Shown: positions 1 through 64,000 of the stretch, one piece after another
Numbering within the stretch: position 1 is the first letter of the stretch
Layout of the letters: every line of letters begins with the position of its first letter
NCBI RefSeq assembly: GCF_011044155.1
Contig: NZ_CP049056.1
Coordinates: 3,848,001 to 3,912,000, forward strand
Reading direction: 5' to 3'
DNA from: Pikeienuella piscinae
Lineage (GTDB): Bacteria; Pseudomonadota; Alphaproteobacteria; Rhodobacterales; Rhodobacteraceae
Length of the DNA stretch: 64,000 bases
Notes under the pieces: generated by a model
What the model was told of the DNA's origin: nothing
Seen by the model: the letters and a program-made list of their open reading frames with translations, nothing else
The model's database searches: none
Position numbers and translations under genes: made by a program

Positions 1-978
1 GAAATTCGCTAGCGCGCGAAGGATCTCGATCACCGACGGGCCGATGAGGATCAGCATCAGGGGCGGAACCGTGAAGAACATCGTGCCAAGCGTCAGTTTG
101 GTCGGTAGGGTGTTCGCCTTCTCCTCGGCCCGCATCAGACGCTTGTCGCGCATCTCCGCCGCGTAGATCCTGAGCGCGGAGGAGACCGAGGTGCCATAGG
201 TCGCCGATTGCACCAGAACGGTGACGAAAGCGGAAATGTCGGAGACGCCCGCCCTGTCGGCGAAATCCCTGAGCACCTGCGCCCGGTCCTTGCCGGCCCG
301 CATCTCCGTGGCGATGATGTGCAGTTCCTCCGCCAGCGCGCCGTGCGACTGTCTGATCTCGGATGAGACGCGGAGAATCGACTGGTCGAGCGACTGTCCC
401 GCCTCGACGCAGACCAGCATCAGGTCGAGCGCGTCCGGAAAGCCGTCCGCGAGCTCCCCTTGACGGCGTTGGCGCTGGCGCGCGATCCACCAGGGCGGCG
501 CGAGATAGCCGAAGATGCCGGCCAGGCTGGACGCCACCACCAGCCGCACCGGATCGGGCTGGGGCTGCGCGATGGAGATCACCAGAAGAACGAAAGTGAC
601 CATGCCCACGGTCAGCGCGGCCCGCGTCAGGTAGAACACCCGCACGGCGGAGCGCGATCTGTAGCCGGCCCGAAGAAGCCGGGCGCGGACTTCGGAAAGC
701 TGCCCCTCGTCCGAAGGTTCGAGATAGGGCGCAAGCGCTTCGAAACGCACTTTTTCGCGGTCGAGCCGGAGCGATTCCGCGCCGCCTGAAAGTTCGCTCG
801 GCTCTTCGCCCCCGTCCAGCCGGTCGAGCCTCGCCAACGGATCCACAGGGCGGCGGAACAGAATCGCCAGCGCCGTCAGCGCCAGGATCAGCCCGAGCGC
901 GGCGATTGCGTAGAACGGCCCGGAAGGGCCGAGAAGATCGACCGCGCGATCCCAGGCGAGGTCGAAGAACGCGCGCAT
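1..978 (-). CDS. tadC: Tad pilus inner-membrane platform protein TadC (cut by window edge)
   Basis: This frame is open from an ATG at 978 to the left edge, giving 326 codons without a stop. TadC is normally about 325 residues, so only the last few residues are missing. The N-terminus is one hydrophobic segment, followed by a soluble stretch and then the T2SS-F type domain with further membrane helices near the C-terminus. TadB and TadC together form the cytoplasmic-membrane platform on which the TadA ATPase drives Flp pilus assembly. It starts one base after the stop of the upstream tadB gene, which fits a co-translated pair. Identity rests on the family pattern and on its place as last gene of the visible tad operon. 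Confidence 0.88.
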   Translation of the reverse strand, partial: MRAFFDLAWDRAVDLLGPSGPFYAIAALGLILALTALAILFRRPVDPLARLDRLDGGEEPSELSGGAESLRLDREKVRFEALAPYLEPSDEGQLSEVRARLLRAGYRSRSAVRVFYLTRAALTVGMVTFVLLVISIAQPQPDPVRLVVASSLAGIFGYLAPPWWIARQRQRRQGELADGFPDALDLMLVCVEAGQSLDQSILRVSSEIRQSHGALAEELHIIATEMRAGKDRAQVLRDFADRAGVSDISAFVTVLVQSATYGTSVSSALRIYAAEMRDKRLMRAEEKANTLPTKLTLGTMFFTVPPLMLILIGPSVIEILRALANF

Positions 979-979
979 G

Positions 980-1939
980 TCAGACCCTGATATTCACCAT
1001 CCAGCGCATGAAAAAGACGTTCACGACCAGAAGGATGGTGACAATTGCAGCGCCGGGCGCGAAGAGCGGATGATCTGACACCCGGTCATAGTAATCCGGC
1101 TGCACGATCTGCACCAGCAAGAGCGCGATGATTGGAAATATCGAGAGAAACCAACCCGACCAGCGCGCCTCCGCGGTGATCGCGGCGACTTTGCGGAAAA
1201 GTTTGAACCTGGCGCGCACAACCTGGCTGAGCCCGTCGAGGATCTCCGCGAGGTTGCCGCCCGATTGCACCTGGATCGTGACCGCGACGGCGAGATAGCG
1301 CAGATCCGGCACATCCACGCGCGCCGCCAGCCTGTCAAGGCTTTCGGTCACCGGCATGCCGTAGGCGTTCTCGTCGGAGATCACGCCGAATTCTGTCCCG
1401 AGCGGGTCGGGCATTTCCTGCGCGATGATGCCGATGGCGGCGGTGAACGGATGGCCGATCCGAAGGCTTCTGACGATGAGATCGATCGCGTCGGGCAATT
1501 GCTCCTCGAAAAGCTGCAACCGCCGCTTGGCGCGGTTGCGCAGCCAGAGGAAGACCGTCGCATAGCCGAGCGCCAGCGCCACCGCGAGGCGAACGACGAG
1601 CGACGCCGAAGTGCCGATGGAGAACACGATGAAGGCGACGGCGGCGATCGCCGCCATGATGGCTACGATGGTTGTCGGCGCGATGGCGATATTCGCCTGC
1701 GCCGCCTTGTGAAAGACGATGGAGAGGAGAGGAACTCCGCGCGCGTTCTGATGGCGCTCGCGCTCCTTCCTGAGCTTGACCAGCACCTCCTCTCGGTCCG
1801 CGCCCTGCTGAAGCATCCTGAGCCGCCGGTTCACCTTAGACTCGCGGCTGTGGCTCTTGCCGTAGATCAGCAGGTAGACGCCCTCGACGATCATCAGGAC
1901 GCCGATGAAGATCATCGCATAGAGAAGCGGGCCCAGCAT
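980..1939 (-). CDS. tadB: Tad pilus inner-membrane platform protein TadB
   Basis: A 319-residue membrane protein with an N-terminal hydrophobic segment (about residues 5-25), a charged cytoplasmic linker rich in Arg and Glu, two adjacent hydrophobic segments (about 85-135), a soluble T2SS-F domain containing LPDAIDLIVRSLRIGHPF, and two C-terminal helices. This is the TadB/GspF architecture. It probably pairs with TadC to form the platform for pilus extrusion. The gene lies 6 bases after the tadA stop and just before tadC, so the three are almost certainly one transcription unit. Confidence 0.92.
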   Translation of the reverse strand: MLGPLLYAMIFIGVLMIVEGVYLLIYGKSHSRESKVNRRLRMLQQGADREEVLVKLRKERERHQNARGVPLLSIVFHKAAQANIAIAPTTIVAIMAAIAAVAFIVFSIGTSASLVVRLAVALALGYATVFLWLRNRAKRRLQLFEEQLPDAIDLIVRSLRIGHPFTAAIGIIAQEMPDPLGTEFGVISDENAYGMPVTESLDRLAARVDVPDLRYLAVAVTIQVQSGGNLAEILDGLSQVVRARFKLFRKVAAITAEARWSGWFLSIFPIIALLLVQIVQPDYYDRVSDHPLFAPGAAIVTILLVVNVFFMRWMVNIRV

Positions 1940-1945
1940 CGCTCC

Positions 1946-3355
1946 TCAGCCCGCCTTGCGCCCGGCGGGGATGAAAATGTCTTGCGGGAGCTTGATGCCC
2001 CACCGCGCGAACCGCTCCGCGAAATGCGAGCGGATCCCGGTCGCGGTGAATTCGCCGATCACGCTGCCGTCGTCGCCGATCGTCTGCTGGTCGAAGCGGA
2101 AAATCTCCTGCATCGTGACGATGTCGCCGTCCATCCCGGTAATCTCCTGTATCGAGACCATGCGCCGCGCGCCGTCGGACAGCCGCGAAACCTGGACGAC
2201 AACCTGGATGGCGGCGGCGATCTGCGTGCGCACCGCCTTCATCGGCATGTCGATCCCCGACATCGAGACCATGTTCTCGACCCGGCCGAGCGCGTCACGC
2301 GGGTTGTTGGCGTGGATCGTGGTCATCGAGCCGTCATGGCCGGTGTTCATCGCCTGCAGCATGTCCAGAACCTCGCCGCCGCGAACCTCGCCGACGATGA
2401 TCCGATCCGGTCGCATCCGGAGCGCGTTGCGCAGAAGGTCGCGCTGGTTGATCTCGCCTTTGCCCTCAATATTCGGCGGCCGGCTCTCCATCCGTCCCAC
2501 GTGCATCTGCTGCAACTGCAACTCGGCGGTATCCTCGATCGTGACGATGCGCTCGTTGTTGGCGATGAACGCCGAAAGCGCGTTCAGGTTCGTCGTTTTT
2601 CCCGACCCGGTTCCGCCCGAGACGAGGACGTTCAGCCGCGTGCTGACGACCGCCTGAAGATACTGCGCCATGTGGCCGGAGAGCGTGCCGAACTCGATCA
2701 GTTTTTCAATATCGAACGGTGTGCGCGAGAATTTGCGAATCGAGAGGAGCGGTCCGTCCACGGCGCATGGAGGGATCATCGCGTTGACGCGGCTTCCGTC
2801 CTTCAGGCGCGCATCGACCCAGGGCTGGCTCTCGTCCACCCGTCGGCCCACCGCCGAAACGATCTTGTCGATCACCCGCATCAGGTGCCGCTCGTCCTTG
2901 AACTGCACTTCGGTCAGCTCCAGCCGGCCGAACCGTTCGACGAAGCACTGCTCATGGGTGTTCACGAGTATGTCGGTGACGGTCGGATCCTTCAGCAGCG
3001 GTTCCAGCGGGCCGAGCCCCGTGACCTCGTCGACCAGCGCGTTCACCAGCGACTCGAACTCCTGCGCGTTGACGACGACGCCGATATCGGTCAGCGTTTC
3101 GCGGCTGATCGCGGCGATCTCCTGGCGCAGATCGGCGATTGGCGCATCCTCGATCGCGCCGAGATTGAGGCTCTCGAGAAGCCGCTGGTGGATCGTGACG
3201 CGAAGATCCAGAAGGCGCCGCCGTCGCCGCGCGTCGGCCTGCTCCTCGCTCGTCGGGCGCCGCGCCGCGGGCGGTTTCATGGCGACCGCAGGGGTGACGG
3301 GCTCCGGCTGTGGCCGCGCAGGCGGGGTCTGCGTCGTGCGGTATTTCTTGAACAT
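1946..3355 (-). CDS. tadA: Tad pilus assembly ATPase TadA/CpaF
   Basis: This 469-residue protein is a GspE/VirB11-type secretion ATPase. The Walker A motif GGTGSGKTT lies a little past the middle, followed by an Asp-box/Walker B region (IVGEVRGGEVLDML) and the TTIHANNPRDAL stretch typical of CpaF/TadA. The N-terminal third is a charged helical region and an N2-type domain. It powers Flp pilin polymerisation from the cytoplasmic face of the inner membrane. It begins 2 bases after the stop of cpaE and runs into tadB, so it is in the same operon. Length is normal for CpaF. Confidence 0.96.
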   Translation of the reverse strand: MFKKYRTTQTPPARPQPEPVTPAVAMKPPAARRPTSEEQADARRRRRLLDLRVTIHQRLLESLNLGAIEDAPIADLRQEIAAISRETLTDIGVVVNAQEFESLVNALVDEVTGLGPLEPLLKDPTVTDILVNTHEQCFVERFGRLELTEVQFKDERHLMRVIDKIVSAVGRRVDESQPWVDARLKDGSRVNAMIPPCAVDGPLLSIRKFSRTPFDIEKLIEFGTLSGHMAQYLQAVVSTRLNVLVSGGTGSGKTTNLNALSAFIANNERIVTIEDTAELQLQQMHVGRMESRPPNIEGKGEINQRDLLRNALRMRPDRIIVGEVRGGEVLDMLQAMNTGHDGSMTTIHANNPRDALGRVENMVSMSGIDMPMKAVRTQIAAAIQVVVQVSRLSDGARRMVSIQEITGMDGDIVTMQEIFRFDQQTIGDDGSVIGEFTATGIRSHFAERFARWGIKLPQDIFIPAGRKAG

Positions 3356-3357
3356 CG

Positions 3358-4581
3358 CTATTTCGCCCCTCCGGTTTCGGCGCGCGCGGCGGCGGCTGCG
3401 GACTTGACCAGCCCGCGCGCGATGCGCCGGATTTCCTTTCTGAGCGCGTTCCCCTTGGCGGCGCGCGCCAGCGGCGCGCCTTGATCGCAGGCGGCGGTGA
3501 TCTGCTTGCCGCCATCCGGCAGGCGGGCTGCGAAATCCACGCTGAGGCTCTGCTCCAGCCGCCGCGCGCGGGACCGACCGCTCATGTCCGTGAAGGTCGG
3601 CGCCCGGTTGAGCACGACCGATATGTTCTCGACGGGAAGATCCTCCGCCTTCAGGGCGCGCAGAAATCTCAGCATGTTCTGCGCGCTGCGCATGTCTGTC
3701 TGCATGACCGCGAAAAAGGTTTCCGCTTCAGTAAGCACCAGGTCCGACCAATGGGTCAGCGTCTGCGGCAGGTCAATGAATATGAAGTCGTAATTCGCGC
3801 GGGCGAGGCCCAGCATCGTGCGCACGTCGTCCGGTCCGATGATGTCGAGCGGCAACACATCCATCGGCGCCGTAAGCACCGACATCCGCCCGGCGTATTC
3901 CGCCAGCGCCTGACTGAAGCCTTCCTCGTCGAGCGTCGAGGTGTCCGACAAAAGCTCGTAAATCGCTTCGCGCCGCGGCAGGTCGAGATAGGTGGCGACG
4001 GTGCCGTACTGGAAATTGAAATCCAGCAACGCCACCTGCTTGCCCGCCTTCGCCACTTCCAGCGCCGTCTCCCACGCGAGATTGACGCAGAATGTCGTCG
4101 CGCCGACGCCGCCGGCGGCGCCGTAGACCGCGTAGACCGAACCGTGGCGCGAAGATCCGCCGCCGAACGACGCCGAACCGCCCGAACGCAACCGCGCGAC
4201 GCTTTCGGCGAGCGCCGTCGCGGGCAGCGGCAGCGGCGCGAAATCATCCGCCCCGGCGCGCATCAGCGCATGCATTGCCGAAGGGCTGAGGCTTTCCGCG
4301 AGGAGAATCACCTTCAGTCCCACGGCCTTCGCCTGGGCGATCAACTCGCGCGCCGCCTTGATCTCCGCCTCGGCCTCGGATGTCACCCCGATGACCAGAA
4401 AACGCCCGCCCTCGGCGGCGATCTCCCGCACCGGGGCGGCGGCCATCCGAATCTCCGCCGCGATCCACGCGTTGCGCCCGAACGCCGCATCAAGTTGCGG
4501 CTCAAGCGCCGCCGGGCCGTCTCCGCCGATGAAAGAGACGACGGCGTCCGCCTGCGTCTCCCGGTTTCTTCTCAGCAGCAC
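3358..4581 (-). CDS. cpaE: Pilus localisation ATPase-like protein CpaE/TadZ
   Basis: A 407-residue protein with an N-terminal receiver-like domain (about 1-130, with the LMRAGADDFAPLPL stretch) and a C-terminal MinD/ParA-like domain. The deviant P-loop reads GAAGGVGATT: the signature lysine of the ParA motif is replaced by alanine, as is known for some CpaE proteins, so ATP turnover may be weak or absent. The family places the Tad machine at the cell pole. A later D-L-P motif (IFIDLPQTLTHW) matches the Walker B region. It lies between the TadE-like pilin genes and tadA. Confidence 0.9.
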   Translation of the reverse strand: MLLRRNRETQADAVVSFIGGDGPAALEPQLDAAFGRNAWIAAEIRMAAAPVREIAAEGGRFLVIGVTSEAEAEIKAARELIAQAKAVGLKVILLAESLSPSAMHALMRAGADDFAPLPLPATALAESVARLRSGGSASFGGGSSRHGSVYAVYGAAGGVGATTFCVNLAWETALEVAKAGKQVALLDFNFQYGTVATYLDLPRREAIYELLSDTSTLDEEGFSQALAEYAGRMSVLTAPMDVLPLDIIGPDDVRTMLGLARANYDFIFIDLPQTLTHWSDLVLTEAETFFAVMQTDMRSAQNMLRFLRALKAEDLPVENISVVLNRAPTFTDMSGRSRARRLEQSLSVDFAARLPDGGKQITAACDQGAPLARAAKGNALRKEIRRIARGLVKSAAAAARAETGGAK

Positions 4582-4630
4582 ATCCGCTCCTTCGGGTCCG
4601 CCGTTTCCACGATAGCCGATTTGTCTCGCT

Positions 4631-5230
4631 TCAGTTCGTCGAACTGAGGTCTTCGGCGATCGCGGAGGCCGCCACGGCCGGCAGATTCAATTCTCGCGAC
4701 GTATCTTCGCCCGAACCGAAGGCGAGATTAAAGAAGAATTGCAGAAAAAACGGTCGCTCCCGAATCGAAACTTCGACGATCGGGGTGAACGGCCCGCCGG
4801 CGAATCCCAGCGCGCCATAGGAATAGGTGACCGTGAGGTCGCTCGGATCGAGCAGATAGGCGACCCGGGCGACCTCGTCGAAGACTTGCGCGAAGGCCGT
4901 GGCGTCGCAGTCGCCGGTGAGATTGTCGCCGGAGCAGGTCCACGGGCCGTCTGCGGGCGCAAGGCAGGCGCCGAGCGCGCAGGGGTCGCCGGCCGAGAAG
5001 CCGGAGTCTGGCGCGAGCTCGTTGACCGCCGGCAGGGCCGTGTTGACCGGATCGCGCACCGCCGCGATTCGCGCGCCGAGTTCGACGGCCTTCTGCGCGG
5101 TCAGCGCGAAATGATAGGCGAGGGCGATCTGGAAGGAGAGGAACACGAGCGCGATGAGCGGCAGCAGCAGAATCACATATTCGATCGAAGCCGCGCCCGC
5201 GACATTCCTCAGGAAGCGCCGCGCGCTCAT
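4631..5230 (-). CDS. TadE-like minor pilin
   Basis: The 199-residue product starts with a short basic leader, then GAASIEYVILLLPLIALVF, the TadE signature: a small residue, then four residues, then Glu-Tyr, then a hydrophobic helix. The prepilin peptidase would cut just before this region. The rest is a periplasmic domain with two Cys pairs (around CALGAC and WTC...GDC) that may form disulfides. Its ATG overlaps the stop of the upstream TadE/TadF-like gene by four bases, so the two are translationally coupled. It is probably a pseudopilin of the Tad system; TadE and TadF cannot be told apart with certainty. Confidence 0.82.
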   Translation of the reverse strand: MSARRFLRNVAGAASIEYVILLLPLIALVFLSFQIALAYHFALTAQKAVELGARIAAVRDPVNTALPAVNELAPDSGFSAGDPCALGACLAPADGPWTCSGDNLTGDCDATAFAQVFDEVARVAYLLDPSDLTVTYSYGALGFAGGPFTPIVEVSIRERPFFLQFFFNLAFGSGEDTSRELNLPAVAASAIAEDLSSTN

Positions 5231-5757
5231 CGGCCGAAATACCTGACTGTATCCGCGGATGTGACGATCAGGCCCTCGATCTCCTTGAGCGCTAACCCGT
5301 CCGCCGTCTGGCGCGGCCCGCCGCCAAGCGAGAAAAGGCCAAGGATCGGGGAAGCGACGCCCGCTGCCGCGGAAAGCCCGACGGTCGCGAACCCGCCGGC
5401 TTCGTTGCTGGCGGCGCCGATCACCGGGTTCGAGATGGCCACATAAGACGTGTTGAGCCGCGATGTGATCAACTGATTGGCGACGGAGACGACGCTCGGC
5501 GGAAAGGCTTCCCCGGTTTCATCGAGCGGCGCGCGACTCAGATAGCGCGCCGCGTCGGCCACCGCGTTGTCGAGGGTCGCGCGCATCTGCAGCACGCGCC
5601 CGTATTCCGACGTCAGCACCAGCACTGCGAGAAGGATCGGAATCGAGATGACGAAATCGACGGTGACGCTGGCCGATCGATTTGCGAAGAAGCGCCGCAG
5701 CGTGCGTCCAATCCGGGCGCGCGCCGACGATTTCCGACAGCCTTCAGCAAGCGGCAT
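5227..5757 (-). CDS. TadE/TadF-like minor pilin
   Basis: This 176-residue protein has a basic N-terminus, then SASVTVDFVISIPILLAVLVL, which is a pilin-like helix with Asp-Phe in place of the usual Glu-Tyr. The remainder is an extracytoplasmic domain with no recognised catalytic motif. It sits between the OmpA-like lipoprotein gene and the other TadE-like gene, and overlaps the latter by ATGA. It is likely a second pseudopilin. The Asp-Phe variant parallels the Asp-Trp seen in the Flp pilin of the same locus. Confidence 0.78.
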   Translation of the reverse strand: MPLAEGCRKSSARARIGRTLRRFFANRSASVTVDFVISIPILLAVLVLTSEYGRVLQMRATLDNAVADAARYLSRAPLDETGEAFPPSVVSVANQLITSRLNTSYVAISNPVIGAASNEAGGFATVGLSAAAGVASPILGLFSLGGGPRQTADGLALKEIEGLIVTSADTVRYFGR

Positions 5758-5808
5758 CGCGAATCTCCAGTCAGCGCCGGCTGTGGGGCCGACGCGCTCG
5801 CGCCCTGC

Positions 5809-6462
5809 TCACCCGCCTCCGCTCGCGCTTACCGTCGTGGTGTTCGCACTGGCCGGCGGCTCGACCGTATCAGACGCGTAACGGCCATACATCAGATTCG
5901 CGCGTTCGCCATCCAGCCCGTCGCCGACATAGCCGCGCATCAGCCCGGTGATTTCGGTCACCGCCCGGCGGTTCAGCCGCTCCGGCGTCTCGCTTGGCAC
6001 GATCGGCGCGTTTTCGCCCTCGCTTTCGACCGCGTCGATGCGTCCCGGCGCGACGCCGCGATCAATCAGAACGCGCGCGGCCGCGCGGGCGCGGGTCAGG
6101 CCGAGGCCCTGATTGTAGCGTTCGCCGCCAATGAGATCGGCATGGCCGCTGATTCGCACCCTCACATCGGGATGAGCGATGAGCCACGCCGCCTGTGCGG
6201 CCAGCGCCGCGCGGGCGGGAGGGGCGAGCGCCGCACGGTTAAACGCGAAATACACCGTATCTGGCGCCGCCGCCATGAAACGTGCGCGCTCCTCCTCGAC
6301 ATATCCGGCCTGACGCAACGCCGCCGATTGCGCGATGGCGTTGTTGTGTTGCGCCGCGCCGAAGCTCGTCGCGCCGGGGGTGCGGCCGGCTTCCGACGCG
6401 CAGCCGACAAGGAAAGCGAGCATCGCGAGGCCCGAAACCGGGATGGAAAGGGGGAGCCGCAT
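5809..6462 (-). CDS. OmpA-family lipoprotein of the Tad locus
   Basis: The 217-residue product begins with a lipoprotein signal peptide ending in the lipobox LVGC (Cys at about residue 21), so it should be lipid-anchored in the outer membrane. Residues about 70-175 form an OmpA-type peptidoglycan-binding domain: VYFAFNRAAL, then RISGHADLIGGERYNQGLGLTRARAAARV. It occupies the place where other Tad loci carry the CpaD/RcpB lipoprotein, so it probably helps the secretin sit in the outer membrane and wall. That role is inferred from position. The start lies 5 bases from the secretin stop. Confidence 0.85.
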   Translation of the reverse strand: MRLPLSIPVSGLAMLAFLVGCASEAGRTPGATSFGAAQHNNAIAQSAALRQAGYVEEERARFMAAAPDTVYFAFNRAALAPPARAALAAQAAWLIAHPDVRVRISGHADLIGGERYNQGLGLTRARAAARVLIDRGVAPGRIDAVESEGENAPIVPSETPERLNRRAVTEITGLMRGYVGDGLDGERANLMYGRYASDTVEPPASANTTTVSASGGG

Positions 6463-6467
6463 CGCCG

Positions 6468-7877
6468 CTATTCCAGAACGTACCCGATAGCGCCGTCAAG
6501 CCCCTGCGCCGCAACTTCGTGCGTGGGCGAGTCGCCTTCCAGCTTGCCGAGGAGGAAGAGTTCGTCCTCGTTGGGGAGCTGCACCCTGTCGGTCGGCAGT
6601 TCAAGCTGCTCGCCATCGACCGGCGTCACGAGGACCGGGGTCACGATGATCACGAGTTCGGTCTGGTTGCGCTGGAAGTTGGCGCTGCGAAACAGTGTCC
6701 CGAGCACGGGAATGTCGCCAAGGAACGGCACCTGGCTCTTGCCGTCGGTGAAGTTCTCCTGAAGCAGTCCGGCGATCGCGATGCTCTGCCCATCGCGAAG
6801 CTCAACCGTCGTGCTTGCGCGGCGCGTCGTGAAGCCGGAGACTGAAATGCCGTTGGTGACGACCTGGATGGAGGTGTCGATCGCCGAGACCTCGGTTTCC
6901 AGCTCCAGATTGATCAGATCGTCATCGACCACGGTCGGCGTGAACGAGAGTCCGACGCCGAAGGGTTTGAATTCGACCGTGATCTCTCCGTCCTGACCGG
7001 CGATCGGAATCGGCACCTCTCCGCCGGCGAGAAACTGCGCGGTGTCGCCTGAAAGCGCCACGAGATTCGGCTCCGCCAGCGTTCTCGCGACCCCCTGCTG
7101 CTCCAGCGCGTTGAGCAATACGTCGAGGAAGACGCCGCCGGCCGAATAGATCAGGCGGCCGAGCCCGAACGCCTCCGACGGCACGCCGACGGTGTTGCCG
7201 ACCGCCCTGTCGATCGTCGTGCCCAGATTGGAGCCGGACCGGGCGACGCCGCGCACGTCGCCTCCGCCGAAGACGGCGTTGATGTTGAAGCCGAGGCTCT
7301 TCGAAGCCGAGCGCTGCATCTCCGCGAAGCGGATCTTCAGCATCACCTGCTGTGTTCCGCCGACATTCATGAGGTTGGCGACATTGTCGCCGGAATAGGC
7401 GCGGGCGAGGCTCATCGCCGTTTCGACCTTGCGCGCGCCGGAAACCGCGCCCGAAAGCACCATGCCGCCATTCGCCTCGCGCACCTCGATCGGCTCACCC
7501 GGAAGAACCTCGCGCAGACGTTGCTTGAATTCCGAAAGATCGGGTGTGACCCGCACGTCGACATTCGTGATCAGCCGGCCATTGTCGCCGAGCAGCGTCA
7601 GCGTCGTTGCGCCGGGCGCCTTGCCGAGAATGTAGATGGTCTGATCCGAGAGCGCGGCGACATCGGCGATCTCCGGGTTCGCGATCGAGACTTCGACGAA
7701 GCGCTGCGCGCTTTCGAGAACGATGGCGCGATTGATGTAAACCTTCACGTCGCCCGAAGCGGCGCCGCGGGCGACCCTCAGAACATTGTTCGCAGCCTGT
7801 GCGGAAACGGCGCTGGGCGCGGCGCTCGCCAGCGCCGTAACCATCAGTATCGTCGTGACAATTCCGCGAGCGCGCAT
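6468..7877 (-). CDS. cpaC: Tad secretin CpaC/RcpA
   Basis: This outer-membrane secretin forms the pore for the Flp pilus. I chose the ATG at 7877, which gives 469 residues and puts a signal peptide (IVTTILMVTALASAAPSAVSA) at the N-terminus; the frame is open 25 codons further upstream but that extension is charged and looks like leader. An N-terminal pilus/secretin domain binds the region YINRAIVLESAQRFVEVSIAN, then a BON-like segment, then the secretin core with VPFLGDIPVLGTLFR near the C-terminus, the hallmark of the family. It follows cpaB in the operon. Confidence 0.94.
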   Translation of the reverse strand: MRARGIVTTILMVTALASAAPSAVSAQAANNVLRVARGAASGDVKVYINRAIVLESAQRFVEVSIANPEIADVAALSDQTIYILGKAPGATTLTLLGDNGRLITNVDVRVTPDLSEFKQRLREVLPGEPIEVREANGGMVLSGAVSGARKVETAMSLARAYSGDNVANLMNVGGTQQVMLKIRFAEMQRSASKSLGFNINAVFGGGDVRGVARSGSNLGTTIDRAVGNTVGVPSEAFGLGRLIYSAGGVFLDVLLNALEQQGVARTLAEPNLVALSGDTAQFLAGGEVPIPIAGQDGEITVEFKPFGVGLSFTPTVVDDDLINLELETEVSAIDTSIQVVTNGISVSGFTTRRASTTVELRDGQSIAIAGLLQENFTDGKSQVPFLGDIPVLGTLFRSANFQRNQTELVIIVTPVLVTPVDGEQLELPTDRVQLPNEDELFLLGKLEGDSPTHEVAAQGLDGAIGYVLE

Positions 7878-7987
7878 GGCGCAGACCCCGTTTCCCGCAC
7901 GCCCGATGCGCGCGCCTAACGGCCACTCTACGGATAGAAAGATAAAACGCAAGCAAAACTATGAGTTAGGATGCGTTCTTAATGTAT

Positions 7988-8845
7988 CTATTCAGTTTTC
8001 GGCGCGGGAGCGACATCGTCGCAGATCAGGTCGATTCCCTTCCGCACGCACAGATTCTTCACCGGCGGCGCGGGCTGGCTGGCTGCGCTTCGCGTGACGA
8101 TGTCATCGATGTCTATCGGCTTCGACTCCACCGTCGTCGCGTCTTCGTCGATCTGGCGCAGGCTGAGTGAGATGCGGCCGAGTTGCTGCGCGAGCGCCAG
8201 CTTCTGCGCGTCATCCAGCGTTACCTCCACCGTTGCGGTGCGGGCGACGCGTGCGCGGTTCGAATCCTGCCCGGCGAACTGGTCGACCGCGATCACCTTG
8301 ACGTTCTGCATGATGAGGTTCGTCGTAAGCCCATCCTTGTCGCTACGGGTCAGGAACACGTCGACCCGATCGTTCGGCAGCAGGAATCCGGCGACGCCTG
8401 AGACCGTATCGATACGGAGAGTGAAGGCCCGCATTCCCGGCGTAAGCTGGGCGGAAATCATCGCCTGCTCGCCAAACCCCGTTACCTTGGTTCTGAGAAC
8501 CGGATCGCTCGGCTCCATCGCGCGCAAAACGATGCGCGCGCCGCTGTCCTCCTCCGCGCCGAAAAGCTCTTCCATCGTGGCGAAGCCGTTGGCGGGCGCT
8601 GCTTCCTGCGGAAACTTGACCACTTTCACCGCGTCCGCGTTCAGCGTTTCACCATAGCGCAGCGCCCTGGCGGCGACGATTATCGGCGTGGTCTCGATCT
8701 GTGGCTCTGCGACTGGCGCAGCCGCATCGGCTGCCTGCTGCGCCAGCGCAGCTTCGATTGCGGCGTACCGTTCCGAAGCGAAAAACACCGCGCCGCCGGC
8801 AAGGGCGACACCGAATATCAGGATGATCAGCGCGACAACTCGCAT
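7988..8845 (-). CDS. cpaB: Flp pilus assembly protein CpaB/RcpC
   Basis: I chose the ATG at 8845 (285 residues) rather than the upstream GTG at 8923, because this start puts a membrane helix (VVALIILIFGVALAGGAVFF) at the N-terminus and has purine-rich sequence in front. A SAF domain follows (IIVAARALRYGETLNADAVK and the FPQEAAP region), then the RcpC-type C-terminal part with GVAGFLLPNDRVDVFLT. The family works with the secretin in the periplasm and may contact cell-wall sugars. It is the second gene after flp in the operon. Confidence 0.92.
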   Translation of the reverse strand: MRVVALIILIFGVALAGGAVFFASERYAAIEAALAQQAADAAAPVAEPQIETTPIIVAARALRYGETLNADAVKVVKFPQEAAPANGFATMEELFGAEEDSGARIVLRAMEPSDPVLRTKVTGFGEQAMISAQLTPGMRAFTLRIDTVSGVAGFLLPNDRVDVFLTRSDKDGLTTNLIMQNVKVIAVDQFAGQDSNRARVARTATVEVTLDDAQKLALAQQLGRISLSLRQIDEDATTVESKPIDIDDIVTRSAASQPAPPVKNLCVRKGIDLICDDVAPAPKTE

Positions 8846-8929
8846 GGAACGCCCCTGCTTCCTCTTAACCCAAAACACCGTGATCCTGAGCCGCCACCGG
8901 CGCCGCAGAATCCCGCAAGTCACTCCTCA

Positions 8930-8972
8930 TGCGGTTGCATTTTAAACAAAATTGTGGCAAAAAGACGAGCGA
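8930..8972 (-). terminator. Possible weak terminator/attenuator between flp and cpaB
   Basis: On the minus strand downstream of flp the sequence CGAG-GTTTCG-CTCG can form a short four-base-pair hairpin, followed directly by TCTTTTT. This would allow much more flp than cpaB-tadC transcript, as is usual for a major pilin. The stem is short, so the call is tentative. Confidence 0.3.
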
Positions 8973-9060
8973 AACCTCGGGTAATGAACCGTGCCGCGCT
9001 ATCGGCCGTCATGGTTGAGCAGTGACGCCATGGCTTGCCGCCTGGTCACAAGCCGCGTCC

Positions 9061-9333
9061 CTAACCGCCGCTGCCGCCGCCATTGCCATTGCCGCCTGCC
9101 GGATCGGGCAGAGACGTCGCGACGGCGCCGTCGATATTGGTCGCCGCCTGGGAAAGTTCGTTGGTCAGGTTGGTGACCAGGCCGCCGATCCCGCTCGTCT
9201 GATTCCCGAAGACGGCATAGGTCAGGCCAATACCGATCACCACGACCGCAGCGGTCAACGCGACCCAATCGACCGTCACCGCGCCGCTTTCGTCGGCGGC
9301 GAACCGGAGGACTTTCTTCACAGACTTCCGCAT
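9061..9333 (-). CDS. flp: Flp-type major pilin
   Basis: I chose the ATG at 9333, preceded by GGAGAG, giving 90 residues. After a basic leader of about 14 residues comes ESGAVTVDWVALTAAVVVIGIGL, a pilin helix. In classical Flp pilins the cleaved Gly is followed four residues later by Glu-Tyr; here it is Asp-Trp. The C-terminal tail is Gly- and Asn-rich (PAGGNGNGGGSGG) and probably surface exposed. It is the first gene of the tad operon and should be the fibre subunit. The prepilin peptidase (CpaA/TadV) needed to process it is not in the window. Confidence 0.88.
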   Translation of the reverse strand: MRKSVKKVLRFAADESGAVTVDWVALTAAVVVIGIGLTYAVFGNQTSGIGGLVTNLTNELSQAATNIDGAVATSLPDPAGGNGNGGGSGG

Positions 9334-9735
9334 GTCATTCTCTCCACATGCTCTATCGTCGCGGGTCAGGCAGGACGCAAAGCGCCAGATCGGCTGGCGC
9401 GGACCACGCGACAACCAGCTTCGTCGTCGATCCAACCATTAGGTTCATTCATTGAACGTCAAAACGTCAGATAGCACTTCGCTGGCGGTCTTGAAAGGAA
9501 GTTATACATATCAAGAAGCGTAACTGGAATGGGCGTCATGTCTAACCGGTGGAGTGGTGGGAAAAATAATACAATATTTTCATATATTTGTAGGAGCATT
9601 GTGCTGCCTCGGCGTGGGATATCTCCATTCATGCATTCACGCCAAATGCATGAATGGCGGCGAGTTTGCGTGCTTGAACGGCATGCGAGGGTCTCGTTTG
9701 CCGCCTCCGTCTTGGCGCGGCGCGGTGATTCTGCG
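9334..9735. other. Divergent intergenic region between flp and the lytic transglycosylase gene
   Basis: About 400 bases without a supported gene. The part around 9440-9600 is much richer in A and T than its surroundings and should hold the flp promoter on the minus strand and that of the transglycosylase on the plus strand. It also contains the repeated heptamer AACGTCA/AACGTCA near 9450-9465 and a perfect 13-bp inverted repeat at 9625-9657, listed separately. The frame of the transglycosylase is open upstream to 9529, but the extension has no family features. Confidence 0.6.
9625..9657. repeat. Perfect 13-bp inverted repeat with 7-base loop
   Basis: The left arm CCATTCATGCATT (9625-9637) and the right arm AATGCATGAATGG (9645-9657) are exact reverse complements, separated by CACGCCA. 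It lies 78 bases upstream of the chosen start of the lytic transglycosylase gene. There is no T-run on either side, so it does not look like an intrinsic terminator. It could be an operator or an mRNA leader hairpin. Confidence 0.75.
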
Positions 9736-10521
9736 ATGATTCGGATGAGGATTCCCGTTGCGCTCGCGCTCGCCGCGAGCCTTCTCGCCGTATCGGCGCC
9801 GCCGACAGTCGATGCGGCCGAAGTTCGGACGCGGAGCTTCAAACTGGTGAAGCCGCCGAAACTGGGGGTGCGCAGGCGCCTTACGATCACCACGACAAGG
9901 AGCGTGACGCCGCCGGGCGCGATCCGGCGCGTGGCGCGTCACGGGTGGTTCTGGCGTCAGGCCTCCGCCGACCTGAAGGCGGCTGATCCGGCGCGGCTTG
10001 TCCCGCTCGCCGCGACCGCCGGCGGGCGGCTCGGCGGGTTGTCGCGGCGCGCGCTGGTGGAGGAGGTCAGCGAAACATGGCGGGCCGAGATCGCTGCGGC
10101 CGCGCAGGGCGCGCAGATATCGGAGGCGCTGCTGATCGCAGTGATCGCCGCCGAAAGCGGGGGCGATCCGCGCGCGGTGAGCCCGGCCGGGGCGCTCGGT
10201 CTCGGTCAGCTCATGCCGGCGACCGCCCGCCGTTTCGCCGTCTCCGACCCGTTCGCGCCGGGCGACAACCTGCGCGGCGCCGCCGATTACCTGTCGACGC
10301 TGCTGACGATGTTCGACGGCGACGGCCTTCTCGCGCTGGCCGGCTACAATGCCGGCGAGAACGCCGTGCTGCGCCACAAGGGCGTGCCGCCTTACCCCGA
10401 GACGCGGGACTATGTGCCGATCGTGCTCAGCTATTATAACGAGGCGCGGACGCTCTGCCTGATGGCGCCGACGGACCCGCGCGCGCCTTGCGTCGTGGCG
10501 GCGCTTCCGCCGGTCGAGTGA
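9736..10521 (+). CDS. Periplasmic lytic transglycosylase (SLT domain)
   Basis: Starting at the ATG at 9736 the product has 261 residues and a signal peptide (RIPVALALAASLLAVSAPPTVDA). An SLT/goose-lysozyme-like domain fills the C-terminal half: the catalytic Glu lies in VIAAESGGDPRAVSPAGALG, followed by GLGQLMPATA and ALAGYNAGENAV, the three blocks that define the family. It cleaves peptidoglycan glycan strands in the periplasm. It is divergent from flp, and lytic transglycosylases are often needed to insert large envelope machines, so a link to the Tad pilus is possible but not shown. An in-frame extension to 9529 lacks a signal sequence. Confidence 0.85.
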   Translation: MIRMRIPVALALAASLLAVSAPPTVDAAEVRTRSFKLVKPPKLGVRRRLTITTTRSVTPPGAIRRVARHGWFWRQASADLKAADPARLVPLAATAGGRLGGLSRRALVEEVSETWRAEIAAAAQGAQISEALLIAVIAAESGGDPRAVSPAGALGLGQLMPATARRFAVSDPFAPGDNLRGAADYLSTLLTMFDGDGLLALAGYNAGENAVLRHKGVPPYPETRDYVPIVLSYYNEARTLCLMAPTDPRAPCVVAALPPVE

Positions 10522-10544
10522 GGCGCCGCCCCTGGCGGCGGCGT

Positions 10545-11171
10545 TCAGTCGACCAGGCTCGCCTCGGTCTTGCTGCGGATTTCGTCGATCGTCACGCCGT
10601 CTGCGATCTCGACGATTTTCAGCCCGCCTGTCACGACGTCGAAAACACCGAGATTGGTTATGATCCGATCGACGACGCCCTTCCCGGTCAGCGGCAGGGT
10701 GCATTCCTTAAGGAGTTTCGACTCACCCGCCTTGTTGGCGTGATCCATGATGACGATGACCCGGCCGACGCCGGCGACGAGGTCCATGGCGCCGCCCATC
10801 CCCTTCACCAGCTTGCCGGGGATCATCCAGTTGGCGAGGTCGCCGTTCTCCGCCACCTCCATCGCGCCGAGGATCGCGGCGGCGATCTTGCCGCCGCGGA
10901 TCATTCCGAAGCTGGTCGCGCTGTCGAAATAGGCGGTGCGCTGCAATTCCGTGATCGTCTGCTTGCCGGCGTTGATCAGGTCCGGGTCCTCCTCGCCCTC
11001 ATAGGGGAAGGGGCCCATGCCGAGCATGCCGTTCTCGGACTGGAGGGTGATGTCCTTGTCGCCGACATAGTTCGCCACCAGCGTCGGGATGCCGATGCCG
11101 AGATTGACGTACCAGCCGTCTTCGAGCTCTTCCGCGGCGCGCGCCGCCATCTGATTGCGGTCCCAGGGCAT
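10545..11171 (-). CDS. scoB: 3-oxoacid CoA-transferase, subunit B
   Basis: The 208-residue protein matches the beta subunit of the SCOT family: YVNLGIGIPTLVANYV near the N-terminus, and the active-site Glu in LQSENGMLGMGPFP, which forms the glutamyl-CoA thioester. It transfers CoA from succinyl-CoA to acetoacetate or a related 3-oxoacid. It is separated by three bases from subunit A and is the second gene of that two-gene operon. It would supply acetoacetyl-CoA from acetoacetate, a product that the HMG-CoA-lyase-like enzyme encoded near 33 kb could make. Confidence 0.93.
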   Translation of the reverse strand: MPWDRNQMAARAAEELEDGWYVNLGIGIPTLVANYVGDKDITLQSENGMLGMGPFPYEGEEDPDLINAGKQTITELQRTAYFDSATSFGMIRGGKIAAAILGAMEVAENGDLANWMIPGKLVKGMGGAMDLVAGVGRVIVIMDHANKAGESKLLKECTLPLTGKGVVDRIITNLGVFDVVTGGLKIVEIADGVTIDEIRSKTEASLVD

Positions 11172-11174
11172 GGT

Positions 11175-11879
11175 TCAGGCCTCCTCGCGCTTGCGGCTGG
11201 TGACTTTCTCGATCCGCTTCTCGTGCTCGCCCTGGATCAGGCGGTGCACATAGATGCCGGGCAGGTGGATCTTGTCGGGATCGAGGCTGCCGCGCGGGAC
11301 GATCTCCTCCACTTCCGCCACGCAGACCTTGCCGCACATCGCGGCGGGCGGGTTGAAGTTCCGCGCCGTCTTTCGAAAAACCAGATTGCCGGTGTCGTCC
11401 GCCTTCCACGCCTTCACGATGGAGAGGTCGGCGACGATGCCGCGCTCGAGGATATAATCCTGGCCGTCGAAATTCTTCACTTCCTTGCCCTCGGCGATCA
11501 CCGTGCCGACGCCGGTCTTGGTGTAGAAGCCCGGGATGCCGGCGCCGCCGGCGCGCATGCGCTCGGCGAGCGTCCCCTGCGGGTTGAATTCGAGCTCCAG
11601 CTCGCCGGAGAGATACTGGCGCATGAATTCGGCGTTTTCACCGACATAGGAGGAGAGCATCTTCTTCACCTGCCGGGTCTGAAGCAGCAGGCCGAGCCCG
11701 AAATCGTCCACCCCGGCGTTGTTGGACGCGATGGTGAGATTCTTGACCCCGCTGTCGCGGATCGCCGCGATCAGCAGCTCCGGTATCCCGCAAAGCCCGA
11801 AGCCGCCGGCGGCGATGGTCATGCCGTCGAAGAGCAGCCCGTCGAGGGCGGAAGCCGCGTCATCATGGACTTTCTTCAT
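11175..11879 (-). CDS. scoA: 3-oxoacid CoA-transferase, subunit A
   Basis: The 234-residue alpha subunit has the family blocks [14 protein letters not shown] near residue 20, [15 protein letters not shown], and [15 protein letters not shown], which matches the glycine-rich CoA-binding region. It pairs with the downstream beta subunit in acetoacetate activation in the cytoplasm. The ATG at 11879 is preceded by a purine-rich stretch (GGAAAAGGATC). The pair is transcribed toward the Tad locus; palindromes upstream at about 11994-12014 may control it. Confidence 0.93.
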
Positions 11880-11993
11880 CGGGGAGATCCTTTTCCTTCC
11901 GCAGCGCAGCAGTTCCTCTTCTCCCGCTTCCGCGCCTCGCTGTCAAACCTTGGCGCCGGCTGGACGCTGCAGGGGGCGCGGTTCGCGCAAAAA

Positions 11994-12014
11994 GTGCGTT
12001 ATCGCACGCGATAA
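11994..12014. promoter_or_regulatory. Overlapping palindromes upstream of scoA
   Basis: Two inverted repeats overlap here: GTGCG-TTAT-CGCAC (11994-12007) and TTATCGC-AC-GCGATAA (11999-12014). They lie about 115-135 bases upstream of scoA. On the minus strand the first hairpin is followed by TTTTT, so a weak terminator for read-through from the folK side is an alternative. An operator for scoAB is the other reading; I cannot choose. Confidence 0.4.
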
Positions 12015-12084
12015 GGGGGTCAAGACGTTGGTATTAAAGAGAAACCAGAAAATTAGTGTTCTGTTAACCTGCGGCGGTCGCGCG

Positions 12085-12104
12085 AAAACGCGGCTTCGCC
12101 GCGT
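12085..12104 (-). terminator. Intrinsic terminator of the folK-methyltransferase operon
   Basis: On the minus strand ACGCGGC-GAA-GCCGCGT forms a seven-base-pair GC-rich stem with a three-base loop, followed by TTTT. It starts 13 bases after the stop of the methyltransferase gene. Confidence 0.65.
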
Positions 12105-12116
12105 CCGGTCCGGGGC

Positions 12117-12941
12117 TCAGCCGGGCGCGCGGGCGAGGAAAAGATGGCCGTCGATCGGCGCGCCGGATTCGCGCCTGACCATGATCGAAGTCGCCTCCAG
12201 CACCTGAAAGCCGAGCGTGGTCAGGAGCGTCTCCAGCGCGCCGCGCGGGTGTGCGAAGCGCTGGTGCGGGGTGACGACCCAGCCCTTTCCGGCGATGGCC
12301 GCCTCCGGCAGCGTCTCGGTGCTGAAGACGAAGAGCGCGCCGGGCGCCGCCTGCGCCGCGACGCCGCGAAAGAGCGGCGCGACGTCGCCGAGATAGGGAA
12401 GCGTGTCGGTGGCCACGATCAGGTCCCATGCGCCGCGCGCCGCCTCCAGAAACCCTACGGCGTCGCCGACGAAAAGCTCGTCATAGAGTTCCTTCTCGTC
12501 GGCGATCTCGATCATGCCGGGGGCGAGGTCGACGCCGGTGCGCGCGCCGGTCATGTCCTCGAACGCCTCCGCCGCCAGCCCGGTGCCGCAACCGAGATCG
12601 AGCATTCGCCCGAACGGGCCGAGTCCTTTCGCCTGAACCCGTTCGCGCGCCAGCAGCGGCGCGCCGTATTCGAGCTGATCGACGAGGATGCCGTCGAACA
12701 CCTCCGCGTGCTGGTCGAAGAGCGTCGCGACATAGGCGGCCGGGGCGCGGTCCGGGAGCGGCCCGGCGCGGAGCGCGGCGAGGCGGAGCGCGGCGCCGCC
12801 CGGATCGGCCGCGTCGAGCGCCAGCACTTCGGCCCAGGCGGCGGCCGCGGCGCCGTCGCCGGCCTTCTCCAGCGCCAGCGCCCGCTCATAGGCTTCGGCG
12901 AGGGCGTCTTCTTCGGCCCCCGTCTTGTCAGCGGCGTTCAT
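12117..12941 (-). CDS. TPR-fused class I SAM-dependent methyltransferase
   Basis: The 274-residue protein has a helical, Ala-rich N-terminal part (about 1-65) that resembles a tetratricopeptide segment, followed by a Rossmann methyltransferase domain with motif I LDLGCGTGLAAEAF and an acidic post-I loop (ARTGVDLAPGMIEIA). The central LIVATDTLPYLGDV stretch matches motif IV of contractile-type small methyltransferases. The substrate is not known. Its ATG overlaps the folK stop by four bases (ATGA), so the two are co-translated. Confidence 0.8.
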   Translation of the reverse strand: MNAADKTGAEEDALAEAYERALALEKAGDGAAAAAWAEVLALDAADPGGAALRLAALRAGPLPDRAPAAYVATLFDQHAEVFDGILVDQLEYGAPLLARERVQAKGLGPFGRMLDLGCGTGLAAEAFEDMTGARTGVDLAPGMIEIADEKELYDELFVGDAVGFLEAARGAWDLIVATDTLPYLGDVAPLFRGVAAQAAPGALFVFSTETLPEAAIAGKGWVVTPHQRFAHPRGALETLLTTLGFQVLEATSIMVRRESGAPIDGHLFLARAPG

Positions 12942-13528
12942 GCGATCACCTCCACCTCGTCTCGCGCCGCCGCCGGCAGGGCGGCGAGCATCTCCGTCAC
13001 GTTCCGCCCGGTCAGCGGGTGGCGCCAGTCCGGCGCGATATCAAGGAGCGGGGCGAGAACGAAGGCGCGCTCGTGCAGCCGCGGATGCGGCAGGATCAGC
13101 TCATCGGGCGCCGGAACCTCGCCCGCTTTCGGGCCGAGCGCCATCAGGGCGCGTAGCGTCTCCGCGTCGGGCGCGATGCGGTCGCCATGGGCGATGAGAT
13201 CGAGGTCGCAGACCCGCGGCGCCCAGCGCCGGCGGCGCTCGCGCCCGAGCGCCCGCTCGACTTCGTGCAGGAGCGAGAGAAGCGCCTCGGGCGAAACGCC
13301 CGTTTCAAGCAGGGCGGCGGCGTTCACGAAATCCGGGCCGGCGCCGGGCGGGAACGCCGGCGAGCGGCGCCAGCGCGAGAGCGCCGCGACGCGCACGCCA
13401 ACGGACTCGAGGCGCGCGAGGGCGGCCTCCAGCGTCGTTCTGGGCGCGCCGCTGCGCGAGGGCTGGTTCGCCCCCAGGGCGAGGATCACGCGGCCGTCAG
13501 CCGGGGGATTATTCACCGACGCCGCCAT
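12938..13528 (-). CDS. folK: 2-amino-4-hydroxy-6-hydroxymethyldihydropteridine diphosphokinase (HPPK)
   Basis: This 196-residue enzyme transfers pyrophosphate from ATP to the pterin in folate synthesis. The N-terminus ILALGANQPSRSG, the DFVNAAALLET block, and the signature RRWAPRVCDLDLI followed by LILPHPRLHERAFVLAPL are all diagnostic of HPPK. It is divergent from the NYN gene. It is slightly longer than the E. coli protein, which is normal for alphaproteobacteria. Confidence 0.95.
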   Translation of the reverse strand: MAASVNNPPADGRVILALGANQPSRSGAPRTTLEAALARLESVGVRVAALSRWRRSPAFPPGAGPDFVNAAALLETGVSPEALLSLLHEVERALGRERRRRWAPRVCDLDLIAHGDRIAPDAETLRALMALGPKAGEVPAPDELILPHPRLHERAFVLAPLLDIAPDWRHPLTGRNVTEMLAALPAAARDEVEVIA

Positions 13529-13633
13529 TGCATTCGTGTGACATTGACATAGGTTGCGCGGTGCTGGTGGTTATCCGGGATTTCTGTCACGCGCAGACTT
13601 ATCCGAGGCCGCATTACATTTCGAGGTGTGAGA

Positions 13634-14221
13634 ATGTTTTATCGTGACGAGCGACTGGCGCTATTTATCGACGGCTCGAATCTATACGCTGCGGCACGTT
13701 CACTCGGTTTCGATATCGACTACAAGCTTCTGCGTAGCGAGTTCATACGGCGCGGCAAACTTGTCCGGGCTTTCTATTATACGGCTTTGCTTGAGGATCA
13801 GGAGTATTCCCCGATCCGGCCGCTGGTGGATTGGCTCGATTACAACGGCTATTCTATGGTCACCAAGCCTGCGAAGGAGTTCATCGACTCGATGGGCCGG
13901 CGCAAGGTGAAGGGCAACATGGACATCGAACTGGCGGTCGACGCGCTGGAGATGGCCGAACGGATGGATCACATGGTGCTGTTTTCCGGCGACGGCGATT
14001 TCCGGCCGCTGGTGGCTGCGGTGCAACGTCGCGGGGTGCGCGTCTCCGTCGTCTCCACGATCCGTTCCCAGCCGCCGATGATCGCCGACGATCTGCGCCG
14101 TCAGGCCGACAACTTCATCGAGCTCGAAGAGCTGAGGGATGTCATCGGGCGCCCGCCCCGCCCGGCGCCGGACGGTGAATACGAGAGCGTGGAAGCGGAA
14201 GTCGAAGTCGCCGGCGAGTGA
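13634..14221 (+). CDS. NYN-domain (LabA/DUF88 family) putative ribonuclease
   Basis: I chose the ATG at 13634 (195 residues); a GTG two codons earlier is possible. The NYN (PIN-like) fold is shown by LALFIDGSNLY at the N-terminus, KGNMDIELAVDALEMA in the middle, and LFSGDGDFRPLVAAVQRRGV: the conserved Asp residues form a metal site typical of RNases in this family. The last 30 residues are acidic and low in complexity. It overlaps the downstream glycosylase gene by four bases. The RNA target is unknown. Confidence 0.85.
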   Translation: MFYRDERLALFIDGSNLYAAARSLGFDIDYKLLRSEFIRRGKLVRAFYYTALLEDQEYSPIRPLVDWLDYNGYSMVTKPAKEFIDSMGRRKVKGNMDIELAVDALEMAERMDHMVLFSGDGDFRPLVAAVQRRGVRVSVVSTIRSQPPMIADDLRRQADNFIELEELRDVIGRPPRPAPDGEYESVEAEVEVAGE

Positions 14222-14865
14222 GCCCGGCGGCGGAAGCGCCGCGCGATTGCCGGCTCTGCCCGCGCCTCGCCGCGTACCGCGACGAGGTGGCGGCGGCGCA
14301 CCCGGACTGGTTCAACGGCGCCGTCGCCAGCTTCGGGGACGAGGAGGCGGAGCTTCTCGTCGTCGGGCTGGCGCCGGGCGTCACCGGCGCGAACCGCACC
14401 GGACGGCCCTTCACCGGGGATTACGCCGGCGATCTGCTCTATGCGACGCTGACGAAGTTCGGCTGGGCGAACGGCGCGTTCGACGCGCGCCCGGATGACG
14501 GGTTGCGGCTGAAGAGCGCGATGGTCACCAACGCGGTGCGCTGCGTGCCGCCCCAGAACAAGCCGGTCGGGGCGGAGATCAACGCCTGCCGGGATTTCCT
14601 GAAGGCGCGCATCGCCGCGTTGCCCAATCTCAGGATGATCGTCGCGCTCGGCGTCATCAGCCATCAAAGCACGCTGCGCGCCCTCGGCGCGCGCGTCGCG
14701 GCGCATCCGTTCAGACATGGCGCGCGCTACAGCATCGGCGGGCTGACGCTGCGCGACAGCTATCATTGCTCGCGCTACAACACCAACACGCGGCGTCTGA
14801 CGACGGAGATGTTCGAAGCGGTTTTCGCCGCCGCGCGCGAGGATCTCACGTCCGGCGCCGCCTGA
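14218..14865 (+). CDS. Uracil-DNA glycosylase, family 5 type (UDGb)
   Basis: The GTG at 14218 overlaps the NYN stop (GTGA) and gives 215 residues. Two N-terminal cysteines (CRLCPRL) plus later ones (RCVPP and NACRDF) fit the four iron-sulfur-cluster ligands of family 4/5 glycosylases. Motif A is GLAPGVTGANRTGRPFTGD, and the C-terminal block is HCSRYNTNTRRLT, which resembles family 5 rather than family 4. The enzyme should excise uracil and perhaps other deaminated bases from DNA. Coupling to the NYN protein is unexplained. Confidence 0.88.
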   Translation: MSPAAEAPRDCRLCPRLAAYRDEVAAAHPDWFNGAVASFGDEEAELLVVGLAPGVTGANRTGRPFTGDYAGDLLYATLTKFGWANGAFDARPDDGLRLKSAMVTNAVRCVPPQNKPVGAEINACRDFLKARIAALPNLRMIVALGVISHQSTLRALGARVAAHPFRHGARYSIGGLTLRDSYHCSRYNTNTRRLTTEMFEAVFAAAREDLTSGAA

Positions 14866-14872
14866 GCGCGCG

Positions 14873-16003
14873 TCAGCGCCGCTCCGCCAGCGCGTCGGTC
14901 AGAACGGCTTTCACCGCCGCCATCGGAACTTCGGGCGCGATGAACGCGTCGCCGATGGCGCGGGCGAGGATAAAGACGAGCCGGCCGTCCTTTACCTTCT
15001 TGTCCTGGCCCATGAGTTCGATCAGGTCGTCCGCGCCGGGGAGGTCGCCGTCGATATCGGCGAGCGCGGTCTTCAGCCCCATTTCGCGAAAATGCGCGCG
15101 CACGCGGCTCGGCTCCTCCTGCGGGCAGAGGCCGAGGCGCATCGAAAGCTCGAAGGCGAGCGCGACGCCGATCGAGACGCCTTCGCCGTGGAGAACGCGC
15201 TGCGAATAGCCGGTCGCCGCCTCCAGCGCGTGGCCGAAGGTGTGGCCGAGATTGAGCAGCGCGCGTTCGCCTGTCTCGGTCTCGTCGCGGGCGACGATCG
15301 CCGCCTTCATCTCACAGGCGCGGCGGATCGCGGCGATCCGCGCCGCCTCGTCGCCGGCGGCCAGCGCCGGGCCGTCGTGCTCCAGCCGCTCGAAGAACGC
15401 GGCGTCGCCGAGCAGGCCGTATTTCACCGTCTCGGCGTAGCCCGCGAGAAACTCGCGCTTCGAGAGCGTGCTCAGCGCATCGGTGTCGGCGAGGACGAGG
15501 CGCGGCTGATGAAAGGCGCCGATCAGGTTCTTGCCCTGGGGCGCGTTGATCCCGGTCTTGCCGCCGACCGAGCTGTCGACCTGCGCCAGCAGCGTGGTCG
15601 GGATCTGGATGAAGCCGACGCCGCGCCGCAGCGTCGCCGCGGCGAAACCGGCGAGGTCGCCGATCACGCCGCCGCCGAAGGCGAGGATAATGTCGTCTCG
15701 CGCGATCTTCAGATCGAGCAGCGCCGAGAGCAGGCGCTCGAACCCGGACATGGATTTCGTGGCTTCGCCGGGGGGAAGCACGATCGGCTCCGCCGTCACG
15801 CCGGCGTCCGCCAGCCCGGCGCGGAGCGCGTCGAGATGCAGGGTGGCGACGGTCTCGTCGGTCACGACGGCGACGCGTTTCCGGGCGAGATGGGGGGCGA
15901 CCTCCGCCCCGGCGCGGGCGATCAGGCCGGGGCCGATGCGGATGTCGTAGGCGCGGGCGCCGAGGGCGACGCGCAGGGTCTCGGTCGAAGTCTGTGCGCT
16001 CAC
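14873..16003 (-). CDS. aroB: 3-dehydroquinate synthase
   Basis: This 376-residue enzyme carries out the second step of the shikimate pathway, converting DAHP to 3-dehydroquinate with NAD and a metal. The signature [20 protein letters not shown] is followed by [19 protein letters not shown]; metal-binding His residues lie in [12 protein letters not shown] and [10 protein letters not shown]. The start codon overlaps the stop of aroK by four bases, giving an aroK-aroB operon as in many proteobacteria. Confidence 0.97.
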
Positions 16004-16584
16004 GGTCGCGTCTCCATCAATCTGAGCGCCGGGGGGCGCGTGGCGTCATAGGCGAGAATGGCGTCGAGCGCGTCGCGCGCCACATCCTCCGCGCGTCCGG
16101 CGTTTGTGCTCTCGACGCGAATCTCCGCGCCAGCGTAAAGCGGATAGCGCGCGGCCATCAGTTCGGCGAGGATGGCGCGCGGCTCGCCGGCGTTGAGGAG
16201 CGGGCGATGCTTGCGCCTCGCGGTCCGCTGCACCAGCGTCTCCAGATCGGCGTGGAGCCAGATCGCAGCCCCCGCCGCGCTGATCGCGGCGCGGGTCTCC
16301 GGCGCCATGTAAGCCCCGCCGCCGGTGGCGAGGACCATCGGCCCGGCGGCCAGAAGGCGGGCGATCACCCGCCGCTCGCCGTCGCGAAAGGCCGCTTCGC
16401 CGTATCTGGCGAAGATTTCGGGCACGGTCATGCCCGCCGCCGTCTCAATTTCGGCGTCGGCGTCGCGAAACGGCGCGCCGACCAGGTCGGCCAGCCGGGC
16501 GCCGACCGTGGTCTTGCCGCATCCCATCAGCCCGATCAGGGCGACCGGACGGCGGAGCCGGAGCTTTGTCGCGTCGTCCAACAT
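16000..16584 (-). CDS. aroK: Shikimate kinase
   Basis: The 194-residue protein has the Walker A motif [15 protein letters not shown] near residue 20, the shikimate-binding DADAEIE (an Asp-rich variant of the usual D-x-D), GGGAYM and a lid region rich in Arg (RKHRPLL). It phosphorylates shikimate in aromatic amino acid synthesis. It is divergent from the small membrane-peptide gene and xerD, with about 136 bases between them, and leads the aroKB operon. Confidence 0.95.
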
Positions 16585-16720
16585 GCGCTGGCGTTTCTCC
16601 TCGCGTTGCGCCGCAGGCCCCGGCCCGTTAGATTCGCGATCAGGAACAGGGTGGCGCGCCGGGGTTTAACCGCTCCCGTCGACGCTGGCGAGGGCCAAGC
16701 GGGGTGATCGAGGCGATGCG

Positions 16721-16864
16721 ATGTTGCGGCGGCTGTTCGGATTTCTCCTGATTCTTGCTGTTCTCGCGGGCGCGGGACTGGTTGGTTACGCTTATCTCGC
16801 GGACCTGCCGCCGAAGACCGGGCCGATCGAGGCGCCGGCGGTCGGCGTCGGCTTCAGCGACTAG
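16721..16864 (+). CDS. Small single-pass membrane protein upstream of xerD (47 aa)
   Basis: An ATG at 16721 opens a 47-codon frame ending in TAG at 16862-16864, directly against the xerD ATG at 16865. The peptide has a basic start (MLRRLF), a hydrophobic helix (FGFLLILAVLAGAGLVGYAYL) and a short Pro-rich tail. The zero-base gap to xerD and the clean signal-anchor pattern suggest it is a real, co-translated gene. Its function is unknown; it could also be a secreted peptide if the helix is a signal sequence. Confidence 0.65.
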   Translation: MLRRLFGFLLILAVLAGAGLVGYAYLADLPPKTGPIEAPAVGVGFSD

Positions 16865-17779
16865 ATGGCGCCAGCGCCGGAAACGCCGCCGCGCGCGGAG
16901 CGCCTGATCGCGCTTTTCCTTGATTCAATGCGCGCGGAGCGGGGCGCCGCCGACAACACCGTGAGCGCTTACGCGCGCGATCTCTCGGCCTACGCCGCGC
17001 ATGTAGAGGCGGCGGGCGGGACGTTGCTCGACGCCGGGCGGGACGCGCTGGAAAGCTGGCTGGCGGCGCTGGAGGCGGAGGGCCGCGCCCCGGCGACGCG
17101 GGCGCGACGGCTTTCGGCGGCGCGTCAGCTCCATCGCTTCCTTTATGACGACGGGTGGCGCGAAGACGACCCAGCAGCGCGGATGACGGGGCCGCGAAAG
17201 CGCCGGCCGTTGCCGAAGACGCTGTCGATGGCGGAGGTCGAAGCGCTCATCGAGGCGGCGCGCGAAGACGGGCTTCGGTCCTGTTGCCTGATGGAGCTTC
17301 TCTACGCGACGGGGATGCGCGTGAGCGAGCTCGTCTCGTTGCCGGTGGCGGCGGCGCGGGGCGATCCGCGGATGATCCTTGTGAAAGGCAAGGGCGGGAA
17401 GGAGCGGCTGACCCCGCTCTCCGCCCCCGCGCGCGACGCGCTCCGCGCCTGGCTGGCGCTGCGGGACGCGGATCCGAAGCTGAAGAAGAGCGCGTTCCTC
17501 TTTCCAGGCGGCGGCGCTTCGGGGCATCTGACGCGGGTCCGGTTCTACCAGATGGTGAAGGACCTGGCGGCGGCGGCGGGCATCAGCCCGAAGCGGGTCT
17601 CGCCGCACACGCTGCGGCACGCCTTCGCTTCGCATCTGCTGGCGAACGGCGCCGACCTGCGCTCCATACAGGAGCTGCTGGGTCATGCCGACATCTCCAC
17701 GACGGAGATCTACACCCATGTTCAGGAAGAGCGGCTGAAGGCGCTGGTCACGGAAAAGCACCCGTTGGCGCGGGAATGA
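16865..17779 (+). CDS. xerD: Tyrosine recombinase XerD
   Basis: The 304-residue protein has an N-terminal SAM-like core-binding domain (about 10-100) and a C-terminal catalytic domain. The catalytic residues are visible: Arg in LLYATGMRVSELVSL, Lys in VKGKGGKERLTPL, HxxR in SPHTLRHAFASHLL, the second His in LLGHADISTTEIYTHV and the nucleophilic Tyr in the same block. It resolves chromosome dimers at dif with XerC. Nothing around it suggests it is a phage integrase. It follows the 47-residue membrane peptide without a gap. Confidence 0.93.
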   Translation: MAPAPETPPRAERLIALFLDSMRAERGAADNTVSAYARDLSAYAAHVEAAGGTLLDAGRDALESWLAALEAEGRAPATRARRLSAARQLHRFLYDDGWREDDPAARMTGPRKRRPLPKTLSMAEVEALIEAAREDGLRSCCLMELLYATGMRVSELVSLPVAAARGDPRMILVKGKGGKERLTPLSAPARDALRAWLALRDADPKLKKSAFLFPGGGASGHLTRVRFYQMVKDLAAAAGISPKRVSPHTLRHAFASHLLANGADLRSIQELLGHADISTTEIYTHVQEERLKALVTEKHPLARE

Positions 17780-17841
17780 CGCGGGTCGTCTTGACGCCCG
17801 CGCGCCGCGCCGCATGTCGAGGGTTTTGAGGAGCGCGCCTG

Positions 17842-19620
17842 ATGACGAACGACCAGATCATCCTTTTCGTCATTTTCGGCGGGGTTTTCGCGCTTCTGAT
17901 CTGGGGGCGCTGGCGTTATGATCTCGTGGCTTTCGGGGCGCTTCTGGTCGGGGTTCTCGCCGGGGTCGTGCCATCGGAGAAGGCGTTCGAAGGGTTCGGC
18001 CACCCGGCGACGCTGGTCGTCGCGCTGGTCCTCGTCGTCTCCGCCGGGCTGGTGCGCTCGGGCGCGGTCTTTCTGATCACCCGCACGCTGATCGACAGCG
18101 CCCGGCCCCTCGGCCAGCACATCACCATCATGGGCGGTGTCGGGGCGGTGCTCTCGGGTTTCATGAACAATGTCGCGGCGCTGGCGCTGCTGATGCCGGT
18201 CGATATCCAGACCGCGAAGAAGGCGAAGCGGAATGTCGCGTTGAGCCTGATGCCGCTTTCCTTCGCGACGATCCTCGGCGGCATGGTGACGATGATCGGA
18301 ACGCCGCCGAACATCATCATCGCGACGATCCGGCAGGAGCGGCTGGGCGCCCCCTTCAGGATGTTCGACTTCGCCCCGGTCGGCGCGATCGCGGCCATCG
18401 CCGGGCTTGTCTTCGTCGCATTGGTGGGCTGGCGGCTGATCCCGAGGCGCGACGACGCGAGCGCCGGCGAGAGCCTCATGGATCTGAAGCAGTTCGTCGC
18501 CGAACTGAGCGTGCCGGAGGAGGCGGGGATCATCGGCAAGCAGGTCCGCGCGCTTTACGATGAGGCGGAGAGCGCCGATGTCGCCATCATCGGACTCGTG
18601 CGCGACGGCAAGCGCCGCTACGGCACGGCGCGCGACATCGTGATCCGCGCCGGCGACGCCCTGGTGATCGAAGCGACGCCGGAGGCGCTGGAGGAGTTCC
18701 GGAGCGCGCTTTCCCTCACCTTTTCCGAGGGCGAGAAGCAGGAGCGGCTCGACGCCGCCTCCGAAGGCGTGGAACTGTTCGAGGTGGTGGTGCCCGAGCA
18801 GGCGCGCATCGCCGACAAGACCGCGCAATCCATCGGGCTTTCATGGCGGCGCGACGCGGTGCTGATGGGCATATCGCGGAGCGGAAAGCGGATCACCGAG
18901 CAGGTCAGGAAGACCGTCGTGCGCCCCGGCGATATTCTGCTTCTTCTCGCCCCGGCGGAGACGGCGCGCGACGTTACGCAATGGCTTGGCTGCTTGCCGT
19001 TGGCGGAGCGCGGGCTGGCGGTGACGCAGGACGGCAAGACCTGGGCCGCGATCGGCATCTTCGCGGCGGCGGTGGCCGCGGCGAGCTTCGGTCTCGTCTA
19101 CATGCCGGTCGCGCTGGGCGTCGTCGTCGCGCTTTACACGATCACCCGGATCATCCCGCTTTCCGAGGTCTATAATCACATCGAATGGCCGGTCGTCGTG
19201 CTGCTCGGCTCGATGATCCCGCTCGGCGCGGCGCTGGAATCGTCGGGCGGGACCACGCTGATCGCCGGCTGGCTCACGCAACTGACGGCGGGGGCGCCGG
19301 TCTGGGTCGCGCTCACGGTGCTGATGGTGGTGACGATGTCGCTCTCGGACGTGCTGAACAACACCGCGACCGCGATCGTCGCGGCGCCGGTCGGCATCTC
19401 GATGGCGGAATCGCTGGACGTTTCGCCCGACCCCTTCCTGATGGCGGTGGCGGTCGCGGCCTCCTGCGCCTTTCTCACTCCGATCGGGCACAAGAACAAC
19501 ACGCTGATCCTCGGCCCCGGCGGCTACGCCTTTGGGGACTACTGGCGCATGGGGTTGCCCCTAGAAGTGCTGGTGATCGCGGTTTCGATTCCGTCGATTC
19601 TGGTGTTCTGGCCACTTTGA
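17842..19620 (+). CDS. SLC13/DASS-type permease with RCK_C (TrkA-C) domains
   Basis: This 592-residue membrane protein has about 11 predicted helices in two halves. Between them, at about residues 205-385, lie two soluble RCK_C/TrkA-C domains (for example DIVIRAGDALVIEATPEALEEF and KTVVRPGDILLLLAPAE). The membrane part has the paired SNT/T-P-type loops: FMNNVAALALLMPV, MIGTPPNIIIA in the first half and LNNTATAIVAAPV, LTPIGHKNNTLILGPGGY in the second. The family imports sodium-coupled anions such as sulfate or dicarboxylates; the actual substrate is not evident. It is followed by an AT-richer island. Confidence 0.88.
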   Translation: MTNDQIILFVIFGGVFALLIWGRWRYDLVAFGALLVGVLAGVVPSEKAFEGFGHPATLVVALVLVVSAGLVRSGAVFLITRTLIDSARPLGQHITIMGGVGAVLSGFMNNVAALALLMPVDIQTAKKAKRNVALSLMPLSFATILGGMVTMIGTPPNIIIATIRQERLGAPFRMFDFAPVGAIAAIAGLVFVALVGWRLIPRRDDASAGESLMDLKQFVAELSVPEEAGIIGKQVRALYDEAESADVAIIGLVRDGKRRYGTARDIVIRAGDALVIEATPEALEEFRSALSLTFSEGEKQERLDAASEGVELFEVVVPEQARIADKTAQSIGLSWRRDAVLMGISRSGKRITEQVRKTVVRPGDILLLLAPAETARDVTQWLGCLPLAERGLAVTQDGKTWAAIGIFAAAVAAASFGLVYMPVALGVVVALYTITRIIPLSEVYNHIEWPVVVLLGSMIPLGAALESSGGTTLIAGWLTQLTAGAPVWVALTVLMVVTMSLSDVLNNTATAIVAAPVGISMAESLDVSPDPFLMAVAVAASCAFLTPIGHKNNTLILGPGGYAFGDYWRMGLPLEVLVIAVSIPSILVFWPL

Positions 19621-20477
19621 GGGCGAGCCAACTTAGGAGGCTGCATAGATGCGAGACATCAATGAGGATGGTCAATTGCAGATAACCGCTGGAGCGGTGC
19701 TTGTACATCGATCCAGACTGGTGCGATGGATTCCTGATCGCTTAAAATTCGTCCCGGTGCCACGTGAGTGCTTCGAATATTCTTGGAAAATGGATATAGA
19801 CCCGACCTTTGGACGCCTGATCTGTTGGATTCAGTTCTCTGCTGGAATGGAGTTTTGATTGAAGGGCCTGTGTCTCTTGAACAATATTGATATTCGTAGG
19901 TCAATATGTGTGGGGCGCTACCCCGACGCAGATATTGAGGAATGGGCGCGAGAATATAACACGTGCTGGCGCAGTTGTGGGACGGTTTCGGTATCCAGTT
20001 ATAGGACGCTTGGCGATATTACGAGAATGTCGGGGAACCCTCCGACCTCTTTTCTTTCCCAGTTAATGGAAATTCGGGAATTTAGAGAAGACGATCGACA
20101 GATCGTCCGGGCAGCCTTCCATTTCCTGACAAAGACCATTCGAAACAGAGATGCCCATGGCTACGTGCCGAACGTCCGAGATTCGCACCACAATCTGGTC
20201 CCGAAGCTTTTTGTACGGTGCCTTAACATAACCTCGGCTTTGATTCCTGAAGGGCCTTCATCTCTGGATAAGTGGATTAAGGAACAAAATGAGTTGGTGG
20301 CCTCAGTTCGCAACTAATTAGTATGGAGACACAATGTCTCCCGTGGCGGTTGTTGTGCGACATCAGACAAGAACCATAATGTGGATACATATGGGGACAG
20401 CCGACATCATGCGGTCAGCCGCTTCGTTCGCAGGGCCACTGTTTCCTCGTCAAGATGAACGCTGACGGTGGCCGCCC
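19621..20477. other. AT-richer accessory island between the permease gene and trmB
   Basis: Base composition shifts visibly here compared with both flanks: many AT-rich codons (ttaaaattc, aatattg, ttagtatgg) in an otherwise very GC-rich window. It contains one broken gene (19649-20317) and, after it, about 160 bases in which I see no gene. No insertion sequence ends, direct repeats or integrase were found at the borders. Horizontal acquisition is an inference from composition and position. Confidence 0.55.
19649..20317 (+). pseudogene. HEPN-like gene interrupted by an in-frame TGA
   Basis: A strong ribosome site (AGGAGG at 19635-19640) precedes an ATG at 19649. The frame runs 69 codons, hits TGA at 19856-19858, and then continues in the same frame for 152 codons to 20317. 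Across the stop the protein reads smoothly (SAGMEF, then LKGLCLLNNIDIRR), so one gene with a nonsense codon is more likely than two genes. The second part contains TIRNRDAH (RNRDAH at 20141-20158), an R-x4-H motif as in HEPN ribonucleases, followed by NVRDSHHNLVPKLF. HEPN proteins often act in toxin-antitoxin or defence systems. The family call is tentative; restart at TTG 19859 is possible. Confidence 0.55.
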
Positions 20478-21200
20478 TCAACATCTCACAAACGTCAGAT
20501 AACACGGCGTCCGGCCCTCCCTGAGCGCCTTCGCTTCATAACGGGTGCCGGGCCAGTCGGGCCAGGGGCGGCGCCAGTCTTCGGGGCGCTCGGCCGTCCA
20601 GCGGAACTGGGGGAAGGGGCGCACCGCCTCCAGCGAGTGGCGGATGTAGTCGGGAATGTCCGAGGCGATGTGGAGCCGGGCGCCGGGGGCGGCGATCCGG
20701 GCGAGGTGGGGCAGGTTGTCCGGGCCGATGAAGCGGCGATTGTGATGGCGCGTCTTCGGCCAAGGGTCGGGGTAGTTGACGAAGATGCGGGTGAAGGCGC
20801 CGTCATGCGCGACGTCGAAAATCTCCCGCGCGTCGCCGGCATGGAGGCGGATATTCGTCGGGCCGGCGCGCTCTATGGCGGAAAGGCACATCGCGACGCC
20901 GTTCACGAAGGGCTCGCACCCGATCAGCAGGACATCCGGGTTCGCCGCCGCCATCGCGACCAGATGCTCGCCGCCGCCGAAGCCGATCTCCAGCCATGTC
21001 TCGCGCGCGCCGGGGGCGAGGGCCCTGAAGTCGACCGGGTGACGCTCGGGGTTTTCCGCCCAGGCGACGCCGGGCGGGGCGAGTTCGGGCAGGCGTTCGT
21101 CCAGAAGCGCCTGCTGGTGCTTTCGCAGGGTCTTGCCGTGGCGGCGCCCGTAGAAATTGCGCCAGGGCGCGCCGTCCTCACGCGGGGTGAGCTTGCCCAT
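20478..21200 (-). CDS. trmB: tRNA (guanine-N7)-methyltransferase
   Basis: The 240-residue protein forms m7G46 in tRNA. The SAM-binding block LEIGFGGGEHLVAMA is followed by IGCEPFVNG, then RIFVNYPDPWPKTRHHNRRFI, the diagnostic PDPWPK(x)RHxKRR-type motif, with Asn replacing the more usual Lys in HHNRRF. It follows metK with about 30 bases between, in the same direction, as in related genomes. Confidence 0.94.
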   Translation of the reverse strand: MGKLTPREDGAPWRNFYGRRHGKTLRKHQQALLDERLPELAPPGVAWAENPERHPVDFRALAPGARETWLEIGFGGGEHLVAMAAANPDVLLIGCEPFVNGVAMCLSAIERAGPTNIRLHAGDAREIFDVAHDGAFTRIFVNYPDPWPKTRHHNRRFIGPDNLPHLARIAAPGARLHIASDIPDYIRHSLEAVRPFPQFRWTAERPEDWRRPWPDWPGTRYEAKALREGRTPCYLTFVRC

Positions 21201-21230
21201 GCCGGTGCGGGAGTCGACGCCGGGCCCGAC

Positions 21231-22397
21231 TCAGAGCGCGGCCCGCAGCGCCTCCGCGAGGTCGGTCCGCTCCCACGAGAAGCCGCCCTCGTTATCCGGC
21301 GCGCGGCCGAAATGGCCATAGGCGGCGGTGCGCTGGTAGATCGGCCGGTTGAGTTCGAGATGGGTGCGGATGCCGCGCGGCGTCAGGTCCATCGCCTTCG
21401 CCACCGCCTTTTCGATGGCGGCTTCGTCGGCCTCGCCGGTGCCGTGCGTGTCGACATAGATCGACAGCGGCCGCGCGACGCCGATCGCGTAGGAAAGCTG
21501 GAGCGTGCAGCGCGCCGCGAGGCCCGCCGCGACGACGTTCTTCGCCAGATAGCGCGCGGCGTAGGCGGCCGAACGGTCGACCTTGGTCGGGTCCTTGCCG
21601 GAGAAGGCGCCGCCGCCATGCGGCGCGGCGCCGCCATAGGTGTCGACGATGATCTTGCGGCCGGTCAGCCCGGCGTCGCCGTCGGGGCCGCCGATGACGA
21701 ACTTGCCGGTCGGGTTCACGTGCCAGACCGTCTCATCGACGATCCAGCCCTCGGGAAGCGCCTCACGGATATGCGGCTCGACGACGGCGCGGACATCCGC
21801 TGAGGTCATCGACGAGTCGAGATGCTGGGTCGAGAGCACGATCGAGGAGACGCCGACAGGTTTGCCGTCGGCGTAGCGGACGGTGATCTGCGATTTCGCG
21901 TCCGGGCCGAGCGTCGGCTCGGCGCCGGATTTCCGCACCGCTGCGAGACGGTGCAGGATGGCGTGAGCGAAGTGAATCGGGGCCGGCATCAGTTCCGGGG
22001 TCTCGTCGCAGGCGTAGCCGAACATGATGCCCTGGTCGCCGGCGCCCTCGTCCTTTTCGGCGGCGCTGTCGACGCCCTGCGCGATGTCGGAGCTCTGCGC
22101 GTGGAGATGCTGCTCCACCTCCATGTTGGCCCAGTGAAAGCCGTCCTGCTCATAGCCGATGTCGCGCACGCACTGGCGGGCGATCTCCTCGACCTGGCGG
22201 AGCACGGTGGCGGGGCCGCGCACCTCGCCGGCGATCACGACGCGGTTGGTGGTGGCGAGCGTCTCGCAAGCGACGCGCGCCTCGGGGTCTTCGGCCAGAA
22301 AAGCGTCGAGCACGGCGTCGGAGATGCGGTCGCAAACCTTGTCCGGATGGCCTTCAGAAACGGATTCAGAAGTGAAAAGATAGTCACTGCGCGCCAT
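21231..22397 (-). CDS. metK: S-adenosylmethionine synthetase
   Basis: The 388-residue enzyme makes SAM from methionine and ATP. The N-terminus [25 protein letters not shown], the hexapeptide-type [12 protein letters not shown], and [22 protein letters not shown] (P-loop-like block) are all present. It sits upstream of trmB, a SAM user. The 100-base leader has a possible CGATCC...GGATCG hairpin but I could not match it to the SAM/SAH or SAM-II riboswitch consensus. Confidence 0.96.
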
Positions 22398-22498
22398 CGC
22401 GTCGCCCTCCGAGGTGATGCGTCGATCCGGTTAGAGGGATCGGATGAAAGTCCCGCGCGGGTTTATGCGCGCGCCGAAGGCGGGTCAACCGACGAGGC

Positions 22499-22915
22499 TC
22501 ACGATTCGCCGGCGACGGAACGCACGAGTTCGGCGAGATGCCGGCGCGTCGCCTGGTCGGTGATGCGGTGGAAGGAGCGATTCAGCTCCAGCCCCTCGGC
22601 GGTGGCGACGTAGTCGGCGACGCGGATATCACCGGGTTGTTCGGCCTTGCGCTTCGGCGCGTCCTTGGCGAGCCCGGCGGCGGCCTCGTCGGGCAATTCG
22701 TCGAAGAAGAACTGGATCGGCGCGTCGAGCACCCGCGAGATCGCGAAGAGCCGGCTGGCGCCGATCCGGTTCGCGCCTTTCTCGTATTTCTGGATCTGCT
22801 GGAATGTCAGGCCGAGCAGGCGGCCCAGCCGTTCCTGGCTCATGCCCAGCGTCATTCGGCGGAGCCGCACGCGCGAGCCGACATGAACGTCGACCGGATT
22901 CGGCGTCTTCAACAC
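22499..22915 (-). CDS. XRE-family helix-turn-helix regulator
   Basis: I chose the GTG at 22915 (138 residues), preceded by GAAGGGG; the frame is open to an ATG at 22987 but that extension is a run of Arg. The HTH domain reads VGSRVRLRRMTLGMSQERLGRLLGLTFQQIQKYEKGANRIGASRLFAI in register with Cro/CI proteins. The remaining 70 residues are a partly acidic tail with no known domain. It lies between lnt and metK and in the same direction; this placement recurs in relatives. Target genes are unknown, possibly methionine or envelope functions. Confidence 0.85.
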   Translation of the reverse strand: MLKTPNPVDVHVGSRVRLRRMTLGMSQERLGRLLGLTFQQIQKYEKGANRIGASRLFAISRVLDAPIQFFFDELPDEAAAGLAKDAPKRKAEQPGDIRVADYVATAEGLELNRSFHRITDQATRRHLAELVRSVAGES

Positions 22916-23086
22916 AATAATCCCCTTCAATTCTTCGGCGCGTCCACGTCGCCGGCGGCGCGCCGGCCGAACGGGGCGTGCGCTCACCCAATATTCGCCG
23001 GCGCCGGTCGTCGGTCCGGTTATTGCGGCCGGCAGCTAAACGCGACGAAAACAGGTTTCCAAACAGTTTCTCGCGTCGCTCGCCTT

Positions 23087-24637
23087 CTAGTCGTCATGGC
23101 GCCGACCCCGAGTTGAAATGAGGAGCGCGGCGCAGAGCATGAGAGTTGTAAATAGTTCATCGTGACGAAAATAAGGCGGCGGGGGAATCGAATCAGGTAA
23201 GCGCACGTTGAACGCGCCGTCGCGACCACGCCCGATTGCGGCGAGAGCGCGGCCATAGGGATCGATCATGGCCGAGCGGCCCCGGTTCGCGGAGCGGGCG
23301 ACGGGCAGCCCGGTTTCGATCGCACGCATCCGCGCCATGGCGAAATGCTGCGCCGGCCCGGCCCAGCCGCCGAACCAGCCGTCATTCGTGACGAGCACGA
23401 GCCAGTCGGCGCCCGAAGCGGCGTGCGCGGTTTCACGCGGGAAGATCATCTCATAGCAGATCAGCGGCGCAAAGGGCGGGACGCCCGCGGCGCGCATCGG
23501 CGCATGGCCATCGCCCGGAACGATGCCGCCGCCGATCCCGGCGATGCTGGAGAGCCCGATCCGCGAAAGCAAGTCGCCGAGCGGCAGGTATTCGCCGAAA
23601 GGCACGAGGTGCACCTTGTCGAACGGCTCCGAAAGGCCGTCCGCGCCGAGAACGAAGAGGCTGTTGCGCCAGCGCGCGCCGCGTTCGATCTTCGCTTCGG
23701 GGCCCTTGTCGAGCCGGAGCGAGCCGAGCGCCAGGGCGCTCGGCCCCAGCGCGGCCCGGATTGCGACCTGCGCGCCGGGGGCCATGTCGATCGGGAAGGT
23801 CACCGCGCTTTCCGGCCAGATGACGAGCGCCGGCCGCTCCCCTTCGGGGTCGACGGAGAGCGCGAGAAGCCGTTCAAAGATCGGCTTCGCCTGATCCGGC
23901 GCCCATTTCTCATTCTGGTCGATGTCGGTCTGGAGGATGCGGATCAGCGGGCGCGCCCCGTCCGGGGCGGGGGCGGGGACGGGCGGGCGCGCCCAACCCC
24001 AGACCCAGAGGAGAGAGAGCGCCGGAAGTGTCAGCAGCGCCGGCGCGAAGGCGCGCGGCTTTCGCAGCAGCGCGCCCGGCGCAAGCATCCCGGCGAAGGT
24101 CAGGAAGCTCAGCGCGTAAGGGCCGATCAGCGCCGCCGCCTGCGCGAGCGGCGTCTCGACCCAGCCATAGACGGGCAGCGCCCAGGGAAAGCCGGTGAGA
24201 ACGTAGCTCCGCGCGAACTCCGCCGCCGCCCAGGCGGCGGCGAGCGCCAGCGGCCCGCCGATGAAGCGCCCGAGCCGCCAGGCGAGCCAGAACCCCGCCG
24301 CCCAGAAGAGCGCGAGGCCGCCGGCCATGAGCAGGAGCGCGAAAGGGGCCATCCAGCCGTGGCGGGCGGCGTCGACCAGGAAGGGCTCGATGATCCAGTG
24401 CAGCGCCAGCGCGAAATGCGCCGCGCCCGCCGCCCAGCCGGTGAAAAAGACCGCCCGGCCGGGGCGTTCGTCCGCCCGCGCCGCGCTCCAGAGGAGATAG
24501 AGCAGGGGGCCGGCGAGGAAGAAGGCCGGCCAGAACCCGAGGGGCGGTTGCGCGAGCGCCATCAGCGCCCCCGCGAGCGCCGTCAGGGCGAGCCGGAGGC
24601 GCGGCGCGCGCGCGTCCAGTGCGCCGCCGACGCGCAT
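23087..24637 (-). CDS. lnt: Apolipoprotein N-acyltransferase
   Basis: The 516-residue inner-membrane enzyme adds the third acyl chain to lipoproteins. The N-terminal half has about six hydrophobic helices; the C-terminal half is a nitrilase-type domain with the catalytic Glu in LVIWPESAVTFP, Lys in FDKVHLVPFGEYLPL, and Cys in APLICYEMIFP. It follows the corC-like gene with an 8-base gap. The protein ends with a short basic tail after a last hydrophobic helix. Confidence 0.95.
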   Translation of the reverse strand: MRVGGALDARAPRLRLALTALAGALMALAQPPLGFWPAFFLAGPLLYLLWSAARADERPGRAVFFTGWAAGAAHFALALHWIIEPFLVDAARHGWMAPFALLLMAGGLALFWAAGFWLAWRLGRFIGGPLALAAAWAAAEFARSYVLTGFPWALPVYGWVETPLAQAAALIGPYALSFLTFAGMLAPGALLRKPRAFAPALLTLPALSLLWVWGWARPPVPAPAPDGARPLIRILQTDIDQNEKWAPDQAKPIFERLLALSVDPEGERPALVIWPESAVTFPIDMAPGAQVAIRAALGPSALALGSLRLDKGPEAKIERGARWRNSLFVLGADGLSEPFDKVHLVPFGEYLPLGDLLSRIGLSSIAGIGGGIVPGDGHAPMRAAGVPPFAPLICYEMIFPRETAHAASGADWLVLVTNDGWFGGWAGPAQHFAMARMRAIETGLPVARSANRGRSAMIDPYGRALAAIGRGRDGAFNVRLPDSIPPPPYFRHDELFTTLMLCAALLISTRGRRHDD

Positions 24638-24645
24638 GGCCGGAG

Positions 24646-25599
24646 CTACTCCGCCGCTTCCGTCGCGGCGCGCTCGGCATCGAAGAGCCGCACCCGCAGC
24701 CGTTTGATGCGCCGCGGATCGGCGTCGATCACCTCGAATTCGTGGCCGTCGGGGTGGCGGATCACCTCGCCACGCTCCGGCACCCGGTTTGAGAGCATGA
24801 ACACCAGTCCGCCGAGCGTGTCGACCTCCTCGTCGAGATCGTCGGGCAACAGGTCGACGCGGGCTTCCGCCTCAAAATCGGAGAGCTCGGCGCGGGCGTT
24901 GGCCGCGTAGACGCCAGGGGCCTCGCGCCGCCAGGCCTCCTCGTCCGCCTCGTCATGCTCGTCCTCGATATCGCCGACGATCTGCTCGACGAGGTCCTCG
25001 ATCGTGACGAGCCCGTCGACGCCGCCATATTCGTCGACCACCAGCGCCATGTGGATGCGCCGCTGCTGCATGCGCTGCAGCAGCCGGCCCGAGAGCATCG
25101 ACGGCGGAACGACCAGCATCTGGCGGATGATATCCTCCAGCCGGAACGGCTTCGCCGCCTCCGCTTCGGCCGCGTCCCCGCCGGCGAAGCCGCGCGCCAG
25201 CGCGACGTCCTTCACATGGACGAAGCCGACCGGGTCGTCGAGCGTCTCGCGGTAGACCGGGAGACGCGAATGGGCGCCGGCGCGAAACGCGTCCGTCAGC
25301 TCCGCCAGGCTCGCGTTGACCTCCACCGCGACGATATCGGCGCGGGGGATCATTATGTCGTCGACCCGCTGGCCGCGCATCATGCGGACATTGGTGAGAA
25401 GGGCGCGCTCATTCGCGGTTTCGGCGGTTTCGGCGGCGCCGACCTCATGGCCGTTGCTCAGACCGAGAAGACGCGCCAGAAATCCGCGTTGTCGTCCGTT
25501 TTCGTCCTCGGGCGCTTCGTCGCCGCGTTCCTCGCCCGCGGCCGCGTTCTGGTCCCTGGCGCCCGTTTCGGGCGATCTGTCCTCTGCCATCGTCTCCAA
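24646..25599 (-). CDS. CorC/HlyC-family CBS-domain protein
   Basis: A 317-residue soluble protein with two CBS domains (MIPRADIVAVEVNASLAELTDAF and PPSMLSGRLLQRMQQRRIHMALVVDEYGGVDGLVTIEDLVEQIVGDIEDEHDE) and a C-terminal CorC_HlyC transporter-associated domain (LGGLVFMLSNRVPERGEVI). There is no membrane segment, so it is the short CorC form. It may help magnesium or cobalt efflux, but this is uncertain. Standard neighbours are ybeY upstream and lnt downstream, both present here. Confidence 0.9.
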   Translation of the reverse strand: METMAEDRSPETGARDQNAAAGEERGDEAPEDENGRQRGFLARLLGLSNGHEVGAAETAETANERALLTNVRMMRGQRVDDIMIPRADIVAVEVNASLAELTDAFRAGAHSRLPVYRETLDDPVGFVHVKDVALARGFAGGDAAEAEAAKPFRLEDIIRQMLVVPPSMLSGRLLQRMQQRRIHMALVVDEYGGVDGLVTIEDLVEQIVGDIEDEHDEADEEAWRREAPGVYAANARAELSDFEAEARVDLLPDDLDEEVDTLGGLVFMLSNRVPERGEVIRHPDGHEFEVIDADPRRIKRLRVRLFDAERAATEAAE

Positions 25600-25622
25600 T
25601 CCGCCGCGGCGCGCCGCAGGCT

Positions 25623-26129
25623 TCAGCAGCGCGCGACCGCGTAGGGATCGGCGATCCCCATCGCGCCGAGCGCCCGACGCTCCAGCCCTTCCATCAGTTC
25701 GGCGTCCGCGTCGGTCTCGTGGTCATAGCCTAAAAGATGGAGAACGCCATGCGCAAAGAGGTGCGCGAAATGTCGCTCGACCGAGAGATGTTGCTCCCGC
25801 GCCTCGGTTTCAATGGTCTCGCGCGCCAGCGCGATGTCGCCGAGGGTGGCGTCGGGCGGCGGGGCGGGGTGCGCGCCGGGGCGCGGCGGGGCGAGGGCGT
25901 GCGCCGGCCAGCTCAGCACGTTGGTCGCCGCCGCCTTGCCGCGAAAGCCCCGATTGAGTTCCGAAATGCGCGCGTCGTGGCAGAGGAGAACGCTGATCTC
26001 GGCCTCCGGCGGCGTGCGCCCGGCGGCGATCAGCGCCTGTTCGGCGGCGCGAAGCGCGACTTCGCGATACCAGGGCGCGGCGTTGTCCCAGGCCGGGTCC
26101 TCGACGTTGAACTCGATGGAGATCGTCAT
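25623..26129 (-). CDS. ybeY: Endoribonuclease YbeY
   Basis: I chose the ATG at 26129 (168 residues). The zinc-binding motif [16 protein letters not shown] near the C-terminus is diagnostic: three His ligands in H-x3-H-x5-H. The earlier block [19 protein letters not shown] is also typical. YbeY matures 16S rRNA and takes part in ribosome quality control. It is 7 bases downstream of phoH and upstream of the corC-like gene. Confidence 0.93.
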
Positions 26130-26136
26130 GCCCCGC

Positions 26137-27162
26137 TCATGCCTCGCGCGGCGCCGCCCCGCGTTCCCCGTCCGCATCGTAAGCCTTGACGATCTTGGCG
26201 ACGAGCGGATGGCGGATCACGTCCTCGGCGGCGAAGCGCACGAACTCGATGCCGGGAACGCCCTTGAGGACGCGCTCCGCCTCGACGAGGCCGGAGCCGA
26301 CGCCGCGCGGCAGGTCGATCTGGCTCGGGTCGCCGGTAATCGCCATGCGCCCGCCTTCGCCGAGGCGGGTGAGGAACATCTTCATCTGCATCTCGGTGGC
26401 GTTCTGGGCCTCGTCCAGCACCACGAAGGCGTCGGAGAGCGTGCGCCCGCGCATGAAGGCGAGGGGAGCGATCTCGATCACCTTGTCCTCGATGTATTTC
26501 TGCACCTGGCGGCCGGGCAGCAGGTCGCCCAATGCGTCGTAGAGCGGCTGCATGTAGGGGTCGATCTTCTCCTTCATGTCGCCGGGCAGGAACCCGAGCC
26601 GCTCGCCCGCCTCGACGGCCGGGCGCGAAAGCACGATGCGGTCGACCTTGCCCTCCGAGAACATCGAAACGGCGGCGGCGACCGCGAGATAGGTCTTGCC
26701 GGTGCCCGCCGGCCCGACGCCGAAGACCAGTTCGGACCGGAAGAGCGACTGGACATAGGCGCGCTGCGTCGCGGTGCGCGGCTCCACCACCTTTTTCCGG
26801 GTGCGGATCTCCACCTTGCCGCCGCGGAACATCTCGAGCTGGCCGGGATCGGGCGGTTGCGCTTCGCCGCGAAGCCGGATCGCCGCGTCGACATCGCCCT
26901 TCTCCACCGGCCGGCCGGCCTCCAGTCGCTGGTAGAGCGCGGTGAGCGCCGCCTCGGCGCCCTCCACCCCGTCGGCGGGCCCGTGCAGCGAGAGCTGGTT
27001 GCCCCGCCGGGCGATGACGATGTCGAACCCCGCCTCGAGCGCCGCGAGATTGCGGTCGAAACCGCCGCAGAGGTCGATCAGGAGCCGATTGTCGGGAAAC
27101 TCGATCAGGCGCTCGGCCGGGCTGGCCTCCGCCTTCGTTGGGTCGAAATTCGCGCTCGCCAA
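26137..27162 (-). CDS. PhoH-family ATPase (PhoL)
   Basis: No good ATG exists; I chose the TTG at 27162, with AAGGGAGAG just upstream, giving 341 residues. The frame is open to another TTG at 27222. The protein has an N-terminal KH-like part and a P-loop ATPase domain: Walker [19 protein letters not shown], Walker [12 protein letters not shown] and the [24 protein letters not shown] block that marks PhoH. It is likely an RNA helicase-like partner of YbeY, encoded next door. Confidence 0.92.
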
Positions 27163-27354
27163 GACCTCTCCCTTGGAAGGGTGTGTTCGACTGATCGTGA
27201 CGGAGCGGGCGCCGCGCCGCAAGCGATTTTCGCGCGGCGCCGCCGGTTATTTGCGCGGCCGAAGCGGGTCGCCGGGGCGCGCGGGCATGGACGGTGGGCC
27301 GGAGCGCCGGTAAGAACCGGGCCGGATAGGCCGGAACCGGGGAGAGATGCGTCG

Positions 27355-28713
27355 ATGTCGGGAGCAGGAGAGGCGAAGCCGATGACGGCCCGCCGCAGCG
27401 GGCCGCTGCGCGGCGCGGCGACGATTCCGGGCGACAAGTCGGTTTCGCACCGCGCGCTGATCCTCGGCGCGCTGAGCGTCGGCGAGACGCGGATCGAAGG
27501 CCTGTTGGAGGGGGGGGACGTGCTCGACACCGCGGCGGCGATGCGCGCCTTCGGCGCCGAGGTGGAGCGGGTCGGGCCGGGCGCCTGGCGCGTTCACGGC
27601 GTCGGCGTCGGCGGGTTCGCGGAGCCGGATGACGTGATCGACTGCGGCAATTCGGGCACCGGGGTGCGGCTGATCATGGGCGCGATGGCGACGACGCCGA
27701 TCGCCGCGACCTTCACGGGCGACGCGTCGCTTCGCTTGCGACCGATGGGGCGCGTGACGCGGCCGCTTTCGCTCTTCGGCGCCGCCGCGCATGGGCGGAG
27801 CGACGGGCGGCTGCCGCTGACGGTGATCGGCGCGGCGGACCCGGCGCCGATCGAATACCGCTCTCCCGTCGCCTCGGCGCAGGTGAAGTCGGCGGTGCTG
27901 CTCGCCGGGCTGAACGCGCCGGGGATCACCACGCTGATCGAGTCGGAGCCGACCCGCGACCATACCGAACGCATGCTGCGCGGCTTCGGGGCCGAGGTGG
28001 AGACGGAGGTTACGGCCGCCGGCCGCTATATCCGCCTGGTCGGGCAGCCGGAATTGCGCCCGGCTTCGCTCACCGTGCCGCGCGATCCCTCCTCGGCGGC
28101 GTTTCCGGTCGCGGCGGCGCTGATCGTCGAGGGTTCCGACGTGTTGGTTCCGGGCATCGGCCTGAACCCGACCCGGGCCGGGCTATACGCGACGCTGCGC
28201 GAAATGGGCGCCGATCTGACCTTCGAGAACGAGCGTGCGGAAGGGGGCGAACCGGTCGCCGATCTGCGCGCCCGGTTCTCGCCTGACCTCAAGGGCGTCG
28301 AGACGCCGCCTGCGCGCGCCGCCAGCATGATCGATGAGTTTCCGATACTCTCCGTCGTCGCGGCCTTCGCCGACGGCCGCACGGTGATGCGCGGAGTGAA
28401 GGAGCTCAGGGTGAAGGAGAGCGACCGGATCGACGCCATGGCGCGCGGCCTGGAGGCGATGGGCGTGCGGGTCGAGGAGACCGAGGACAGCCTGACGGTG
28501 CACGGGCTGGGCGCCGGCGGCGTTCCGGGCGGCGGGGTGGCGGCGGCGCGGCTCGATCACCGGATCGCGATGGCGTTCCTCTGTCTCGGGCTTGGCGCAA
28601 GGGACGGCGCGTCGGTCGATGACGCTTCGCCGATCGACACCTCTTTCCCGGGGTTCGGGGCGCTGATGGCCGGGCTCGGCGCCCGTTTCGACGCGGCGAC
28701 GGCGGCGGCGTGA
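27355..28713 (+). CDS. aroA: 3-phosphoshikimate 1-carboxyvinyltransferase (EPSP synthase)
   Basis: I chose the ATG at 27355 (452 residues), preceded by GGAGAG; the frame is open far upstream across phoH but that part is a shadow. Active-site blocks are [64 protein letters not shown] and [10 protein letters not shown]. The protein makes EPSP in the shikimate pathway. The SLRLRPM and TRDHTERM blocks follow the class II pattern. It is the first gene of the aroA-cmk-rpsA run and divergent from phoH. Confidence 0.96.
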
Positions 28714-29327
28714 GGTTCACGGTCGCCATCGACGGGCCGGCGGCCTCGGGCAAGGGCACCATCGCGCGGGCGCTGGCGGCGCGCTTCGGCTTCGCGCATC
28801 TCGACACCGGGCTCCTTTACCGCGCGACCGGGCTGCGGGCGGCGGAGGCGGGGATCGACCCCGCCGCCGCCGCGGCCTCGCTGCGCGAGGCCGACCTCGC
28901 GCGGCCGGACCTGCGCGGCGCGGAGGCCGCGGAGGCGGCCTCACGGGTCGCCGCGCTGCCGGAGGTGCGGGACGCGCTGCTTGTCTTTCAGCGGAACTTC
29001 GCGGCGCGCGAGGGCGGCGCGGTCCTCGACGGGCGCGACATCGGCACGGTGATCTGCCCCGACGCCGAGGTGAAGATCTTCGTCGTCGCGTCGCCGGAGG
29101 AGCGCGCGCGCCGCCGTCACGCCGAATTCGTCGCTGCGGGCGACCCGAGGACGCTGGCCGAGGTCGCGGAGGATCTTCGCATCCGCGACGAACGCGACGC
29201 CGGGCGCGCCGCGGCGCCGCTGAAGCCCGGCGCCGGCGCGCGCTTGCTTGATACGACAGAAATGTCTATAGACGCGGCCGTCGCCCAGGCGGCGCGCTGG
29301 ATCAACGAACAACTTCCCGAGGCCTGA
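28710..29327 (+). CDS. cmk: Cytidylate kinase
   Basis: The GTG at 28710 overlaps the aroA stop by four bases and gives 205 residues. The P-loop is [17 protein letters not shown] at the very start; [14 protein letters not shown] and [20 protein letters not shown] are the other family blocks. It phosphorylates CMP and dCMP. The aroA-cmk-rpsA order is common in proteobacteria. Confidence 0.96.
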
Positions 29328-29356
29328 GGATTTCCCCTGGGCCTCTCGTCGTTTTT
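29319..29356 (+). terminator. Possible terminator or attenuator between cmk and rpsA
   Basis: GAGGCC (29319-29324) pairs with GGCCTC (29340-29345), with an interior that can pair imperfectly, followed by TCGTCG and five T residues (29352-29356). It overlaps the cmk stop codon. The distance from stem to T-run is a little long, so partial attenuation is more likely than full termination. Confidence 0.4.
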
Positions 29357-29437
29357 CCTGAACGTCACGCGACGACCCGACGACAGACCGCCGGAGACAA
29401 CCGGCAGGCCAGTGAAACGAAACCGGAGATGCGATAC

Positions 29438-31126
29438 ATGGCGAAAGCCACCATGGAGGATTTCGAAGCCCTCCTTGAAGAAAGCTTCGAACTTGAGACC
29501 CCCGAGGAAGGCGCCGTCGTGCGCGGCACGGTTCTGGCCATCGAGGCCGGACAGGCGATCATCGACATCGGCTACAAGATGGAAGGCCGGGTCGAACTGA
29601 AAGAGTTCGCCCAGCCCGGCCATGACGCCGAGATCGCCGTCGGCGACACCGTGGAGGTCTATCTCGACCGGGTCGAGAACGCGAAGGGCGAGGCGGTGCT
29701 CAGCCGCGACAAGGCCCGGCGCGAGGAGGCGTGGGATCGCCTCGAGAAAGCCAACGACAAGGGCGAGCGCGTCGAAGGCGCGATCTTCGGGCGCGTCAAG
29801 GGCGGCTTCACCGTCGATCTCGGCGGCGCCGTGGCCTTCCTGCCCGGCTCCCAGGTCGACGTGCGCCCGGTGCGCGATGTCGGCCCGCTGATGGGCCAGC
29901 CGCAGCCTTTCCAGATTCTCAAGATGGACCGCCGCCGCGGCAATATCGTCGTCAGCCGCCGCGCCGTCCTGGAAGAGAGCCGCGCCGAGCAGCGCGCCGA
30001 GATCGTCGGCAAGCTGAAAGAGGGCGACGTCATCGACGGCGTCGTCAAGAACGTCACCGATTACGGCGCTTTCGTCGATCTCGGCGGCGTCGACGGCCTG
30101 CTGCACGTCACCGACATGGCCTGGCGGCGCGTCAACCACCCCTCGGAGATCGTCAATATCGGCGAGACCGTGAAGGTGCAGGTCGTCAAGGTGAACAACG
30201 AGACCCAGCGCATCAGCCTCGGCATGAAACAGCTGATGGCGGACCCCTGGGACGGGGTCGAGGCGAAGTACCCGATCGGCTCCAAGTGGACCGGGCGGGT
30301 CACCAACATCACCGATTACGGCGCCTTCGTGGAACTGGAGGCGGGCGTCGAGGGGCTCGTCCATGTCTCGGAGATGTCCTGGACCAAGAAGAACGTCCAT
30401 CCCGGCAAGATCGTCTCCACCTCCCAGGAGGTCGAGGTCGTGGTGCTGGACGTCGATCCTTCGAAACGCCGCGTCAGCCTCGGTCTGAAGCAGACCCAGG
30501 GCAACCCGTGGGATCTCTTCGCGGAGAACTTCCCGGCCGGCACCCCGGTTGAGGGCGAGGTGAAGAACATCACCGAATTCGGCCTCTTCATTGGTCTCGA
30601 AGGCGATATCGACGGCATGGTCCATCTTTCCGATCTCGACTGGAACCGGTCGGGCGAAGAGGCGATGGCCGACTACAAGAAGGGCGACATGGTCAAGGCC
30701 GTGGTGCTCGACGTCGATGTCGAGAAGGAGCGTATCTCTCTCGGCGTGAAGCAGCTCGACGGCGATCCGTTCGCGGACGCGACCGCCGGTGTGAAGCGCG
30801 GCTCGATTGTGACCGTCACGGTGACGAAGATCGAGGATGGCGGCATCGAGGTGGAGCATGACGGCATGAAGGCCTTCATCCGCCGCTCCGATCTCAGCCG
30901 CGACCGCAGCGAGCAGCGGCCGGAGCGGTTCTCCGTCGGCGACAAGGTGGATGCGCGCATCACCAGCATCGATCGTTCGGCGCGCCGGCTCGGCCTTTCG
31001 ATCAAGGCGTTGCAGATCGCCGAAGAGCGCGAGGCCGTGCAGCAGTTCGGCTCGTCCGATTCGGGCGCGTCGCTCGGCGATATCCTCGGCGCCGCGCTGA
31101 AGGAGCGGGGCGGCGAGGACTCGTGA
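29438..31126 (+). CDS. rpsA: 30S ribosomal protein S1
   Basis: I chose the ATG at 29438 (562 residues) because CGGAG lies at a normal distance; the ATG nine bases upstream is too close to it. Six S1 RNA-binding repeats follow one another, with typical blocks such as GDVIDGVVKNVTDYGAFVDL, VDGLLHVTDMAW, and GRVTNITDYGAFVEL. It brings mRNA to the 30S subunit. It probably has its own promoter in the 110 bases after cmk as well as read-through. A strong hairpin follows at 31207. Confidence 0.97.
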   Translation: MAKATMEDFEALLEESFELETPEEGAVVRGTVLAIEAGQAIIDIGYKMEGRVELKEFAQPGHDAEIAVGDTVEVYLDRVENAKGEAVLSRDKARREEAWDRLEKANDKGERVEGAIFGRVKGGFTVDLGGAVAFLPGSQVDVRPVRDVGPLMGQPQPFQILKMDRRRGNIVVSRRAVLEESRAEQRAEIVGKLKEGDVIDGVVKNVTDYGAFVDLGGVDGLLHVTDMAWRRVNHPSEIVNIGETVKVQVVKVNNETQRISLGMKQLMADPWDGVEAKYPIGSKWTGRVTNITDYGAFVELEAGVEGLVHVSEMSWTKKNVHPGKIVSTSQEVEVVVLDVDPSKRRVSLGLKQTQGNPWDLFAENFPAGTPVEGEVKNITEFGLFIGLEGDIDGMVHLSDLDWNRSGEEAMADYKKGDMVKAVVLDVDVEKERISLGVKQLDGDPFADATAGVKRGSIVTVTVTKIEDGGIEVEHDGMKAFIRRSDLSRDRSEQRPERFSVGDKVDARITSIDRSARRLGLSIKALQIAEEREAVQQFGSSDSGASLGDILGAALKERGGEDS

Positions 31127-31206
31127 GCCCGCCGCCGGCCGGTCGCGGCGCCCGGGTTTTCGGACCCGGCGCGGCGTGAGGCGGGCCGGTCAGATGTGAA
31201 ACTATT

Positions 31207-31240
31207 GTCGCCGCGCGATTCCCATCGCGCGGCGACGTTT
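31207..31240 (+). terminator. Intrinsic terminator after rpsA
   Basis: GTCGCCGCGCGAT (31207-31219) and ATCGCGCGGCGAC (31224-31236) form a perfect 13-base-pair stem with the loop TCCC. A short, interrupted T-run (GTTTCGTTC) follows. It lies 80 bases after the rpsA stop. Confidence 0.8.
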
Positions 31241-31671
31241 CGTTCGGGGGAGGCGGAACCAGCCGCCGCTCGCCGGCGCCGCTCCGCCGCCGGCCAGAGC
31301 AGAGGCCGCGCGCGCTTCTCATCAGGGCGCCTGGGTTGAAAGACGCTTTCATCCCTTCCGACGCCGCCGCCATGCCGGGGTGGAGCGGTCGGCCGCAGTG
31401 AATGAGCGGGAGAGCGGCCAGAACGCCCCTGATCGCTCCGGCTTGGCCAGCGCTCGATCTTCGGCCCGAATACCGCGCCGAGCGGCCGGAAGGGGCGGAC
31501 GCGGATAACCACGGGAGTATGCCGCGCCATTGGGGCCGGCGGGCGGGGCGCGTCAGGTTCGGCGGCCGCACTGGCGGCGAGGGACGGATGGCGGGAACGG
31601 CGGCCGCGCAATCCAGATGCGGCGCCCTTCGATTCGAAGAGACTCGCCGTCTACGCCTTCGTCCCGGGCGG
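31241..31671. other. Gene-free stretch between the rpsA terminator and the CaiB gene
   Basis: About 430 bases. Frames are open here on both strands because the DNA is very GC-rich, but the translations are Arg/Pro-rich with no family motif and no ribosome site. I see no supported gene, RNA or repeat. The ihfB gene often found after rpsA in related bacteria is absent. Confidence 0.6.
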
Positions 31672-32892
31672 TCAGATCACGCCGTTGGCGCGCAGCGCCG
31701 CGCGCTTCGCGACGTCGAGGCCGAGGAGGTCGCCATAGACGTAATCGTTGTCCTCGCCGAGTTCGGGGCCGACATGGCGGACCGCGCCGGGTGTCTCGGA
31801 AAGCCGTGGCGCGACGTTCTGCATCTTCATCTTGCCGAATTGCGGATGGTCGACCTCGACGATCGCCTCCCGCGCCTTGAAATGCGGGTCGGCGATCATG
31901 TCCTCGGCCTTGTAGATCAGGCCGCAGGGCACGCCGTGCTCGTTCAGCTTCTCCTCCAGCGCGCCGATCGGGATGGTCCGCGTCCAGTCGTCGATCAGCC
32001 CGTCGAGTTCCGCCTGATGCTCGCCGCGCGCGGAATGGGTCGCGTAGCGCGGGTCGCTCGCCAGCTCCGGCCGGCCCATCGCCTCCGCCAGCCGTTTGAA
32101 GACGGTGTCCTGATTCGCCGCGATCAGCAGCAGCTTGCCGTCAGCGGTGTTGAACACGTTGGACGGTGAGACATTGGGCAGGATCGGGCCGGTGCGCTCG
32201 CGCACATAGCCGGCGATGTCGTATTCCGTGACCAGGCTCTCCATCATGTTCAGGACGGATTCGTAGATCGCGCTGTCGACGATCTGGCCGCGCCCGGTGC
32301 GCTCGCGCGCGTGAATCGCGAACATCGCGCCCATGCAGGCGTGAACCGCCGCCAGCTCGTCGCCGATCGAGATTCCCATCCGGCTCGGCTGCGTCGAGGG
32401 GTCGCCGACGACATAGCGCAGCCCGCCCATCGCCTCGCCGATCGCGCCGTAGCCGGCGCGCTTGGAATAGGGGCCGGTCTGGCCGAAGCCGGTGACGCGG
32501 ACCATGACGAGGCGAGGATTTATCTCGGAGAGTTTCTCATAGCCGAGATTCCAGCGCTCCATCGTGCCGGGGCGGAAATTCTCGATCAGGATATCGGTTT
32601 CCTTGATCAGTTCGTGGATGATCGCCTGACCCTCTTCCTGCCGAAGGTCGAGGGTGATCGAGCGCTTGTTGCGCGCGACGACCGGCCACCAGAGCGATTT
32701 GCCATGCGGCTTTTCCCGCCCCCACTGGCGCATCGGATCGCCGACGCCCGGCGCCTCGCACTTGATCACCTCGGCGCCGAAATCGCCGAGAAGCTGACCG
32801 CAGAACGGCCCGGCCAGAAGCTGGCCCATCTCGATCACCCGTAGATCGGAAAGCGGCCCTTCGCGCGCCTCGCTCACATCCGTCGCCGTCAT
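31672..32892 (-). CDS. CaiB/BaiF-family (class III) CoA-transferase
   Basis: I chose the ATG at 32892 (406 residues), preceded by GGAGG; another ATG lies seven codons upstream. The family start LRVIEMGQLLAGPFCGQLLGDFGAEVIK and the catalytic Asp region (ADIVDSAIYESVLNMMES-like, here GQIVDSAIYESVLNMMES) are clear, as are ENFRPGTMERWNLGY and GFGQTGPYSKRAGYGAIGEAMGG. It moves CoA between carboxylic acids in the cytoplasm. It is divergent from the HMG-CoA-lyase-like gene, a pairing known for dicarboxylate or HMG/glutarate CoA-transferases (SUGCT-like), so it may activate the substrate of that lyase. Confidence 0.92.
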   Translation of the reverse strand: MTATDVSEAREGPLSDLRVIEMGQLLAGPFCGQLLGDFGAEVIKCEAPGVGDPMRQWGREKPHGKSLWWPVVARNKRSITLDLRQEEGQAIIHELIKETDILIENFRPGTMERWNLGYEKLSEINPRLVMVRVTGFGQTGPYSKRAGYGAIGEAMGGLRYVVGDPSTQPSRMGISIGDELAAVHACMGAMFAIHARERTGRGQIVDSAIYESVLNMMESLVTEYDIAGYVRERTGPILPNVSPSNVFNTADGKLLLIAANQDTVFKRLAEAMGRPELASDPRYATHSARGEHQAELDGLIDDWTRTIPIGALEEKLNEHGVPCGLIYKAEDMIADPHFKAREAIVEVDHPQFGKMKMQNVAPRLSETPGAVRHVGPELGEDNDYVYGDLLGLDVAKRAALRANGVI

Positions 32893-32986
32893 GAATCCTC
32901 CATCGCTTTTCATGGCAGCCTTGCCAGATCGTCCAGGGAAAATCTATAGTGTTTAGGATACGAAATTTTGTCATGGAGGCCATAAA

Positions 32987-33886
32987 GTGGCGGATTCCGT
33001 CGAGATAGTAGAGGTATCGCCCCGAGACGGGATACAGAATGACGAGACGATTCTCTCGCTTGAAGAGAAGCTGGAGCTGATCCGGCGGGCCGAATCGGCC
33101 GGGCTGCGCCGGCTCGAGGCGACGAGCTTCGTGAACCCGAAACGCGTGCCGCAAATGGCCGACGCGGACGAACTGGCGGCGCGCCTGCCGCGCCCGCGCG
33201 AGAGCGCCTATATCGGCCTCACACTCAACGCTCGCGGCTTCCAGCGCGCCGTCGCCGGCGGGATGGACGAGGCGAATTTCGTCGTCGTCGCGACCGAGAC
33301 ATTCAATCGCAAGAACCAGGGCGTCGGCACATATGAGAGCGTCGCCGCCTTTCGCGAAAGCGCCGCCGCGGGCGCGCCGATCCGCGTTGGCGTCACCGTC
33401 GCGGCGGCCTTCGGGTGCCCCTTCGAGGGAGAGACGCCGCTTGAGCGGCTGATGGAAGTGGTGGACGCCTGCGCCGAGGCGCGCCCGTTCGAGATCACCC
33501 TGGCGGACACGATCGGCGTCGCGACGCCCCGCGACGTGAAGGAGCGCGTGGGCGCGGTGCGCCGCGCGCATCCCGACATTCCGGTGCGGCTTCATCTGCA
33601 CAACACCCGCAACACCGGGTTCGCCAACGCCTGGGCCGGGATCGAGGCCGGGGTGGCGACGCTCGACGCCAGCCTGGGCGGCGTCGGCGGTTGTCCTTTC
33701 GCGCCGCGCGCCACCGGCAACATCGCGACGGAGGACCTGATCTACATGCTGGACCGGGCCGGGATCGCCACCGGCGTTTCGATGGAGCGCTGCGTCGAGG
33801 CGGCGGAGTGGTTGCAGGCGCGGCTCGGGCGCGAGCTGCCGGGACAGGTGATGAAGGCGGGCGGCTTTCCCGCCGCCGCCGCATGA
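32987..33886 (+). CDS. Hydroxymethylglutaryl-CoA lyase-type enzyme
   Basis: The GTG at 32987 is preceded by GGAGG at 32974-32978 and gives 299 residues. The TIM-barrel HMGL family is shown by VEVSPRDGIQND near residue 5 (catalytic Arg-Asp), ATSFVNPKRVPQMAD, LHLHNTRNTG (metal His residues) and the loop SLGGVGGCPFAP, whose Cys is the general acid/base. It cleaves HMG-CoA to acetyl-CoA and acetoacetate; a related substrate such as citramalyl-CoA cannot be excluded. Start and stop are coupled to the following regulator (ATGA). Confidence 0.9.
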   Translation: MADSVEIVEVSPRDGIQNDETILSLEEKLELIRRAESAGLRRLEATSFVNPKRVPQMADADELAARLPRPRESAYIGLTLNARGFQRAVAGGMDEANFVVVATETFNRKNQGVGTYESVAAFRESAAAGAPIRVGVTVAAAFGCPFEGETPLERLMEVVDACAEARPFEITLADTIGVATPRDVKERVGAVRRAHPDIPVRLHLHNTRNTGFANAWAGIEAGVATLDASLGGVGGCPFAPRATGNIATEDLIYMLDRAGIATGVSMERCVEAAEWLQARLGRELPGQVMKAGGFPAAAA

Positions 33887-34578
33887 CGGGCGAGCCGGGG
33901 CGGCTGGCCGCGACGGAGCAGGCTTACGCCAGCATCCGCGGCGACATCATCTCGGGCGCGCTGGCGCCGGGCGAGCGGCTGACCGAACAGCGCCTCGCGG
34001 AGGAGCTTGGCCTCAGCCGCACGCCGGTCCGTCAGGCGATCACCCGGCTGACACATGAAGGCTTCGTCGAGCGCGGCCGGGGCTACGACACCCGCGTCGC
34101 GCCCTTTCCTGTCGACGAAGCCGAACAGATATTCGAGATCCGCAAGCAGCTCGAATGCTACGCCGCCCGCCGCGCGGCGCAGAACGCGACGGAGGAGGAG
34201 GTGGCGGCGCTTCGTGAGGTCTGCGCCCGGACGCGGCGTTTCACGCCGCCGCGCACCGAAGCCGATTTCGAGGAGATTTCGCGCGCGAACGAACGTTTTC
34301 ACCGCCTGATCGCGGAGGCCGCGCGCTCACCGCGCCTCATCGCGCTGCTGGCGGTCGCGGTCGATGTCGGCATGGTCGCGCGCACATACCGCATGTATTC
34401 GGAGGCCGACCTCATTCGCAGCGCCCGCCATCATGACGAGTTGACCGACGCCATCGCCGCCCATTCGCCCGCCTGGGCCGAGGCGGTGATGGCGGCCCAT
34501 GTGCTCGCGGCGGCGACCGCGACGCGGGAGATGCCGATGGCGCGCGACGACGCGGCGAAGGAGAGCGGGCGGGCCTGA
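33883..34578 (+). CDS. GntR-family regulator with FCD-type ligand domain
   Basis: The 231-residue protein begins with a winged-helix DNA-binding domain: IRGDIISGALAPGERLTEQRLAEELGLSRTPVRQAITRL. The C-terminal all-helical FCD domain includes EIRKQLECYAARRAA, RANERFHRLI and HHDELTDAIAAH, with the His residues that usually bind a metal. Its ATG overlaps the HMG-CoA-lyase-like gene by four bases, so it is in that operon and probably regulates it and the divergent CaiB gene. The effector may be the acid or CoA ester handled there. Confidence 0.88.
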   Translation: MTGEPGRLAATEQAYASIRGDIISGALAPGERLTEQRLAEELGLSRTPVRQAITRLTHEGFVERGRGYDTRVAPFPVDEAEQIFEIRKQLECYAARRAAQNATEEEVAALREVCARTRRFTPPRTEADFEEISRANERFHRLIAEAARSPRLIALLAVAVDVGMVARTYRMYSEADLIRSARHHDELTDAIAAHSPAWAEAVMAAHVLAAATATREMPMARDDAAKESGRA

Positions 34579-34686
34579 CCGCCGCCGCCTTGCGTGGGGG
34601 CGACCCCCCGCCCCGCCGCCATCGCGACCGAGGTTCATGATCCGGTCTTCCCTGATTTCCGCACCATGGGCCTCAGTGGAAGGCTT

Positions 34687-35475
34687 TCATTTTCCGCGAA
34701 AGACGGGCGGGCGCTTTTCGACAAAGGCGGCGACGCCCTCCTTGTAGTCGTCGCTCACCACCGCCTGCGCGCCGAGGGCGGCGATCTCCGCGTGTTCCGC
34801 CGGCGTCGGTTCCGGCTGCACCGCGCGGATCACCCGCTTGGCGCCGGCGATCGTAAGCGGCGCGGAGGCGCGCAATTCCTCGGCGCGCGCCTTCGCTTCC
34901 GCGACCGGATCCCCCGCGCAAATCTCCGAGAGCAGCCCCATTTCCAACGCCTCCGGCGCCGGGTGCCGGCGACCGGAAAAGAGCACGCTCTTCGCACGCT
35001 CGACGCCGACAGCTGCGACCAGCGCGCGCGTCTCCGCCACGCCATAGACGAGGCCGAGCTTCGCGGCGGGGATGCCGAGATAGGCGCTCGCGTCGCCGAT
35101 CCGGAAATCGCAGCAGAGCGCGAGCCCGCAGCCCCCGCCCATGGCCGCGCCGGAGATCGCGGCGAAAACCGCCTTCGGGCACTCGAGTATCGCCGTATTC
35201 GCCCGCTCGACCGTTTCCGAGTAGCGGCCGCCCGCCTCCGCGCCGGTGCGGGCGGCCGCGAATTCCTTGATGTCGGCCCCGGCGCAAAACGCCCCGCCCG
35301 CCCCGGTGAGGATCACCGCGCGGATCTCCGGCTCCGCCGAGAGCGTGAGGAACGCGTCGCCGAGCGCGCGCCACATCGCCAGCGTCATCGCGTTGCGCTG
35401 TGCGGGCCGGTCGATGGTCACGACTGCGATAGCCGGGTCGGATCGATCGACGACGATAGCGGCGGCGTCGGACAT
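34687..35475 (-). CDS. Enoyl-CoA hydratase/isomerase-family protein
   Basis: The 262-residue crotonase-fold protein has the oxyanion-hole segments AFCAGADIKEFAAA and GAAMGGGCGLALCCDFRIG, each in the expected place, plus IPAAKLGLVYG. The two catalytic Glu of true hydratases are not both obvious (GLVYGVAETRALV holds one candidate), so a different crotonase reaction is possible. Its start is 23 bases from a degenerate copy of the cluster operator at 35498-35513, which places it in the predicted UTRA regulon. Confidence 0.87.
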   Translation of the reverse strand: MSDAAAIVVDRSDPAIAVVTIDRPAQRNAMTLAMWRALGDAFLTLSAEPEIRAVILTGAGGAFCAGADIKEFAAARTGAEAGGRYSETVERANTAILECPKAVFAAISGAAMGGGCGLALCCDFRIGDASAYLGIPAAKLGLVYGVAETRALVAAVGVERAKSVLFSGRRHPAPEALEMGLLSEICAGDPVAEAKARAEELRASAPLTIAGAKRVIRAVQPEPTPAEHAEIAALGAQAVVSDDYKEGVAAFVEKRPPVFRGK

Positions 35476-35497
35476 GCGGGTCTCCTTCGGACGGCTG

Positions 35498-35513
35498 ATT
35501 TGTCCGTATCAAT
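35498..35513. promoter_or_regulatory. Degenerate copy of the cluster operator upstream of the enoyl-CoA hydratase gene
   Basis: ATTTGTCCGTATCAAT keeps 13 of 16 positions of the palindrome ATTTGTCCGGACAAAT found elsewhere in the cluster; the left half is intact and the right half is changed. It is 23 bases upstream of the hydratase ATG and 85 bases upstream of the small frame before the CaiB gene. A further isolated half (TTGTCCGTATCG) occurs at about 35750. Confidence 0.5.
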
Positions 35514-35597
35514 TGCAACATCATCCGGCGCGCGATAGCAAGGTTGCGCATGTTGCGCGCCGGCCGTCAGAGGCGCGGGACAGGAGGGAGAAGCGCC

Positions 35598-35816
35598 ATG
35601 TGGTCCAATCCCCGCATTCCCTTCCCGCTGGCGAGCGCGGACGTCCCCTCGCGCCGCCCGATCGTCGCCGAGATCGCGACCGACATCGAACACCAGTCTT
35701 TCGAGCGGCAAGCGCCGCCCGGTCGCCCGGCGGCGACGCTCACGTTGCTTGTCCGTATCGCCGGCGTCGCCGCGCTGGCCGTTTCTTCCGAAGGTTCACC
35801 ACAGGAGGGCGTATGA
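35598..35816 (+). CDS. Small leader frame of unknown function upstream of the CaiB gene (72 aa)
   Basis: An ATG at 35598 follows a strong ribosome site (AGGAGGGAG at 35582-35590). The 72-residue product MWSNPRIPFPLASADVPSR... has no family I recognise; RPIVAEIATDIEHQSFERQ looks like the edge of a folded protein. Its TGA (35814-35816) overlaps the start region of the CaiB gene. Either it is a real small protein coupled to the CaiB gene or the truncated remains of a longer one. Confidence 0.45.
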   Translation: MWSNPRIPFPLASADVPSRRPIVAEIATDIEHQSFERQAPPGRPAATLTLLVRIAGVAALAVSSEGSPQEGV

Positions 35817-36997
35817 TGACCTCGACCGCGCTTTCGCATCTTCGCGTTCTCGACCTCACGCGGGTGCGGGCCGGGCCGACCTGCTGCCGCGTCCTCGCGG
35901 ATTTCGGCGCCGACGTGATCAAGGTGGAGGCGCCGGCGGGGGTCGACCCGAACGCGGGGCTGGGCGGGCCGCGCGACAGCTCCGACATGCAGAACCTCCA
36001 TCGCTCGAAACGGTCGCTGACGCTCAATCTGAAGACCGCGGACGGGCTGGCGATCTTCCGGAAGCTGGCGGAGACCGCCGACGTGGTGGTGGAGAATTTC
36101 CGGCCCGACGTTAAGGACCGGCTGGGCGTCGGCTACGACGATCTCCGCGCGATCAATCCCCGGATCGTGCTCGCGTCGATCTCCGGGTTCGGCCAGACCG
36201 GCCCCTATGCTTCCCGCGCCGGCTACGATCAGATCGCGCAGGGCATGGGCGGGCTGATGGCCGTCACCGGCCTCCCCGGCCAGGGGCCGGTGCGCGCCGG
36301 GGCGGCGGTCGCGGATTCCGCCTCAGGCCTCTACGGTTGCCTCGGGATCCTCATCGCGCTGGCGGAGCGCGAGCGCTCCGGCGAAGGGCAATGGGTGCAG
36401 ACCTCGCTTCTGGAGGCGCAGATCGCGATGATGGATTTTCAGGCGGCGCGCTATCTGGTCGATGGCGTGACTCCGGGCCAGGCGGGGAACGATCATCCGG
36501 TCTCGACCCCGATGGGGGTGGTGGAGACCCTCGATGGCCATCTCAACCTGGCGGTTGGCGGCGACGGGCAGTGGCGGGCGCTCTGCGCGGCGTTGGAGAT
36601 GCCGGAACTCGGGGACGACGCGCGCTTCGCGACGGACAAGAAACGGCTGGAGAACCGGGAGGCCTGCTGGGCCGCGCTTCGGCCGGTCTTTCGCGCCCGC
36701 ACCACCGCCGAATGGATCGAGACGCTCGCCGCCGCTTCGGTGCCGGCCGGGCCGATCTACCGGATGGACGAGGTTTTCGCCGATCCGCAGGTTCGCCATC
36801 TCGGCATCGCCGCAAGCGTGCCCCATCCGACCCGTGGCGAGGTTCGGCTTGTCGGGCAGCCGGTGCGGCTTTCGCGGACACCGGCGGCGATCAGCGGGCC
36901 GGCGCCCGAGGCCGGAGCGGAGACCGAGGAGATTCTCGGGGGCCTGGGTTACGGGGCCGATGATATCGCCCGTCTTCGGGCGGCTGGCGCGGTGTGA
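35816..36997 (+). CDS. CaiB/BaiF-family CoA-transferase (first of cluster)
   Basis: I chose the second of two adjacent ATGs (35816) because AGGAGGG at 35803-35809 is then at a normal distance; 393 residues. Family blocks: LRVLDLTRVRAGPTCCRVLADFGADVIKVE, ENFRPDVKDRLGVGYDDL, SGFGQTGPYASRAGYDQIAQGMGG, and the catalytic Asp region QTSLLEAQIAMMDFQA, in which the usual Asp in V-x-x-S/A-L-x-D is replaced by Glu (SLLEAQI). It should transfer CoA to or from a carboxylic acid; the Asp-to-Glu reading depends on alignment. It lies in the cluster with the repeated operator. Confidence 0.9.
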   Translation: MTSTALSHLRVLDLTRVRAGPTCCRVLADFGADVIKVEAPAGVDPNAGLGGPRDSSDMQNLHRSKRSLTLNLKTADGLAIFRKLAETADVVVENFRPDVKDRLGVGYDDLRAINPRIVLASISGFGQTGPYASRAGYDQIAQGMGGLMAVTGLPGQGPVRAGAAVADSASGLYGCLGILIALAERERSGEGQWVQTSLLEAQIAMMDFQAARYLVDGVTPGQAGNDHPVSTPMGVVETLDGHLNLAVGGDGQWRALCAALEMPELGDDARFATDKKRLENREACWAALRPVFRARTTAEWIETLAAASVPAGPIYRMDEVFADPQVRHLGIAASVPHPTRGEVRLVGQPVRLSRTPAAISGPAPEAGAETEEILGGLGYGADDIARLRAAGAV

Positions 36998-37041
36998 GCC
37001 AGCGAGGAAGCGGCGCTTGACAGGCGGAGGCGGCCGGGTAG

Positions 37042-37057
37042 TCCTGTCCGGACAAAT
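37042..37057. promoter_or_regulatory. Cluster operator upstream of the second CaiB gene
   Basis: TCCTGTCCGGACAAAT matches 13 of 16 positions of the cluster palindrome, with the core TGTCCGGACA intact. A TTGACA at 37017-37022 could be a -35 element; the operator centre lies 32.5 bases after its first base, so it would cover the -10/+1 region, as expected for a repressor. The CaiB gene starts 177 bases downstream. Confidence 0.7.
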
Positions 37058-37233
37058 ACCGCGCGCCAGCGACGCCTGCTGAAGCGCCGATCGAAAAGAC
37101 GATCAGGAAACCGTCCGATGCGCTGCGCCCGCCGATCTGCTCTTCCTGCGCCCGCGACGCGGCCCGAGCGGGCGCTCCGTGTTGGGCGGCGGAAGTCGAG
37201 CGCCGGTTTGCGGGGTCGCAGGGCGGGCGCGCC

Positions 37234-38436
37234 ATGACCGGCCTGCCCCTCGACGGCGTTCGAGTCCTTTCCGTCGAGCAATACGGCGCGGGGCCGTTCG
37301 CGTCGCTCTATCTTGCGGACATGGGCGCGGAGGTGATCAAGATCGAACCCCCGACCGCGCCGGGCCGGCCCGGCGGCGACAGTTCGCGCCGGTCCGGGCC
37401 GCATTTCCTTGGCGAGGGCGACAGCCACTTCTTCCAGACCTTCAACCGCAACAAGCGCTCGCTCACGCTCGACCTGAAGCGGGCGGAGGGGCGGGAGATC
37501 CTGCATGCGCTTCTCCCCGGCGCCGACGCGGTGATGAACAATCTCCGGGGCGATCAGCCGGCGAAGCTTGGCGTCGACTACGACGCGCTCGGTGGGCTGA
37601 AACCAGCGATCGTCTGCGCGCATCTTTCGGCCTATGGCCGGACCGGCGCGCGGGCCGGCTGGCCGGGTTACGATTTCCTGATGCAAGCCGAAGCCGGGTA
37701 TCTCTCGTTGACCGGCGAGCCGGGCGCGCCGCCGGCGCGGATGGGGCTTTCGATCATCGACTACATGACCGGCGTGACCACCGCCTTCGCGCTGGTCGCC
37801 GCGCTTCTCGCCGCCGCGCGGACGGGGCGCGGGCGCGATGTCGACGTCTCGCTCTTCGACGTCGCGATGCATCAGCTTTCCTATCCCGCGACCTGGTATC
37901 TCAACGAAGGCGACGCGATCGGCCGGCGGCCGCGCTCCGGCCACCCTTCGGTCGTCCCCTGCGAGACGATGCCGACGAAGGACGGCTGGATCTTCGTCAT
38001 GTGCGTGCTGCCGAAATTCTGGGAGGGGCTGGCGGCGGCGCTCGGCCGCCCCGATCTGCCGCGGGATCCGCGCTTCGCCGACCCGGCGGGCCGGCTCGCC
38101 AACCGGGATGCGCTGATGGCGATTCTCGACCCGTTGACCAAGACGCGGACGACGGCGGAATGGATGGAGGTCTTCGCCGGAACGGTGCCTGCGGCGCCGG
38201 TGCTCGATTTCGGCGCGGCGCTCGACAATCCGTTCTTTCGCGAGCGGGGCGGCGTTCGGACGGTTCCGCATCCTGTGCGGCCCGGCTTCGGGATGGTGGC
38301 GAACCCGATCCGCGCCGGCGCGGCGCCGGACGACCGGCCGGCGCCCGCGCTCGGGGCGGACACCGACGCGCTCCTGCGCGAGATCGGCGTCGCGCCGGCG
38401 CGCATCCGCGCGCTCCGCGCCGCCGGCGTGATCTGA
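37234..38436 (+). CDS. CaiB/BaiF-family CoA-transferase (second of cluster)
   Basis: The 400-residue protein has VRVLSVEQYGAGPFASLYLADMGAEVIKIE at the start, FFQTFNRNKRSLTLDLK, HLSAYGRTGARAGWPGYDFLMQAEAGY and the catalytic VDVSLFDVAMHQLSY with the expected Asp (LFD). It belongs to class III CoA-transferases. Two such enzymes in a row, both with an operator nearby, suggest either a two-acid pathway or two partners of one reaction. The substrate is not known. Confidence 0.92.
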   Translation: MTGLPLDGVRVLSVEQYGAGPFASLYLADMGAEVIKIEPPTAPGRPGGDSSRRSGPHFLGEGDSHFFQTFNRNKRSLTLDLKRAEGREILHALLPGADAVMNNLRGDQPAKLGVDYDALGGLKPAIVCAHLSAYGRTGARAGWPGYDFLMQAEAGYLSLTGEPGAPPARMGLSIIDYMTGVTTAFALVAALLAAARTGRGRDVDVSLFDVAMHQLSYPATWYLNEGDAIGRRPRSGHPSVVPCETMPTKDGWIFVMCVLPKFWEGLAAALGRPDLPRDPRFADPAGRLANRDALMAILDPLTKTRTTAEWMEVFAGTVPAAPVLDFGAALDNPFFRERGGVRTVPHPVRPGFGMVANPIRAGAAPDDRPAPALGADTDALLREIGVAPARIRALRAAGVI

Positions 38437-38586
38437 GGGGGCGGGCGACGCGAAACTCGACACTGCGCGCCGTCCCGATCCCGCGCCGCCGGGTCTCGGC
38501 CGACGCGCCGTCGAAGCCCTGCGCGAAGCGGGATGTTGGGAGCAGGAGACCGAGGCGGCGTTGAAAGCGGCGCGAAAAGGTTGGAG

Positions 38587-39333
38587 TCAGCTCTCCTCCG
38601 CGTCGTCCCGCTTGAAGCGCATGAAATAGGTGAATCTCTCCGCCGGATGCCAGTCGATCGAAACGATCAGCGGCCGGTCGGCGTCATCGAGATAGCGCCC
38701 GGTCACGCGGATCGCCATCGCGCCCGGCGCCGCGCCGAGGGCGGCGCCGGCGTCGGCCGGGAAAGGCTCTGCCGCGATCTTTCGCGTCACCTCGACGATA
38801 TTCGCGCCGTAGCGCGCCTCCAGCATCCGGTGGACCGGCGCGGAGAGCCCGGGCAGGTCGGGCGCCGCCGCGAGATAATCCTCGTGGAGATAGATTCGGG
38901 AGAAATTGATCGGGTCGCCGTCGCGCGCGCGGCGCACACCTTCTGAGATCAGCCAGGAACGGCCGGGCGGACGGCCCAGAAACGCGGCGAGTTCTGCGTC
39001 CGCCTCGACGATCCTGATGTTCTCGAGCGTGAGCCGCGTATCCGCGCCGTATCCGAAAAGCTCGCTCAGGGAGCGCACGCCGAGATGGTAGCCGCCACGC
39101 GGGTCGGCCGAGATCACCTCGGATCCGGAACCCTGCCGGCGGCGCAGATAGCGACGCGAAGAGAGAAGTCGCAGCGCCTCTCGGATGGTGAAGCGCGAAA
39201 CCCCGAATTCGGAGCAGAGTTCCTGCTCGCTCGGAAGCGACGAGCCGACGGGGTAGACGCCCCGCTCGACCCGTTCGATCAGCGTCTCCGCCAGATGCCG
39301 GTATCTCGGCTTGCCCGCGCTCTGATCCTTCAT
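38587..39333 (-). CDS. GntR-family (HutC-type) regulator with UTRA domain
   Basis: I chose the ATG at 39333 (248 residues); the frame is open further but that part overlaps the neighbouring gene. The N-terminal winged helix reads LIERVERGVYPVGSSLPSEQELCSEFGVSRFTIREALRLLSSRRYLRRRQGSGS, in register with HutC-type repressors. The C-terminal UTRA domain (about residues 90-240) contains PINFSRIYLHEDYL and a YLDDADRPLIVSIDWHPAERFTY end. HutC-type proteins bind palindromes of the form TTGT-N4-ACAA, matching the repeated 16-bp palindrome in this cluster, so it is the likely regulator. Confidence 0.9.
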   Translation of the reverse strand: MKDQSAGKPRYRHLAETLIERVERGVYPVGSSLPSEQELCSEFGVSRFTIREALRLLSSRRYLRRRQGSGSEVISADPRGGYHLGVRSLSELFGYGADTRLTLENIRIVEADAELAAFLGRPPGRSWLISEGVRRARDGDPINFSRIYLHEDYLAAAPDLPGLSAPVHRMLEARYGANIVEVTRKIAAEPFPADAGAALGAAPGAMAIRVTGRYLDDADRPLIVSIDWHPAERFTYFMRFKRDDAEES

Positions 39334-39365
39334 CAGCGGCCCTTCCCTGACGTCGTTCCCGCGCC

Positions 39366-40610
39366 TTACATCGCCCGGCGCGCCGCGTCCCAGGCGTTCG
39401 CCAGTTCGTCGCGATGCTCGGGCGCCGCGATCCCGATAAGCGCGGCGGCCCGCGCGTCGATGTCGAGCCCGCCGATATCGGCGACCCCGTGCTCCGTCAC
39501 CACGATCCCGGTATCCGCGCGCAGGATGGAGGCCGGCGCGGCGGCGTCGAGCATGGGGACGATGCGGCTGGTCCCCGCCCGGCCCGCGGTCGCCGGCAGC
39601 GCGAGGATCGCCCGCCCGCCCTTCGACGCGCGTCCGCCGCGCTGGAAATCCGCCGCTCCGCCGATGCCGGAGACCTGCCGCCCCGCCAGCGTCTCGCAAC
39701 TCGCCTGGCCGAAAAGATCGACCGAGAGCGCCGAGCCGATGGCGATGAAGCGCGGAATCGCCGCCAGTCGGGCGGCGTCATGCGTGACCGATACCGGCGC
39801 GAAGCGGATCACCGGATCGCGCCGCAGCCGCTCGTAAAGCGCGGGCGAGCCTATCGCGAAGCCTGCGGTGACGCCTTTCGTCAGAACCCCGGCGTCGATC
39901 AGCGCCGCCGCGCCGTCGGTTATCATCCCCGCGTGATAGCCGAGGTCGCGGTGATCCTTCAGCGCCGCGAGAACAGCGTCGGCGGCTTTGCCGATGCCGA
40001 TGCTGACGATGTCGCCAGGCCGGATCATCGCCGCGATCCGCGCCGCGATCGTCTCCAGCGCCGCGCCGGCCGCGCCGCCCTCGAGGCGGGGGAGGGGGGT
40101 CTCCGCCTCGATCAGGGCGGCGAAGCGCCCGACAGGCGCGCGCGGGGCCGAGGGCGGCGCCGGCATCGCCGGGTTGACCTGCCCGATCAGCACTGCGCCG
40201 GAGGCCTCGAGCGCATCGAAGAAATCGCAGGCGACGCCCGGCGTCACCATGCCCGCTTCGGGGGGCGAGATCTGCATCACCGCGCCTTTCAGCCCGGCGG
40301 CGTCCCGCGCCCAGCCGGGGATATGGCAGTAATGGCTCGGATGAAGGCGCACGCGCCCGGCGGCGAAACCGTCCCGGAGCGCCGGTGTGACGAAGAAGGC
40401 GCGCGCGGTCGCCTCCGGCGCCAGCGCCGAGGGGTCGCGCCGGTTCACGCCGGGAATCCAGACGCCGCAAAACTCCAGCCCGCGCCCGATTCCCGGATCC
40501 GCCGCGAGCGCGTCGAGCGCCGCCGTCGGCTCGCCGGTCGCGCCCGCGATCCAGACGCGGTCGCCCGGGCCGAACATCCGGAACGCTTCGGCGAAACCCT
40601 TGCTCACCAT
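39366..40610 (-). CDS. Acetyl-CoA hydrolase/4-hydroxybutyrate CoA-transferase-like protein
   Basis: I chose the ATG at 40610 (414 residues), preceded by GGGGAG. The family blocks include PGDRVWIAGATGEPTAALDAL, HYCHIPGW, QISPPEAGMVTPGVACDF and GIGKAADAVLAALKDHRDLGYHAGMITDGAAALIDAG; the Glu expected to form the CoA-thioester intermediate is not certain without alignment. The C-terminal ILRADTGIVVTEHGVADIGGLDIDARA is typical of the AbfT/Cat1 group. It would make or recycle a CoA thioester. It is 32 bases upstream of the UTRA regulator and under an operator at 40677. Confidence 0.87.
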   Translation of the reverse strand: MVSKGFAEAFRMFGPGDRVWIAGATGEPTAALDALAADPGIGRGLEFCGVWIPGVNRRDPSALAPEATARAFFVTPALRDGFAAGRVRLHPSHYCHIPGWARDAAGLKGAVMQISPPEAGMVTPGVACDFFDALEASGAVLIGQVNPAMPAPPSAPRAPVGRFAALIEAETPLPRLEGGAAGAALETIAARIAAMIRPGDIVSIGIGKAADAVLAALKDHRDLGYHAGMITDGAAALIDAGVLTKGVTAGFAIGSPALYERLRRDPVIRFAPVSVTHDAARLAAIPRFIAIGSALSVDLFGQASCETLAGRQVSGIGGAADFQRGGRASKGGRAILALPATAGRAGTSRIVPMLDAAAPASILRADTGIVVTEHGVADIGGLDIDARAAALIGIAAPEHRDELANAWDAARRAM

Positions 40611-40676
40611 TCTCAACTCCCCTTCGCCGCGTTTTCCCGCGGGGGCGCCGGTGCGCCCCGTGAAACCGATGCTAGA

Positions 40677-40692
40677 ATATGTCCGGACAAAT
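40677..40692. promoter_or_regulatory. Cluster operator upstream of the AbfT-like gene
   Basis: ATATGTCCGGACAAAT differs from the perfect palindrome at one base. On the minus strand it falls in the spacer of a plausible promoter: TTGGGA, 17 bases, TATTCT. It is 67 bases upstream of the gene and would block RNA polymerase when bound. Confidence 0.75.
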
Positions 40693-40860
40693 CGCATCCC
40701 AAATCAGACATACGGGTGCGTGAAAGCGTCGCCCGTCTTCTGAACCGACGCTTCCGCAGCGCGCCGAGGGCGCGTCAACCCGGCGGGAATGTGCGCCGTT
40801 CAGGCGTCCAGCGCCGCGCGCGTCCGGTCAGCGGGCGGTTGGGCGCGACTCGCCCGACGC

Positions 40861-41799
40861 TCATGAGACCGTTCCGAACCGCCGAAGGCGGGCGAAGAGC
40901 GGTCGCATCAGGAGTGGCGCGAAATAGATCGGCAATTGCGCGGTGATGACGACGAGCGCGATGCGCGGCTCCACCGCGCCGAGGACCGCCGCCACCATCA
41001 CCGCCATGTTCTTGACGCAGGCGCAGAGCCCGGCGGCGAAGGCCTCGTCCCGCCCCGTCCGCCAGAAGGCCGCAACGCCGAGCAGGAGCGACCCGGCGCT
41101 GACCGCGGCGGTGAGCGCGAAGATGCCGAACCATGACGCCGGATCGGCCCGCAGCGCGATACCGATATCATGCATGACACCGATGCTGATGAGGACGACG
41201 AGGGCGACAGTGGCCGCGTCGAGCGGAACCGCCCAGGTCCTGACCCGCGCGTCGCCGGCGACGCGCCTGAGAAGAAGCGCGAAGGCGAAGGCGCCGAGAA
41301 TGATCGCCGAAAGCCGGATGACGAGCGCGCTGACATCGACCCCTTCGCCCAGTCCCGGCGCGGCGCTGGTCACCAGCCAGACCGTCGCCGGCGCCATCAG
41401 CGTCGCCGGTAGCGACACCCCGGTGGCGAGCGCCGGATCGATCCGGACGAGAATCGCGAAAGCGGCGGCCGAACTCAGCGGCGGCGCGGCGGCGGCGTAG
41501 GTGAGCCCCGTGGCGAGCCAGCCCGGCGCGCCGAACGCCCAGGCCAGCAGGGCGACCGCCAGCGGCAGGACGATCAGAGCGAAGAGCCCGGTCACACAGA
41601 CGAAAAGCGGCCGCCGCAGCACGGCGACCAGCCGCGTCGGCTCGATCCGCAGCATCGAGATCACCACCATCGCGACCGAAATCGCGACGACCGCCGGGCG
41701 TACGAACTCCGCCAGCGCCGGCGCCGCGAGACCGAGCGCGACCCCGCCCGCCATCAGGAACGGGGCCTGGGCCGTCATCAGATTCATGACAGCGCGCAT
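40861..41799 (-). CDS. BASS-family (bile acid:Na+ symporter-like) transporter
   Basis: The 312-residue protein has about nine hydrophobic helices and the BASS topology, with FAILVRIDPALATGVSLPATLMAP and GLCACVKNMAVMVAAVLGAV being the two crossover-type regions. The family takes up organic anions with sodium. It is in the operator-linked cluster and follows the small frame at 41803 with three bases between, so it is probably an importer for a pathway substrate. Confidence 0.87.
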   Translation of the reverse strand: MRAVMNLMTAQAPFLMAGGVALGLAAPALAEFVRPAVVAISVAMVVISMLRIEPTRLVAVLRRPLFVCVTGLFALIVLPLAVALLAWAFGAPGWLATGLTYAAAAPPLSSAAAFAILVRIDPALATGVSLPATLMAPATVWLVTSAAPGLGEGVDVSALVIRLSAIILGAFAFALLLRRVAGDARVRTWAVPLDAATVALVVLISIGVMHDIGIALRADPASWFGIFALTAAVSAGSLLLGVAAFWRTGRDEAFAAGLCACVKNMAVMVAAVLGAVEPRIALVVITAQLPIYFAPLLMRPLFARLRRFGTVS

Positions 41800-41802
41800 C
41801 GA

Positions 41803-42066
41803 TCAGGACCCCGCCGGAACGCGGGCGGCGAAACCCGCGCCGATCGTCCGGCGTGTCGCGATGCGGGCGCCTTCCGCCGCCGCGACATGGGCGAGGAAAG
41901 CATCCGGCGCGCCGGTCCGTCCCGGGCGGCCGGCGATCCCCGGCCACAGTCCGGCCGACATCGCCTTCGGCGCCGCACGGACGGTTTCCGTCCTCTTCCT
42001 GTCGCCCTCGGCGCCGCTCATCCCTGAGCGTTCCTCGCCATCGGGCCAGGACAGGTCGTCAGTCAT
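41803..42066 (-). CDS. Small hypothetical protein before the BASS transporter (87 aa)
   Basis: The 87-residue frame starts at an ATG 24 bases downstream of the perfect operator and ends 3 bases before the BASS gene. It has a hydrophilic N-terminus and an Ala/Arg-rich end (FLAHVAAAEGARIATRRTIG). No family is recognised. Position relative to the operator and the tight spacing are the main evidence; it could be a spurious frame in a leader. Confidence 0.4.
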   Translation of the reverse strand: MTDDLSWPDGEERSGMSGAEGDRKRTETVRAAPKAMSAGLWPGIAGRPGRTGAPDAFLAHVAAAEGARIATRRTIGAGFAARVPAGS

Positions 42067-42089
42067 CCGCGCGCTTCCCGCATCCGCTG

Positions 42090-42105
42090 ATTTGTCCGGA
42101 CAAAT
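42090..42105. promoter_or_regulatory. Perfect 16-bp operator palindrome upstream of the BASS operon
   Basis: ATTTGTCCGGACAAAT is a perfect palindrome. On the minus strand a TTGACA (42130 down to 42125) lies with its first base 32.5 bases from the palindrome centre, exactly the spacing seen at the second CaiB promoter. The two promoters share GCTTGACAGGCG upstream. The site is also 38 bases from the stop of the TRAP permease gene. Confidence 0.85.
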
Positions 42106-42142
42106 TGAAGAGGCGGCCCGCGCCTGTCAAGCGGCGTCGCCT

Positions 42143-44044
42143 TCAGCCGCCGCCGCTTCGGGAGAACGCCCGTTCGCCCTTCGGCTGGCGCAGCCTGAAG
42201 AGCCAGAGAAGCGCGAAGAGGAGGCATCCGGCGGCGTTGAGCCAGATCGCGCCGGAGATCACGCCATGCGGCAGCAAAACCACGAGGCCCGAGAGCGCCG
42301 CGACCGCGCGCTCCCGGCCAGAAAGCGAACGGCCGAGGAACCCGACGATCCCCGCGGTCACGAGATAGACGCCGGCTAGCGCCGTCGCGAGGGTGAGGCC
42401 GATGTCGAGCGGCGGCCCGTCGAGCAGCAGCGCCGGCGAGGCGGCGAAGAGAAACGGGATGAGATAGGCCGGCCAGGCGATCCTGACCGCCTCCCAGCCC
42501 GTGGCCATCGGGCTCGCCCCGGCCATGTTCGCCGCCACAAAGGCGGCGATGGCGACCGGCGGCGTCAGCATCGAGAGCATGCCGAAATAGAGAACGAAAA
42601 GATGCGCCGCCATCGGTTGCAGCCCTAGCTCGACCAGCGGCGGCGCGGCGAGCGACGCCAGGAGAAGATAGACCCCGACCGTCGGCAGCCCCATGCCCAT
42701 CACGATGCAGACCGCCGCGGTGACGCAGAGAAGAAGAAGGAGGCTGGATTTCCCGAGTTGGACGAGAAAGAAACCGAGCCCGAAGGAAAGCCCCGACCGG
42801 GCGATCAGCCCGATGATCATTCCGGCGATGGCGCAGATCAGGATGATCTCAACCGCCGATTTTCCCGCCGCGACCAGCACTTCGCCGACCGTCCGGAGGG
42901 TGATGCGCCGCCCGTCATAGGTGTGAAGGAGGGCGAGCGCGAAAAGAACGAGGATCGCGATCAGCGCCGCCGTTTCAGGCCGAAGATTGAAACGGAAGAG
43001 CCCGATCAGAAGCGCCGCGAAGGGCGCGAAAACCACCCAGCCGCGTCGAAGCACGCCGGCGAGCGCCGGAATCCGGCTTTCCTCGACGCGCGCGATGCCG
43101 CGGCGTCCGGCCTCCAGATCCGCGAAGATGAAGAGGCTGAGATAATAGAGCAGCGACGGCGCCGCGGCCGCCAGCATCACTTCGGTGTAGCTGGCCTGAA
43201 GGTTCTCGGCGAGGAGGAACGCCGCCGCGCCCATGATCGGCGGCATCAGCTGCCCGCCGGTCGACGCCGCGGCCTCGATCGCCCCGGCGGTCCTGGCGCT
43301 GTAGCCGCCCTTCTTCATCATCGGGATGGTGATCGCGCCGGTGGAGGCGACATTCGCGACCGCGCTGCCGGACACCGAGCCGAAAAACGCCGAGCCGAGG
43401 ATCGCGATCTTGCCCGCGCCGCCGCGTTTGCGCCCGGCCAGAGCCAGCGAGAGATCGGAAAAGCAGAGCGACCCCCCCGTCGCGGTCAGAAGCTGGGAAA
43501 GGATCAGGAACGGAACGACCACCGCGACCGCGATGGAGAGCGCCGCGCCGGCGAGCGAGGCGCTGTCGAGGATGAGAAAGGTCAGCAACCGGTCGGGCGC
43601 GATCGCCCGGCTCTGGAGCGGGCCGGAAAACTTGTCGGCGAAGAGCGCGTAGAGGCAGACGCAGCCGAGAATGATGATCAGGCTCCACCCCATCGTCCTG
43701 CGCACCGCGTCGATAAGCAGGACGAAGCCGATGATGGAGACGATCAGCGCCTCGACCGGATGATAGAAGACGTTCTCGGAAAGAATAGTGAAGCGCGCCG
43801 CCAGCCAGCCGCCGAAGATCAGCGACGCCGCCGCGCACGCCGCCGAGATGAGCGGCGCGCGCCCCGGCCGCGTCAGGAAGGCGATGGCCATCGCCAGCGC
43901 CAGCGCGACAATCAGCACCTGTTCGGAATAGAGCCGCCAGCCGATCCAGAGCGGGGCGCCCGACGACCAGAAAATGGCGACGACCGCGGTGAGCCCGGCG
44001 AGCAGGGCGGCGATGGCCGCCCCGCCGCCCGTGCGCGCCGTCAT
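42143..44044 (-). CDS. TRAP transporter fused permease (TAXI type, DctQM fusion)
   Basis: I chose the ATG at 44044 (633 residues); the longer frame overlaps the binding-protein gene. It is a very hydrophobic protein with roughly 16 helices, including the DctM signature region GSVSGSAVANVASTGAITIPMMKKGGYSARTAGAIEAAASTGGQLMPPIMGAAAFLLAENL. Fused small and large subunits are typical when the binding protein is of the TAXI kind, as here. It should import an organic acid with sodium. It is downstream of the TAXI gene with 34 bases between. Confidence 0.93.
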   Translation of the reverse strand: MTARTGGGAAIAALLAGLTAVVAIFWSSGAPLWIGWRLYSEQVLIVALALAMAIAFLTRPGRAPLISAACAAASLIFGGWLAARFTILSENVFYHPVEALIVSIIGFVLLIDAVRRTMGWSLIIILGCVCLYALFADKFSGPLQSRAIAPDRLLTFLILDSASLAGAALSIAVAVVVPFLILSQLLTATGGSLCFSDLSLALAGRKRGGAGKIAILGSAFFGSVSGSAVANVASTGAITIPMMKKGGYSARTAGAIEAAASTGGQLMPPIMGAAAFLLAENLQASYTEVMLAAAAPSLLYYLSLFIFADLEAGRRGIARVEESRIPALAGVLRRGWVVFAPFAALLIGLFRFNLRPETAALIAILVLFALALLHTYDGRRITLRTVGEVLVAAGKSAVEIILICAIAGMIIGLIARSGLSFGLGFFLVQLGKSSLLLLLCVTAAVCIVMGMGLPTVGVYLLLASLAAPPLVELGLQPMAAHLFVLYFGMLSMLTPPVAIAAFVAANMAGASPMATGWEAVRIAWPAYLIPFLFAASPALLLDGPPLDIGLTLATALAGVYLVTAGIVGFLGRSLSGRERAVAALSGLVVLLPHGVISGAIWLNAAGCLLFALLWLFRLRQPKGERAFSRSGGG

Positions 44045-44078
44045 CGCCGGCGCGCCTTCGCGGCGCCCATTCGGACGA

Positions 44079-45026
44079 TCATTCGGCCCAGACGCCCATC
44101 TCCTTGTAGAACCTGATCGCGCCCGGGTGATATTCGACGCCGAGATCCTTGCCCATCCGCTCCCTTGCGAAGCCGCTCCAGACCGGCCCCTGCGCGACAA
44201 GATCGGCTTGCTTCTCCCAGAGCGCCTTGGTCGCCGCGTAGACCATATCGTCCGAGACATCCTTGCCGGCGAAAAGCGTATAGTCGAAGACGTTCACGTT
44301 GGTCGGCTCGTCGATGCCCGGTATTTTCGCGTCCGGGCCGACTTCGGCGAGGTAGCTCTGGGGCATGTATTCGTTCATGCGCGCGACTGCTTCCGGGCTA
44401 TCTTCGAACGAGAGGTATCGGATGCCGAAGCTGGCGTCGTATTCGCGGCTGTTGCCGGCCCCGACGACGACGATGGCGACATCGACGGACCCCTCGGCGA
44501 AGGCCGCCCACATCCGCGGGAAGTTCGGCACCGCGACGCCCTCGACCCCGTCGAGCCCGAGCCCGGCGTTGGCGAAATAGCCGCGCGTCACGTAATCGCC
44601 GAGCGCGCGCTCCGCGAATACCGGCACGCGCTTGCCTTCGAGATCGGCGATCGTCTCGATGCCGCTGTCGCGGCGCACGACATAGGCGTTCCGGAACGGC
44701 ATCAGCGTCGCGACCATCCGCAGATTGGGGTTCGGCCGGCCCTCCGACATGCCGGTTCCCGAGACGGCGTAGCCGAGCTGAACGATGTTCGAGATGCCGA
44801 ACTCCATCTCGCCGGCGTTCACCAGCGGAATGTAGTCGGCGGTGTTGGCCAGCTCCTGCGGCCGCATCTGGAGATCCGAAGCCTCCGAGATCGCGGCGGC
44901 GAGCGAGCGGCCGACCTGGCTGGTGCCGCCCTTCTGGGTCGAGCCGAGGGCGGCGACCTCAGCCGCGACCGGCCCGGCCGACAGCACGGCGGCGAGCGCG
45001 GCGGCGATCAATCCTGTGTAACGCAT
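44079..45026 (-). CDS. TAXI-family TRAP solute-binding protein
   Basis: I chose the ATG at 45026 (315 residues), which gives a signal peptide ending AGPVAA; GGGAGAC lies upstream. The TAXI fold is shown by ALGSTQKGGTSQVGRSLAAAIS near the start, PLVNAGEMEFGISN, and NLRMVATLMPFRNAYVVRRDSGI. It binds the substrate in the periplasm and hands it to the fused permease encoded next. It follows the racemase-like gene by 25 bases, so the three form one operon. Confidence 0.92.
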   Translation of the reverse strand: MRYTGLIAAALAAVLSAGPVAAEVAALGSTQKGGTSQVGRSLAAAISEASDLQMRPQELANTADYIPLVNAGEMEFGISNIVQLGYAVSGTGMSEGRPNPNLRMVATLMPFRNAYVVRRDSGIETIADLEGKRVPVFAERALGDYVTRGYFANAGLGLDGVEGVAVPNFPRMWAAFAEGSVDVAIVVVGAGNSREYDASFGIRYLSFEDSPEAVARMNEYMPQSYLAEVGPDAKIPGIDEPTNVNVFDYTLFAGKDVSDDMVYAATKALWEKQADLVAQGPVWSGFARERMGKDLGVEYHPGAIRFYKEMGVWAE

Positions 45027-45051
45027 TTCAGAAGTCTCCCTGTCTTGTTTC

Positions 45052-45798
45052 TTAGTGTCTCTCGAAGAGCGGTCCGTGACCTTTGAACTGGTCCCTGACG
45101 CCCATCGCCCGCAGCGCATGCCAGTAGGTCGCGGCGTTGATGGCGATGAAGGGCTTGCCGTATTCGGCCTCCAGCTCGAGGCAGAGCGACACCATCGAGA
45201 GATTGGTGCCGACCTGGACGAAAGCGTCGATATCGTCGCCATCCATTTCCGCGACATGGGCGCGAAGCTCCTCCGGCTGAACCTCGGCGATGGCGACCGG
45301 GCTGGCGCATTTCAGGCCGCGAAAGCGCGCGACCTCGAAGCCGCAATCCTGGAAGAACCGGGTCACGTTCCGGTCGGATATCGGGAAATACGGCGAGATC
45401 ACCGCGATCCGCTTGGCCCCTGTCAGGTTCAACGCCGCCTCGCAGGCGAAGGAGCCGGCGGAAACGCCGAGCCCGCAACGCTCGGAAAGCTCCTGCATCC
45501 GTTTTTCGGAGGCCGCGCGCCCGTCCCAGAACATCAGCGCCGACATGCCCATGATCAGATAATCCGGCTGGCAGGTGAGGCAGCGGTCGACGGCGTCGTT
45601 CAGCGTGCTGCCGATCGCCTCCACCAGAGCGACGAAATCCTCGTCATTGCCGACCTTCATGTTCGGCACGTAGATGCGGCCGAAGTGATTGGTGACGCCC
45701 TCGACGCGCAGATCGTCCATATCCGGCTGCACGATGGTGTTCGTCGACGGCGCCACTACGGCGAATTTGCAGCGCCATCCGCGCGCGTCTCTGGACAT
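45052..45798 (-). CDS. Asp/Glu racemase superfamily protein (maleate isomerase/arylmalonate decarboxylase type)
   Basis: The 248-residue protein has VVAPSTNTIVQPDMDDL near residue 14 (substrate-carboxylate-binding Asn as in maleate isomerase), MGMSALMFWDG at about residue 82, CGLGVSAGSFACEAA and VQVGTNLSM at about 200. In characterised family members the segments corresponding to MGMSAL and VGTNLS carry one or two catalytic Cys; here both positions appear to be non-Cys (Ser and Gly/Thr). It may therefore be a decarboxylase-like or binding variant. It leads the operon with the TAXI-TRAP importer, so its substrate is likely the imported acid. Confidence 0.8.
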   Translation of the reverse strand: MSRDARGWRCKFAVVAPSTNTIVQPDMDDLRVEGVTNHFGRIYVPNMKVGNDEDFVALVEAIGSTLNDAVDRCLTCQPDYLIMGMSALMFWDGRAASEKRMQELSERCGLGVSAGSFACEAALNLTGAKRIAVISPYFPISDRNVTRFFQDCGFEVARFRGLKCASPVAIAEVQPEELRAHVAEMDGDDIDAFVQVGTNLSMVSLCLELEAEYGKPFIAINAATYWHALRAMGVRDQFKGHGPLFERH

Positions 45799-45860
45799 GG
45801 GCTACTCCCTTCGTCGAACATCGGTCGTCACAACACAATGCTTTCAGGCGGCCGTCAAGA

Positions 45861-45876
45861 ATTTGTCTGGACAACT
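45861..45876. promoter_or_regulatory. Cluster operator upstream of the racemase-TRAP operon
   Basis: ATTTGTCTGGACAACT matches the cluster palindrome except for two positions (T at position 8 and C near the end). It is 63 bases upstream of the racemase-like gene. A minus-strand TTGACG lies between it and the gene. It is 62 bases from the copy at 45923, about six helical turns. Confidence 0.7.
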
Positions 45877-45922
45877 CGCCATGCGGTTGACCGGGCGCGG
45901 CGGTGGAACCTATGCATCGTCG

Positions 45923-45938
45923 TCCTGTATGGACAAAT
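45923..45938. promoter_or_regulatory. Second cluster operator copy at the head of a gene remnant
   Basis: TCCTGTATGGACAAAT keeps the right half of the palindrome and most of the left. It overlaps the ATG of the remnant at 45929. With the copy at 45861 it brackets the divergent start region. Confidence 0.5.
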
Positions 45939-46051
45939 TCACCACGAAGGGAAACATCCTGGCCGGCCCGCGGCACCGAAGCATGATCGCAGCGGGCGAG
46001 CTTGTCATTGCGCCGGGGGGCTTCGACATGATCTCGACGCCGCCCGGCTGA
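45929..46051 (+). pseudogene. N-terminal remnant of an isocitrate lyase/PEP mutase-family gene
   Basis: An ATG at 45929 opens 40 codons ending in TGA at 46049-46051. The piece RSMIAAGELVIAPGGFDMIS matches the first strand of the ICL/PEPM barrel (usual pattern: LL-x-x-PG-VYDALSAR). After this point the sequence is the end of the convergent monooxygenase gene, so more than 200 codons of the barrel are missing. The gene was probably cut off by a deletion that joined it to the monooxygenase gene. The operator copy at its head suggests the original was part of the regulon. Confidence 0.6.
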
Positions 46052-46058
46052 ACCGGGT

Positions 46059-47249
46059 TCAGGCCACGGCCTCCAGATCGCGGAGCGACTGGATCATCGA
46101 GGAGCGCATGACGTAGGCGAAATGACGCTTCGGGTCGTCCACGGTCGCGCGAAGATCGTCATGGAAGGCGCGGCGCTTCGCCGGATCGGCCTCATTCAGC
46201 ATGGCGCGGTTTCTGAGCGCCTGCGCCTGCACCGTCTCGATCGCCACCTTGCGGCGCTGGCGCTCATAGCGCCCGAGCGTCTCGATCGGCGCGCCGCGCC
46301 AGACTTCGGCCAGCCGCGCGGAAAGATTCACCGCGTCATGGATGCCGCCGTTCATCCCCATGCCGCCCAGCGGGTTGTTGAGATGGGCGGCGTCCCCGGC
46401 GAGAAAGATCCGGCCGTGGATGTATTTCTCCGCCACCCGCTCATGCACGCGATAGGCGGTCTTGTGCGCGATTTCGTAGGGCGCCCCCGGCAGGACCGCC
46501 TGCATCCGCCGCTCGATGAAATCCGGATCTAGGATCGCCGCGTCGCTCAGGCCGGGATCGGTGGGGAAGAGCACCCGCCAGAGCGTCGGCGTGCGCAGCA
46601 GCACCAGCCATTCCTCCGGGTCGGAGATGTAGCTGATGTCCGCAAGGCCGTCGATCGCCAGATCGTAGCGGAAGGGCGTCGAGAGCGAGAGGAATATCTC
46701 CGGGATCGTCATGCCCTCGAAGGCGACGCCGGTCGCCCGGCGCACGGCGGAGCGCGCGCCGTCGGCGCCGATCAGGTAACGCGCGCGGAATGTCTCCGCG
46801 GCGCCGTCGGTCCGCCGCGCGGTCACTTCGACGCGGTCGGCGTTCTGCGTCGCGTTCTCGACCACGATATCGGTGATCAGCGCCGCGTTCGGGTCCGCCT
46901 CCAGCCGGGCGCGCGCGGCTTCGGTCAGCTTCCACTGCTCGCACTGGAGCCGGTAGGGATGGTCGGTCTCCGACGCCAGAAGGCCGAGATCGAATGTCGC
47001 GATCTCGCCCTCCTTCCGGTCGCGGAATTGCCAGTAGGGGCATTTGCGGCCGCGTTCGATCAGCCCGTCGGCCAGGCCGAGACGGCTGAGAAAGTCCAGC
47101 GTGGGCGGATGAAACGTCGAGGCGCGCAGATCGACCGCAAGGTCGGACGACGCCTCCAGCACCGTCACCGGCACGCCCTCTTCGAGAAGCGACACCGCCG
47201 CCACCAGACCGACCGGGCCGGCGCCCGCGATCAGCACACCCTTTTCCAT
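46059..47249 (-). CDS. FAD-dependent aromatic-ring-type monooxygenase
   Basis: I chose the ATG at 47249 (396 residues). The FAD-binding motif VLIAGAGPVGLVAAVSLLEEG is at the N-terminus, the ARYLIGADGARSAVRRATG (DG motif) is in the middle and GRIFLAGDAAHLNNPLGGMGMNGGIHDAVNL is the second FAD (GD) motif. This is the PHBH/MhpA group, which hydroxylates aromatic or heteroaromatic acids with NAD(P)H. It is divergent from the SDR with an operator between them. Converges with the PEP-mutase remnant. Confidence 0.9.
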   Translation of the reverse strand: MEKGVLIAGAGPVGLVAAVSLLEEGVPVTVLEASSDLAVDLRASTFHPPTLDFLSRLGLADGLIERGRKCPYWQFRDRKEGEIATFDLGLLASETDHPYRLQCEQWKLTEAARARLEADPNAALITDIVVENATQNADRVEVTARRTDGAAETFRARYLIGADGARSAVRRATGVAFEGMTIPEIFLSLSTPFRYDLAIDGLADISYISDPEEWLVLLRTPTLWRVLFPTDPGLSDAAILDPDFIERRMQAVLPGAPYEIAHKTAYRVHERVAEKYIHGRIFLAGDAAHLNNPLGGMGMNGGIHDAVNLSARLAEVWRGAPIETLGRYERQRRKVAIETVQAQALRNRAMLNEADPAKRRAFHDDLRATVDDPKRHFAYVMRSSMIQSLRDLEAVA

Positions 47250-47312
47250 ATCGCTCGCCCGCTGCTTCCGCTCGATTGCGAAGGTATCGGCGGCCCGGCT
47301 CCGGTCAAGGGT

Positions 47313-47328
47313 ATTTGTCTGGACAAAT
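47313..47328. promoter_or_regulatory. Cluster operator between the divergent monooxygenase and SDR genes
   Basis: ATTTGTCTGGACAAAT is the cluster palindrome with one base off perfect symmetry. It is 64 bases from the monooxygenase start (minus strand) and 52 bases from the SDR start (plus strand), so one bound dimer could control both. Confidence 0.8.
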
Positions 47329-47379
47329 CCGCGCGAAATTCCAGAATACGCCGATGCGCGCGACAGAGGCGGAAACGAG

Positions 47380-48213
47380 ATGAACGACGCTTCCCTCAAC
47401 GGCCGGGCCGTTCTGGTCACCGGCGGAACCCGCGGCCTCGGGCGCGTGATGGCCCGCGCGCTGGCGGGGGCCGGCGCGCGCGTCGCGATCACCGGCGTTT
47501 CGGACTCCGCCCGGCTTCGCCGCGCTGCGGGCGAACTCTCTGCGGCGGGCGCCGGCGACAGTCTGGCCATCGCGGCCGACGCCGCGGACCCCGATCAGGC
47601 CGCGATGGCGGTGGAGCGGACGAACGCCGCCTTCGGCCGAATCGACGTACTGGTGAATAACGCCGGGCTTGGAATGCGGCTGGTTTCGGAGAGGTTCAAC
47701 CTTGAACCGGCGAAGTTCTGGACCGCGCCGCCCGCGTCCTGGGCGCGGATCGTCGGCGCGAATGTCAACGGCCCGTTCTTCACCGCTCGCGCGGCGGCGC
47801 CGCTGATGATCGCTCAGGGCTTCGGCAAGATCGTCAATATCTCGACCTCGGCGCAGACGATGGTGCGGACCGGCTATTCGCCCTACGGGCCCAGCAAGGC
47901 GTTCCTCGAAGCGGCGAGCCGCGCCTGGGCGGCCGACCTCGCGGGCGCCGGCGTCGACGTCAATGTCCTGCTGCCCGGCGGCGCGACCGACACTGACCTG
48001 TTGCCGCCTTCGCCGAAAAAGCGCGGCGCGGACGGCAACCTACTGGATCCGCGGATCATGCGGGCGCCGATCCTCTGGCTCGCCTCTGACGCCTCGAACG
48101 GCGTCACCGGCGGGCGCTTCATCGCGCGGCTCTGGCCCGACGCGCCGCCCTATCCCGGCGCGGCGCGAGACGCCGCGCCAGCCGATGAAGCCGCGCCGCC
48201 GCGGATCATGTAG
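47380..48213 (+). CDS. Short-chain dehydrogenase/reductase
   Basis: The 277-residue protein has the cofactor motif VLVTGGTRGLGRVMARAL (TGxxxGxG) at about residue 12, LVNNAGLG (NNAG) at about 90, ISTSAQ with the catalytic Ser, and YGPSKAFLE (YxxxK). It oxidises or reduces an alcohol/ketone with NAD(P). The last 30 residues are Ala/Pro-rich. It overlaps the end of the convergent cysteine hydrolase by eight bases, which is a little unusual. Confidence 0.9.
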   Translation: MNDASLNGRAVLVTGGTRGLGRVMARALAGAGARVAITGVSDSARLRRAAGELSAAGAGDSLAIAADAADPDQAAMAVERTNAAFGRIDVLVNNAGLGMRLVSERFNLEPAKFWTAPPASWARIVGANVNGPFFTARAAAPLMIAQGFGKIVNISTSAQTMVRTGYSPYGPSKAFLEAASRAWAADLAGAGVDVNVLLPGGATDTDLLPPSPKKRGADGNLLDPRIMRAPILWLASDASNGVTGGRFIARLWPDAPPYPGAARDAAPADEAAPPRIM

Positions 48214-48847
48214 CGGCGCACGTCTCCATATAAGCGCTCGCCTCTCCGGTGGTGACGAGATCGGCGTATTTCGCGCTCATGTCGAAGAGATTGGCCTCAT
48301 GCGGGCCGGGTTCGCGGTCGCCGCACGCCTCTTTCGCGATCAGGGTCACGAAACCGGACGAGATGCTGTCGATACAGGTCGCGCGGACGCAGCCGGAGGT
48401 GGTGAGGCCGCCGATGATGAGGGTGTCGACCTTCATGAACTGGAGCGTCGCGGCGAGCGACGTGCCGAAAAACGCGCTTGGGTATTGCTTGGTGATCATC
48501 AGGTCGCCCGGCCCGACGCTCAGCCCTTCGACCAGCCTTTGCGTGTCTTTCCCGGCTTCGAGATAGGCGAGCGCCGGCACCTTCGCGTAGAACGCGCCGC
48601 CATCCGCGCCGCCGGGCTGGTATTTCACCTCGGTGAAAATGACCGGCGCGCCGGCCGCGCGGGCGGCGGCGGCCAGCTGAATCGCATGGCCGAGCGCCGC
48701 GCGGCATCCCTCGCCGCCGAAAAGCGGCGAACTCTCCTCGAAATAGGCGCGCGCGAAATCGACCAGGACCACCGCCGGACGGGCGCCCCAGCGCTGACGC
48801 GCGTGATATCCGGCCCGCGCGTAATTCTCTTCCAGGGTCTCGTTCAT
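48206..48847 (-). CDS. Isochorismatase-family cysteine hydrolase (maleamate amidase/N-carbamoylsarcosine amidase-like)
   Basis: The 213-residue protein has the catalytic triad of the family: Asp in AVVLVDFARAYF, Lys in LMITKQYPSAFFGT and Cys in IIGGLTTSGCVRATCIDSISSGF, followed by EACGDREPGPHEANLFDMSAKYADL. The PSAFFGT, TSGCVRAT and DMSAKYAD blocks are as in N-carbamoylsarcosine amidase and the maleamate amidase NicF. It would cleave an amide or carbamoyl group. It sits next to a FAD monooxygenase and a maleate-isomerase-superfamily gene, a combination of families known from nicotinate breakdown. Confidence 0.88.
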   Translation of the reverse strand: MNETLEENYARAGYHARQRWGARPAVVLVDFARAYFEESSPLFGGEGCRAALGHAIQLAAAARAAGAPVIFTEVKYQPGGADGGAFYAKVPALAYLEAGKDTQRLVEGLSVGPGDLMITKQYPSAFFGTSLAATLQFMKVDTLIIGGLTTSGCVRATCIDSISSGFVTLIAKEACGDREPGPHEANLFDMSAKYADLVTTGEASAYMETCAAT

Positions 48848-48934
48848 GAAGGCGCCTCCGTCAGATCGCCCGCGCAGTATGGGTCAAGCTCCGGCCTTCG
48901 CAAGGTCGCTGCGCGCCCGCGCTGCGCAGCGAGG

Positions 48935-50239
48935 TTACATGAGCAGCGCCGGCAGGGCGAGCGAAAGGGCGGGGATGGAGATCAACAGCGCGACCCGCAC
49001 GAGGTCGGCGGCGAGATAGGGCAGGACGCCGCTCGCGACCGTCTCGAACTTCAGATCGTCCGAACTCGCGGCGATCACGAATAGATTCATGCCGAGCGGC
49101 GGGGTGATAAGCCCGATCTCCACCACGGAGACGACCAGAACGCCGAACCAGATCGGGTCATAGCCGAGCGAGGTGACGAGCGGAAAGACGATCGGCAGCG
49201 TGATGAGCATCATCGACAGGCTGTCGAGGAAACAGCCGAGCACGATGTAGATCGCGACGATCAGGATGATCACGCCGATCGGCGGCAGGCCGAGGGTTTC
49301 GATCCAGTCGACGAGAATCCGCGGCAGGCCGGATGTCTCGATGAAATACTGGAGCACCGACGTGCCGATCAGGATCATGAAGAGCATGCCGGTCGTGCCC
49401 GCTGTCTCGATCAGCGCCTCGCGGAAGATGGCCTTCGTGAGGGCGCCGCGAAAACCGGCGAGCGCAACGGCGCCGAAGGCGCCGACGCCGGCGGCTTCGG
49501 TCGGCGAGAAGAAGCCGAGATAGATGCCGCCCATGACGACGCCGAACAGGCCGAGCACCGGCCACATCTCGCGGACGGCGCGCGCCATCTCGCGCCCGGA
49601 GGCGCGCGGCACATCCGGCGCGCGCACCGGTTTCAGCCGGACGATCAGCCAGGTCGTCAGGATATAGAGGACGGCGGCGAGGATTCCCGGAATCAGCCCG
49701 GCGAGGAACATCCGGCCGATGGATTGCTCGGTCAGCAGGGCGTAGATCACCATGATGATCGACGGCGGAATGAGGATGCCGAGCGTGCCGCCGGCGGCGA
49801 GCGCGCCTGAGGTCAGCCGCCGGTCATAGCCGATCCGCGTCATTTCCGGCATCGCCACGCGCGACATGGTCGCCGCCGTCGCGAGGCTGGAGCCGCAGAC
49901 CGAACCGAAGATCGCGCAAGCGCCGATGGTCGCCGAGGCGAGGCCGCCGCGCCAGTGCCCGATCAGAGAATGGAGCGAAGAATAGAGCGCCGAGGAGAGG
50001 CCCGCGCGCGAGGCGAAGGCCCCCATCATCACGAAAAGCGGGATCACCGAGAGCGCGTAGCCCGAAGTCGTGGTGAAGGGCTGTGAGCCGAGGACGAAGC
50101 CGAGGCTGAACCAGCCGTTGAGGATGACGCCGCCGACGATACCGACGACGCCCATGGCGATGGCGACCGGCACGCGGATCGCGATCAGCCCGAGCAGCGC
50201 GACGATGCCGAGAAGCCCGACGACGGGCGCGGATATCAT
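48935..50239 (-). CDS. TRAP transporter large permease (DctM type)
   Basis: I chose the ATG at 50239, which overlaps the DctQ stop by four bases; 434 residues. The protein has about 12 helices with GACAIFGSVCGSSLATAATMSRVAMPEMTRIGYDRRLTSGALAAGGTLGILIPPSIIMVIYALLTEQSIG, the DctM signature block, and EIGLITPPLGMNLFVIAA near the end. It moves the bound organic acid across the inner membrane with sodium. It is the third gene of the DctP-Q-M operon. Confidence 0.95.
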   Translation of the reverse strand: MISAPVVGLLGIVALLGLIAIRVPVAIAMGVVGIVGGVILNGWFSLGFVLGSQPFTTTSGYALSVIPLFVMMGAFASRAGLSSALYSSLHSLIGHWRGGLASATIGACAIFGSVCGSSLATAATMSRVAMPEMTRIGYDRRLTSGALAAGGTLGILIPPSIIMVIYALLTEQSIGRMFLAGLIPGILAAVLYILTTWLIVRLKPVRAPDVPRASGREMARAVREMWPVLGLFGVVMGGIYLGFFSPTEAAGVGAFGAVALAGFRGALTKAIFREALIETAGTTGMLFMILIGTSVLQYFIETSGLPRILVDWIETLGLPPIGVIILIVAIYIVLGCFLDSLSMMLITLPIVFPLVTSLGYDPIWFGVLVVSVVEIGLITPPLGMNLFVIAASSDDLKFETVASGVLPYLAADLVRVALLISIPALSLALPALLM

Positions 50240-50709
50240 TCGCCGTCTCCGGGCTCGCCGGCGAGGGCGCGCCCGATCAGCCAGAGATTGACAAGCGCGG
50301 CGATGGCGAGGCCGGCGACCAGCGGGATCCAGTAGAGCACCATCGGGATGCCGATCGACTGGCTGCGATCGCCATAGCCGTATTCGGTCAGCATCTGCAT
50401 CGCCCCGAACCATGCCGCGCCGGCGAGAAAGAGAAAGCCCAGCACCGCCGCGAATACGCCGAGACGGCGCTGCGTCGCCGCCGACATCCGCAAGGTGAAG
50501 ACGTCGATCGAGACGTGTTCGCCATGCGTGAAGCCGAACGGAATCGCGAGCAAAGCGCCGAACATGGTGCAGAGGGTCACGATGTCGGTCAGCCCGTGGA
50601 CGGTGTTGCCGCTGAACGTGCGCAGCACGATGTCGGCCACCGTCAGCACGACGGCGACCAGGAACGCCATCGTGCCAAGCAGCGCGAGGCCGGTCGTGAA
50701 TTGCTTCAT
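50236..50709 (-). CDS. TRAP transporter small permease (DctQ type)
   Basis: The 157-residue protein has four hydrophobic helices and the DctQ-type stretch HGEHVSIDVFTLRMSAATQRRLGVFA. It helps couple the binding protein to the large permease. Overlap with DctM (ATGA) and 52 bases from the DctP stop show one operon. Confidence 0.9.
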   Translation of the reverse strand: MKQFTTGLALLGTMAFLVAVVLTVADIVLRTFSGNTVHGLTDIVTLCTMFGALLAIPFGFTHGEHVSIDVFTLRMSAATQRRLGVFAAVLGFLFLAGAAWFGAMQMLTEYGYGDRSQSIGIPMVLYWIPLVAGLAIAALVNLWLIGRALAGEPGDGE

Positions 50710-50761
50710 GTCACGGTCCTTCGGGCGAAGCGCGGGCGGCGCGCGCCGCCCGCGTTGCGGT

Positions 50762-51775
50762 TCACTGGCAGGTTTCCACCGCCTCGAGCATCTTGGCGTA
50801 GAGCGCGTGCGCGTCCTCCGCCGGCATGTCCGCGTTCTCGGCGAGGTAGTTGTCGATCACCGGCTGCAACCGCTCCCGCCAGGTCTCGCGCTCCTCGTCC
50901 GACATCGGAATGATCTCGTTGCCGTTCGCCTTCGCCGCGTCGATGGCTTCCTGGTCGGTTTCCTTCCACCAGCGCCCCCAGTTCGAGAAGACCTTGGCGC
51001 TCGCGTCATCGACCACTTTCTTCAGGTCGTCGGGAAGCGAGTCGTAGCGCCGCTGGTTCATCAGCGTGTACATCGCGACCGGGTTGATGCCGGCGTCGAT
51101 ATGATAGTGCAGCACCTCCCAGAGCTTGAAGGCGCCGACCGGACCCCAGGGCATGATGTTGCCGTCGATCACGCCGCGCTCCACGCTCTCGTAGATCTCC
51201 GTCGGCGGCATGCCGACCGGGGTCGCGCCGATTTCCTCCAGCATGGCGGTGATCGCCGGGGTGGGCGTGCGGATCCGCATACCCTTCAGCCCGTCGAGCG
51301 AGTCCACCTTGGTCTTGGTGTGCGCGCCGCTCGGCTGCGTCACCGTGAGCGAGAGGATATGCGTGTCAGGGAAGTCAGGTTGCAGTTCGTCCGCCATCGC
51401 CGTTATCGCGCAGGTTCCGACTTCCGAATCCGGCACGGTGAACGGCAATTCGATCAGGACGGAGCGCGGATGGCGCCCGCGCGGGATCGCCGGGATGCCG
51501 ACCGCGAAGTCGACGACGCCGGCGCGAACCTGGTCGAACTGCTTGGTGGCGTCGCCGAGCGCGGAGCCGGCTGAATAGAAGGTGATCTCGATCCGCCCGT
51601 CGGATTTCTCGGCGATCTCCTCCGCCCATGGTTCAAGCGCGAGCTTCTGCACGAAATGGGTCGATGGGAACATCGACGACATCTTCAGGTCGAATTCCGC
51701 CGCCCCGGCCGCGCCCGCGGCCCCCCAGGCGGCCGCGACGGCGACCGCGCCGGCGATACCAGTAAGCTTGTTCAT
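50762..51775 (-). CDS. TRAP transporter solute-binding protein (DctP type)
   Basis: The 337-residue protein has a signal peptide (AVAVAAAWGAAGAAGAAEF) and the DctP fold: HFVQKLALEPWAEEIAEKSDGRIEITFY, then MRIRTPTPAITAMLEEIGATPVGMPPTEIYESVERGVIDG, where the first Arg normally binds a substrate carboxylate. It should bind an organic acid in the periplasm. It is upstream of DctQM and downstream of the PaaK-like gene in the same direction. Confidence 0.95.
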   Translation of the reverse strand: MNKLTGIAGAVAVAAAWGAAGAAGAAEFDLKMSSMFPSTHFVQKLALEPWAEEIAEKSDGRIEITFYSAGSALGDATKQFDQVRAGVVDFAVGIPAIPRGRHPRSVLIELPFTVPDSEVGTCAITAMADELQPDFPDTHILSLTVTQPSGAHTKTKVDSLDGLKGMRIRTPTPAITAMLEEIGATPVGMPPTEIYESVERGVIDGNIMPWGPVGAFKLWEVLHYHIDAGINPVAMYTLMNQRRYDSLPDDLKKVVDDASAKVFSNWGRWWKETDQEAIDAAKANGNEIIPMSDEERETWRERLQPVIDNYLAENADMPAEDAHALYAKMLEAVETCQ

Positions 51776-51826
51776 TGGTCTCTCTCCCTTGGTTATGTCA
51801 GTTTCAGTCGAATTTCACGCGCCGGA

Positions 51827-53140
51827 TCATTCGGCGTCGGACCAGTCCACCAGTTTCGACTTGTAGTCGGAGCGCGGCAGCGTACCCGCCGGCGCGAGGG
51901 TGATTTCCGTGGTCACCACGAGCGTGTCGCGGACGCGTTTCCTGATCTCCTCCGCGAGGCCCGACGTGATCTCCACGCCTTCCGCGACCTCGACCGTGAC
52001 CGGCAGCGGCGGCGCCTGTCTCGGGCCTTTCGCCCTGGGTTTCACCGCGAGCACGCCCGTCACCTTTGGCGCGAAGAGCCCGACCACCTCCCGCAGCGCG
52101 GAGGGGAAGAGGTTCACGCCGCGGACGATCAGCATGTCGTCGGTCCGGCCGATGCAGCGGACGCGCGGCGCGCTCCGCCCGCATGGGCAATCTCCGACGG
52201 AGACCCGCACATGGTCCCGGCTCCGGAAGCGCAGCAGCGGTGCGGCGCGGTGGCGCAGATGCGTGTAGACGAGTTCGCCTTCGGCGCCGTCCTCCAGCGG
52301 AACGGGAGCGAGCGTCTGCGGGTCGATCAGCTCGAAATGGACGATGCCGCCGCCGGAGAAATGCATCCCGGTCTGCGCCTCGCATTCACCCCAGAGCGAC
52401 ACCGAAATGTCGCCGATGCCCATCGCTTCGGTCATCTTCGCGCCCCATGCCGCCTCGATCTGCGCGCGGAGCGCGGGCTCGCCGCCGCCGGGCTCGCCTG
52501 CGACCAGAAGCCGGCGCACGGATGATCCCTTCGTGTCGATCCCGCGCGCCGCGGCCCATTCCGCGAGATGGAGCGCGTAGGAGGGCGTCAGCGCCAGAGT
52601 ATCCGGTTTCAGAAGCTCAACCGCCGCCATCAGCCGCTCGGTGTTCCCGGAGCCGACCGGGATGTGGCAAAGGCCGAGCTTCGCGAACGCTTCGAGCGCC
52701 GCGCCGGCGGCGAACGGGCCGGCGTTGTAGGTCGAGACGATGCGGTCGCCCTTCTTCACCCCGGTCGCGCCATAGGAGCGCGAGGATATCTCGATCCAGT
52801 TGTCGAGGTCGGACTGCGTGAGCGGAATGTAGCTCGGCGCGCCCGTCGTCCCCGAAGTGGAGAACACGCGCACCACGTCCGTCATGGGCGCGGCGAGATG
52901 CGCGCCGACCGGGCGCTCGGGCGTCCGCGTCTTGCGGAGGTCGTCCTTTTCGGAGAGCGGAAGCTCCGCGATCCCGTCGATCCCGCCGACGCTCCTGGCG
53001 TCCGAAAAGCCCGACTTCGTCAGAAGGTCGCGATAGAAGGCGGAATGCGCGAAGAGATATTCGATCTGGGCGCGATAGAGCGCGTCGTCGCCATCGGCGC
53101 GGAACACGCCGCCCGCGGCCACTTCCCCGGCCGCGCTCAT
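51827..53140 (-). CDS. PaaK-like CoA ligase (phenylacetate-CoA ligase family)
   Basis: The 437-residue adenylate-forming enzyme has the P-loop VFSTSGTTGAPSYIPLT, the YGATGVKKGDR stretch, LVAGEPGG, the LVYTHLRHRAAPLLRFRSRDHVRV (motif with the conserved Arg) and GRTDDMLIVRGVNLFPSALREVV, all diagnostic of the PaaK group. It also has CPCGRS, a metal or structural Cys pair common in this family. It should make an acyl-CoA from an aryl or alkyl acid, ATP and CoA. Its start overlaps the stop of the lyase gene by four bases, so the two are linked in one pathway. Confidence 0.92.
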   Translation of the reverse strand: MSAAGEVAAGGVFRADGDDALYRAQIEYLFAHSAFYRDLLTKSGFSDARSVGGIDGIAELPLSEKDDLRKTRTPERPVGAHLAAPMTDVVRVFSTSGTTGAPSYIPLTQSDLDNWIEISSRSYGATGVKKGDRIVSTYNAGPFAAGAALEAFAKLGLCHIPVGSGNTERLMAAVELLKPDTLALTPSYALHLAEWAAARGIDTKGSSVRRLLVAGEPGGGEPALRAQIEAAWGAKMTEAMGIGDISVSLWGECEAQTGMHFSGGGIVHFELIDPQTLAPVPLEDGAEGELVYTHLRHRAAPLLRFRSRDHVRVSVGDCPCGRSAPRVRCIGRTDDMLIVRGVNLFPSALREVVGLFAPKVTGVLAVKPRAKGPRQAPPLPVTVEVAEGVEITSGLAEEIRKRVRDTLVVTTEITLAPAGTLPRSDYKSKLVDWSDAE

Positions 53141-53928
53141 TCGCCGGTCTCGGGTTTGTAGCTGATCGCCTCTTCCGCGACGCCGGCCATGAAAAATCCG
53201 ATCGGCTTCTCCTGCTCCTCGGCGATATGGGCGAGTAGGCTGGCCGTGCGCGCTAGGATCGGGATCGCCTTCAGCATCGCCGATGGAAAGCCGAGGTCGA
53301 GGAGCACGGCGGCGATCGCCATCGAGACGTTCATCGGCAACGGTCGGCCCCAGATTTCCGGAACCAGCCGCTCCGCGGCGCGCGCGAGCGCGACGTGGCC
53401 GCCCTTCACCCCCTTCGCCTCCGCCAGCGACAGAATTCGCTGCGCGCGGGGGTCGATCGGCTTGTGCAGCGGATGGCCGAAGCCGGGGGCGGGGCCGCGC
53501 GCCGCCCTGATCGCCTCCAGCTCGGCTTTCAGCGCCGCCACCGTGTCGCCGCCGTCAGCGGCTGCGCGGTTCCGCGCGGAAGTCAGAAGGTCGCCGCAGG
53601 ACTGCGCCGTGCCGAGGACGACCGTGCCGCACCCGAGAATGCCGGCGGCGACGGCCCCCTGGATCGAAGAGGGGTCGGCCGCGAGCGTCATACGCGCCGC
53701 CTGGTTCGTCGGCACCAGTCCGTGTTCCGCGATGGAGACGAGCAGAAGATCGAGAAAGTAGCGCTGCTCTTCGGTCGGCTCGTGACCGGTGACGAGCAGG
53801 TAGAAATATTCGGTGAACCCCACCCTGCCCATCAGATCCGAGCAGAGATCGCGCCCGCGAACAGTCAGGCTCGCGGCGTCCGCGGTGCTGATGGCGGTGA
53901 CCGTTTCGCCGGTTTTTCCGATCATCAT
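53137..53928 (-). CDS. Citrate synthase-superfamily citryl-CoA lyase-like protein
   Basis: The 263-residue protein is a short member of the citrate synthase fold: RDLCSDLMGRVGFTEYFYLLVTGHEPT near the start, LGCGTVVLGTAQSCGDLLT, and the active-site block APGFGHPLHKPIDPRAQRI, with the His residue and Asp-Pro-Arg expected. Short members of this type act as citryl-CoA or related acyl-CoA lyases, cleaving an acyl-CoA to acetyl-CoA and a 2-oxo acid. The M at 53928 and one codon later are both possible starts. It overlaps the PaaK-like gene and is divergent from the GntR/FCD regulator. Confidence 0.85.
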   Translation of the reverse strand: MMIGKTGETVTAISTADAASLTVRGRDLCSDLMGRVGFTEYFYLLVTGHEPTEEQRYFLDLLLVSIAEHGLVPTNQAARMTLAADPSSIQGAVAAGILGCGTVVLGTAQSCGDLLTSARNRAAADGGDTVAALKAELEAIRAARGPAPGFGHPLHKPIDPRAQRILSLAEAKGVKGGHVALARAAERLVPEIWGRPLPMNVSMAIAAVLLDLGFPSAMLKAIPILARTASLLAHIAEEQEKPIGFFMAGVAEEAISYKPETGE

Positions 53929-53961
53929 GATCGCATCTCCTCCATTTATTGGCCGACACGA

Positions 53962-53972
53962 TTGTCGGACAA
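53962..53972. promoter_or_regulatory. Operator-like palindrome between the lyase gene and the GntR/FCD regulator
   Basis: TTGTCGGACAA is a perfect 11-base palindrome around a central G. It matches the FadR-subgroup form TNGTNNNACNA exactly. It lies 34 bases from the lyase start and 44 bases from the regulator start. Unlike the 16-bp cluster operator, its half-sites are one base closer together, so it is probably read by a different regulator. Confidence 0.65.
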
Positions 53973-54015
53973 AATTGTCGTTGTCAAGCGGTCTGGCCGC
54001 CGGTATCGTCAGCCC

Positions 54016-54786
54016 ATGCCGCGATCCAGCTCAACCGGGACAGATGCGACGACGCTCGGTGCGCGCCGGGCGGAACCGCGCGGCGAGCGCGGCGATTCGG
54101 TCGTGGAATATCTGCGCGAGGGCGTGTTTCGCGGGCGTTACGCCCCCGGACAGCGATTGGTGGAGGCGGATCTGACGGCCGAGCTTGGCGTCAGTCGCAG
54201 TCTGCTCCGCGAAGCGTTCCATCGTCTCGCCGCGGAGGGGACGATCGAACTCGTGCCGAACCGCGGCGCGCTGGTGCGGCGGATGTCGCTGACCGACGCC
54301 ACCGAGCTTTTCGATATCCGCATGGAGCTGGAGGCGCTGGCGGCGCGGCGCGCCGCGCGGAACGCCGCCGACAGGTCTGTGCGCCGCACTTTTCTGGCTG
54401 ACACCGCGTTCATATACGATGACATGGCGCGCCTGTCCGCTTCCGCCTACATCATGGAGAATCAGCGCTTTCATGGCGCGATGTTTGTCGCCGCGGACAA
54501 TCGGCAGCTGATCGAACTCAACATGCGATTGCAGCTTTCGCTGATCATGGCGCAGATCAGCAGCGCGATCACGCCGGACGTGATCGCGACGTCGCTCGCC
54601 GAGCACCGCGCGATCGCCGAGGCGATCGCGGCGGTCGACGAGGAGGCCGCCGATGCGGCGATCCGCGCCCACCTTGCGCGGGCGAAGGACATGATCGTTG
54701 CGATGCCTGCCGAAGCCTTCAGGCGCGATCCAAACGAACTCGCGTCGCTCCCCCGCGCGGAGGCGACAAGGAAGCCGGAGGCCTGA
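54016..54786 (+). CDS. GntR-family regulator with FCD domain (controls the ligase-lyase-TRAP cluster)
   Basis: I chose the ATG at 54016 (256 residues); the frame is open further upstream but overlaps the divergent gene. The winged-helix part is VVEYLREGVFRGRYAPGQRLVEADLTAELGVSRSLLREAFHRLAAEGTIELV and the FCD domain includes IRMELEALAARRAA, ENQRFHGAMF and LAEHRAIAEAIAAVDEEAADAAIRAHL, with the metal-binding His positions. It is divergent from the lyase gene with an operator between them, so it likely represses that cluster until the acid or its CoA ester is present. Confidence 0.88.
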   Translation: MPRSSSTGTDATTLGARRAEPRGERGDSVVEYLREGVFRGRYAPGQRLVEADLTAELGVSRSLLREAFHRLAAEGTIELVPNRGALVRRMSLTDATELFDIRMELEALAARRAARNAADRSVRRTFLADTAFIYDDMARLSASAYIMENQRFHGAMFVAADNRQLIELNMRLQLSLIMAQISSAITPDVIATSLAEHRAIAEAIAAVDEEAADAAIRAHLARAKDMIVAMPAEAFRRDPNELASLPRAEATRKPEA

Positions 54787-54915
54787 TTCGCACCTGCGGC
54801 GCGGACCCTTTCACGATCGCTGTTGACGCGGATCGGGGGCTGGCGTCATCTCGGGAGGCGACGCGCGCGAGGCTCCGCCGGGGGCGCCCGGCGTTCTGGA
54901 GAGGAGAGGCCGGCG

Positions 54916-55638
54916 ATGGCGACCGAACCTCTGGTCGCGTCTTCACCCGATCGTGGCGCCGGGGCGCTCCGGCGTCGGCTGCGCGGGCCCGCATCGGCGC
55001 GACGCATCGCTGTCCTTCTGCATGGCCGGGACGGGTCCGCCGACTCGGACCATATGCGGTTGCTCGCGGACGCCTATATCGGGAGAGGGTGGAGCGTTCT
55101 GGCGCCCGATCTCGCGCATTCGCGCGCGACGCCGGGCTCGGGCGATCCGGAGCGCTTCTCGATGACAGGGCACGTTCGCGACGCCCGCGCCGCGATCGGG
55201 TGGGTGCAAGCGCGGGGTCCCGAGCGCCTCGCACTCGCCGGGCATAGCATCGGCGCCTACGCCGCCGCGGAGCTGGCGGAGGAGGCGCAGGTCGATCATC
55301 TCATCGCTGTCTCGCCGGTGCTCTCCGGCGCAGCCTTGCTCGCTGCGCGGCGGGCGATGGGGCCGGATGCCGTTGCGGCGCTGGCGCGCGAGGCGCCGGA
55401 GATGCGCCGGGAGATGGAGGCGCTCGACGCGGCGCCGGCGCTGGCGCGCTGCTTGGCGCCCGTGGCGGTGATGACAGGGGCGCGGGATGCGCTGACGCCG
55501 CCGTGCGACGCGCTGGCCTGGTTTCGCGCGGCCCGCGTTCCGCGGTTCTTTTCCGTCCTGCCGGGCGAGTCGCATTGCCCGACCGGCCCCGTCTATCGCC
55601 GCGCCATCGAGGCCGCGCTCGACGCGCTCGAAGCCTGA
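54916..55638 (+). CDS. Alpha/beta hydrolase (dienelactone hydrolase-like)
   Basis: I chose the ATG at 54916 with GGAGAGGAG just upstream (240 residues); a longer frame begins at 54823. The alpha/beta-hydrolase features are VLLHGRDGSADSD (oxyanion), the nucleophile elbow LALAGHSIGAYAAAELAE (GxSxG), VMTGARDALTPP with the acid residue, and ESHCPTGP with the catalytic His. The substrate is unknown. It is one base upstream of the truncated GH15 gene. Confidence 0.85.
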   Translation: MATEPLVASSPDRGAGALRRRLRGPASARRIAVLLHGRDGSADSDHMRLLADAYIGRGWSVLAPDLAHSRATPGSGDPERFSMTGHVRDARAAIGWVQARGPERLALAGHSIGAYAAAELAEEAQVDHLIAVSPVLSGAALLAARRAMGPDAVAALAREAPEMRREMEALDAAPALARCLAPVAVMTGARDALTPPCDALAWFRAARVPRFFSVLPGESHCPTGPVYRRAIEAALDALEA

Positions 55639-55639
55639 C

Positions 55640-55927
55640 ATGGCCGGCGCGCCGGGCGACTGGATCGAGGAGCGCGCCGCAGGAGCGATCCGGTCGCTCC
55701 GCCGCGCGGTCTCCGCCACCGGAAGGGCGCGGCGGCGCGCCTCCTTCGGTTGGAGCGTGACGCCCGCGCCGGGCTCGGTGCTCGCCTCGCCGCGCTTCGG
55801 CGCCTGGGACCCGGAGCCGGATTATTTCCACCACTGGGTGAGGGACGCCGCCGTCACGATACGGGCGCTGTCCGCGATCGTCGCGCGCTCCGAGGCCGAA
55901 GACGCGGCGTTGTGGAGCGCTGTATAG
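55640..55927 (+). pseudogene. Truncated glucoamylase-type (GH15) gene
   Basis: The 95-residue product runs ...SFGWSVTPAPGSVLASPRFG... WDPEPDYFHHWVRDAAVTIRALSAI and then stops at 55925-55927. WDPEPDYFHHWVRDA is the substrate-binding N-terminal block of GH15 glucoamylases, which are normally 350-650 residues, so the catalytic half is lost. Downstream DNA is a recombinase remnant. The gene was probably cut by insertion or deletion of a mobile element at 55.9-56.0 kb. Confidence 0.75.
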
Positions 55928-56048
55928 GGCGCCGGTAAATCCAGCCACGGAGGCGTCGGCATTTTCCCGGCGCGGGCGGCGTAAAACCCCGCCAGGTGGA
56001 AGTCTCGGAATCGGTGAAGCGGTTTCGAGGCGATGATGCGGCAAACCG

Positions 56049-56753
<705 letters not shown>

Positions 56754-57020
56754 GCGAATCCGGAGTGGAATGCAAGAGCCTCGACTATGCGATCGGGGAT
56801 GAAGGCAGCGGCGATCCGCCTCACGGCGCATGTCGTGACGCGCTCCTCCTCATGGCGTTCGCCCGCCGCGCCGGGCCCGGGCGGGGCGCCGCGAGACGCG
56901 TTTGCGGACCCGCCCTCTTCCCGGGGCGGGGCGGAGGCCGGGAGAATGCGCCGGCGCAGGACGGATGACGCGGGGCGCTCGCCGCTGGACGGGCGCGCGA
57001 GCGGCGGATAAAGACGCGCG

Positions 57021-57209
57021 ATGGCCGGCAAGAGGGATGAAGAGAAACAGGCGGAGCGCGCTGGGCGGCTCGCCGCCGCGCTGCGGCGGAATCTCCGGCG
57101 CCGGAAGGCTCAGGCGAAGCGCCGTGAGGATCTCTCCGGTCTCGATCCGAATCGCACGGACACGCCCCTCAATCGCCTTGATTGGGCGAAAGACCGCAGC
57201 GACGACTGA
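57021..57209 (+). CDS. Small basic conserved protein before murA (62 aa)
   Basis: A 62-residue, strongly basic protein (ERAGRLAAALRRNLRRRKAQAKRREDLSGLDPNRTDTP). A gene of this size and position upstream of murA occurs in related bacteria. It has no known domain; the basic N-terminal half could bind nucleic acid. The stop is 39 bases before murA. The alternative is that it is a spurious frame, but composition and codon pattern look coding. Confidence 0.55.
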   Translation: MAGKRDEEKQAERAGRLAAALRRNLRRRKAQAKRREDLSGLDPNRTDTPLNRLDWAKDRSDD

Positions 57210-57248
57210 CCGGGCCGGCCGGGCGGCGAAACAGGGGGGCGAGCGAAG

Positions 57249-58514
57249 ATGGACAGGATCGTAGTGAGAGGCGGCGCGCCGCTGCAGGGTCGCATTCCGA
57301 TCGGCGGCGCGAAGAACGCCTGTCTCGCCCTGATGCCGGCGGCGCTTCTGTCCGAAGAGCCGCTGACGCTAACCAACGCGCCGCGGCTCGCCGACATTCG
57401 CACGATGACCGCGCTTCTCACCTCGCTCGGGTGCGAGGTGGCGGCGTTGCAGGGGGGAAGAGTCCTGGCGCTCGGCGCGGCCTCGATCGCCAGCCATGTG
57501 GCGCACTACGATATCGTGCGGAAGATGCGCGCGTCGATCCTGGTGCTCGGGCCGCTTCTGGCGCGTGAAGGGCGCGCGGTCGTATCGCTCCCCGGCGGGT
57601 GCGCGATCGGGGCGCGGCCGGTCGATCTCCATCTGAGCGGACTGGAGGCGATGGGCGCGGAGATGACGCTCCGCGACGGCTATGTCCACGCCGAGGCGAA
57701 GGGCGGTCTGAAGGGCGCGCGCTTCGCCTTTCCGTTCGTCTCCGTCGGCGCGACGGAGAACCTGATGATGGCGGCCGTCCTCGCCAAGGGAACGACGGTG
57801 CTGGAGAATGCGGCCCGCGAGCCCGAAATCGTCGATCTCGCGCGCTGTCTTCGCGCGATGGGCGCGGAGATCGAGGGTGAGGGAACGGCGACGATCACCA
57901 TCGAGGGGGTCGATCGCCTGCACGGTGCGACGCACCGGGTGGTCGCGGACCGGATCGAGCTCGGAACCTACATGATCGCCCCCGCCATCGCCGGCGGCGA
58001 CGTGTTGCTGGAGGGCGGGCGCCGCGACCTTGTCGCCGCCTTCGCCGACCGGCTGGAGGCGGCCGATATCGAGGTGGCCGAGGAGACTGACGGGCTCCGG
58101 GTGCGGCGCCGCAACGGCGTGGTGCTGCCGGTCGATGTCTCGACCGCGCCATTTCCCGGTTTTCCGACCGATCTTCAGGCGCAGATCATGACGCTCCTGA
58201 CGCTGGCCGAAGGGGAGAGCCGAATCGAGGAGACGATCTTCGAGAACCGCTTCATGCATGTTCCGGAGCTGTCCCGAATGGGCGCCAGTATCGAGATAGA
58301 CGGCGGCGTCGCGCTGGTGCGAGGCGTCGAGCGCCTGAAGGGCGCGCCGGTGATGGCTTCGGATCTGCGCGCCTCCGCGTCTCTTGTGCTCGCCGGGCTT
58401 GCGGCGGAAGGTGAAACCGTGGTCAGCCGGGTCTATCATCTGGACCGGGGCTACGAGCGGGTGGAGGAGAAGCTTTCCGCCTGTGGCGCGCGAATAGAAA
58501 GAGTGAGCGAATAG
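57249..58514 (+). CDS. murA: UDP-N-acetylglucosamine 1-carboxyvinyltransferase
   Basis: The 421-residue enzyme starts peptidoglycan precursor synthesis. The blocks [59 protein letters not shown] and [25 protein letters not shown] are diagnostic. The residue usually Cys115 in E. coli lies in the loop [15 protein letters not shown] and is Cys here (PGGCAIG), so fosfomycin would be expected to react. It leads an operon with the DUF2948 gene. Confidence 0.96.
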
Positions 58515-58517
58515 ATC

Positions 58518-58988
58518 ATGGGGCGTGACGCGACATTCGGCGATGGCGGCGAGGCGCCGCTGCGTCTCCGGGCGGAGAGCGCGGAGGATCTTGCGGTGAT
58601 TTCCGCGCTGGCGCAGGACGCGGTCGGCAAGGTCGCGAATGTTCACTATGCGCCGCGCCGGCGGCGGTTCTCCGTGCTGGTCTATCGATTCCGCTGGGAG
58701 GATCGCGACCGCGCCGAGCGCGAGAAACGCGCCTACGAGCGGGTGGCGGCGGCGCTGACCTTCGATGACGTGCTGCGCGCCCGCGCCGCCGGCCTCGACC
58801 CGCGCGAAAAGAGCGCCGTCTTCAACATCCTCGGCATCGATTTCCAGCCGGGTGAGGAGTGCGGCGGCATGATCACCCTGACCTGCTCGGGCGGCGCGGC
58901 GGTGCAGATGCAGGTCGAATGCGTGAATGTCGCCCTTGTGGACCTCACCCGCCCCTGGGCGGCCGGCGGCCAGCCGCAGCATTTCTAG
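58518..58988 (+). CDS. DUF2948-family protein
   Basis: The 156-residue protein has the family pattern LRLRAESAEDLAVISALAQDAVGKVANVHYAPRRRRFSVLVYRFRWED and a C-terminal ITLTCSGGAAVQMQVECVNVALVDLTRPW. It is typical of alphaproteobacteria and lies between murA and hisD in relatives. No biochemical function is known to me. Its start is only three bases from the murA stop. Confidence 0.85.
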   Translation: MGRDATFGDGGEAPLRLRAESAEDLAVISALAQDAVGKVANVHYAPRRRRFSVLVYRFRWEDRDRAEREKRAYERVAAALTFDDVLRARAAGLDPREKSAVFNILGIDFQPGEECGGMITLTCSGGAAVQMQVECVNVALVDLTRPWAAGGQPQHF

Positions 58989-59060
58989 GCGCGGCGTCCC
59001 GTTGAACTCCGGCGCCGCTGCGCATAAACCCCCGGGATCGACCGAGGGAAAACCAACTCC

Positions 59061-60362
59061 ATGCCGTTTCGCCTTTCGCATGACGAGCCGGATTTCGAGG
59101 GCCGCTTCGGCGCGTTCCTGGACACGGCGCGCGCGGCGGACGCCGATGTCGACGAGGCCGCCGCCGGAATCATCGCCGATGTAAGGGCGCGGGGCCTTGC
59201 GGCCGTACTCGACCTCACCCGCCGTTTCGACCGTTTCGGCGCCGACGAAAACACGCTGCGGATTTCCGAAGCGGAGATCGACGCCGCCATCGCCGGGATT
59301 GGCGCGCCGGAGCGCGAAGCGCTGGAGCTCGCCGCCGGGCGCATCCGCGCCTATCATACCCGCCAAGCGCCCGCTGACGCGCTCTGGACCGATGAGGCCG
59401 GCGCGACGCTCGGCTGGCGCTGGCGCCCGGTGGAGAGCGCCGGGCTCTATGTGCCGGGCGGGCTGGCGAGTTATCCCTCCTCCGTGCTGATGAACGCGAT
59501 CCCGGCGCGGGTCGCAGGTGTTTCCCGGCTGGTCGTCGCGGCGCCGACGCCGGACGGGCGCGCGAACCCGCTCGTCCTTCTCGCCGCGCGGCTGGCCGGA
59601 GTGGACGAGATCTGGCGTGTCGGCGGCGCGCAGGCGATCGCCGCGCTCGCCTACGGGGCCGGGCCGATCCGGCCGGTGGACAAGATCACCGGTCCGGGCA
59701 ACGCCTGGGTCGCGGCTGCGAAACGGCGGGTCTTCGGTCATGTCGGCATCGACATGATCGCCGGGCCGTCGGAAATACTGGTCATCGCGGATCGCGACAA
59801 CGATCCGGACTGGGTCGCGCTCGATCTGTTGAGCCAGGCCGAACATGACGAAAGCGCGCAGGCGATCCTGGTCACCGACGATCCCGGCTTCGCCGACGCC
59901 GTCGCCGCGGCCGTGGAGCGGCGGCTGGAGACGTTGGCGCGCCGGACGATCGCGGGGGCGAGCTGGCGCGCGCATGGCGCGCTGATTGTCGCGCGCGACC
60001 TCGATCATGCGGTGGAGCTCGCCAACCGGGTCGCGCCCGAGCATCTGGAGATCTGCGCCGCCGATGCGGAGGGATTGGCCGAGAGAATCCGCCACGCCGG
60101 GGCGATCTTCCTCGGCGCGCATACGCCTGAAGCCATCGGCGATTATGTCGGCGGCCCCAATCACGTGCTGCCGACCGCGCGCTCGGCGCGGTTCTCCTCG
60201 GGCCTTTCGGTGCTCGACTTCATGAAGCGGACGACGCTGGCGCGCATGAGTCCCGGCGCGCTCCGGGCGATCGGCCCGGCGGCGGAGGTTCTGGCCCGGG
60301 CCGAGGGGCTGGAGGCGCACGGGCTTTCGGTGCGCAGCCGCCTCGATGCGATGAATGAGTGA
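59061..60362 (+). CDS. hisD: Histidinol dehydrogenase
   Basis: The 433-residue zinc enzyme makes L-histidine from L-histidinol. The blocks GWRWRPVESAGLYVPGG, GPGNAWVAAAKRRVFGHVGIDMIAGPSEILVIAD, LLSQAEHDESAQAILVT and RVAPEHLEI, GAIFLGAHTPEAIGDYVGGPNHVLPT match all the catalytic and zinc-binding segments (Gln, His, Asp, His). It is 72 bases after the DUF2948 gene and overlaps the UPF0262 gene. Confidence 0.96.
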   Translation: MPFRLSHDEPDFEGRFGAFLDTARAADADVDEAAAGIIADVRARGLAAVLDLTRRFDRFGADENTLRISEAEIDAAIAGIGAPEREALELAAGRIRAYHTRQAPADALWTDEAGATLGWRWRPVESAGLYVPGGLASYPSSVLMNAIPARVAGVSRLVVAAPTPDGRANPLVLLAARLAGVDEIWRVGGAQAIAALAYGAGPIRPVDKITGPGNAWVAAAKRRVFGHVGIDMIAGPSEILVIADRDNDPDWVALDLLSQAEHDESAQAILVTDDPGFADAVAAAVERRLETLARRTIAGASWRAHGALIVARDLDHAVELANRVAPEHLEICAADAEGLAERIRHAGAIFLGAHTPEAIGDYVGGPNHVLPTARSARFSSGLSVLDFMKRTTLARMSPGALRAIGPAAEVLARAEGLEAHGLSVRSRLDAMNE

Positions 60363-60849
60363 AGCGATGGACACCGCTCTCCCGCCCGACCGCCTGATCG
60401 ACATCAAGCTCGACGCCGCCGGACTCGCCGCGCCGACGCCGGAGGTGGAGCAGGAGCGGAAGGTCGCGATGTTCGATCTGCTGGAAGAGAACGTGTTCGC
60501 GTTACCCGGCCGCGCCGCCGGCCCCTACCGGCTCAACCTCGCGATGCGTGAGCGCCGGCTGGTCTTCGAAGTCAGGACGGAGGCGGACGAAGCGGCGGCG
60601 GAGTTCCACCTCTCGCTCTCGCCATTCCGGCAGATCATCAAGGACTATTTCCAGATCTGCGAAAGTTATTTCGACGCCGTGAAGCGCCTGCCGCCGAGCC
60701 AGATCGAGGCGATCGACATGGGCCGCCGCGGCATCCACAACGAGGGCGCGCGGGTGCTGAAGGAGCGTCTCGAAGGCAAGGTGGAGACCGATGACCAGAC
60801 CGCCCGTCGGCTGTTCACGCTGATCTGCGTCCTGCAATTCCGGGGCTGA
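60355..60849 (+). CDS. UPF0262-family protein
   Basis: A 164-residue protein (or 160 from the ATG at 60367) with RLIDIKLDAAGLAAPTPEVEQERKVAMFDLLEEN, then FHLSLSPFRQIIKDYFQICESYFDAVKRLPPSQIEAIDMGRRGIHNEG. This is the UPF0262 family, conserved next to hisD in alphaproteobacteria. Function unknown. It overlaps the end of hisD by eight bases, suggesting translational coupling. Confidence 0.88.
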   Translation: MSEAMDTALPPDRLIDIKLDAAGLAAPTPEVEQERKVAMFDLLEENVFALPGRAAGPYRLNLAMRERRLVFEVRTEADEAAAEFHLSLSPFRQIIKDYFQICESYFDAVKRLPPSQIEAIDMGRRGIHNEGARVLKERLEGKVETDDQTARRLFTLICVLQFRG

Positions 60850-60850
60850 A

Positions 60851-61312
60851 GTGGCCGGCCATATTCCCGGCTCGGTCCTTTTCTGTTGCGATCACAACGC
60901 CGTTCGCTCACCGATGGCGGAGGGGTTGGCGAAACAGCTTCTCGGCTCTTCGGTCTATATCCAGTCGGCGGGCGTCAAGAGCGAGATGGAGGTGGATGGG
61001 TTCGCGGTGGAGGTCTGCCGCGAGATCGGCGTCGACCTGACCCGCCACCGCGTGAAGAGTTTCGAAGATTTCGAGGATTGGGGCGAGGATATCGAAAGCT
61101 ACGATCTGATCATCGCGCTGTCGCCCGCCGCGCAGCGCCGCGCGCAGGAATACACCCGCCACCACGCGCTGGACGTCGAATACTGGCCGACGCTGGATCC
61201 GACCGGCCTTGCGGAAGGGCGCGAGGCGAAGCTCGCCGCATACCGTCAGACGCGGGACCAGCTACGCGACCGGATCCATGAGCGTTTCGGCGCGGCGTCC
61301 GAGGATTCCTGA
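60851..61312 (+). CDS. Low-molecular-weight phosphatase-family protein
   Basis: The GTG at 60851 gives 153 residues. The P-loop VLFCCDHNAVRSPMAEGLAK contains C-x5-R-S, the signature of LMW tyrosine phosphatases and arsenate reductases. The general acid Asp lies in YWPTLDPTGLAEGRE. It follows the UPF0262 gene with one base between and completes the hisD operon. The substrate is not known. Confidence 0.87.
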   Translation: MAGHIPGSVLFCCDHNAVRSPMAEGLAKQLLGSSVYIQSAGVKSEMEVDGFAVEVCREIGVDLTRHRVKSFEDFEDWGEDIESYDLIIALSPAAQRRAQEYTRHHALDVEYWPTLDPTGLAEGREAKLAAYRQTRDQLRDRIHERFGAASEDS

Positions 61313-61342
61313 CCGGCGCGCCGTCGCGACGGCGTCCTGCGC

Positions 61343-62530
61343 TCAGGACGCGGATTCACCCTGCTCGCGCGAGAGCCGCCTTTCCACGAGGTTCGCGAAA
61401 TAGGAGGCGCCGATCGGCAGGATATCGTCGTTGAAGTCGTAGCGCGGGTGATGGAGGCCGAAATCGTCATCGCTCTTTCCGCCGCCGATATAGAGGAAGG
61501 CGCCCGGTTTCACGGCCAGCATCTCGCTGAAGTCCTCGCCGCCGGTGACCGGTTTTTCGTTCCGGCGCACGTTCTCGACTCCCAGCACATCCGCGGCCGC
61601 CTCCGCCGCCATCTCCGCCTCCGCCGGCGTGTTGATGGTCGGCGAGACGGACCGCCGGTATTCGAGATCGATCTCGACGCCATAGGCCTTGGCGAGGCCG
61701 TCGCAGATCTCCCGCACCCGCGCCTCGATCCGGTCGCGGACGCCGGGGTCGAGACTGCGGATCGTCGCCGCGATTCTCGCACGCTGAGGCGCGACGTTGA
61801 TCGCGGTGCCGGCGTGGAACTGCGTGACGTTGATCACCGCAGGCTCCAGCGGGCTGATCGACTTGGTCGCGACATGCTGGAGCGCAGTGTGCAACTGCAC
61901 GCCAACCGAGATCGGGTCGTTCCCTTCATGCGGGCGGGCGCCGTGCGCGCCCTTGCCGGTGATCGTCACGATCATCGCGTCCACCGCGGCCAGCATCGGC
62001 CCGGCATGCACTGAGGCGACCCCCACCGGCAGTTTGGGCGTGTTGTGGATCGCGAAGACCTCGTCGCAGGGGAATTTCTCGAACAACCCGTCTTCGATCA
62101 TGCGCTTCGCGCCGCCGCCGGCCTCCTCCGCCGGCTGGAAGATGAAATGAACGGCGCCGTTGAAATTCCGCGTCTCCGCCAGGTAGCGCGCGGCGCCGAG
62201 CAGCATGGTCGTGTGTCCGTCATGCCCGCAGGCGTGCATCTTGCCCGGAATCGTGGAGCGATGCGGGGTGTCCGCCTCCTCCTGCATCGGCAGTGCGTCC
62301 ATGTCGGCGCGAAGCCCGAGCGAGCCCGTGCCGTTTCCGGCGCGCAGCACGCCGACGACGCCGGTGCCGCCCAGACCGCGATGAACCTCCAGCCCCCAGG
62401 ATTCGAGGCGCTCCGCGACGAGGTCCGATGTCCGGGTCTCCTCGAAGGCCGTCTCGGGATGGGCGTGGAAGTCTCGCCGCCAGGCGGTGAGTTCCTCGTG
62501 ACGCGCGGCGATGGCGGGCTGAACCGGCAT
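61343..62530 (-). CDS. M20-family amidohydrolase (hippurate hydrolase/N-acyl-amino-acid deacylase type)
   Basis: I chose the ATG at 62530, with GGAGG upstream (395 residues). Metal-binding blocks are GLRADMDALPMQE, MHACGHDGHTTMLLGAA, FQPAEEAGGGAKRMIEDGLFE, with a DFHAHPETAFEE start, GKGAHGARPHEGNDPISV in the dimerisation domain and the final His in HHPRYDFNDDILPIGA. It removes acyl groups from amino acids or peptides. It is divergent from the binding protein of a peptide-type ABC importer, so the two may work together. Confidence 0.92.
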   Translation of the reverse strand: MPVQPAIAARHEELTAWRRDFHAHPETAFEETRTSDLVAERLESWGLEVHRGLGGTGVVGVLRAGNGTGSLGLRADMDALPMQEEADTPHRSTIPGKMHACGHDGHTTMLLGAARYLAETRNFNGAVHFIFQPAEEAGGGAKRMIEDGLFEKFPCDEVFAIHNTPKLPVGVASVHAGPMLAAVDAMIVTITGKGAHGARPHEGNDPISVGVQLHTALQHVATKSISPLEPAVINVTQFHAGTAINVAPQRARIAATIRSLDPGVRDRIEARVREICDGLAKAYGVEIDLEYRRSVSPTINTPAEAEMAAEAAADVLGVENVRRNEKPVTGGEDFSEMLAVKPGAFLYIGGGKSDDDFGLHHPRYDFNDDILPIGASYFANLVERRLSREQGESAS

Positions 62531-62818
62531 GAAAACCTCCTGGACGGATTCGCGGGAATTCGAAACGATCATCGGATCGATGCCAGCGTTTCACCATGCG
62601 ATGCAATAGCTTGGAGTCCGACGAATCTGTGAGGCGTGCGCGAGGGACGTCTGGCGTTCGGACGGCTCGGTCAAAGGCTGATGATCCGCGCCGGCGAACT
62701 GGGCGACTGGTGTTGACTTCTGCGCGACGCGCCGTTGTGTTCCTGTCTAGCGGCTGGCGCGCGCTTGCGCCGGGAATCTTCCCGATCTGCTCGTCAGCGG
62801 CGCAGCGACAGGGAGTCT

Positions 62819-64000
62819 ATGAAATCCATGACCATGAAACGACGATACATATCGGCCGCAACCGCGATCCTCGCGGCATCCGCCTTCGCGGCGACGCCGG
62901 CGAGCGCCAAGGAATTGCGCTGGGCGTTCCAGACCGACACGACCTCCCTCGATCCGATGGGCCACAATGTCACCTTCACCTTCTCGGTGATGGGCAATGT
63001 CTATGAGGGTCTCGTGCGACGGAGCGCGGATCTCGAGATTGAGCCCGCGCTGGCGACGAGTTGGGAGATTCTCGAGCCGACGCGCTGGCGCTTCCATCTG
63101 CGTGAGGGCGTCAAGTTCCACAACGGCAACGATTTCAACGCCGACGATGTCCTGTTCAGCTACGAGCGGATCAACAACAAGGACTCCAATCTGCGCGATC
63201 GCGTGGGCGGCGTCACCGAAGTCATCAAGGTGGACGACTACACCGTCGATTTCGTCACCGAAGTTCCGAACCCCATCCTGACAGCTCAGTGGGAGAGCTT
63301 CTACATGATGGACAAGGAGTGGTCGGAGGAGCACGGCGCGACCGTTCCGACGAGCACGACCAAGGGAATCGAGAGCTACGCCGGGCAGCACTCCAACGGC
63401 ACCGGCCCGTTCAAGATCACCGAGCGTGAGGTGGGCGTGCGCACGGTCTTCGTGCCCAACGAAGACTGGTGGGGCGAGGTGGAGCACAACCTCACCAAGG
63501 TCACGATGACCCCGGTCACGCAGGCGGCCACCCGCGTCGCGGCGCTGCTGTCGGGCGAGATCGACATGATGTATCCGGCGCCGTTGCAGGACATCAAGCG
63601 GATCGACGACAACGACGGCACCCGCGTCATCAGCGGGCCGGAGCTGAGGACGATCTTCCTCGGCATGGATCAGTTCCGCGATCAGGCGCTGGGCACCAAT
63701 GTCGAAGGGAACCCGTTCAAGGATGTGCGGGTCCGCAAGGCGATCTATCAGGCGATCGACATCGACCTGATCAGCAAGAAGGTTATGCGCGGCCTGTCCT
63801 ACCCGACTTCGCTGATGATCTCGCCGACTCTCTTTCCGGCAGGGGAGCAGATCGAGCGCTATCCCTACGATCCGGAGGCGTCGAAGGCGCTGTTGGCCGA
63901 GGCCGGCTATCCTGACGGGTTCGAGACGCGTTTCGATTGTCCGAACGATCGCTACGTCAACGACGCCGATATCTGCCAGGTGATCACGGCCATGCTCGCC
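62819..64000 (+). CDS. Peptide/nickel-type ABC transporter solute-binding protein (cut by window edge)
   Basis: From the ATG at 62819 (GGGAG is just upstream; ATGs at 62828 and 62834 are also possible) 394 codons run off the right edge without a stop. The protein has a signal peptide ending in TPASA, then the SBP family 5 core: RWAFQTDTTSLDPMGHN, VYEGLVRRSADLEIEPALATSWEI, WRFHLREGVKFHNGNDFNADDVLFS, and NGTGPFKITEREVGVRTVFVPN. It binds a peptide or similar in the periplasm. The permease and ATPase genes should follow outside the window. Confidence 0.9.
   Translation, partial: MKSMTMKRRYISAATAILAASAFAATPASAKELRWAFQTDTTSLDPMGHNVTFTFSVMGNVYEGLVRRSADLEIEPALATSWEILEPTRWRFHLREGVKFHNGNDFNADDVLFSYERINNKDSNLRDRVGGVTEVIKVDDYTVDFVTEVPNPILTAQWESFYMMDKEWSEEHGATVPTSTTKGIESYAGQHSNGTGPFKITEREVGVRTVFVPNEDWWGEVEHNLTKVTMTPVTQAATRVAALLSGEIDMMYPAPLQDIKRIDDNDGTRVISGPELRTIFLGMDQFRDQALGTNVEGNPFKDVRVRKAIYQAIDIDLISKKVMRGLSYPTSLMISPTLFPAGEQIERYPYDPEASKALLAEAGYPDGFETRFDCPNDRYVNDADICQVITAMLA

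Follow-up and report, generated by a model that had tools for sequence, protein, structure and literature searches.

Which compound is taken up and degraded by the products of a gene cluster of Pikeienuella piscinae that joins importers and CoA-transferases with predicted enzymes of nitrogen heterocycle breakdown, and do these genes form one system? The window, i.e. the whole stretch of 64,000 nucleotides that was analysed, was searched with Pfam/NCBIfam profiles, and the gene set listed in the original prediction (two importers, three CoA-transferases, a crotonase, a FAD monooxygenase, an SDR, an isomerase-like and an amidase-like protein) was recovered by these family assignments, with the BASS importer identified by fold.

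We found that a palindrome, ATTTGTCYGGACAAAT, occurs in six copies in the window against 0.05 expected, all of them within the cluster, and that the rest of the 4.37-Mb genome holds just three weak operator-like sites, each with three mismatches. Since the six copies are confined to the cluster, they point to a genuinely local regulon controlled by the GntR/UTRA protein encoded at 38587, and the cluster, which had already been called a regulon, is predicted to be a single one under this regulator:

38587-39333, minus strand: GntR-UTRA regulator of the regulon (PF00392 and PF07702)
35498-35513, no strand: degenerate predicted operator with a perfect left half, in the divergent crotonase/CaiB gap
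37042-37057, no strand: predicted operator with a perfect right half, upstream of CaiC
40677-40692, no strand: predicted operator, 66 bp upstream of the CoA-transferase/UTRA operon
42090-42105, no strand: perfect predicted operator, upstream of BASS
45861-45876, no strand: predicted operator, 62 bp upstream of MI, its position kept in relatives
47313-47328, no strand: predicted operator between the divergent FMO (63 bp) and SDR (51 bp) genes, its position kept in relatives

A half-site of the operator was present 22 bp upstream of the crotonase gene. The exact 12-bp operator core was found at the FMO/SDR and lyase/MI gaps in 23 of 24 loci of relatives (L025-L048).

Comparison with relatives indicated that two conserved modules, here called A and B, are merged under this one operator. 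Module B is assigned the GntR regulator, a class-I CoA-transferase, the BASS protein, and a CaiB-type CoA-transferase with the crotonase:

34687-35475, minus strand: crotonase/enoyl-CoA hydratase (PF00378)
35813-36997, plus strand: type III (CaiB) CoA-transferase B (PF02515)
37234-38436, plus strand: type III CoA-transferase C, CaiC (PF02515), with 63-67% orthologues in module B of genomes G018 and G021
39366-40610, minus strand: class-I CoA-transferase of the acetyl-CoA hydrolase/transferase family (PF13336)
40861-41799, minus strand: BASS-fold sodium symporter (fold match), with a 67% orthologue in module B of G021

The BASS protein gave no Pfam match even at E ≤ 1; the AlphaFold model nevertheless matched ASBT-type bile-acid symporters with a TM-score of 0.82-0.85, and this ASBT/NTCP fold upheld its designation as an importer. 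Relatives of the class-I CoA-transferase lie beside a UTRA gene in 5 of 246 genomes, this one included. In module B relatives they are accompanied by RipB/Ich-like and RipC/Ccl-like enzymes, whose scores are lower than the curated equivalog cut-offs. RipB/Ich acts on itaconyl-CoA and RipC/Ccl on citramalyl-CoA; the RipB hydratase and the RipC lyase were absent from the window cluster, with only distant homologues elsewhere in the genome.

Module A is assigned the monooxygenase, the SDR, the maleate-isomerase-like protein and the TAXI-TRAP importer, together with the flanking amidase:

42143-44044, minus strand: fused TRAP permease of the TAXI system (TIGR02123 above cut-off), conserved in module A
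44079-45026, minus strand: TAXI solute-binding protein (TIGR02122 above cut-off)
45052-45798, minus strand: MI, Cys-free protein of the AMDase/maleate-isomerase superfamily (AlphaFold pLDDT 92.5)
45926-46039, plus strand: N-terminal remnant of a methylisocitrate-lyase/PEP-mutase-superfamily gene (tblastn 45% over 38 aa, E 1.5e-5)
46059-47249, minus strand: FMO, FAD monooxygenase of the PnpA/HspB type (PF01494, FAD_binding_3)
47380-48213, plus strand: SDR dehydrogenase (PF00106), with 65-68% orthologues in the closest module A loci
48206-48847, minus strand: ISO, amidohydrolase of the N-carbamoylsarcosine amidase/maleamate amidase group (PF00857)

The amidase had been placed merely near the cluster. 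This isochorismatase-family hydrolase, whose domain carries the catalytic Cys motif TTSGCVRAT in alignment to 26st (E 1.6e-45; 3ot4, E 2.6e-37), is rather a member of it: it is convergent with the SDR gene in relatives and was counted as part of the system on this synteny, although it has no operator of its own. ISO may be transcribed together with the DctMQP operon. The region 48935-54786, with DctMQP, a PaaK-like ligase and a citryl-CoA-lyase-like gene, was left out, since an FCD regulator of its own is present there and the regulon operator is absent.

In marine alphaproteobacteria, module A was found with the same operator, a GntR regulator of its own and a methylisocitrate-lyase-type enzyme, and the intact lyase gene occupies the place of the remnant. 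No copy of the lyase was detected in the genome at E ≤ 1e-10. Most of the lyase gene and module A's own GntR gene have been deleted here, with the 38-codon remnant staying behind.

A further pair of enzymes lies beside the regulon:

31672-32892, minus strand: CaiA, type III CoA-transferase of a third module, C (PF02515)
32987-33886, plus strand: HMGL, HMG-CoA-lyase family enzyme (NF004283 above cut-off)
33883-34578, plus strand: GntF1, GntR-FCD regulator of the CaiA-HMGL module (PF07729 and PF00392)

The count of three CoA-transferases was confirmed, and this fourth one, which together with the HMG-CoA lyase (31672-33886) lies outside the segment first described, is linked statistically to the system. 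CaiA at 75% identity or more was found in 9 of 246 genomes, six of which also hold MI and FMO (Fisher p 8e-9). HMGL adjoins CaiA in the relatives examined, GntF1 is syntenic in G021, G044, G124, G145 and G193, and the shared operator stands between the CaiA orthologue and HMGL at loci L041 and L043; in this genome the pair lacks the operator and is accompanied by a separate FCD regulator. From family and context, CaiA probably activates the dicarboxylate and HMGL is a candidate (alkyl)malyl/citramalyl-CoA lyase; by family the two presumably resemble the Chloroflexus pair of CaiB and HMGL-type enzymes.

Conserved co-occurrence, which had been suggested as a check, was indeed found: the 8 genomes with FMO, out of 246, are also the 8 with MI (p 3e-14), CaiA-HMGL is kept in all five MI/FMO genomes that have no close lyase, and both MI/FMO genomes devoid of CaiA possess the lyase. 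ISO and a prpB-like lyase accompany module A in relatives, along with either a PuuE-type hydrolase or TAXI; HyuAB occurs together with ISO and CaiA-HMGL at seven loci; and Pseudomonadales relatives show MI plus an aconitase-family hydratase, CaiB, HMGL and ALDH. The monooxygenase-amidase-lyase set with its own operator extends across marine alphaproteobacteria (Rhodobacterales, a SAR116 bin and uncultured single-cell genomes), with related sets in some sphingomonads, Rhizobiales and Burkholderiales, and Tateyamaria, Sedimentitalea and Aestuariivita are cultured relatives in which the cluster is intact; ORFs in the relatives were called mechanically (longest ORF, GC-position bias, conservation), so that small genes could be missed.

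Two or three unrelated pathways might simply be co-located here, module A serving one compound and module B another acid, linked by the same GntR-recognised palindrome. The modules are indeed apart in G021 and G018, the window GntR clusters with the module-B regulators (support 100/98), and module B is rare. However, one operator type serves both modules, MI or CaiA occurs in four of the five genomes with the module-B CoA-transferase, PuuE-like hydrolases accompany both modules in relatives, and both modules suggest an alkylmalyl/citramalyl-type cleavage; we regard unrelated pathways as a distinctly minority explanation. Since the modules are separate in relatives, each may have a substrate of its own, related to that of the other.

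The AlphaFold model of MI matched Nocardia maleate isomerase with a TM-score of 0.85 and 2xec/2xed with 0.84-0.86, so that on the model the protein has the Asp/Glu-racemase-superfamily fold, with maleate isomerase nearest. Nocardia maleate isomerase uses two catalytic cysteines, C76 and C194. MI has G84 and V196 where these would stand, and in the family alignment G84 was present in 87 of 87 rows and V196 in 82; the suspected lack of the catalytic Cys is therefore true of both sites. In arylmalonate decarboxylases, C188 is the proton donor, G74 replaces the second Cys, and T75/S76, Y126 and G189 form the dioxyanion hole (PMC4996985). In MI, G74 is matched by the invariant G84, and S86, Y137 and G197 are invariant at the dioxyanion-hole positions, but T75 is M85 and C188 has no counterpart, V196 standing in its place. 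Arylmalonate decarboxylases share with MI the superfamily and the adjacent TTT/TRAP/ABC transporter genes (PMC4996985), and differ from it by the defining C188 and T75. The MI active site points to no known reaction. A role in ectoine metabolism was rejected, since MI scored only 54.8 bits with the EutA profile, whose cut-off is 318.

The same proteins could be read as a hydantoin or N-carbamoyl amino-acid pathway, in which PuuE or HyuAB would open a hydantoin, ISO would act as an amidase of the N-carbamoylsarcosine type, and MI would be left over from a hydantoin racemase. The best PDB match of ISO is N-carbamoylsarcosine amidohydrolase, the PuuE-like protein of relatives is closest to PuuE allantoinase, and the linkage to HyuAB would fit as well. 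A racemase requires two acid/base cysteines, though, of which MI has neither, maleate isomerases are its nearer fold, and this pathway leaves no place for the CoA-transferases, HMGL and methylisocitrate-lyase-type enzymes and makes FMO superfluous; we consider it unlikely.

Alignments of FMO showed FAD_binding_3 with GxGxxG and GD motifs and similarity over the full length, and the best PDB matches were PnpA (E 1.6e-64) and HspB (E 1.8e-46), which places it among group A FAD monooxygenases of the PnpA/HspB type as judged from sequence; NicC was not named among its matches to solved structures at E ≤ 1e-10. Vitamin B6 (MHPCO-type) and caffeine/urate routes were rejected, FMO being nearest to PnpA/HspB. 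With PnpA as the best solved relative, a p-nitrophenol-like ipso-hydroxylation of para-substituted phenols to a quinol might be imagined, yet neither the window nor the neighbourhoods read in relatives showed a recognisable quinone reductase or hydroquinone ring-cleavage dioxygenase, and a conserved amidase and cyclic-amide hydrolases go with FMO, which makes phenol degradation very improbable. The least probable is the nicotinate-like maleamate pathway (NicC-NicF-NicE type) ending in fumarate, the analogy first proposed from the joint presence of FMO, the maleamate-amidase-like ISO and the maleate-isomerase-fold MI: this analogy was not supported, as FMO is closest to PnpA/HspB, MI and its family are Cys-free, the scanned window genes and the neighbourhoods read in relatives yielded no recognisable ring-cleaving dioxygenase or NicD-type hydrolase, and the conserved lyases and the CaiB and HMG-CoA-lyase pair would be superfluous on a route to fumarate.

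We give about an even chance to the reading that the regulon degrades an imported N-heterocyclic or cyclic-imide carboxylic acid, with every chemical step and their order inferred. The TAXI-TRAP importer and the BASS symporter would take up the substrate, FMO would hydroxylate its ring, probably with replacement of a substituent, and further oxidation by the SDR would lead towards a cyclic imide or lactam. A ring-opening hydrolase outside this regulon, supplied in trans or unneeded, would then yield a half-amide; candidates for it in relatives are the hydrolase resembling PuuE and the HyuAB proteins encoded with ISO and CaiA-HMGL. ISO would free ammonia to leave an unsaturated dicarboxylate of the alkyl-maleate, mesaconate or itaconate kind, which MI would hydrate, or whose double bond it would shift, without a covalent Cys mechanism. 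Finally, the CoA-transferases would form a thioester, the crotonase would hydrate it, and the HMG-CoA-lyase-type enzyme would release an acyl-CoA and a 2-oxoacid from (alkyl)malyl/citramalyl-CoA, a cut that the methylisocitrate-lyase-type enzyme of relatives would make without CoA.

Counted for this route were the operators, the FMO/MI co-occurrence, the pattern of CaiA-HMGL versus lyase, the RipB/RipC-like enzymes and the HyuAB linkage. Counted against it were the MI active site, the missing operator of ISO and CaiA-HMGL, and the absence of an imide-opening hydrolase from the regulon, the genome holding only distant PuuE-like (33-36%) and HyuB-like (28-33%) homologues.

As a long shot, the system could be a widespread marine route for alkylated pyrrole/maleimide compounds (methyl-alkyl-maleimides, hematinic acid) from chlorophyll, heme and bilin breakdown. 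The monooxygenase and SDR would make or process a maleimide, an imidase and ISO would convert it to an alkylmaleate, MI would hydrate this in a new activity, and cleavage of the alkylmalate by the lyase or the CaiB-HMGL pair would release pyruvate and a short acid; if true, this would be an unrecognised recycling route for pigment nitrogen.

Of the overall interpretation first offered, a variant pathway for an imported acid or amide stands and fits a coherent, conserved carboxylate/N-heterocycle system; the nicotinate analogy is not supported, and the module merger and the lyase loss had gone unnoticed. Many marine bacteria have kept this gene set, which is apparently undescribed: no described pathway matching it was found in the literature searched, including maleate-isomerase/TRAP, AMDase and hydantoinase clusters, nor was a gene-level match for homarine catabolism. 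A common dissolved nitrogenous compound may therefore be missing among known bacterial substrates. The locus also brings forward a Cys-free clade within the maleate-isomerase fold to which no known reaction belongs, enzyme pairs that appear to replace one another at two steps (PuuE-like and HyuAB at one, ICL-type lyase and CaiB plus HMGL at the other), and a visible case of two regulons merged after a deletion took away one regulator.

Among known systems, itaconate degradation (RipABC/Ict-Ich-Ccl) is shared through the RipB/Ich-like and RipC/Ccl-like enzymes of module B relatives, whereas the window itself retains only the CoA-transferases and the crotonase. The reactions proposed for CaiA-HMGL, from family and linkage alone, are those of (R)-citramalate CoA-transferase (EC 2.8.3.20) and (R)-citramalyl-CoA lyase (EC 4.1.3.46) (PMC8307300); unlike that pair, CaiA-HMGL is tied to an N-heterocycle cluster. 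With the bacterial nicotinate/nicotine route (NicC/HspB, NicX, NicD, NicF, NicE) the cluster has in common an HspB-like monooxygenase, a NicF-group amidase and a NicE-fold protein, but no dioxygenase or deformylase was seen here, MI is without Cys, and a lyase or CoA-dependent C-C cleavage is added. The hxn nicotinate route of Aspergillus nidulans employs FMOs, a dehydrogenase, a cyclic imide hydrolase and an amidase (PMC9304392). It differs in its proteins (HxnN is a FAAH-type amidase), in an alkene reductase and an alpha-hydroxyglutarate end product, and in having no lyase, CoA-transferase or maleate-isomerase-fold protein. The likeness lies in the FAD monooxygenases, the dehydrogenase, an imide hydrolase related to the PuuE type and the amide hydrolase, and as the fungal route proceeds without a ring-cleaving dioxygenase (PMC9304392), it provides a precedent for the scheme proposed here.

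The genes named in the original prediction are all present, BASS being recognised by its fold and the others by NCBIfam and Pfam scans.

37234-38436: CaiC, a type III CoA-transferase
45052-45798, minus strand: MI, a Cys-free protein of the AMDase/maleate-isomerase superfamily
45926-46039: pseudogene remnant of the module A lyase
46059-47249, minus strand: FMO, a FAD monooxygenase
48206-48847, minus strand: ISO, an isochorismatase-family amidase
48935-54786: citryl-CoA-lyase-like gene (NF004868, above cut-off), PaaK-like ligase and DctPQM, with a divergent FCD-type GntR

Besides CaiC, one of its two CaiB-type CoA-transferases, the cluster contains a CoA-transferase of class I, a crotonase, an SDR, a TAXI-TRAP importer and a regulator of the GntR-UTRA type. 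The BASS protein gave no match in the Pfam scan; its identification is nevertheless right, since its AlphaFold model (pLDDT 78.7) superposes on ASBT-type symporters with a TM of 0.82-0.85. Six copies of the palindrome ATTTGTCYGGACAAAT, two of them half-degenerate, lie in the window, where 0.05 would be expected, and the single 4.37-Mb contig of the genome has just three further sites, each of three mismatches; the proposed regulon is thus real. These operators lie 22 to 302 bp ahead of the crotonase, CaiC, the class-I CoA-transferase, BASS, MI and the divergent FMO/SDR pair. The perfect copy, within the interval 41800-42142, stands about 300 bp ahead of the annotated BASS start, and this long leader may conceal a decayed gene or an alternative start. 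Neither ISO nor the DctPQM/PaaK-like/citryl-CoA-lyase-like operon (48935-53928) carries this operator. The gap ahead of that operon's own GntR contains TTGTC-G-GACAA, one base shorter. The half-sites of the regulon thus stand nearer to each other by one base, and cross-talk with the regulon is possible.

A search of genome contigs with MI as query gave 80 loci. In L025-L048 and L064, mostly from Rhodobacteraceae and other marine alphaproteobacteria, MI lies beside FMO, GntR-UTRA, a methylisocitrate-lyase/PEP-mutase-superfamily enzyme (the lyase), SDRs and ISO, single parts being absent from some loci, and the importer is either TAXI-TRAP or a BCAA-type ABC system accompanied by a PuuE-like hydrolase. 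Of the 24 loci L025-L048, 23 share the exact operator core and L046 differs by one mismatch; the core usually stands between FMO and SDR and between the lyase and MI. FMO and MI also occur with most of these families on annotated Thioclava and Novosphingobium plasmid records. Among 246 genomes of the order, FMO (at least 49% identity) and MI (at least 48%) occur in the same eight, with one additional FMO-only genome (49%); the Fisher p of 3e-14 is indicative, since the genomes are related. This set, module A, is conserved.

The FMO-MI gap, occupied in relatives by the lyase and GntR, measures 260 bp here and retains 38 codons of the lyase N-terminus (45% identity, E 1.5e-5); no lyase copy was found elsewhere in the genome at E<=1e-10. 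The gene has been lost here. In a tree, the surviving regulator (38587) groups, with support 100/98, with those of module B (GntR-UTRA, class-I CoA-transferase, BASS, CaiC and crotonase). The simplest history would be a deletion that took away the greater part of the lyase together with the regulator belonging to module A, after which the module B regulator, using the same operator, took over both modules.

Three genomes (G021, G018 and G133) carry a second, whole or partial, cluster of module B relatives (CaiC 63-67% and BASS 67% identical) with the same operator. Its companions are MmgE/PrpD, an acyl-CoA dehydrogenase, a PuuE-like hydrolase, an amidase, and RipB/Ich-like and RipC/Ccl-like enzymes, the last two below the curated equivalog cut-offs. 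RipB hydrates itaconyl-CoA and RipC cleaves citramalyl-CoA.

A fourth CoA-transferase, CaiA (31672-32892), and the HMG-CoA-lyase-family protein HMGL (32987-33886) form module C; they lie outside the region of the original prediction and without operator in this genome. We count them in because of the following observations. CaiA, at 75% identity or more, occurs in nine of the 246 genomes, six of which are MI/FMO genomes (p 8e-9); all five MI/FMO genomes devoid of a close lyase possess CaiA-HMGL, the two devoid of CaiA possess the lyase, and G124 has both. HyuA and HyuB (by Pfam) lie beside ISO in seven loci, six of them also with CaiA-HMGL. The shared operator stands between CaiA and HMGL in L041 and L043, and the Tistrella order is operator-cupin-unknown-MI-GntR-CoA-transferase-HMGL-NIPSNAP-ISO. 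One locus (L160, genome G036) holds CaiA-HMGL-GntR-PuuE-like-amidase followed by GntR-HMGL-CaiB-LeuC/LeuD-like-Cys-bearing racemase-family protein-isochorismatase-FMO (45%) within 20 kb, a natural experiment joining the parts.

The MI model (pLDDT 92.5) is nearest in fold to Nocardia maleate isomerase (TM 0.85). As predicted, the catalytic Cys is missing, and indeed both are, with G84 in 87/87 family rows and V196 in 82/87 at the two sites. P17, S86, Y137, G197, T198 and N199 are invariant or almost so; MI is thus constrained in sequence, and it is probably an enzyme. It departs from the AMDase definition at C188 and T75 (PMC4996985). At the second site, one Cys is retained by some paralogues of sphingomonad type. 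In L066, L068, L071 and L080 a second MI paralogue with a single Cys (QCGTNL, at the AMDase C188 position) lies beside FMO. Thioclava L105 has an additional Cys-bearing copy of the Asp/Glu-racemase family. An MI homologue (40%) on a Leisingera plasmid (L111) lies within a siderophore-type cluster (NRPS/IucA-IucC), which shows that members of the broader family also serve outside this catabolic context. In five gammaproteobacterial loci (L070, L072, L077, L082 and L085) an MI homologue is accompanied by LeuC/LeuD-like subunits of the aconitase family, CaiB, HMGL, ALDH, LysR and a cupin (DUF4437); these clusters probably encode a sister pathway whose first step differs.

The closest solved relatives are PnpA and HspB for FMO, and for ISO N-carbamoylsarcosine amidohydrolase and a putative isochorismatase, which we take to be of the NicF group. 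The PuuE-like protein of relatives is nearest to PuuE allantoinase, and their lyase to carboxyphosphonoenolpyruvate-mutase-type and methylisocitrate-lyase-type enzymes. From these relatives we infer a scheme, steps and order alike, in which the ring would be oxidised first and then opened at a C-N bond, the amide nitrogen removed, and the resulting malate-like acid cut directly or as CoA ester. Its weakest link is the ring-opening hydrolase, missing from the regulon here and represented elsewhere in the genome by distant homologues only. The TAXI importer suggests an acid as substrate; one characterised TAXI protein is reported to bind glutamate (PMC11574862). The observation is confirmed and the original interpretation supported in part. 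The system would be a conserved catabolic variant, predicted to act on an N-heterocyclic or imide acid and here merged with another, CoA-dependent module. The reactions of citramalate CoA-transferase and citramalyl-CoA lyase are already known (PMC8307300), and a precedent for an enzyme set devoid of a ring-cleaving dioxygenase is the fungal nicotinate route, which employs monooxygenases, a dehydrogenase, an imide hydrolase and an amidase (PMC9304392).

Follow-up and report, generated by a model that had tools for sequence, protein, structure and literature searches.

Regulators of the HutC subfamily (HutC, PhnF, DasR, NagR/YvoA, TreR) join a GntR winged helix to a UTRA domain, recognize palindromes with GT-N4-AC spacing, have sites in divergent promoters and count their own gene among the targets, features that the locus described here appears to share. 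Characterised regulators of the HutC type are mostly repressors. The GT-N4-AC spacing is given as the rule for HutC sites, and the consensus centre GTMTAKAC as typical of the subfamily but not required, with exceptions listed (PMC4494728). In the part of the source available, loss or exchange of a regulator together with expansion or merger of regulons is described for proteobacteria (PMC5343134).

The window, that is, the whole 64 kb stretch of DNA analysed, contains seven copies of a palindrome with the consensus ATTTGTCYGGACAAAT, six of them within 3 mismatches, in a cluster that encodes one regulator with a UTRA domain. With a probability of roughly 0.83, judged from sequence comparison, the palindrome is the operator of this UTRA/HutC-type protein, a local repressor that would serve two merged gene sets. 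The N-terminus of the regulator is a GntR winged helix-turn-helix (PF00392, 68.9 bits against a cut-off of 27), its C-terminus matches PF07702 (57.2 bits against 23.8), and its match to DasR spans residues 5-243. The palindrome centre, GT-CYGG-AC, has GT-N4-AC spacing in the window and in the sites of relatives, and its assignment to the regulator, by gene association, is putative. Unlike the subfamily consensus, the centre is CYGG and not MTAK (GTCYGGAC, which does not match GTMTAKAC). The regulator also stays below the cut-off of each NCBIfam model matched (PhnF 73.4/156.8, HutC 68.7/220, TreR 54.2/211.95, PhnR 47.7/296.75 bits), and its proposed targets are CoA-transferase, AMDase, monooxygenase and TAXI-TRAP genes.

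A LacI-type sensor domain takes the place of UTRA in AraR of Bacillus subtilis. The ara box of AraR, given as At(T/A)tGTaCGTAcaa(A/T)T in the part of the source available (PMC4218819), is alike in operator length and symmetry, ATTTGTACGTACAAAT and ATTTGTCCGGACAAAT differing only at positions 7 and 10; AraR, however, governs arabinose genes in Bacillus. Among the papers listed as containing the core strings, titles deal with human disease, qPCR, yeast or fly, and none with a bacterial operator.

Genes and sites of the cluster

The genes concerned are the following.

33691-34578: ORF for an FCD-type (FadR-subfamily) GntR protein, 108 bp from the hydratase gene
34687-35475, minus strand: enoyl-CoA hydratase/isomerase, proposed target (Pfam ECH_1, 6e-54)
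35813-36997, plus strand: family III CoA-transferase, CoAT1 (Pfam CoA_transf_3, 2e-122)
37234-38436, plus strand: family III CoA-transferase, proposed target (Pfam CoA_transf_3, 1e-111)
38587-39333, minus strand: GntR/HutC-type regulator with UTRA domain, proposed reader of the sites (Pfam GntR 3e-19, UTRA 2e-15; tree)
39366-40610, minus strand: acetyl-CoA hydrolase/transferase family, heading the operon of the regulator (Pfam AcetylCoA_hyd_C, 6e-43)
40861-41799, minus strand: membrane protein ("BASS" by eye only; no match in Pfam or NCBIfam), proposed target (58% homologue with operator in L144)
42143-45798, minus strand: operon of the next three genes (Pfam Amdase, NMT1_3, DctM; synteny in relatives)
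45052-45798, minus strand: AMDase/maleate-isomerase family
44079-45032, minus strand: TAXI-type binding protein
42143-44074, minus strand: fused TRAP permease
45959-46048, plus strand: remnant of a methylisocitrate-lyase/PEP-mutase-family gene (alignment to 10 relatives), with an intact 285-aa counterpart in L063
46059-47249, minus strand: FAD-dependent monooxygenase, proposed target (Pfam FAD_binding_3, 2e-58)
47380-48213, plus strand: short-chain dehydrogenase (SDR), proposed divergent target of the 47313 site (Pfam adh_short, 4e-41)

The monooxygenase has PnpA and HspB as its nearest solved chains, and the AMDase/maleate isomerase and methylisocitrate-lyase assignments are at the level of families; because such matches are generic, no substrate is named. 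The hydrolase has no close homologue in the three other genomes of the genus. The UTRA regulator had been called the only DNA-binding protein inside the cluster, which stands with the qualification that the FCD-type GntR gene lies just outside the range considered.

The seven sites, scored with a first matrix that took in a locus chosen for its motif (L088), are listed below.

35498-35513: weak candidate operator ATTTGTCCGTATCAAT between the enoyl-CoA hydratase (minus) and CoA-transferase (plus) genes; 17.4 bits, 16.9 in the 81-site matrix described below, rank 6
37042-37057: candidate operator TCCTGTCCGGACAAAT before the second family III CoA-transferase gene (plus); 18.7 bits, 18.1 in the 81-site matrix
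40677-40692, minus strand: candidate operator in front of the operon of hydrolase and regulator, reading ATTTGTCCGGACATAT on its coding strand; 29.2 bits
42090-42105: perfect candidate operator before the membrane-protein operon (minus), 19 nt after TTGACA; 32.3 bits
45861-45876: candidate operator between the AMDase-family operon (minus) and the lyase remnant (plus); one mismatch, 27.2 bits
45923-45938: decayed second candidate operator of a pair, TCCTGTATGGACAAAT; four mismatches, 13.9 bits, rank 7 in the window
47313-47328: perfect candidate operator between the FAD monooxygenase (minus) and SDR (plus) genes; 31.2 bits in both matrices

The 35498 site, beside which no clear TTGAC box was found, lies ~300 bp upstream of the CoA-transferase gene at 35813-36997, a possible target. 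The 37042 site begins 19 nt after a TTGACA box, a geometry similar to that in L134 (20 nt). The 40677 site runs into a TATTCT box resembling a -10 element and suggests autoregulation of the hydrolase-regulator operon; its 16-mer recurs unchanged before the same gene pair in 8 of the 11 distinct loci that could be assessed and occurs as a variant in L144, and L070 and L205 have the pair without any site. In L144 the operator likewise precedes a 58% homologue of the membrane protein.

At 45861, the TTGACG box of the AMDase promoter (45853-45858, minus strand) is 2 nt from the palindrome, and GTCAA adjoins the corresponding operator in 10/10 aligned relatives. The pair formed with 45923 is spaced by 62 bp (61 in L063 and L064), and 45923 is the positional counterpart of the second site in these same-genus relatives (L063 8608, L064 6139). 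This second site is present in five of the ten aligned relatives (L061, L063, L064, L122, L124), and none was found at up to 3 mismatches in the other five. The description of the 45923 copy as overlapping the start of the remnant is right for today's open frame, whose ATG (45929) it holds, but the start codon of the relatives aligns with 45959 (CTG here), ~20 bp past the site.

The palindrome in the genome and in relatives

In the window, the consensus gives 12 strand-matches at up to 3 mismatches, compared with a shuffle mean of 0.20, and none of 100 shuffles reached 12. A matrix of 81 sites from relatives outside the genus, from which the window and L088 were excluded, places exactly these seven sites ahead of every other 16-mer in the 64 kb (32.6, 31.2, 29.6, 27.3, 18.1, 16.9 and 12.6 bits). 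The earlier note had reported these seven positions and no copy elsewhere in the 64 kb, and both statements are borne out, the eighth-best 16-mer reaching only 3.8 bits against 12.6 for the seventh. The same seven also rank 1-7 with matrices built from 7 hydrolase-linked or from 9 monooxygenase-linked loci, with 45923 at noise level in the former (3.7 against 3.5 bits for the next 16-mer). The complete genome (4.37 Mb, one contig) holds nine places within 3 mismatches, six in the window and three elsewhere with 3 mismatches each, and a reversed control gives 1 match per strand; the exact core TTGTCNNGACAA occurs at four places, three of them in the window. In 115 loci chosen without regard to the motif (2.05 Mb; 15 motif-chosen loci, L084-L098, and the duplicates L140, L178 and L211 left out), 108 matches at up to 2 mismatches stand against 0 for the reversed control, and at 3 mismatches the counts are 46 and 7; counting in L084-L098 and the duplicates gives 130 sites at up to 2 mismatches. 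A chance origin of the sites is rejected by the shuffles, the genome scan, the outside-genus matrix and the reversed control in relatives.

The palindrome recurs in relatives beside the regulator clade, largely before the same genes, so that matches do follow the UTRA gene. A site lies within 8 kb in 45 of 50 rows of the clade (window included) and in 15 of 67 rows outside it; the Fisher p of 1e-13 for these counts overstates the association because the rows are related, and since 5 clade rows lack a site and 15 outside rows have one, the motif and the clade do not go together without exception. Among relatives without a regulator homologue (E <= 1e-20), 14 of 173 have motif matches, and in G133 two sites are far from the homologue. 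This co-occurrence supports the proposal that the UTRA protein (38587-39333) is the probable reader of the palindrome.

None of the 89 sites in 45 loci falls inside a recognized cluster gene (mean coverage 28%), and for 62 of them such a gene starts within 450 bp, at a median of 66.5 bp. By gene, a site is upstream of the monooxygenase in 15/23 cases in clade loci, of the hydratase in 1/5 (L133) and, within 350 bp, of CoAT1 homologues in 0/11; the 37042-type site has a counterpart directly before the same second CoA-transferase gene in 1/14 cases in relatives. As the earlier note proposed, the operator is a better guide than gene order to which genes belong to the cluster.

Two paralogous regulators and a missing gene

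In other alphaproteobacteria the hydrolase/CoA-transferase/hydratase set comes with a UTRA regulator of its own; in relatives a different one accompanies the monooxygenase/AMDase/TRAP/SDR set, and both regulator clades go with the same operator. A search of 394 genomes for the monooxygenase (at least 69% identity) gave 10 relatives, and in 10/10 the second regulator gene stands behind it. This gene is absent here: its probe scores best against the window regulator (134.6 bits, 36%) and next at 37.3 bits, and this sole close homologue is a hydrolase-linked paralogue. In the alignment to the 10 relatives, neither the rest of the lyase gene nor the second regulator gene is present ahead of the monooxygenase stop at 46059. 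The tree (duplicates L140, L178 and L211 dropped) and AU tests reject the window regulator as a true orthologue of the monooxygenase-linked one; for a clade with the 12 monooxygenase-linked proteins, p-AU is 1e-4, or 0.0015 without the HTH, in groups named after the first tree had been seen. Where exactly the window regulator branches within the hydrolase-linked group is poorly supported.

From these comparisons, the genome seems to have lost one of two UTRA regulators and to control both gene sets through the one that is left, and the cluster appears to be a merger of two sets with a common operator under one regulator. In the presumed order of events, one deletion would have removed the second regulator with most of the lyase gene, and the hydrolase-linked regulator would now serve both sets. 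In the part of the account available (PMC5343134), the proteobacterial mergers are alike in regulator loss or exchange and in regulons expanding or merging; here, in contrast, the two regulators are paralogues whose operators are almost identical, and the sites would therefore have needed little or no change.

The operator centres do differ by clade, with CTGG in 18 of the 27 sites found at monooxygenase-linked loci and CCGG in 17 of the 20 at hydrolase-linked loci. The surviving regulator might therefore read only the sites of the hydrolase set (40677, 42090, 37042, 35498), the CTGG sites at 45861 and 47313 being relics of the lost regulator, unregulated or fading; the decay of the lyase gene and of 45923 and an 8-bp insertion on the lyase side would fit. 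This is unlikely, however, as 47313 is a perfect copy and 45861 is off by a single base despite diverged flanking DNA, the matrix from the hydrolase clade only still ranks the two 3 and 4, at 28.0 and 20.7 bits, and Phe48 of the window regulator is the state of all monooxygenase-linked regulators.

HTH residue 48, a position tied to the central base pairs (Suvorova et al.), is Phe in the window regulator and in 12/12 monooxygenase-linked proteins and Tyr or His in 7 hydrolase-linked kin. At 17 diagnostic positions the window regulator is hydrolase-like in 11, monooxygenase-like in 3 (35, 48, 171) and neither in 3. A chimeric regulator with a monooxygenase-type DNA-binding domain is unsupported, mean HTH identity being 55.9% to hydrolase-linked and 51.2% to monooxygenase-linked proteins, with the best single rows tied at 59.7%. 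Counted by rows (47), residue 48 and operator centre co-vary strongly, at least one CTGG/ATGG site accompanying Phe48 in 17/21 and Tyr/His48 in 5/26, and with majority centres the co-variation is weaker (13/21 against 5/26). Because the tree holds only 5 independent pairs (mean 2.1 the same way and 0.1 the other, the rest tied; 0.8 and 0.2 with majority centres), the co-variation is not significant and serves as a lead. A tentative extension of the merger, somewhat short of even odds, is that, of two paralogous regulators with nearly the same operator (CCGG or CTGG centre), each governing its own gene set in relatives, one was deleted here, and a change in the recognition helix of the survivor (Phe48 and Ser35) to the state of the lost one lets it serve both dialects.

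Promoter geometry and proposed mode of action

The sites overlap -10-like elements or adjoin TTGAC boxes, an arrangement that suits a repressor. Around the 89 sites, to a distance of 45 bp, TTGAC was counted 71 times, against 8, 13 and 11 for three control words, and it is concentrated at gaps of 19-22 upstream and of 2, 5 and 6 downstream. The regulator, as a dimer (assumed from the family), would sit over the -10 region at the promoters of the CoA-transferase and the membrane protein, over the spacer/-10 at the operon that it forms with the hydrolase, and immediately ahead of the -35 boxes at the promoters of AMDase-TRAP and of the monooxygenase. Its release would be brought about by an effector in the UTRA domain, presumably the imported carboxylate or an early intermediate.

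That the protein is instead an activator or dual regulator, with many operators directly upstream of the -35 box, draws on the cases with TTGAC downstream at gap 2 (17) and gaps 5-6 (11), which place the operator just there; it is about as improbable as the reading of the CTGG sites as relics, as binding should be blocking wherever the operator overlaps the -10 region, which it does in the 21 cases with TTGAC 19-22 nt upstream and in the hydrolase promoters, and family precedent, in the part of the literature available (NagR), is mostly of repression. Less probable still is reading of the palindrome by the FCD-type protein, the UTRA protein controlling something else: the former is a GntR-family DNA-binding protein close to the hydratase gene, and in the L127 cluster a homologue of it (64%) is accompanied by genes for AMDase, monooxygenase and TRAP, but it is rejected on spacing (GT-N2-3-AC in the FadR subfamily against GT-N4-AC) and co-occurrence, the palindrome not being found within 3 mismatches in L127, which has no UTRA gene, or in L128 and L129, with neither regulator in the stretch searched, the 3 FCD homologues matched in 49 clade loci having an upstream site in 0/3, and the FCD-linked HMGL/CoAT0 genes being preceded by none of the window sites.

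With the UTRA protein as the probable local repressor, a widespread regulator clade, undescribed in the literature searched, would gain an operator and a target list, and the pathways served by AMDase-family, CoA-transferase and TAXI-TRAP genes may become easier to assign in many alphaproteobacteria. The apparent disappearance of one regulator from a pair with a common operator would also be a concrete case of local regulons fusing without their promoters being rewritten.

Seven palindromes and their genes

The earlier note had claimed seven copies of a 16-bp palindrome in the window, and this is borne out: six lie within three mismatches of ATTTGTCYGGACAAAT (12 strand-matches in the window against a shuffle mean of 0.20), the copy at 45923 is four mismatches away, and matrices from relatives put precisely those seven first. 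With a matrix from 89 sites (at most two mismatches) in 45 loci of relatives they score 13.9 to 32.3 bits, the eighth place scoring 4.6; an 81-site matrix without same-genus loci gives 12.6 to 32.6 bits against 3.8 for the next. Across the whole genome of 4,373,045 bases, nine places fall within three mismatches, six of them inside the window, which also holds three of the four exact copies of the 12-base core. The set of seven is real and local. The regulators and predicted operators are as follows.

UTRA regulator, 38587-39333, minus strand: GntR and UTRA domains, 32 bp behind the gene of the acetyl-CoA hydrolase/transferase family (ACH, hydrolase)
Operator 40677: precedes the hydrolase-regulator pair
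Operator 35498: before the hydratase and, divergently, the CoA-transferase CoAT1
Operator 37042: before the second CoA-transferase, CoAT2
Operator 42090: before a small ORF and a membrane-protein gene
Operators 45861 and 45923: before the AMDase-TAXI-TRAP operon
Operator 47313: at the monooxygenase/SDR pair
FCD-type GntR protein, 33691-34578: beyond the range that the earlier note gave the cluster

The hydrophobic membrane-protein gene (40861-41799), which matches no Pfam or NCBIfam model, has a palindrome in front both in the window, where a putative 87-codon ORF (41803-42066, minus strand) lies between, and in a relative's locus, L144, where the match begins 58 bp behind the operator. At 31672-34578, a CoA-transferase, an HMG-CoA-lyase-like gene and the FCD-type regulator form an adjoining module without the palindrome. 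Its spacer carries TTTAGGATACGAAA, and the same spacer in L127 carries TTTGGTATACAAA, to which the FCD regulator may bind; in L142, L147, L151, L160, L161 and L186 the homologous CoA-transferase bears the UTRA palindrome instead.

Palindrome and regulator in relatives

Homologues of the UTRA regulator (E <= 1e-20) occur in 22 of 195 genomes, its own included, sites with at most one mismatch in 24 (reversed control, 9), and both together in 10 (Fisher 3e-5). Of the 21 other homologue-bearing genomes, 8 have a site no more than 3 kb from the homologue (G001, G002, G003, G065, G108, G115, G151 and G185), and in G133 the sites are far from it. The 133 loci scanned (2.39 Mb; at least 80 named loci from the species-genome scan plus relatives' stretches no longer than 20 kb) hold 29, 55 and 46 sites at zero, one and two mismatches, the reversed pattern none, and 51 against 11 at three. 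Without 15 motif-fetched loci and three duplicates, the remaining 115 (2.05 Mb) hold 24, 41 and 43 sites where the reversed pattern has none; at three mismatches the figures are 46 and 7. Sites also follow the UTRA gene, as the earlier note had proposed to check: in a 117-row regulator tree, 45 of the 50 rows of the window's group (SH-aLRT 97, quick tree) have a site of at most two mismatches within 8 kb, against 15 of the remaining 67, the group rows lacking one being L126, L157, L158, L163 and L203.

Across 49 loci of this group, window excluded, a site with at most two mismatches lies within 350 bp upstream of the hydrolase in 9/10 cases, the monooxygenase in 15/23, AMDase-family genes in 16/35, CoAT0 in 6/10, HMGL in 5/8 and SDR in 4/23, and of CoAT2 in 1/14, the hydratase in 1/5 and the membrane protein in 1/1. 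None precedes CoAT1 (0/11), DctM (0/12), TAXI (0/15), TRAP (0/16) or FCD genes (0/3); TAXI and TRAP, being internal operon genes, serve as a negative control, with TAXI reaching 1/15 at up to three mismatches. The CoAT1, CoAT2 and hydratase counts lend those window targets weak backing. Counted likewise, the 80 other loci yield four matches (ACH 1/4, AMDase 1/8, CoAT0 1/10, SDR 1/27).

Probably one regulator over two gene sets

In relatives, the hydrolase and the monooxygenase are each linked to a UTRA regulator of their own. The window monooxygenase, searched against 394 family genomes, is found at 69% identity or more in ten others, and all ten carry a UTRA regulator gene behind it (L061, L063, L065, L068, L119-L124), with an extra AMDase-family gene between the two in L122; the same-genus L064 and L072, picked up through the regulator search, are arranged alike. 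In all 12 the monooxygenase shares 68-85% identity with its counterpart in the window, the UTRA regulator no more than 35-40%. In L063 the AMDase gene is followed by two sites, the lyase (8651-9508), the regulator (9513-10295) and the monooxygenase (10324-11532). Compared with relatives, the window lacks the regulator and most of the lyase between AMDase and monooxygenase: the lyase is shortened to about 30 codons, with CTG in place of its former start codon at 45959, and the end of the monooxygenase lies at 46059. Most simply, a single deletion of about 1.6 kb would account for both absences. At 45877-45928, an 8-bp insertion relative to relatives parts the operator from the lyase-side TTGACC box; the second operator has decayed too, as has the start codon of the lyase.

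The L068 regulator, used as a probe in the window's own genome, finds the window regulator at 134.6 bits. Another 14 matches score 37.3 bits or less and mostly cover the HTH alone; one of them (28.7 bits) spans residues 16-221. The window regulator groups with the hydrolase-linked regulators, closest to L133, L134 and L159. For groups named only after the first tree was known, AU tests do not reject a hydrolase-linked clade of eight including it (p 0.54), and its placement with the 12 monooxygenase-linked regulators is rejected (p-AU 1e-4, delta lnL 49.8), also without the HTH columns (p 0.0015). Same-genus genomes contain no close hydrolase homologue, with one 34% partial match in G003 and with G002 66% complete, which fits a gain of the hydrolase set in this genome; its loss elsewhere is possible.

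The operator centre is CTGG in 18 of 27 sites of monooxygenase-linked loci and CCGG in 17 of 20 of hydrolase-linked ones; in the window, 45861 and 47313 are CTGG sites, whereas 37042, 40677 and 42090 are CCGG sites. HTH residue 48, which corresponds to position 39 of Suvorova et al. (2015) when SRxT is aligned to the published table, is Phe both in 12/12 monooxygenase-linked regulators and in the regulator of the window; the seven hydrolase-linked relatives have Tyr (6) or His (1). That paper ties position 39 to the central nucleotides, citing Met and Asp (PMC4494728); here the association of residue 48 with the centre is suggestive, the independent pairs being too few to reach significance.

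The family members L127, L128 and L129 have AMDase (78%), SDR, TAXI-TRAP and a 49-50% monooxygenase, and the stretch searched in them contains neither a UTRA gene nor the palindrome; these enzymes seem to be regulated there in a third way.

Promoter geometry and probable mode of action

The window's 16-mer ATTTGTCCGGACATAT before the hydrolase-regulator pair recurs unchanged in 8 of 11 distinct assessable loci (L060, L069, L133, L134, L135, L137, L153 and L159; the cut L143 lies outside the 11), and extends into a TATTCT/TATTTTA-like box. L144 has a variant, and L070 and L205 have the pair with no site before it. L060 also contains repeats (~160-2660) that resemble a CRISPR array; in open frames their translation is FQSTHPQGCD.

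In the AMDase/lyase spacer GTCAA adjoins the operator in 10/10 aligned relatives, and several have the operator flanked by two opposed TTGAC boxes, e.g. CGTCAAGA-ATTTGTCYGGACAAAT-TATTGACC. Around the 89 sites TTGAC occurs 71 times within 45 bp in both orientations (three control words, 8, 13 and 11), mostly 19-22 nt upstream or 2, 5 and 6 nt downstream. The window's CoA-transferase and membrane-protein operators begin 19 nt past TTGACA and would therefore cover the -10 region; its AMDase promoter has no clear -10. Activation would be compatible with the TTGAC-downstream class of sites taken alone; both placements would suit a repressor.

HutC-type sites are spaced GT-N4-AC and FadR-type sites GT-N2-3-AC, according to PMC4494728. 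The closest published operator met is the AraR box consensus (PMC4218819), and the accessible parts of the open-access literature yielded no description of the palindrome operator. AMDase genes adjoining TRAP transporters are known (PMC4996985), as are mergers and replacements of regulons (PMC5343134). Taken jointly, the palindrome is very probably (about five chances in six, slightly lowered because L070 and L205 are without a site) the operator of the UTRA regulator, which would act as a local repressor over apparently merged gene sets.
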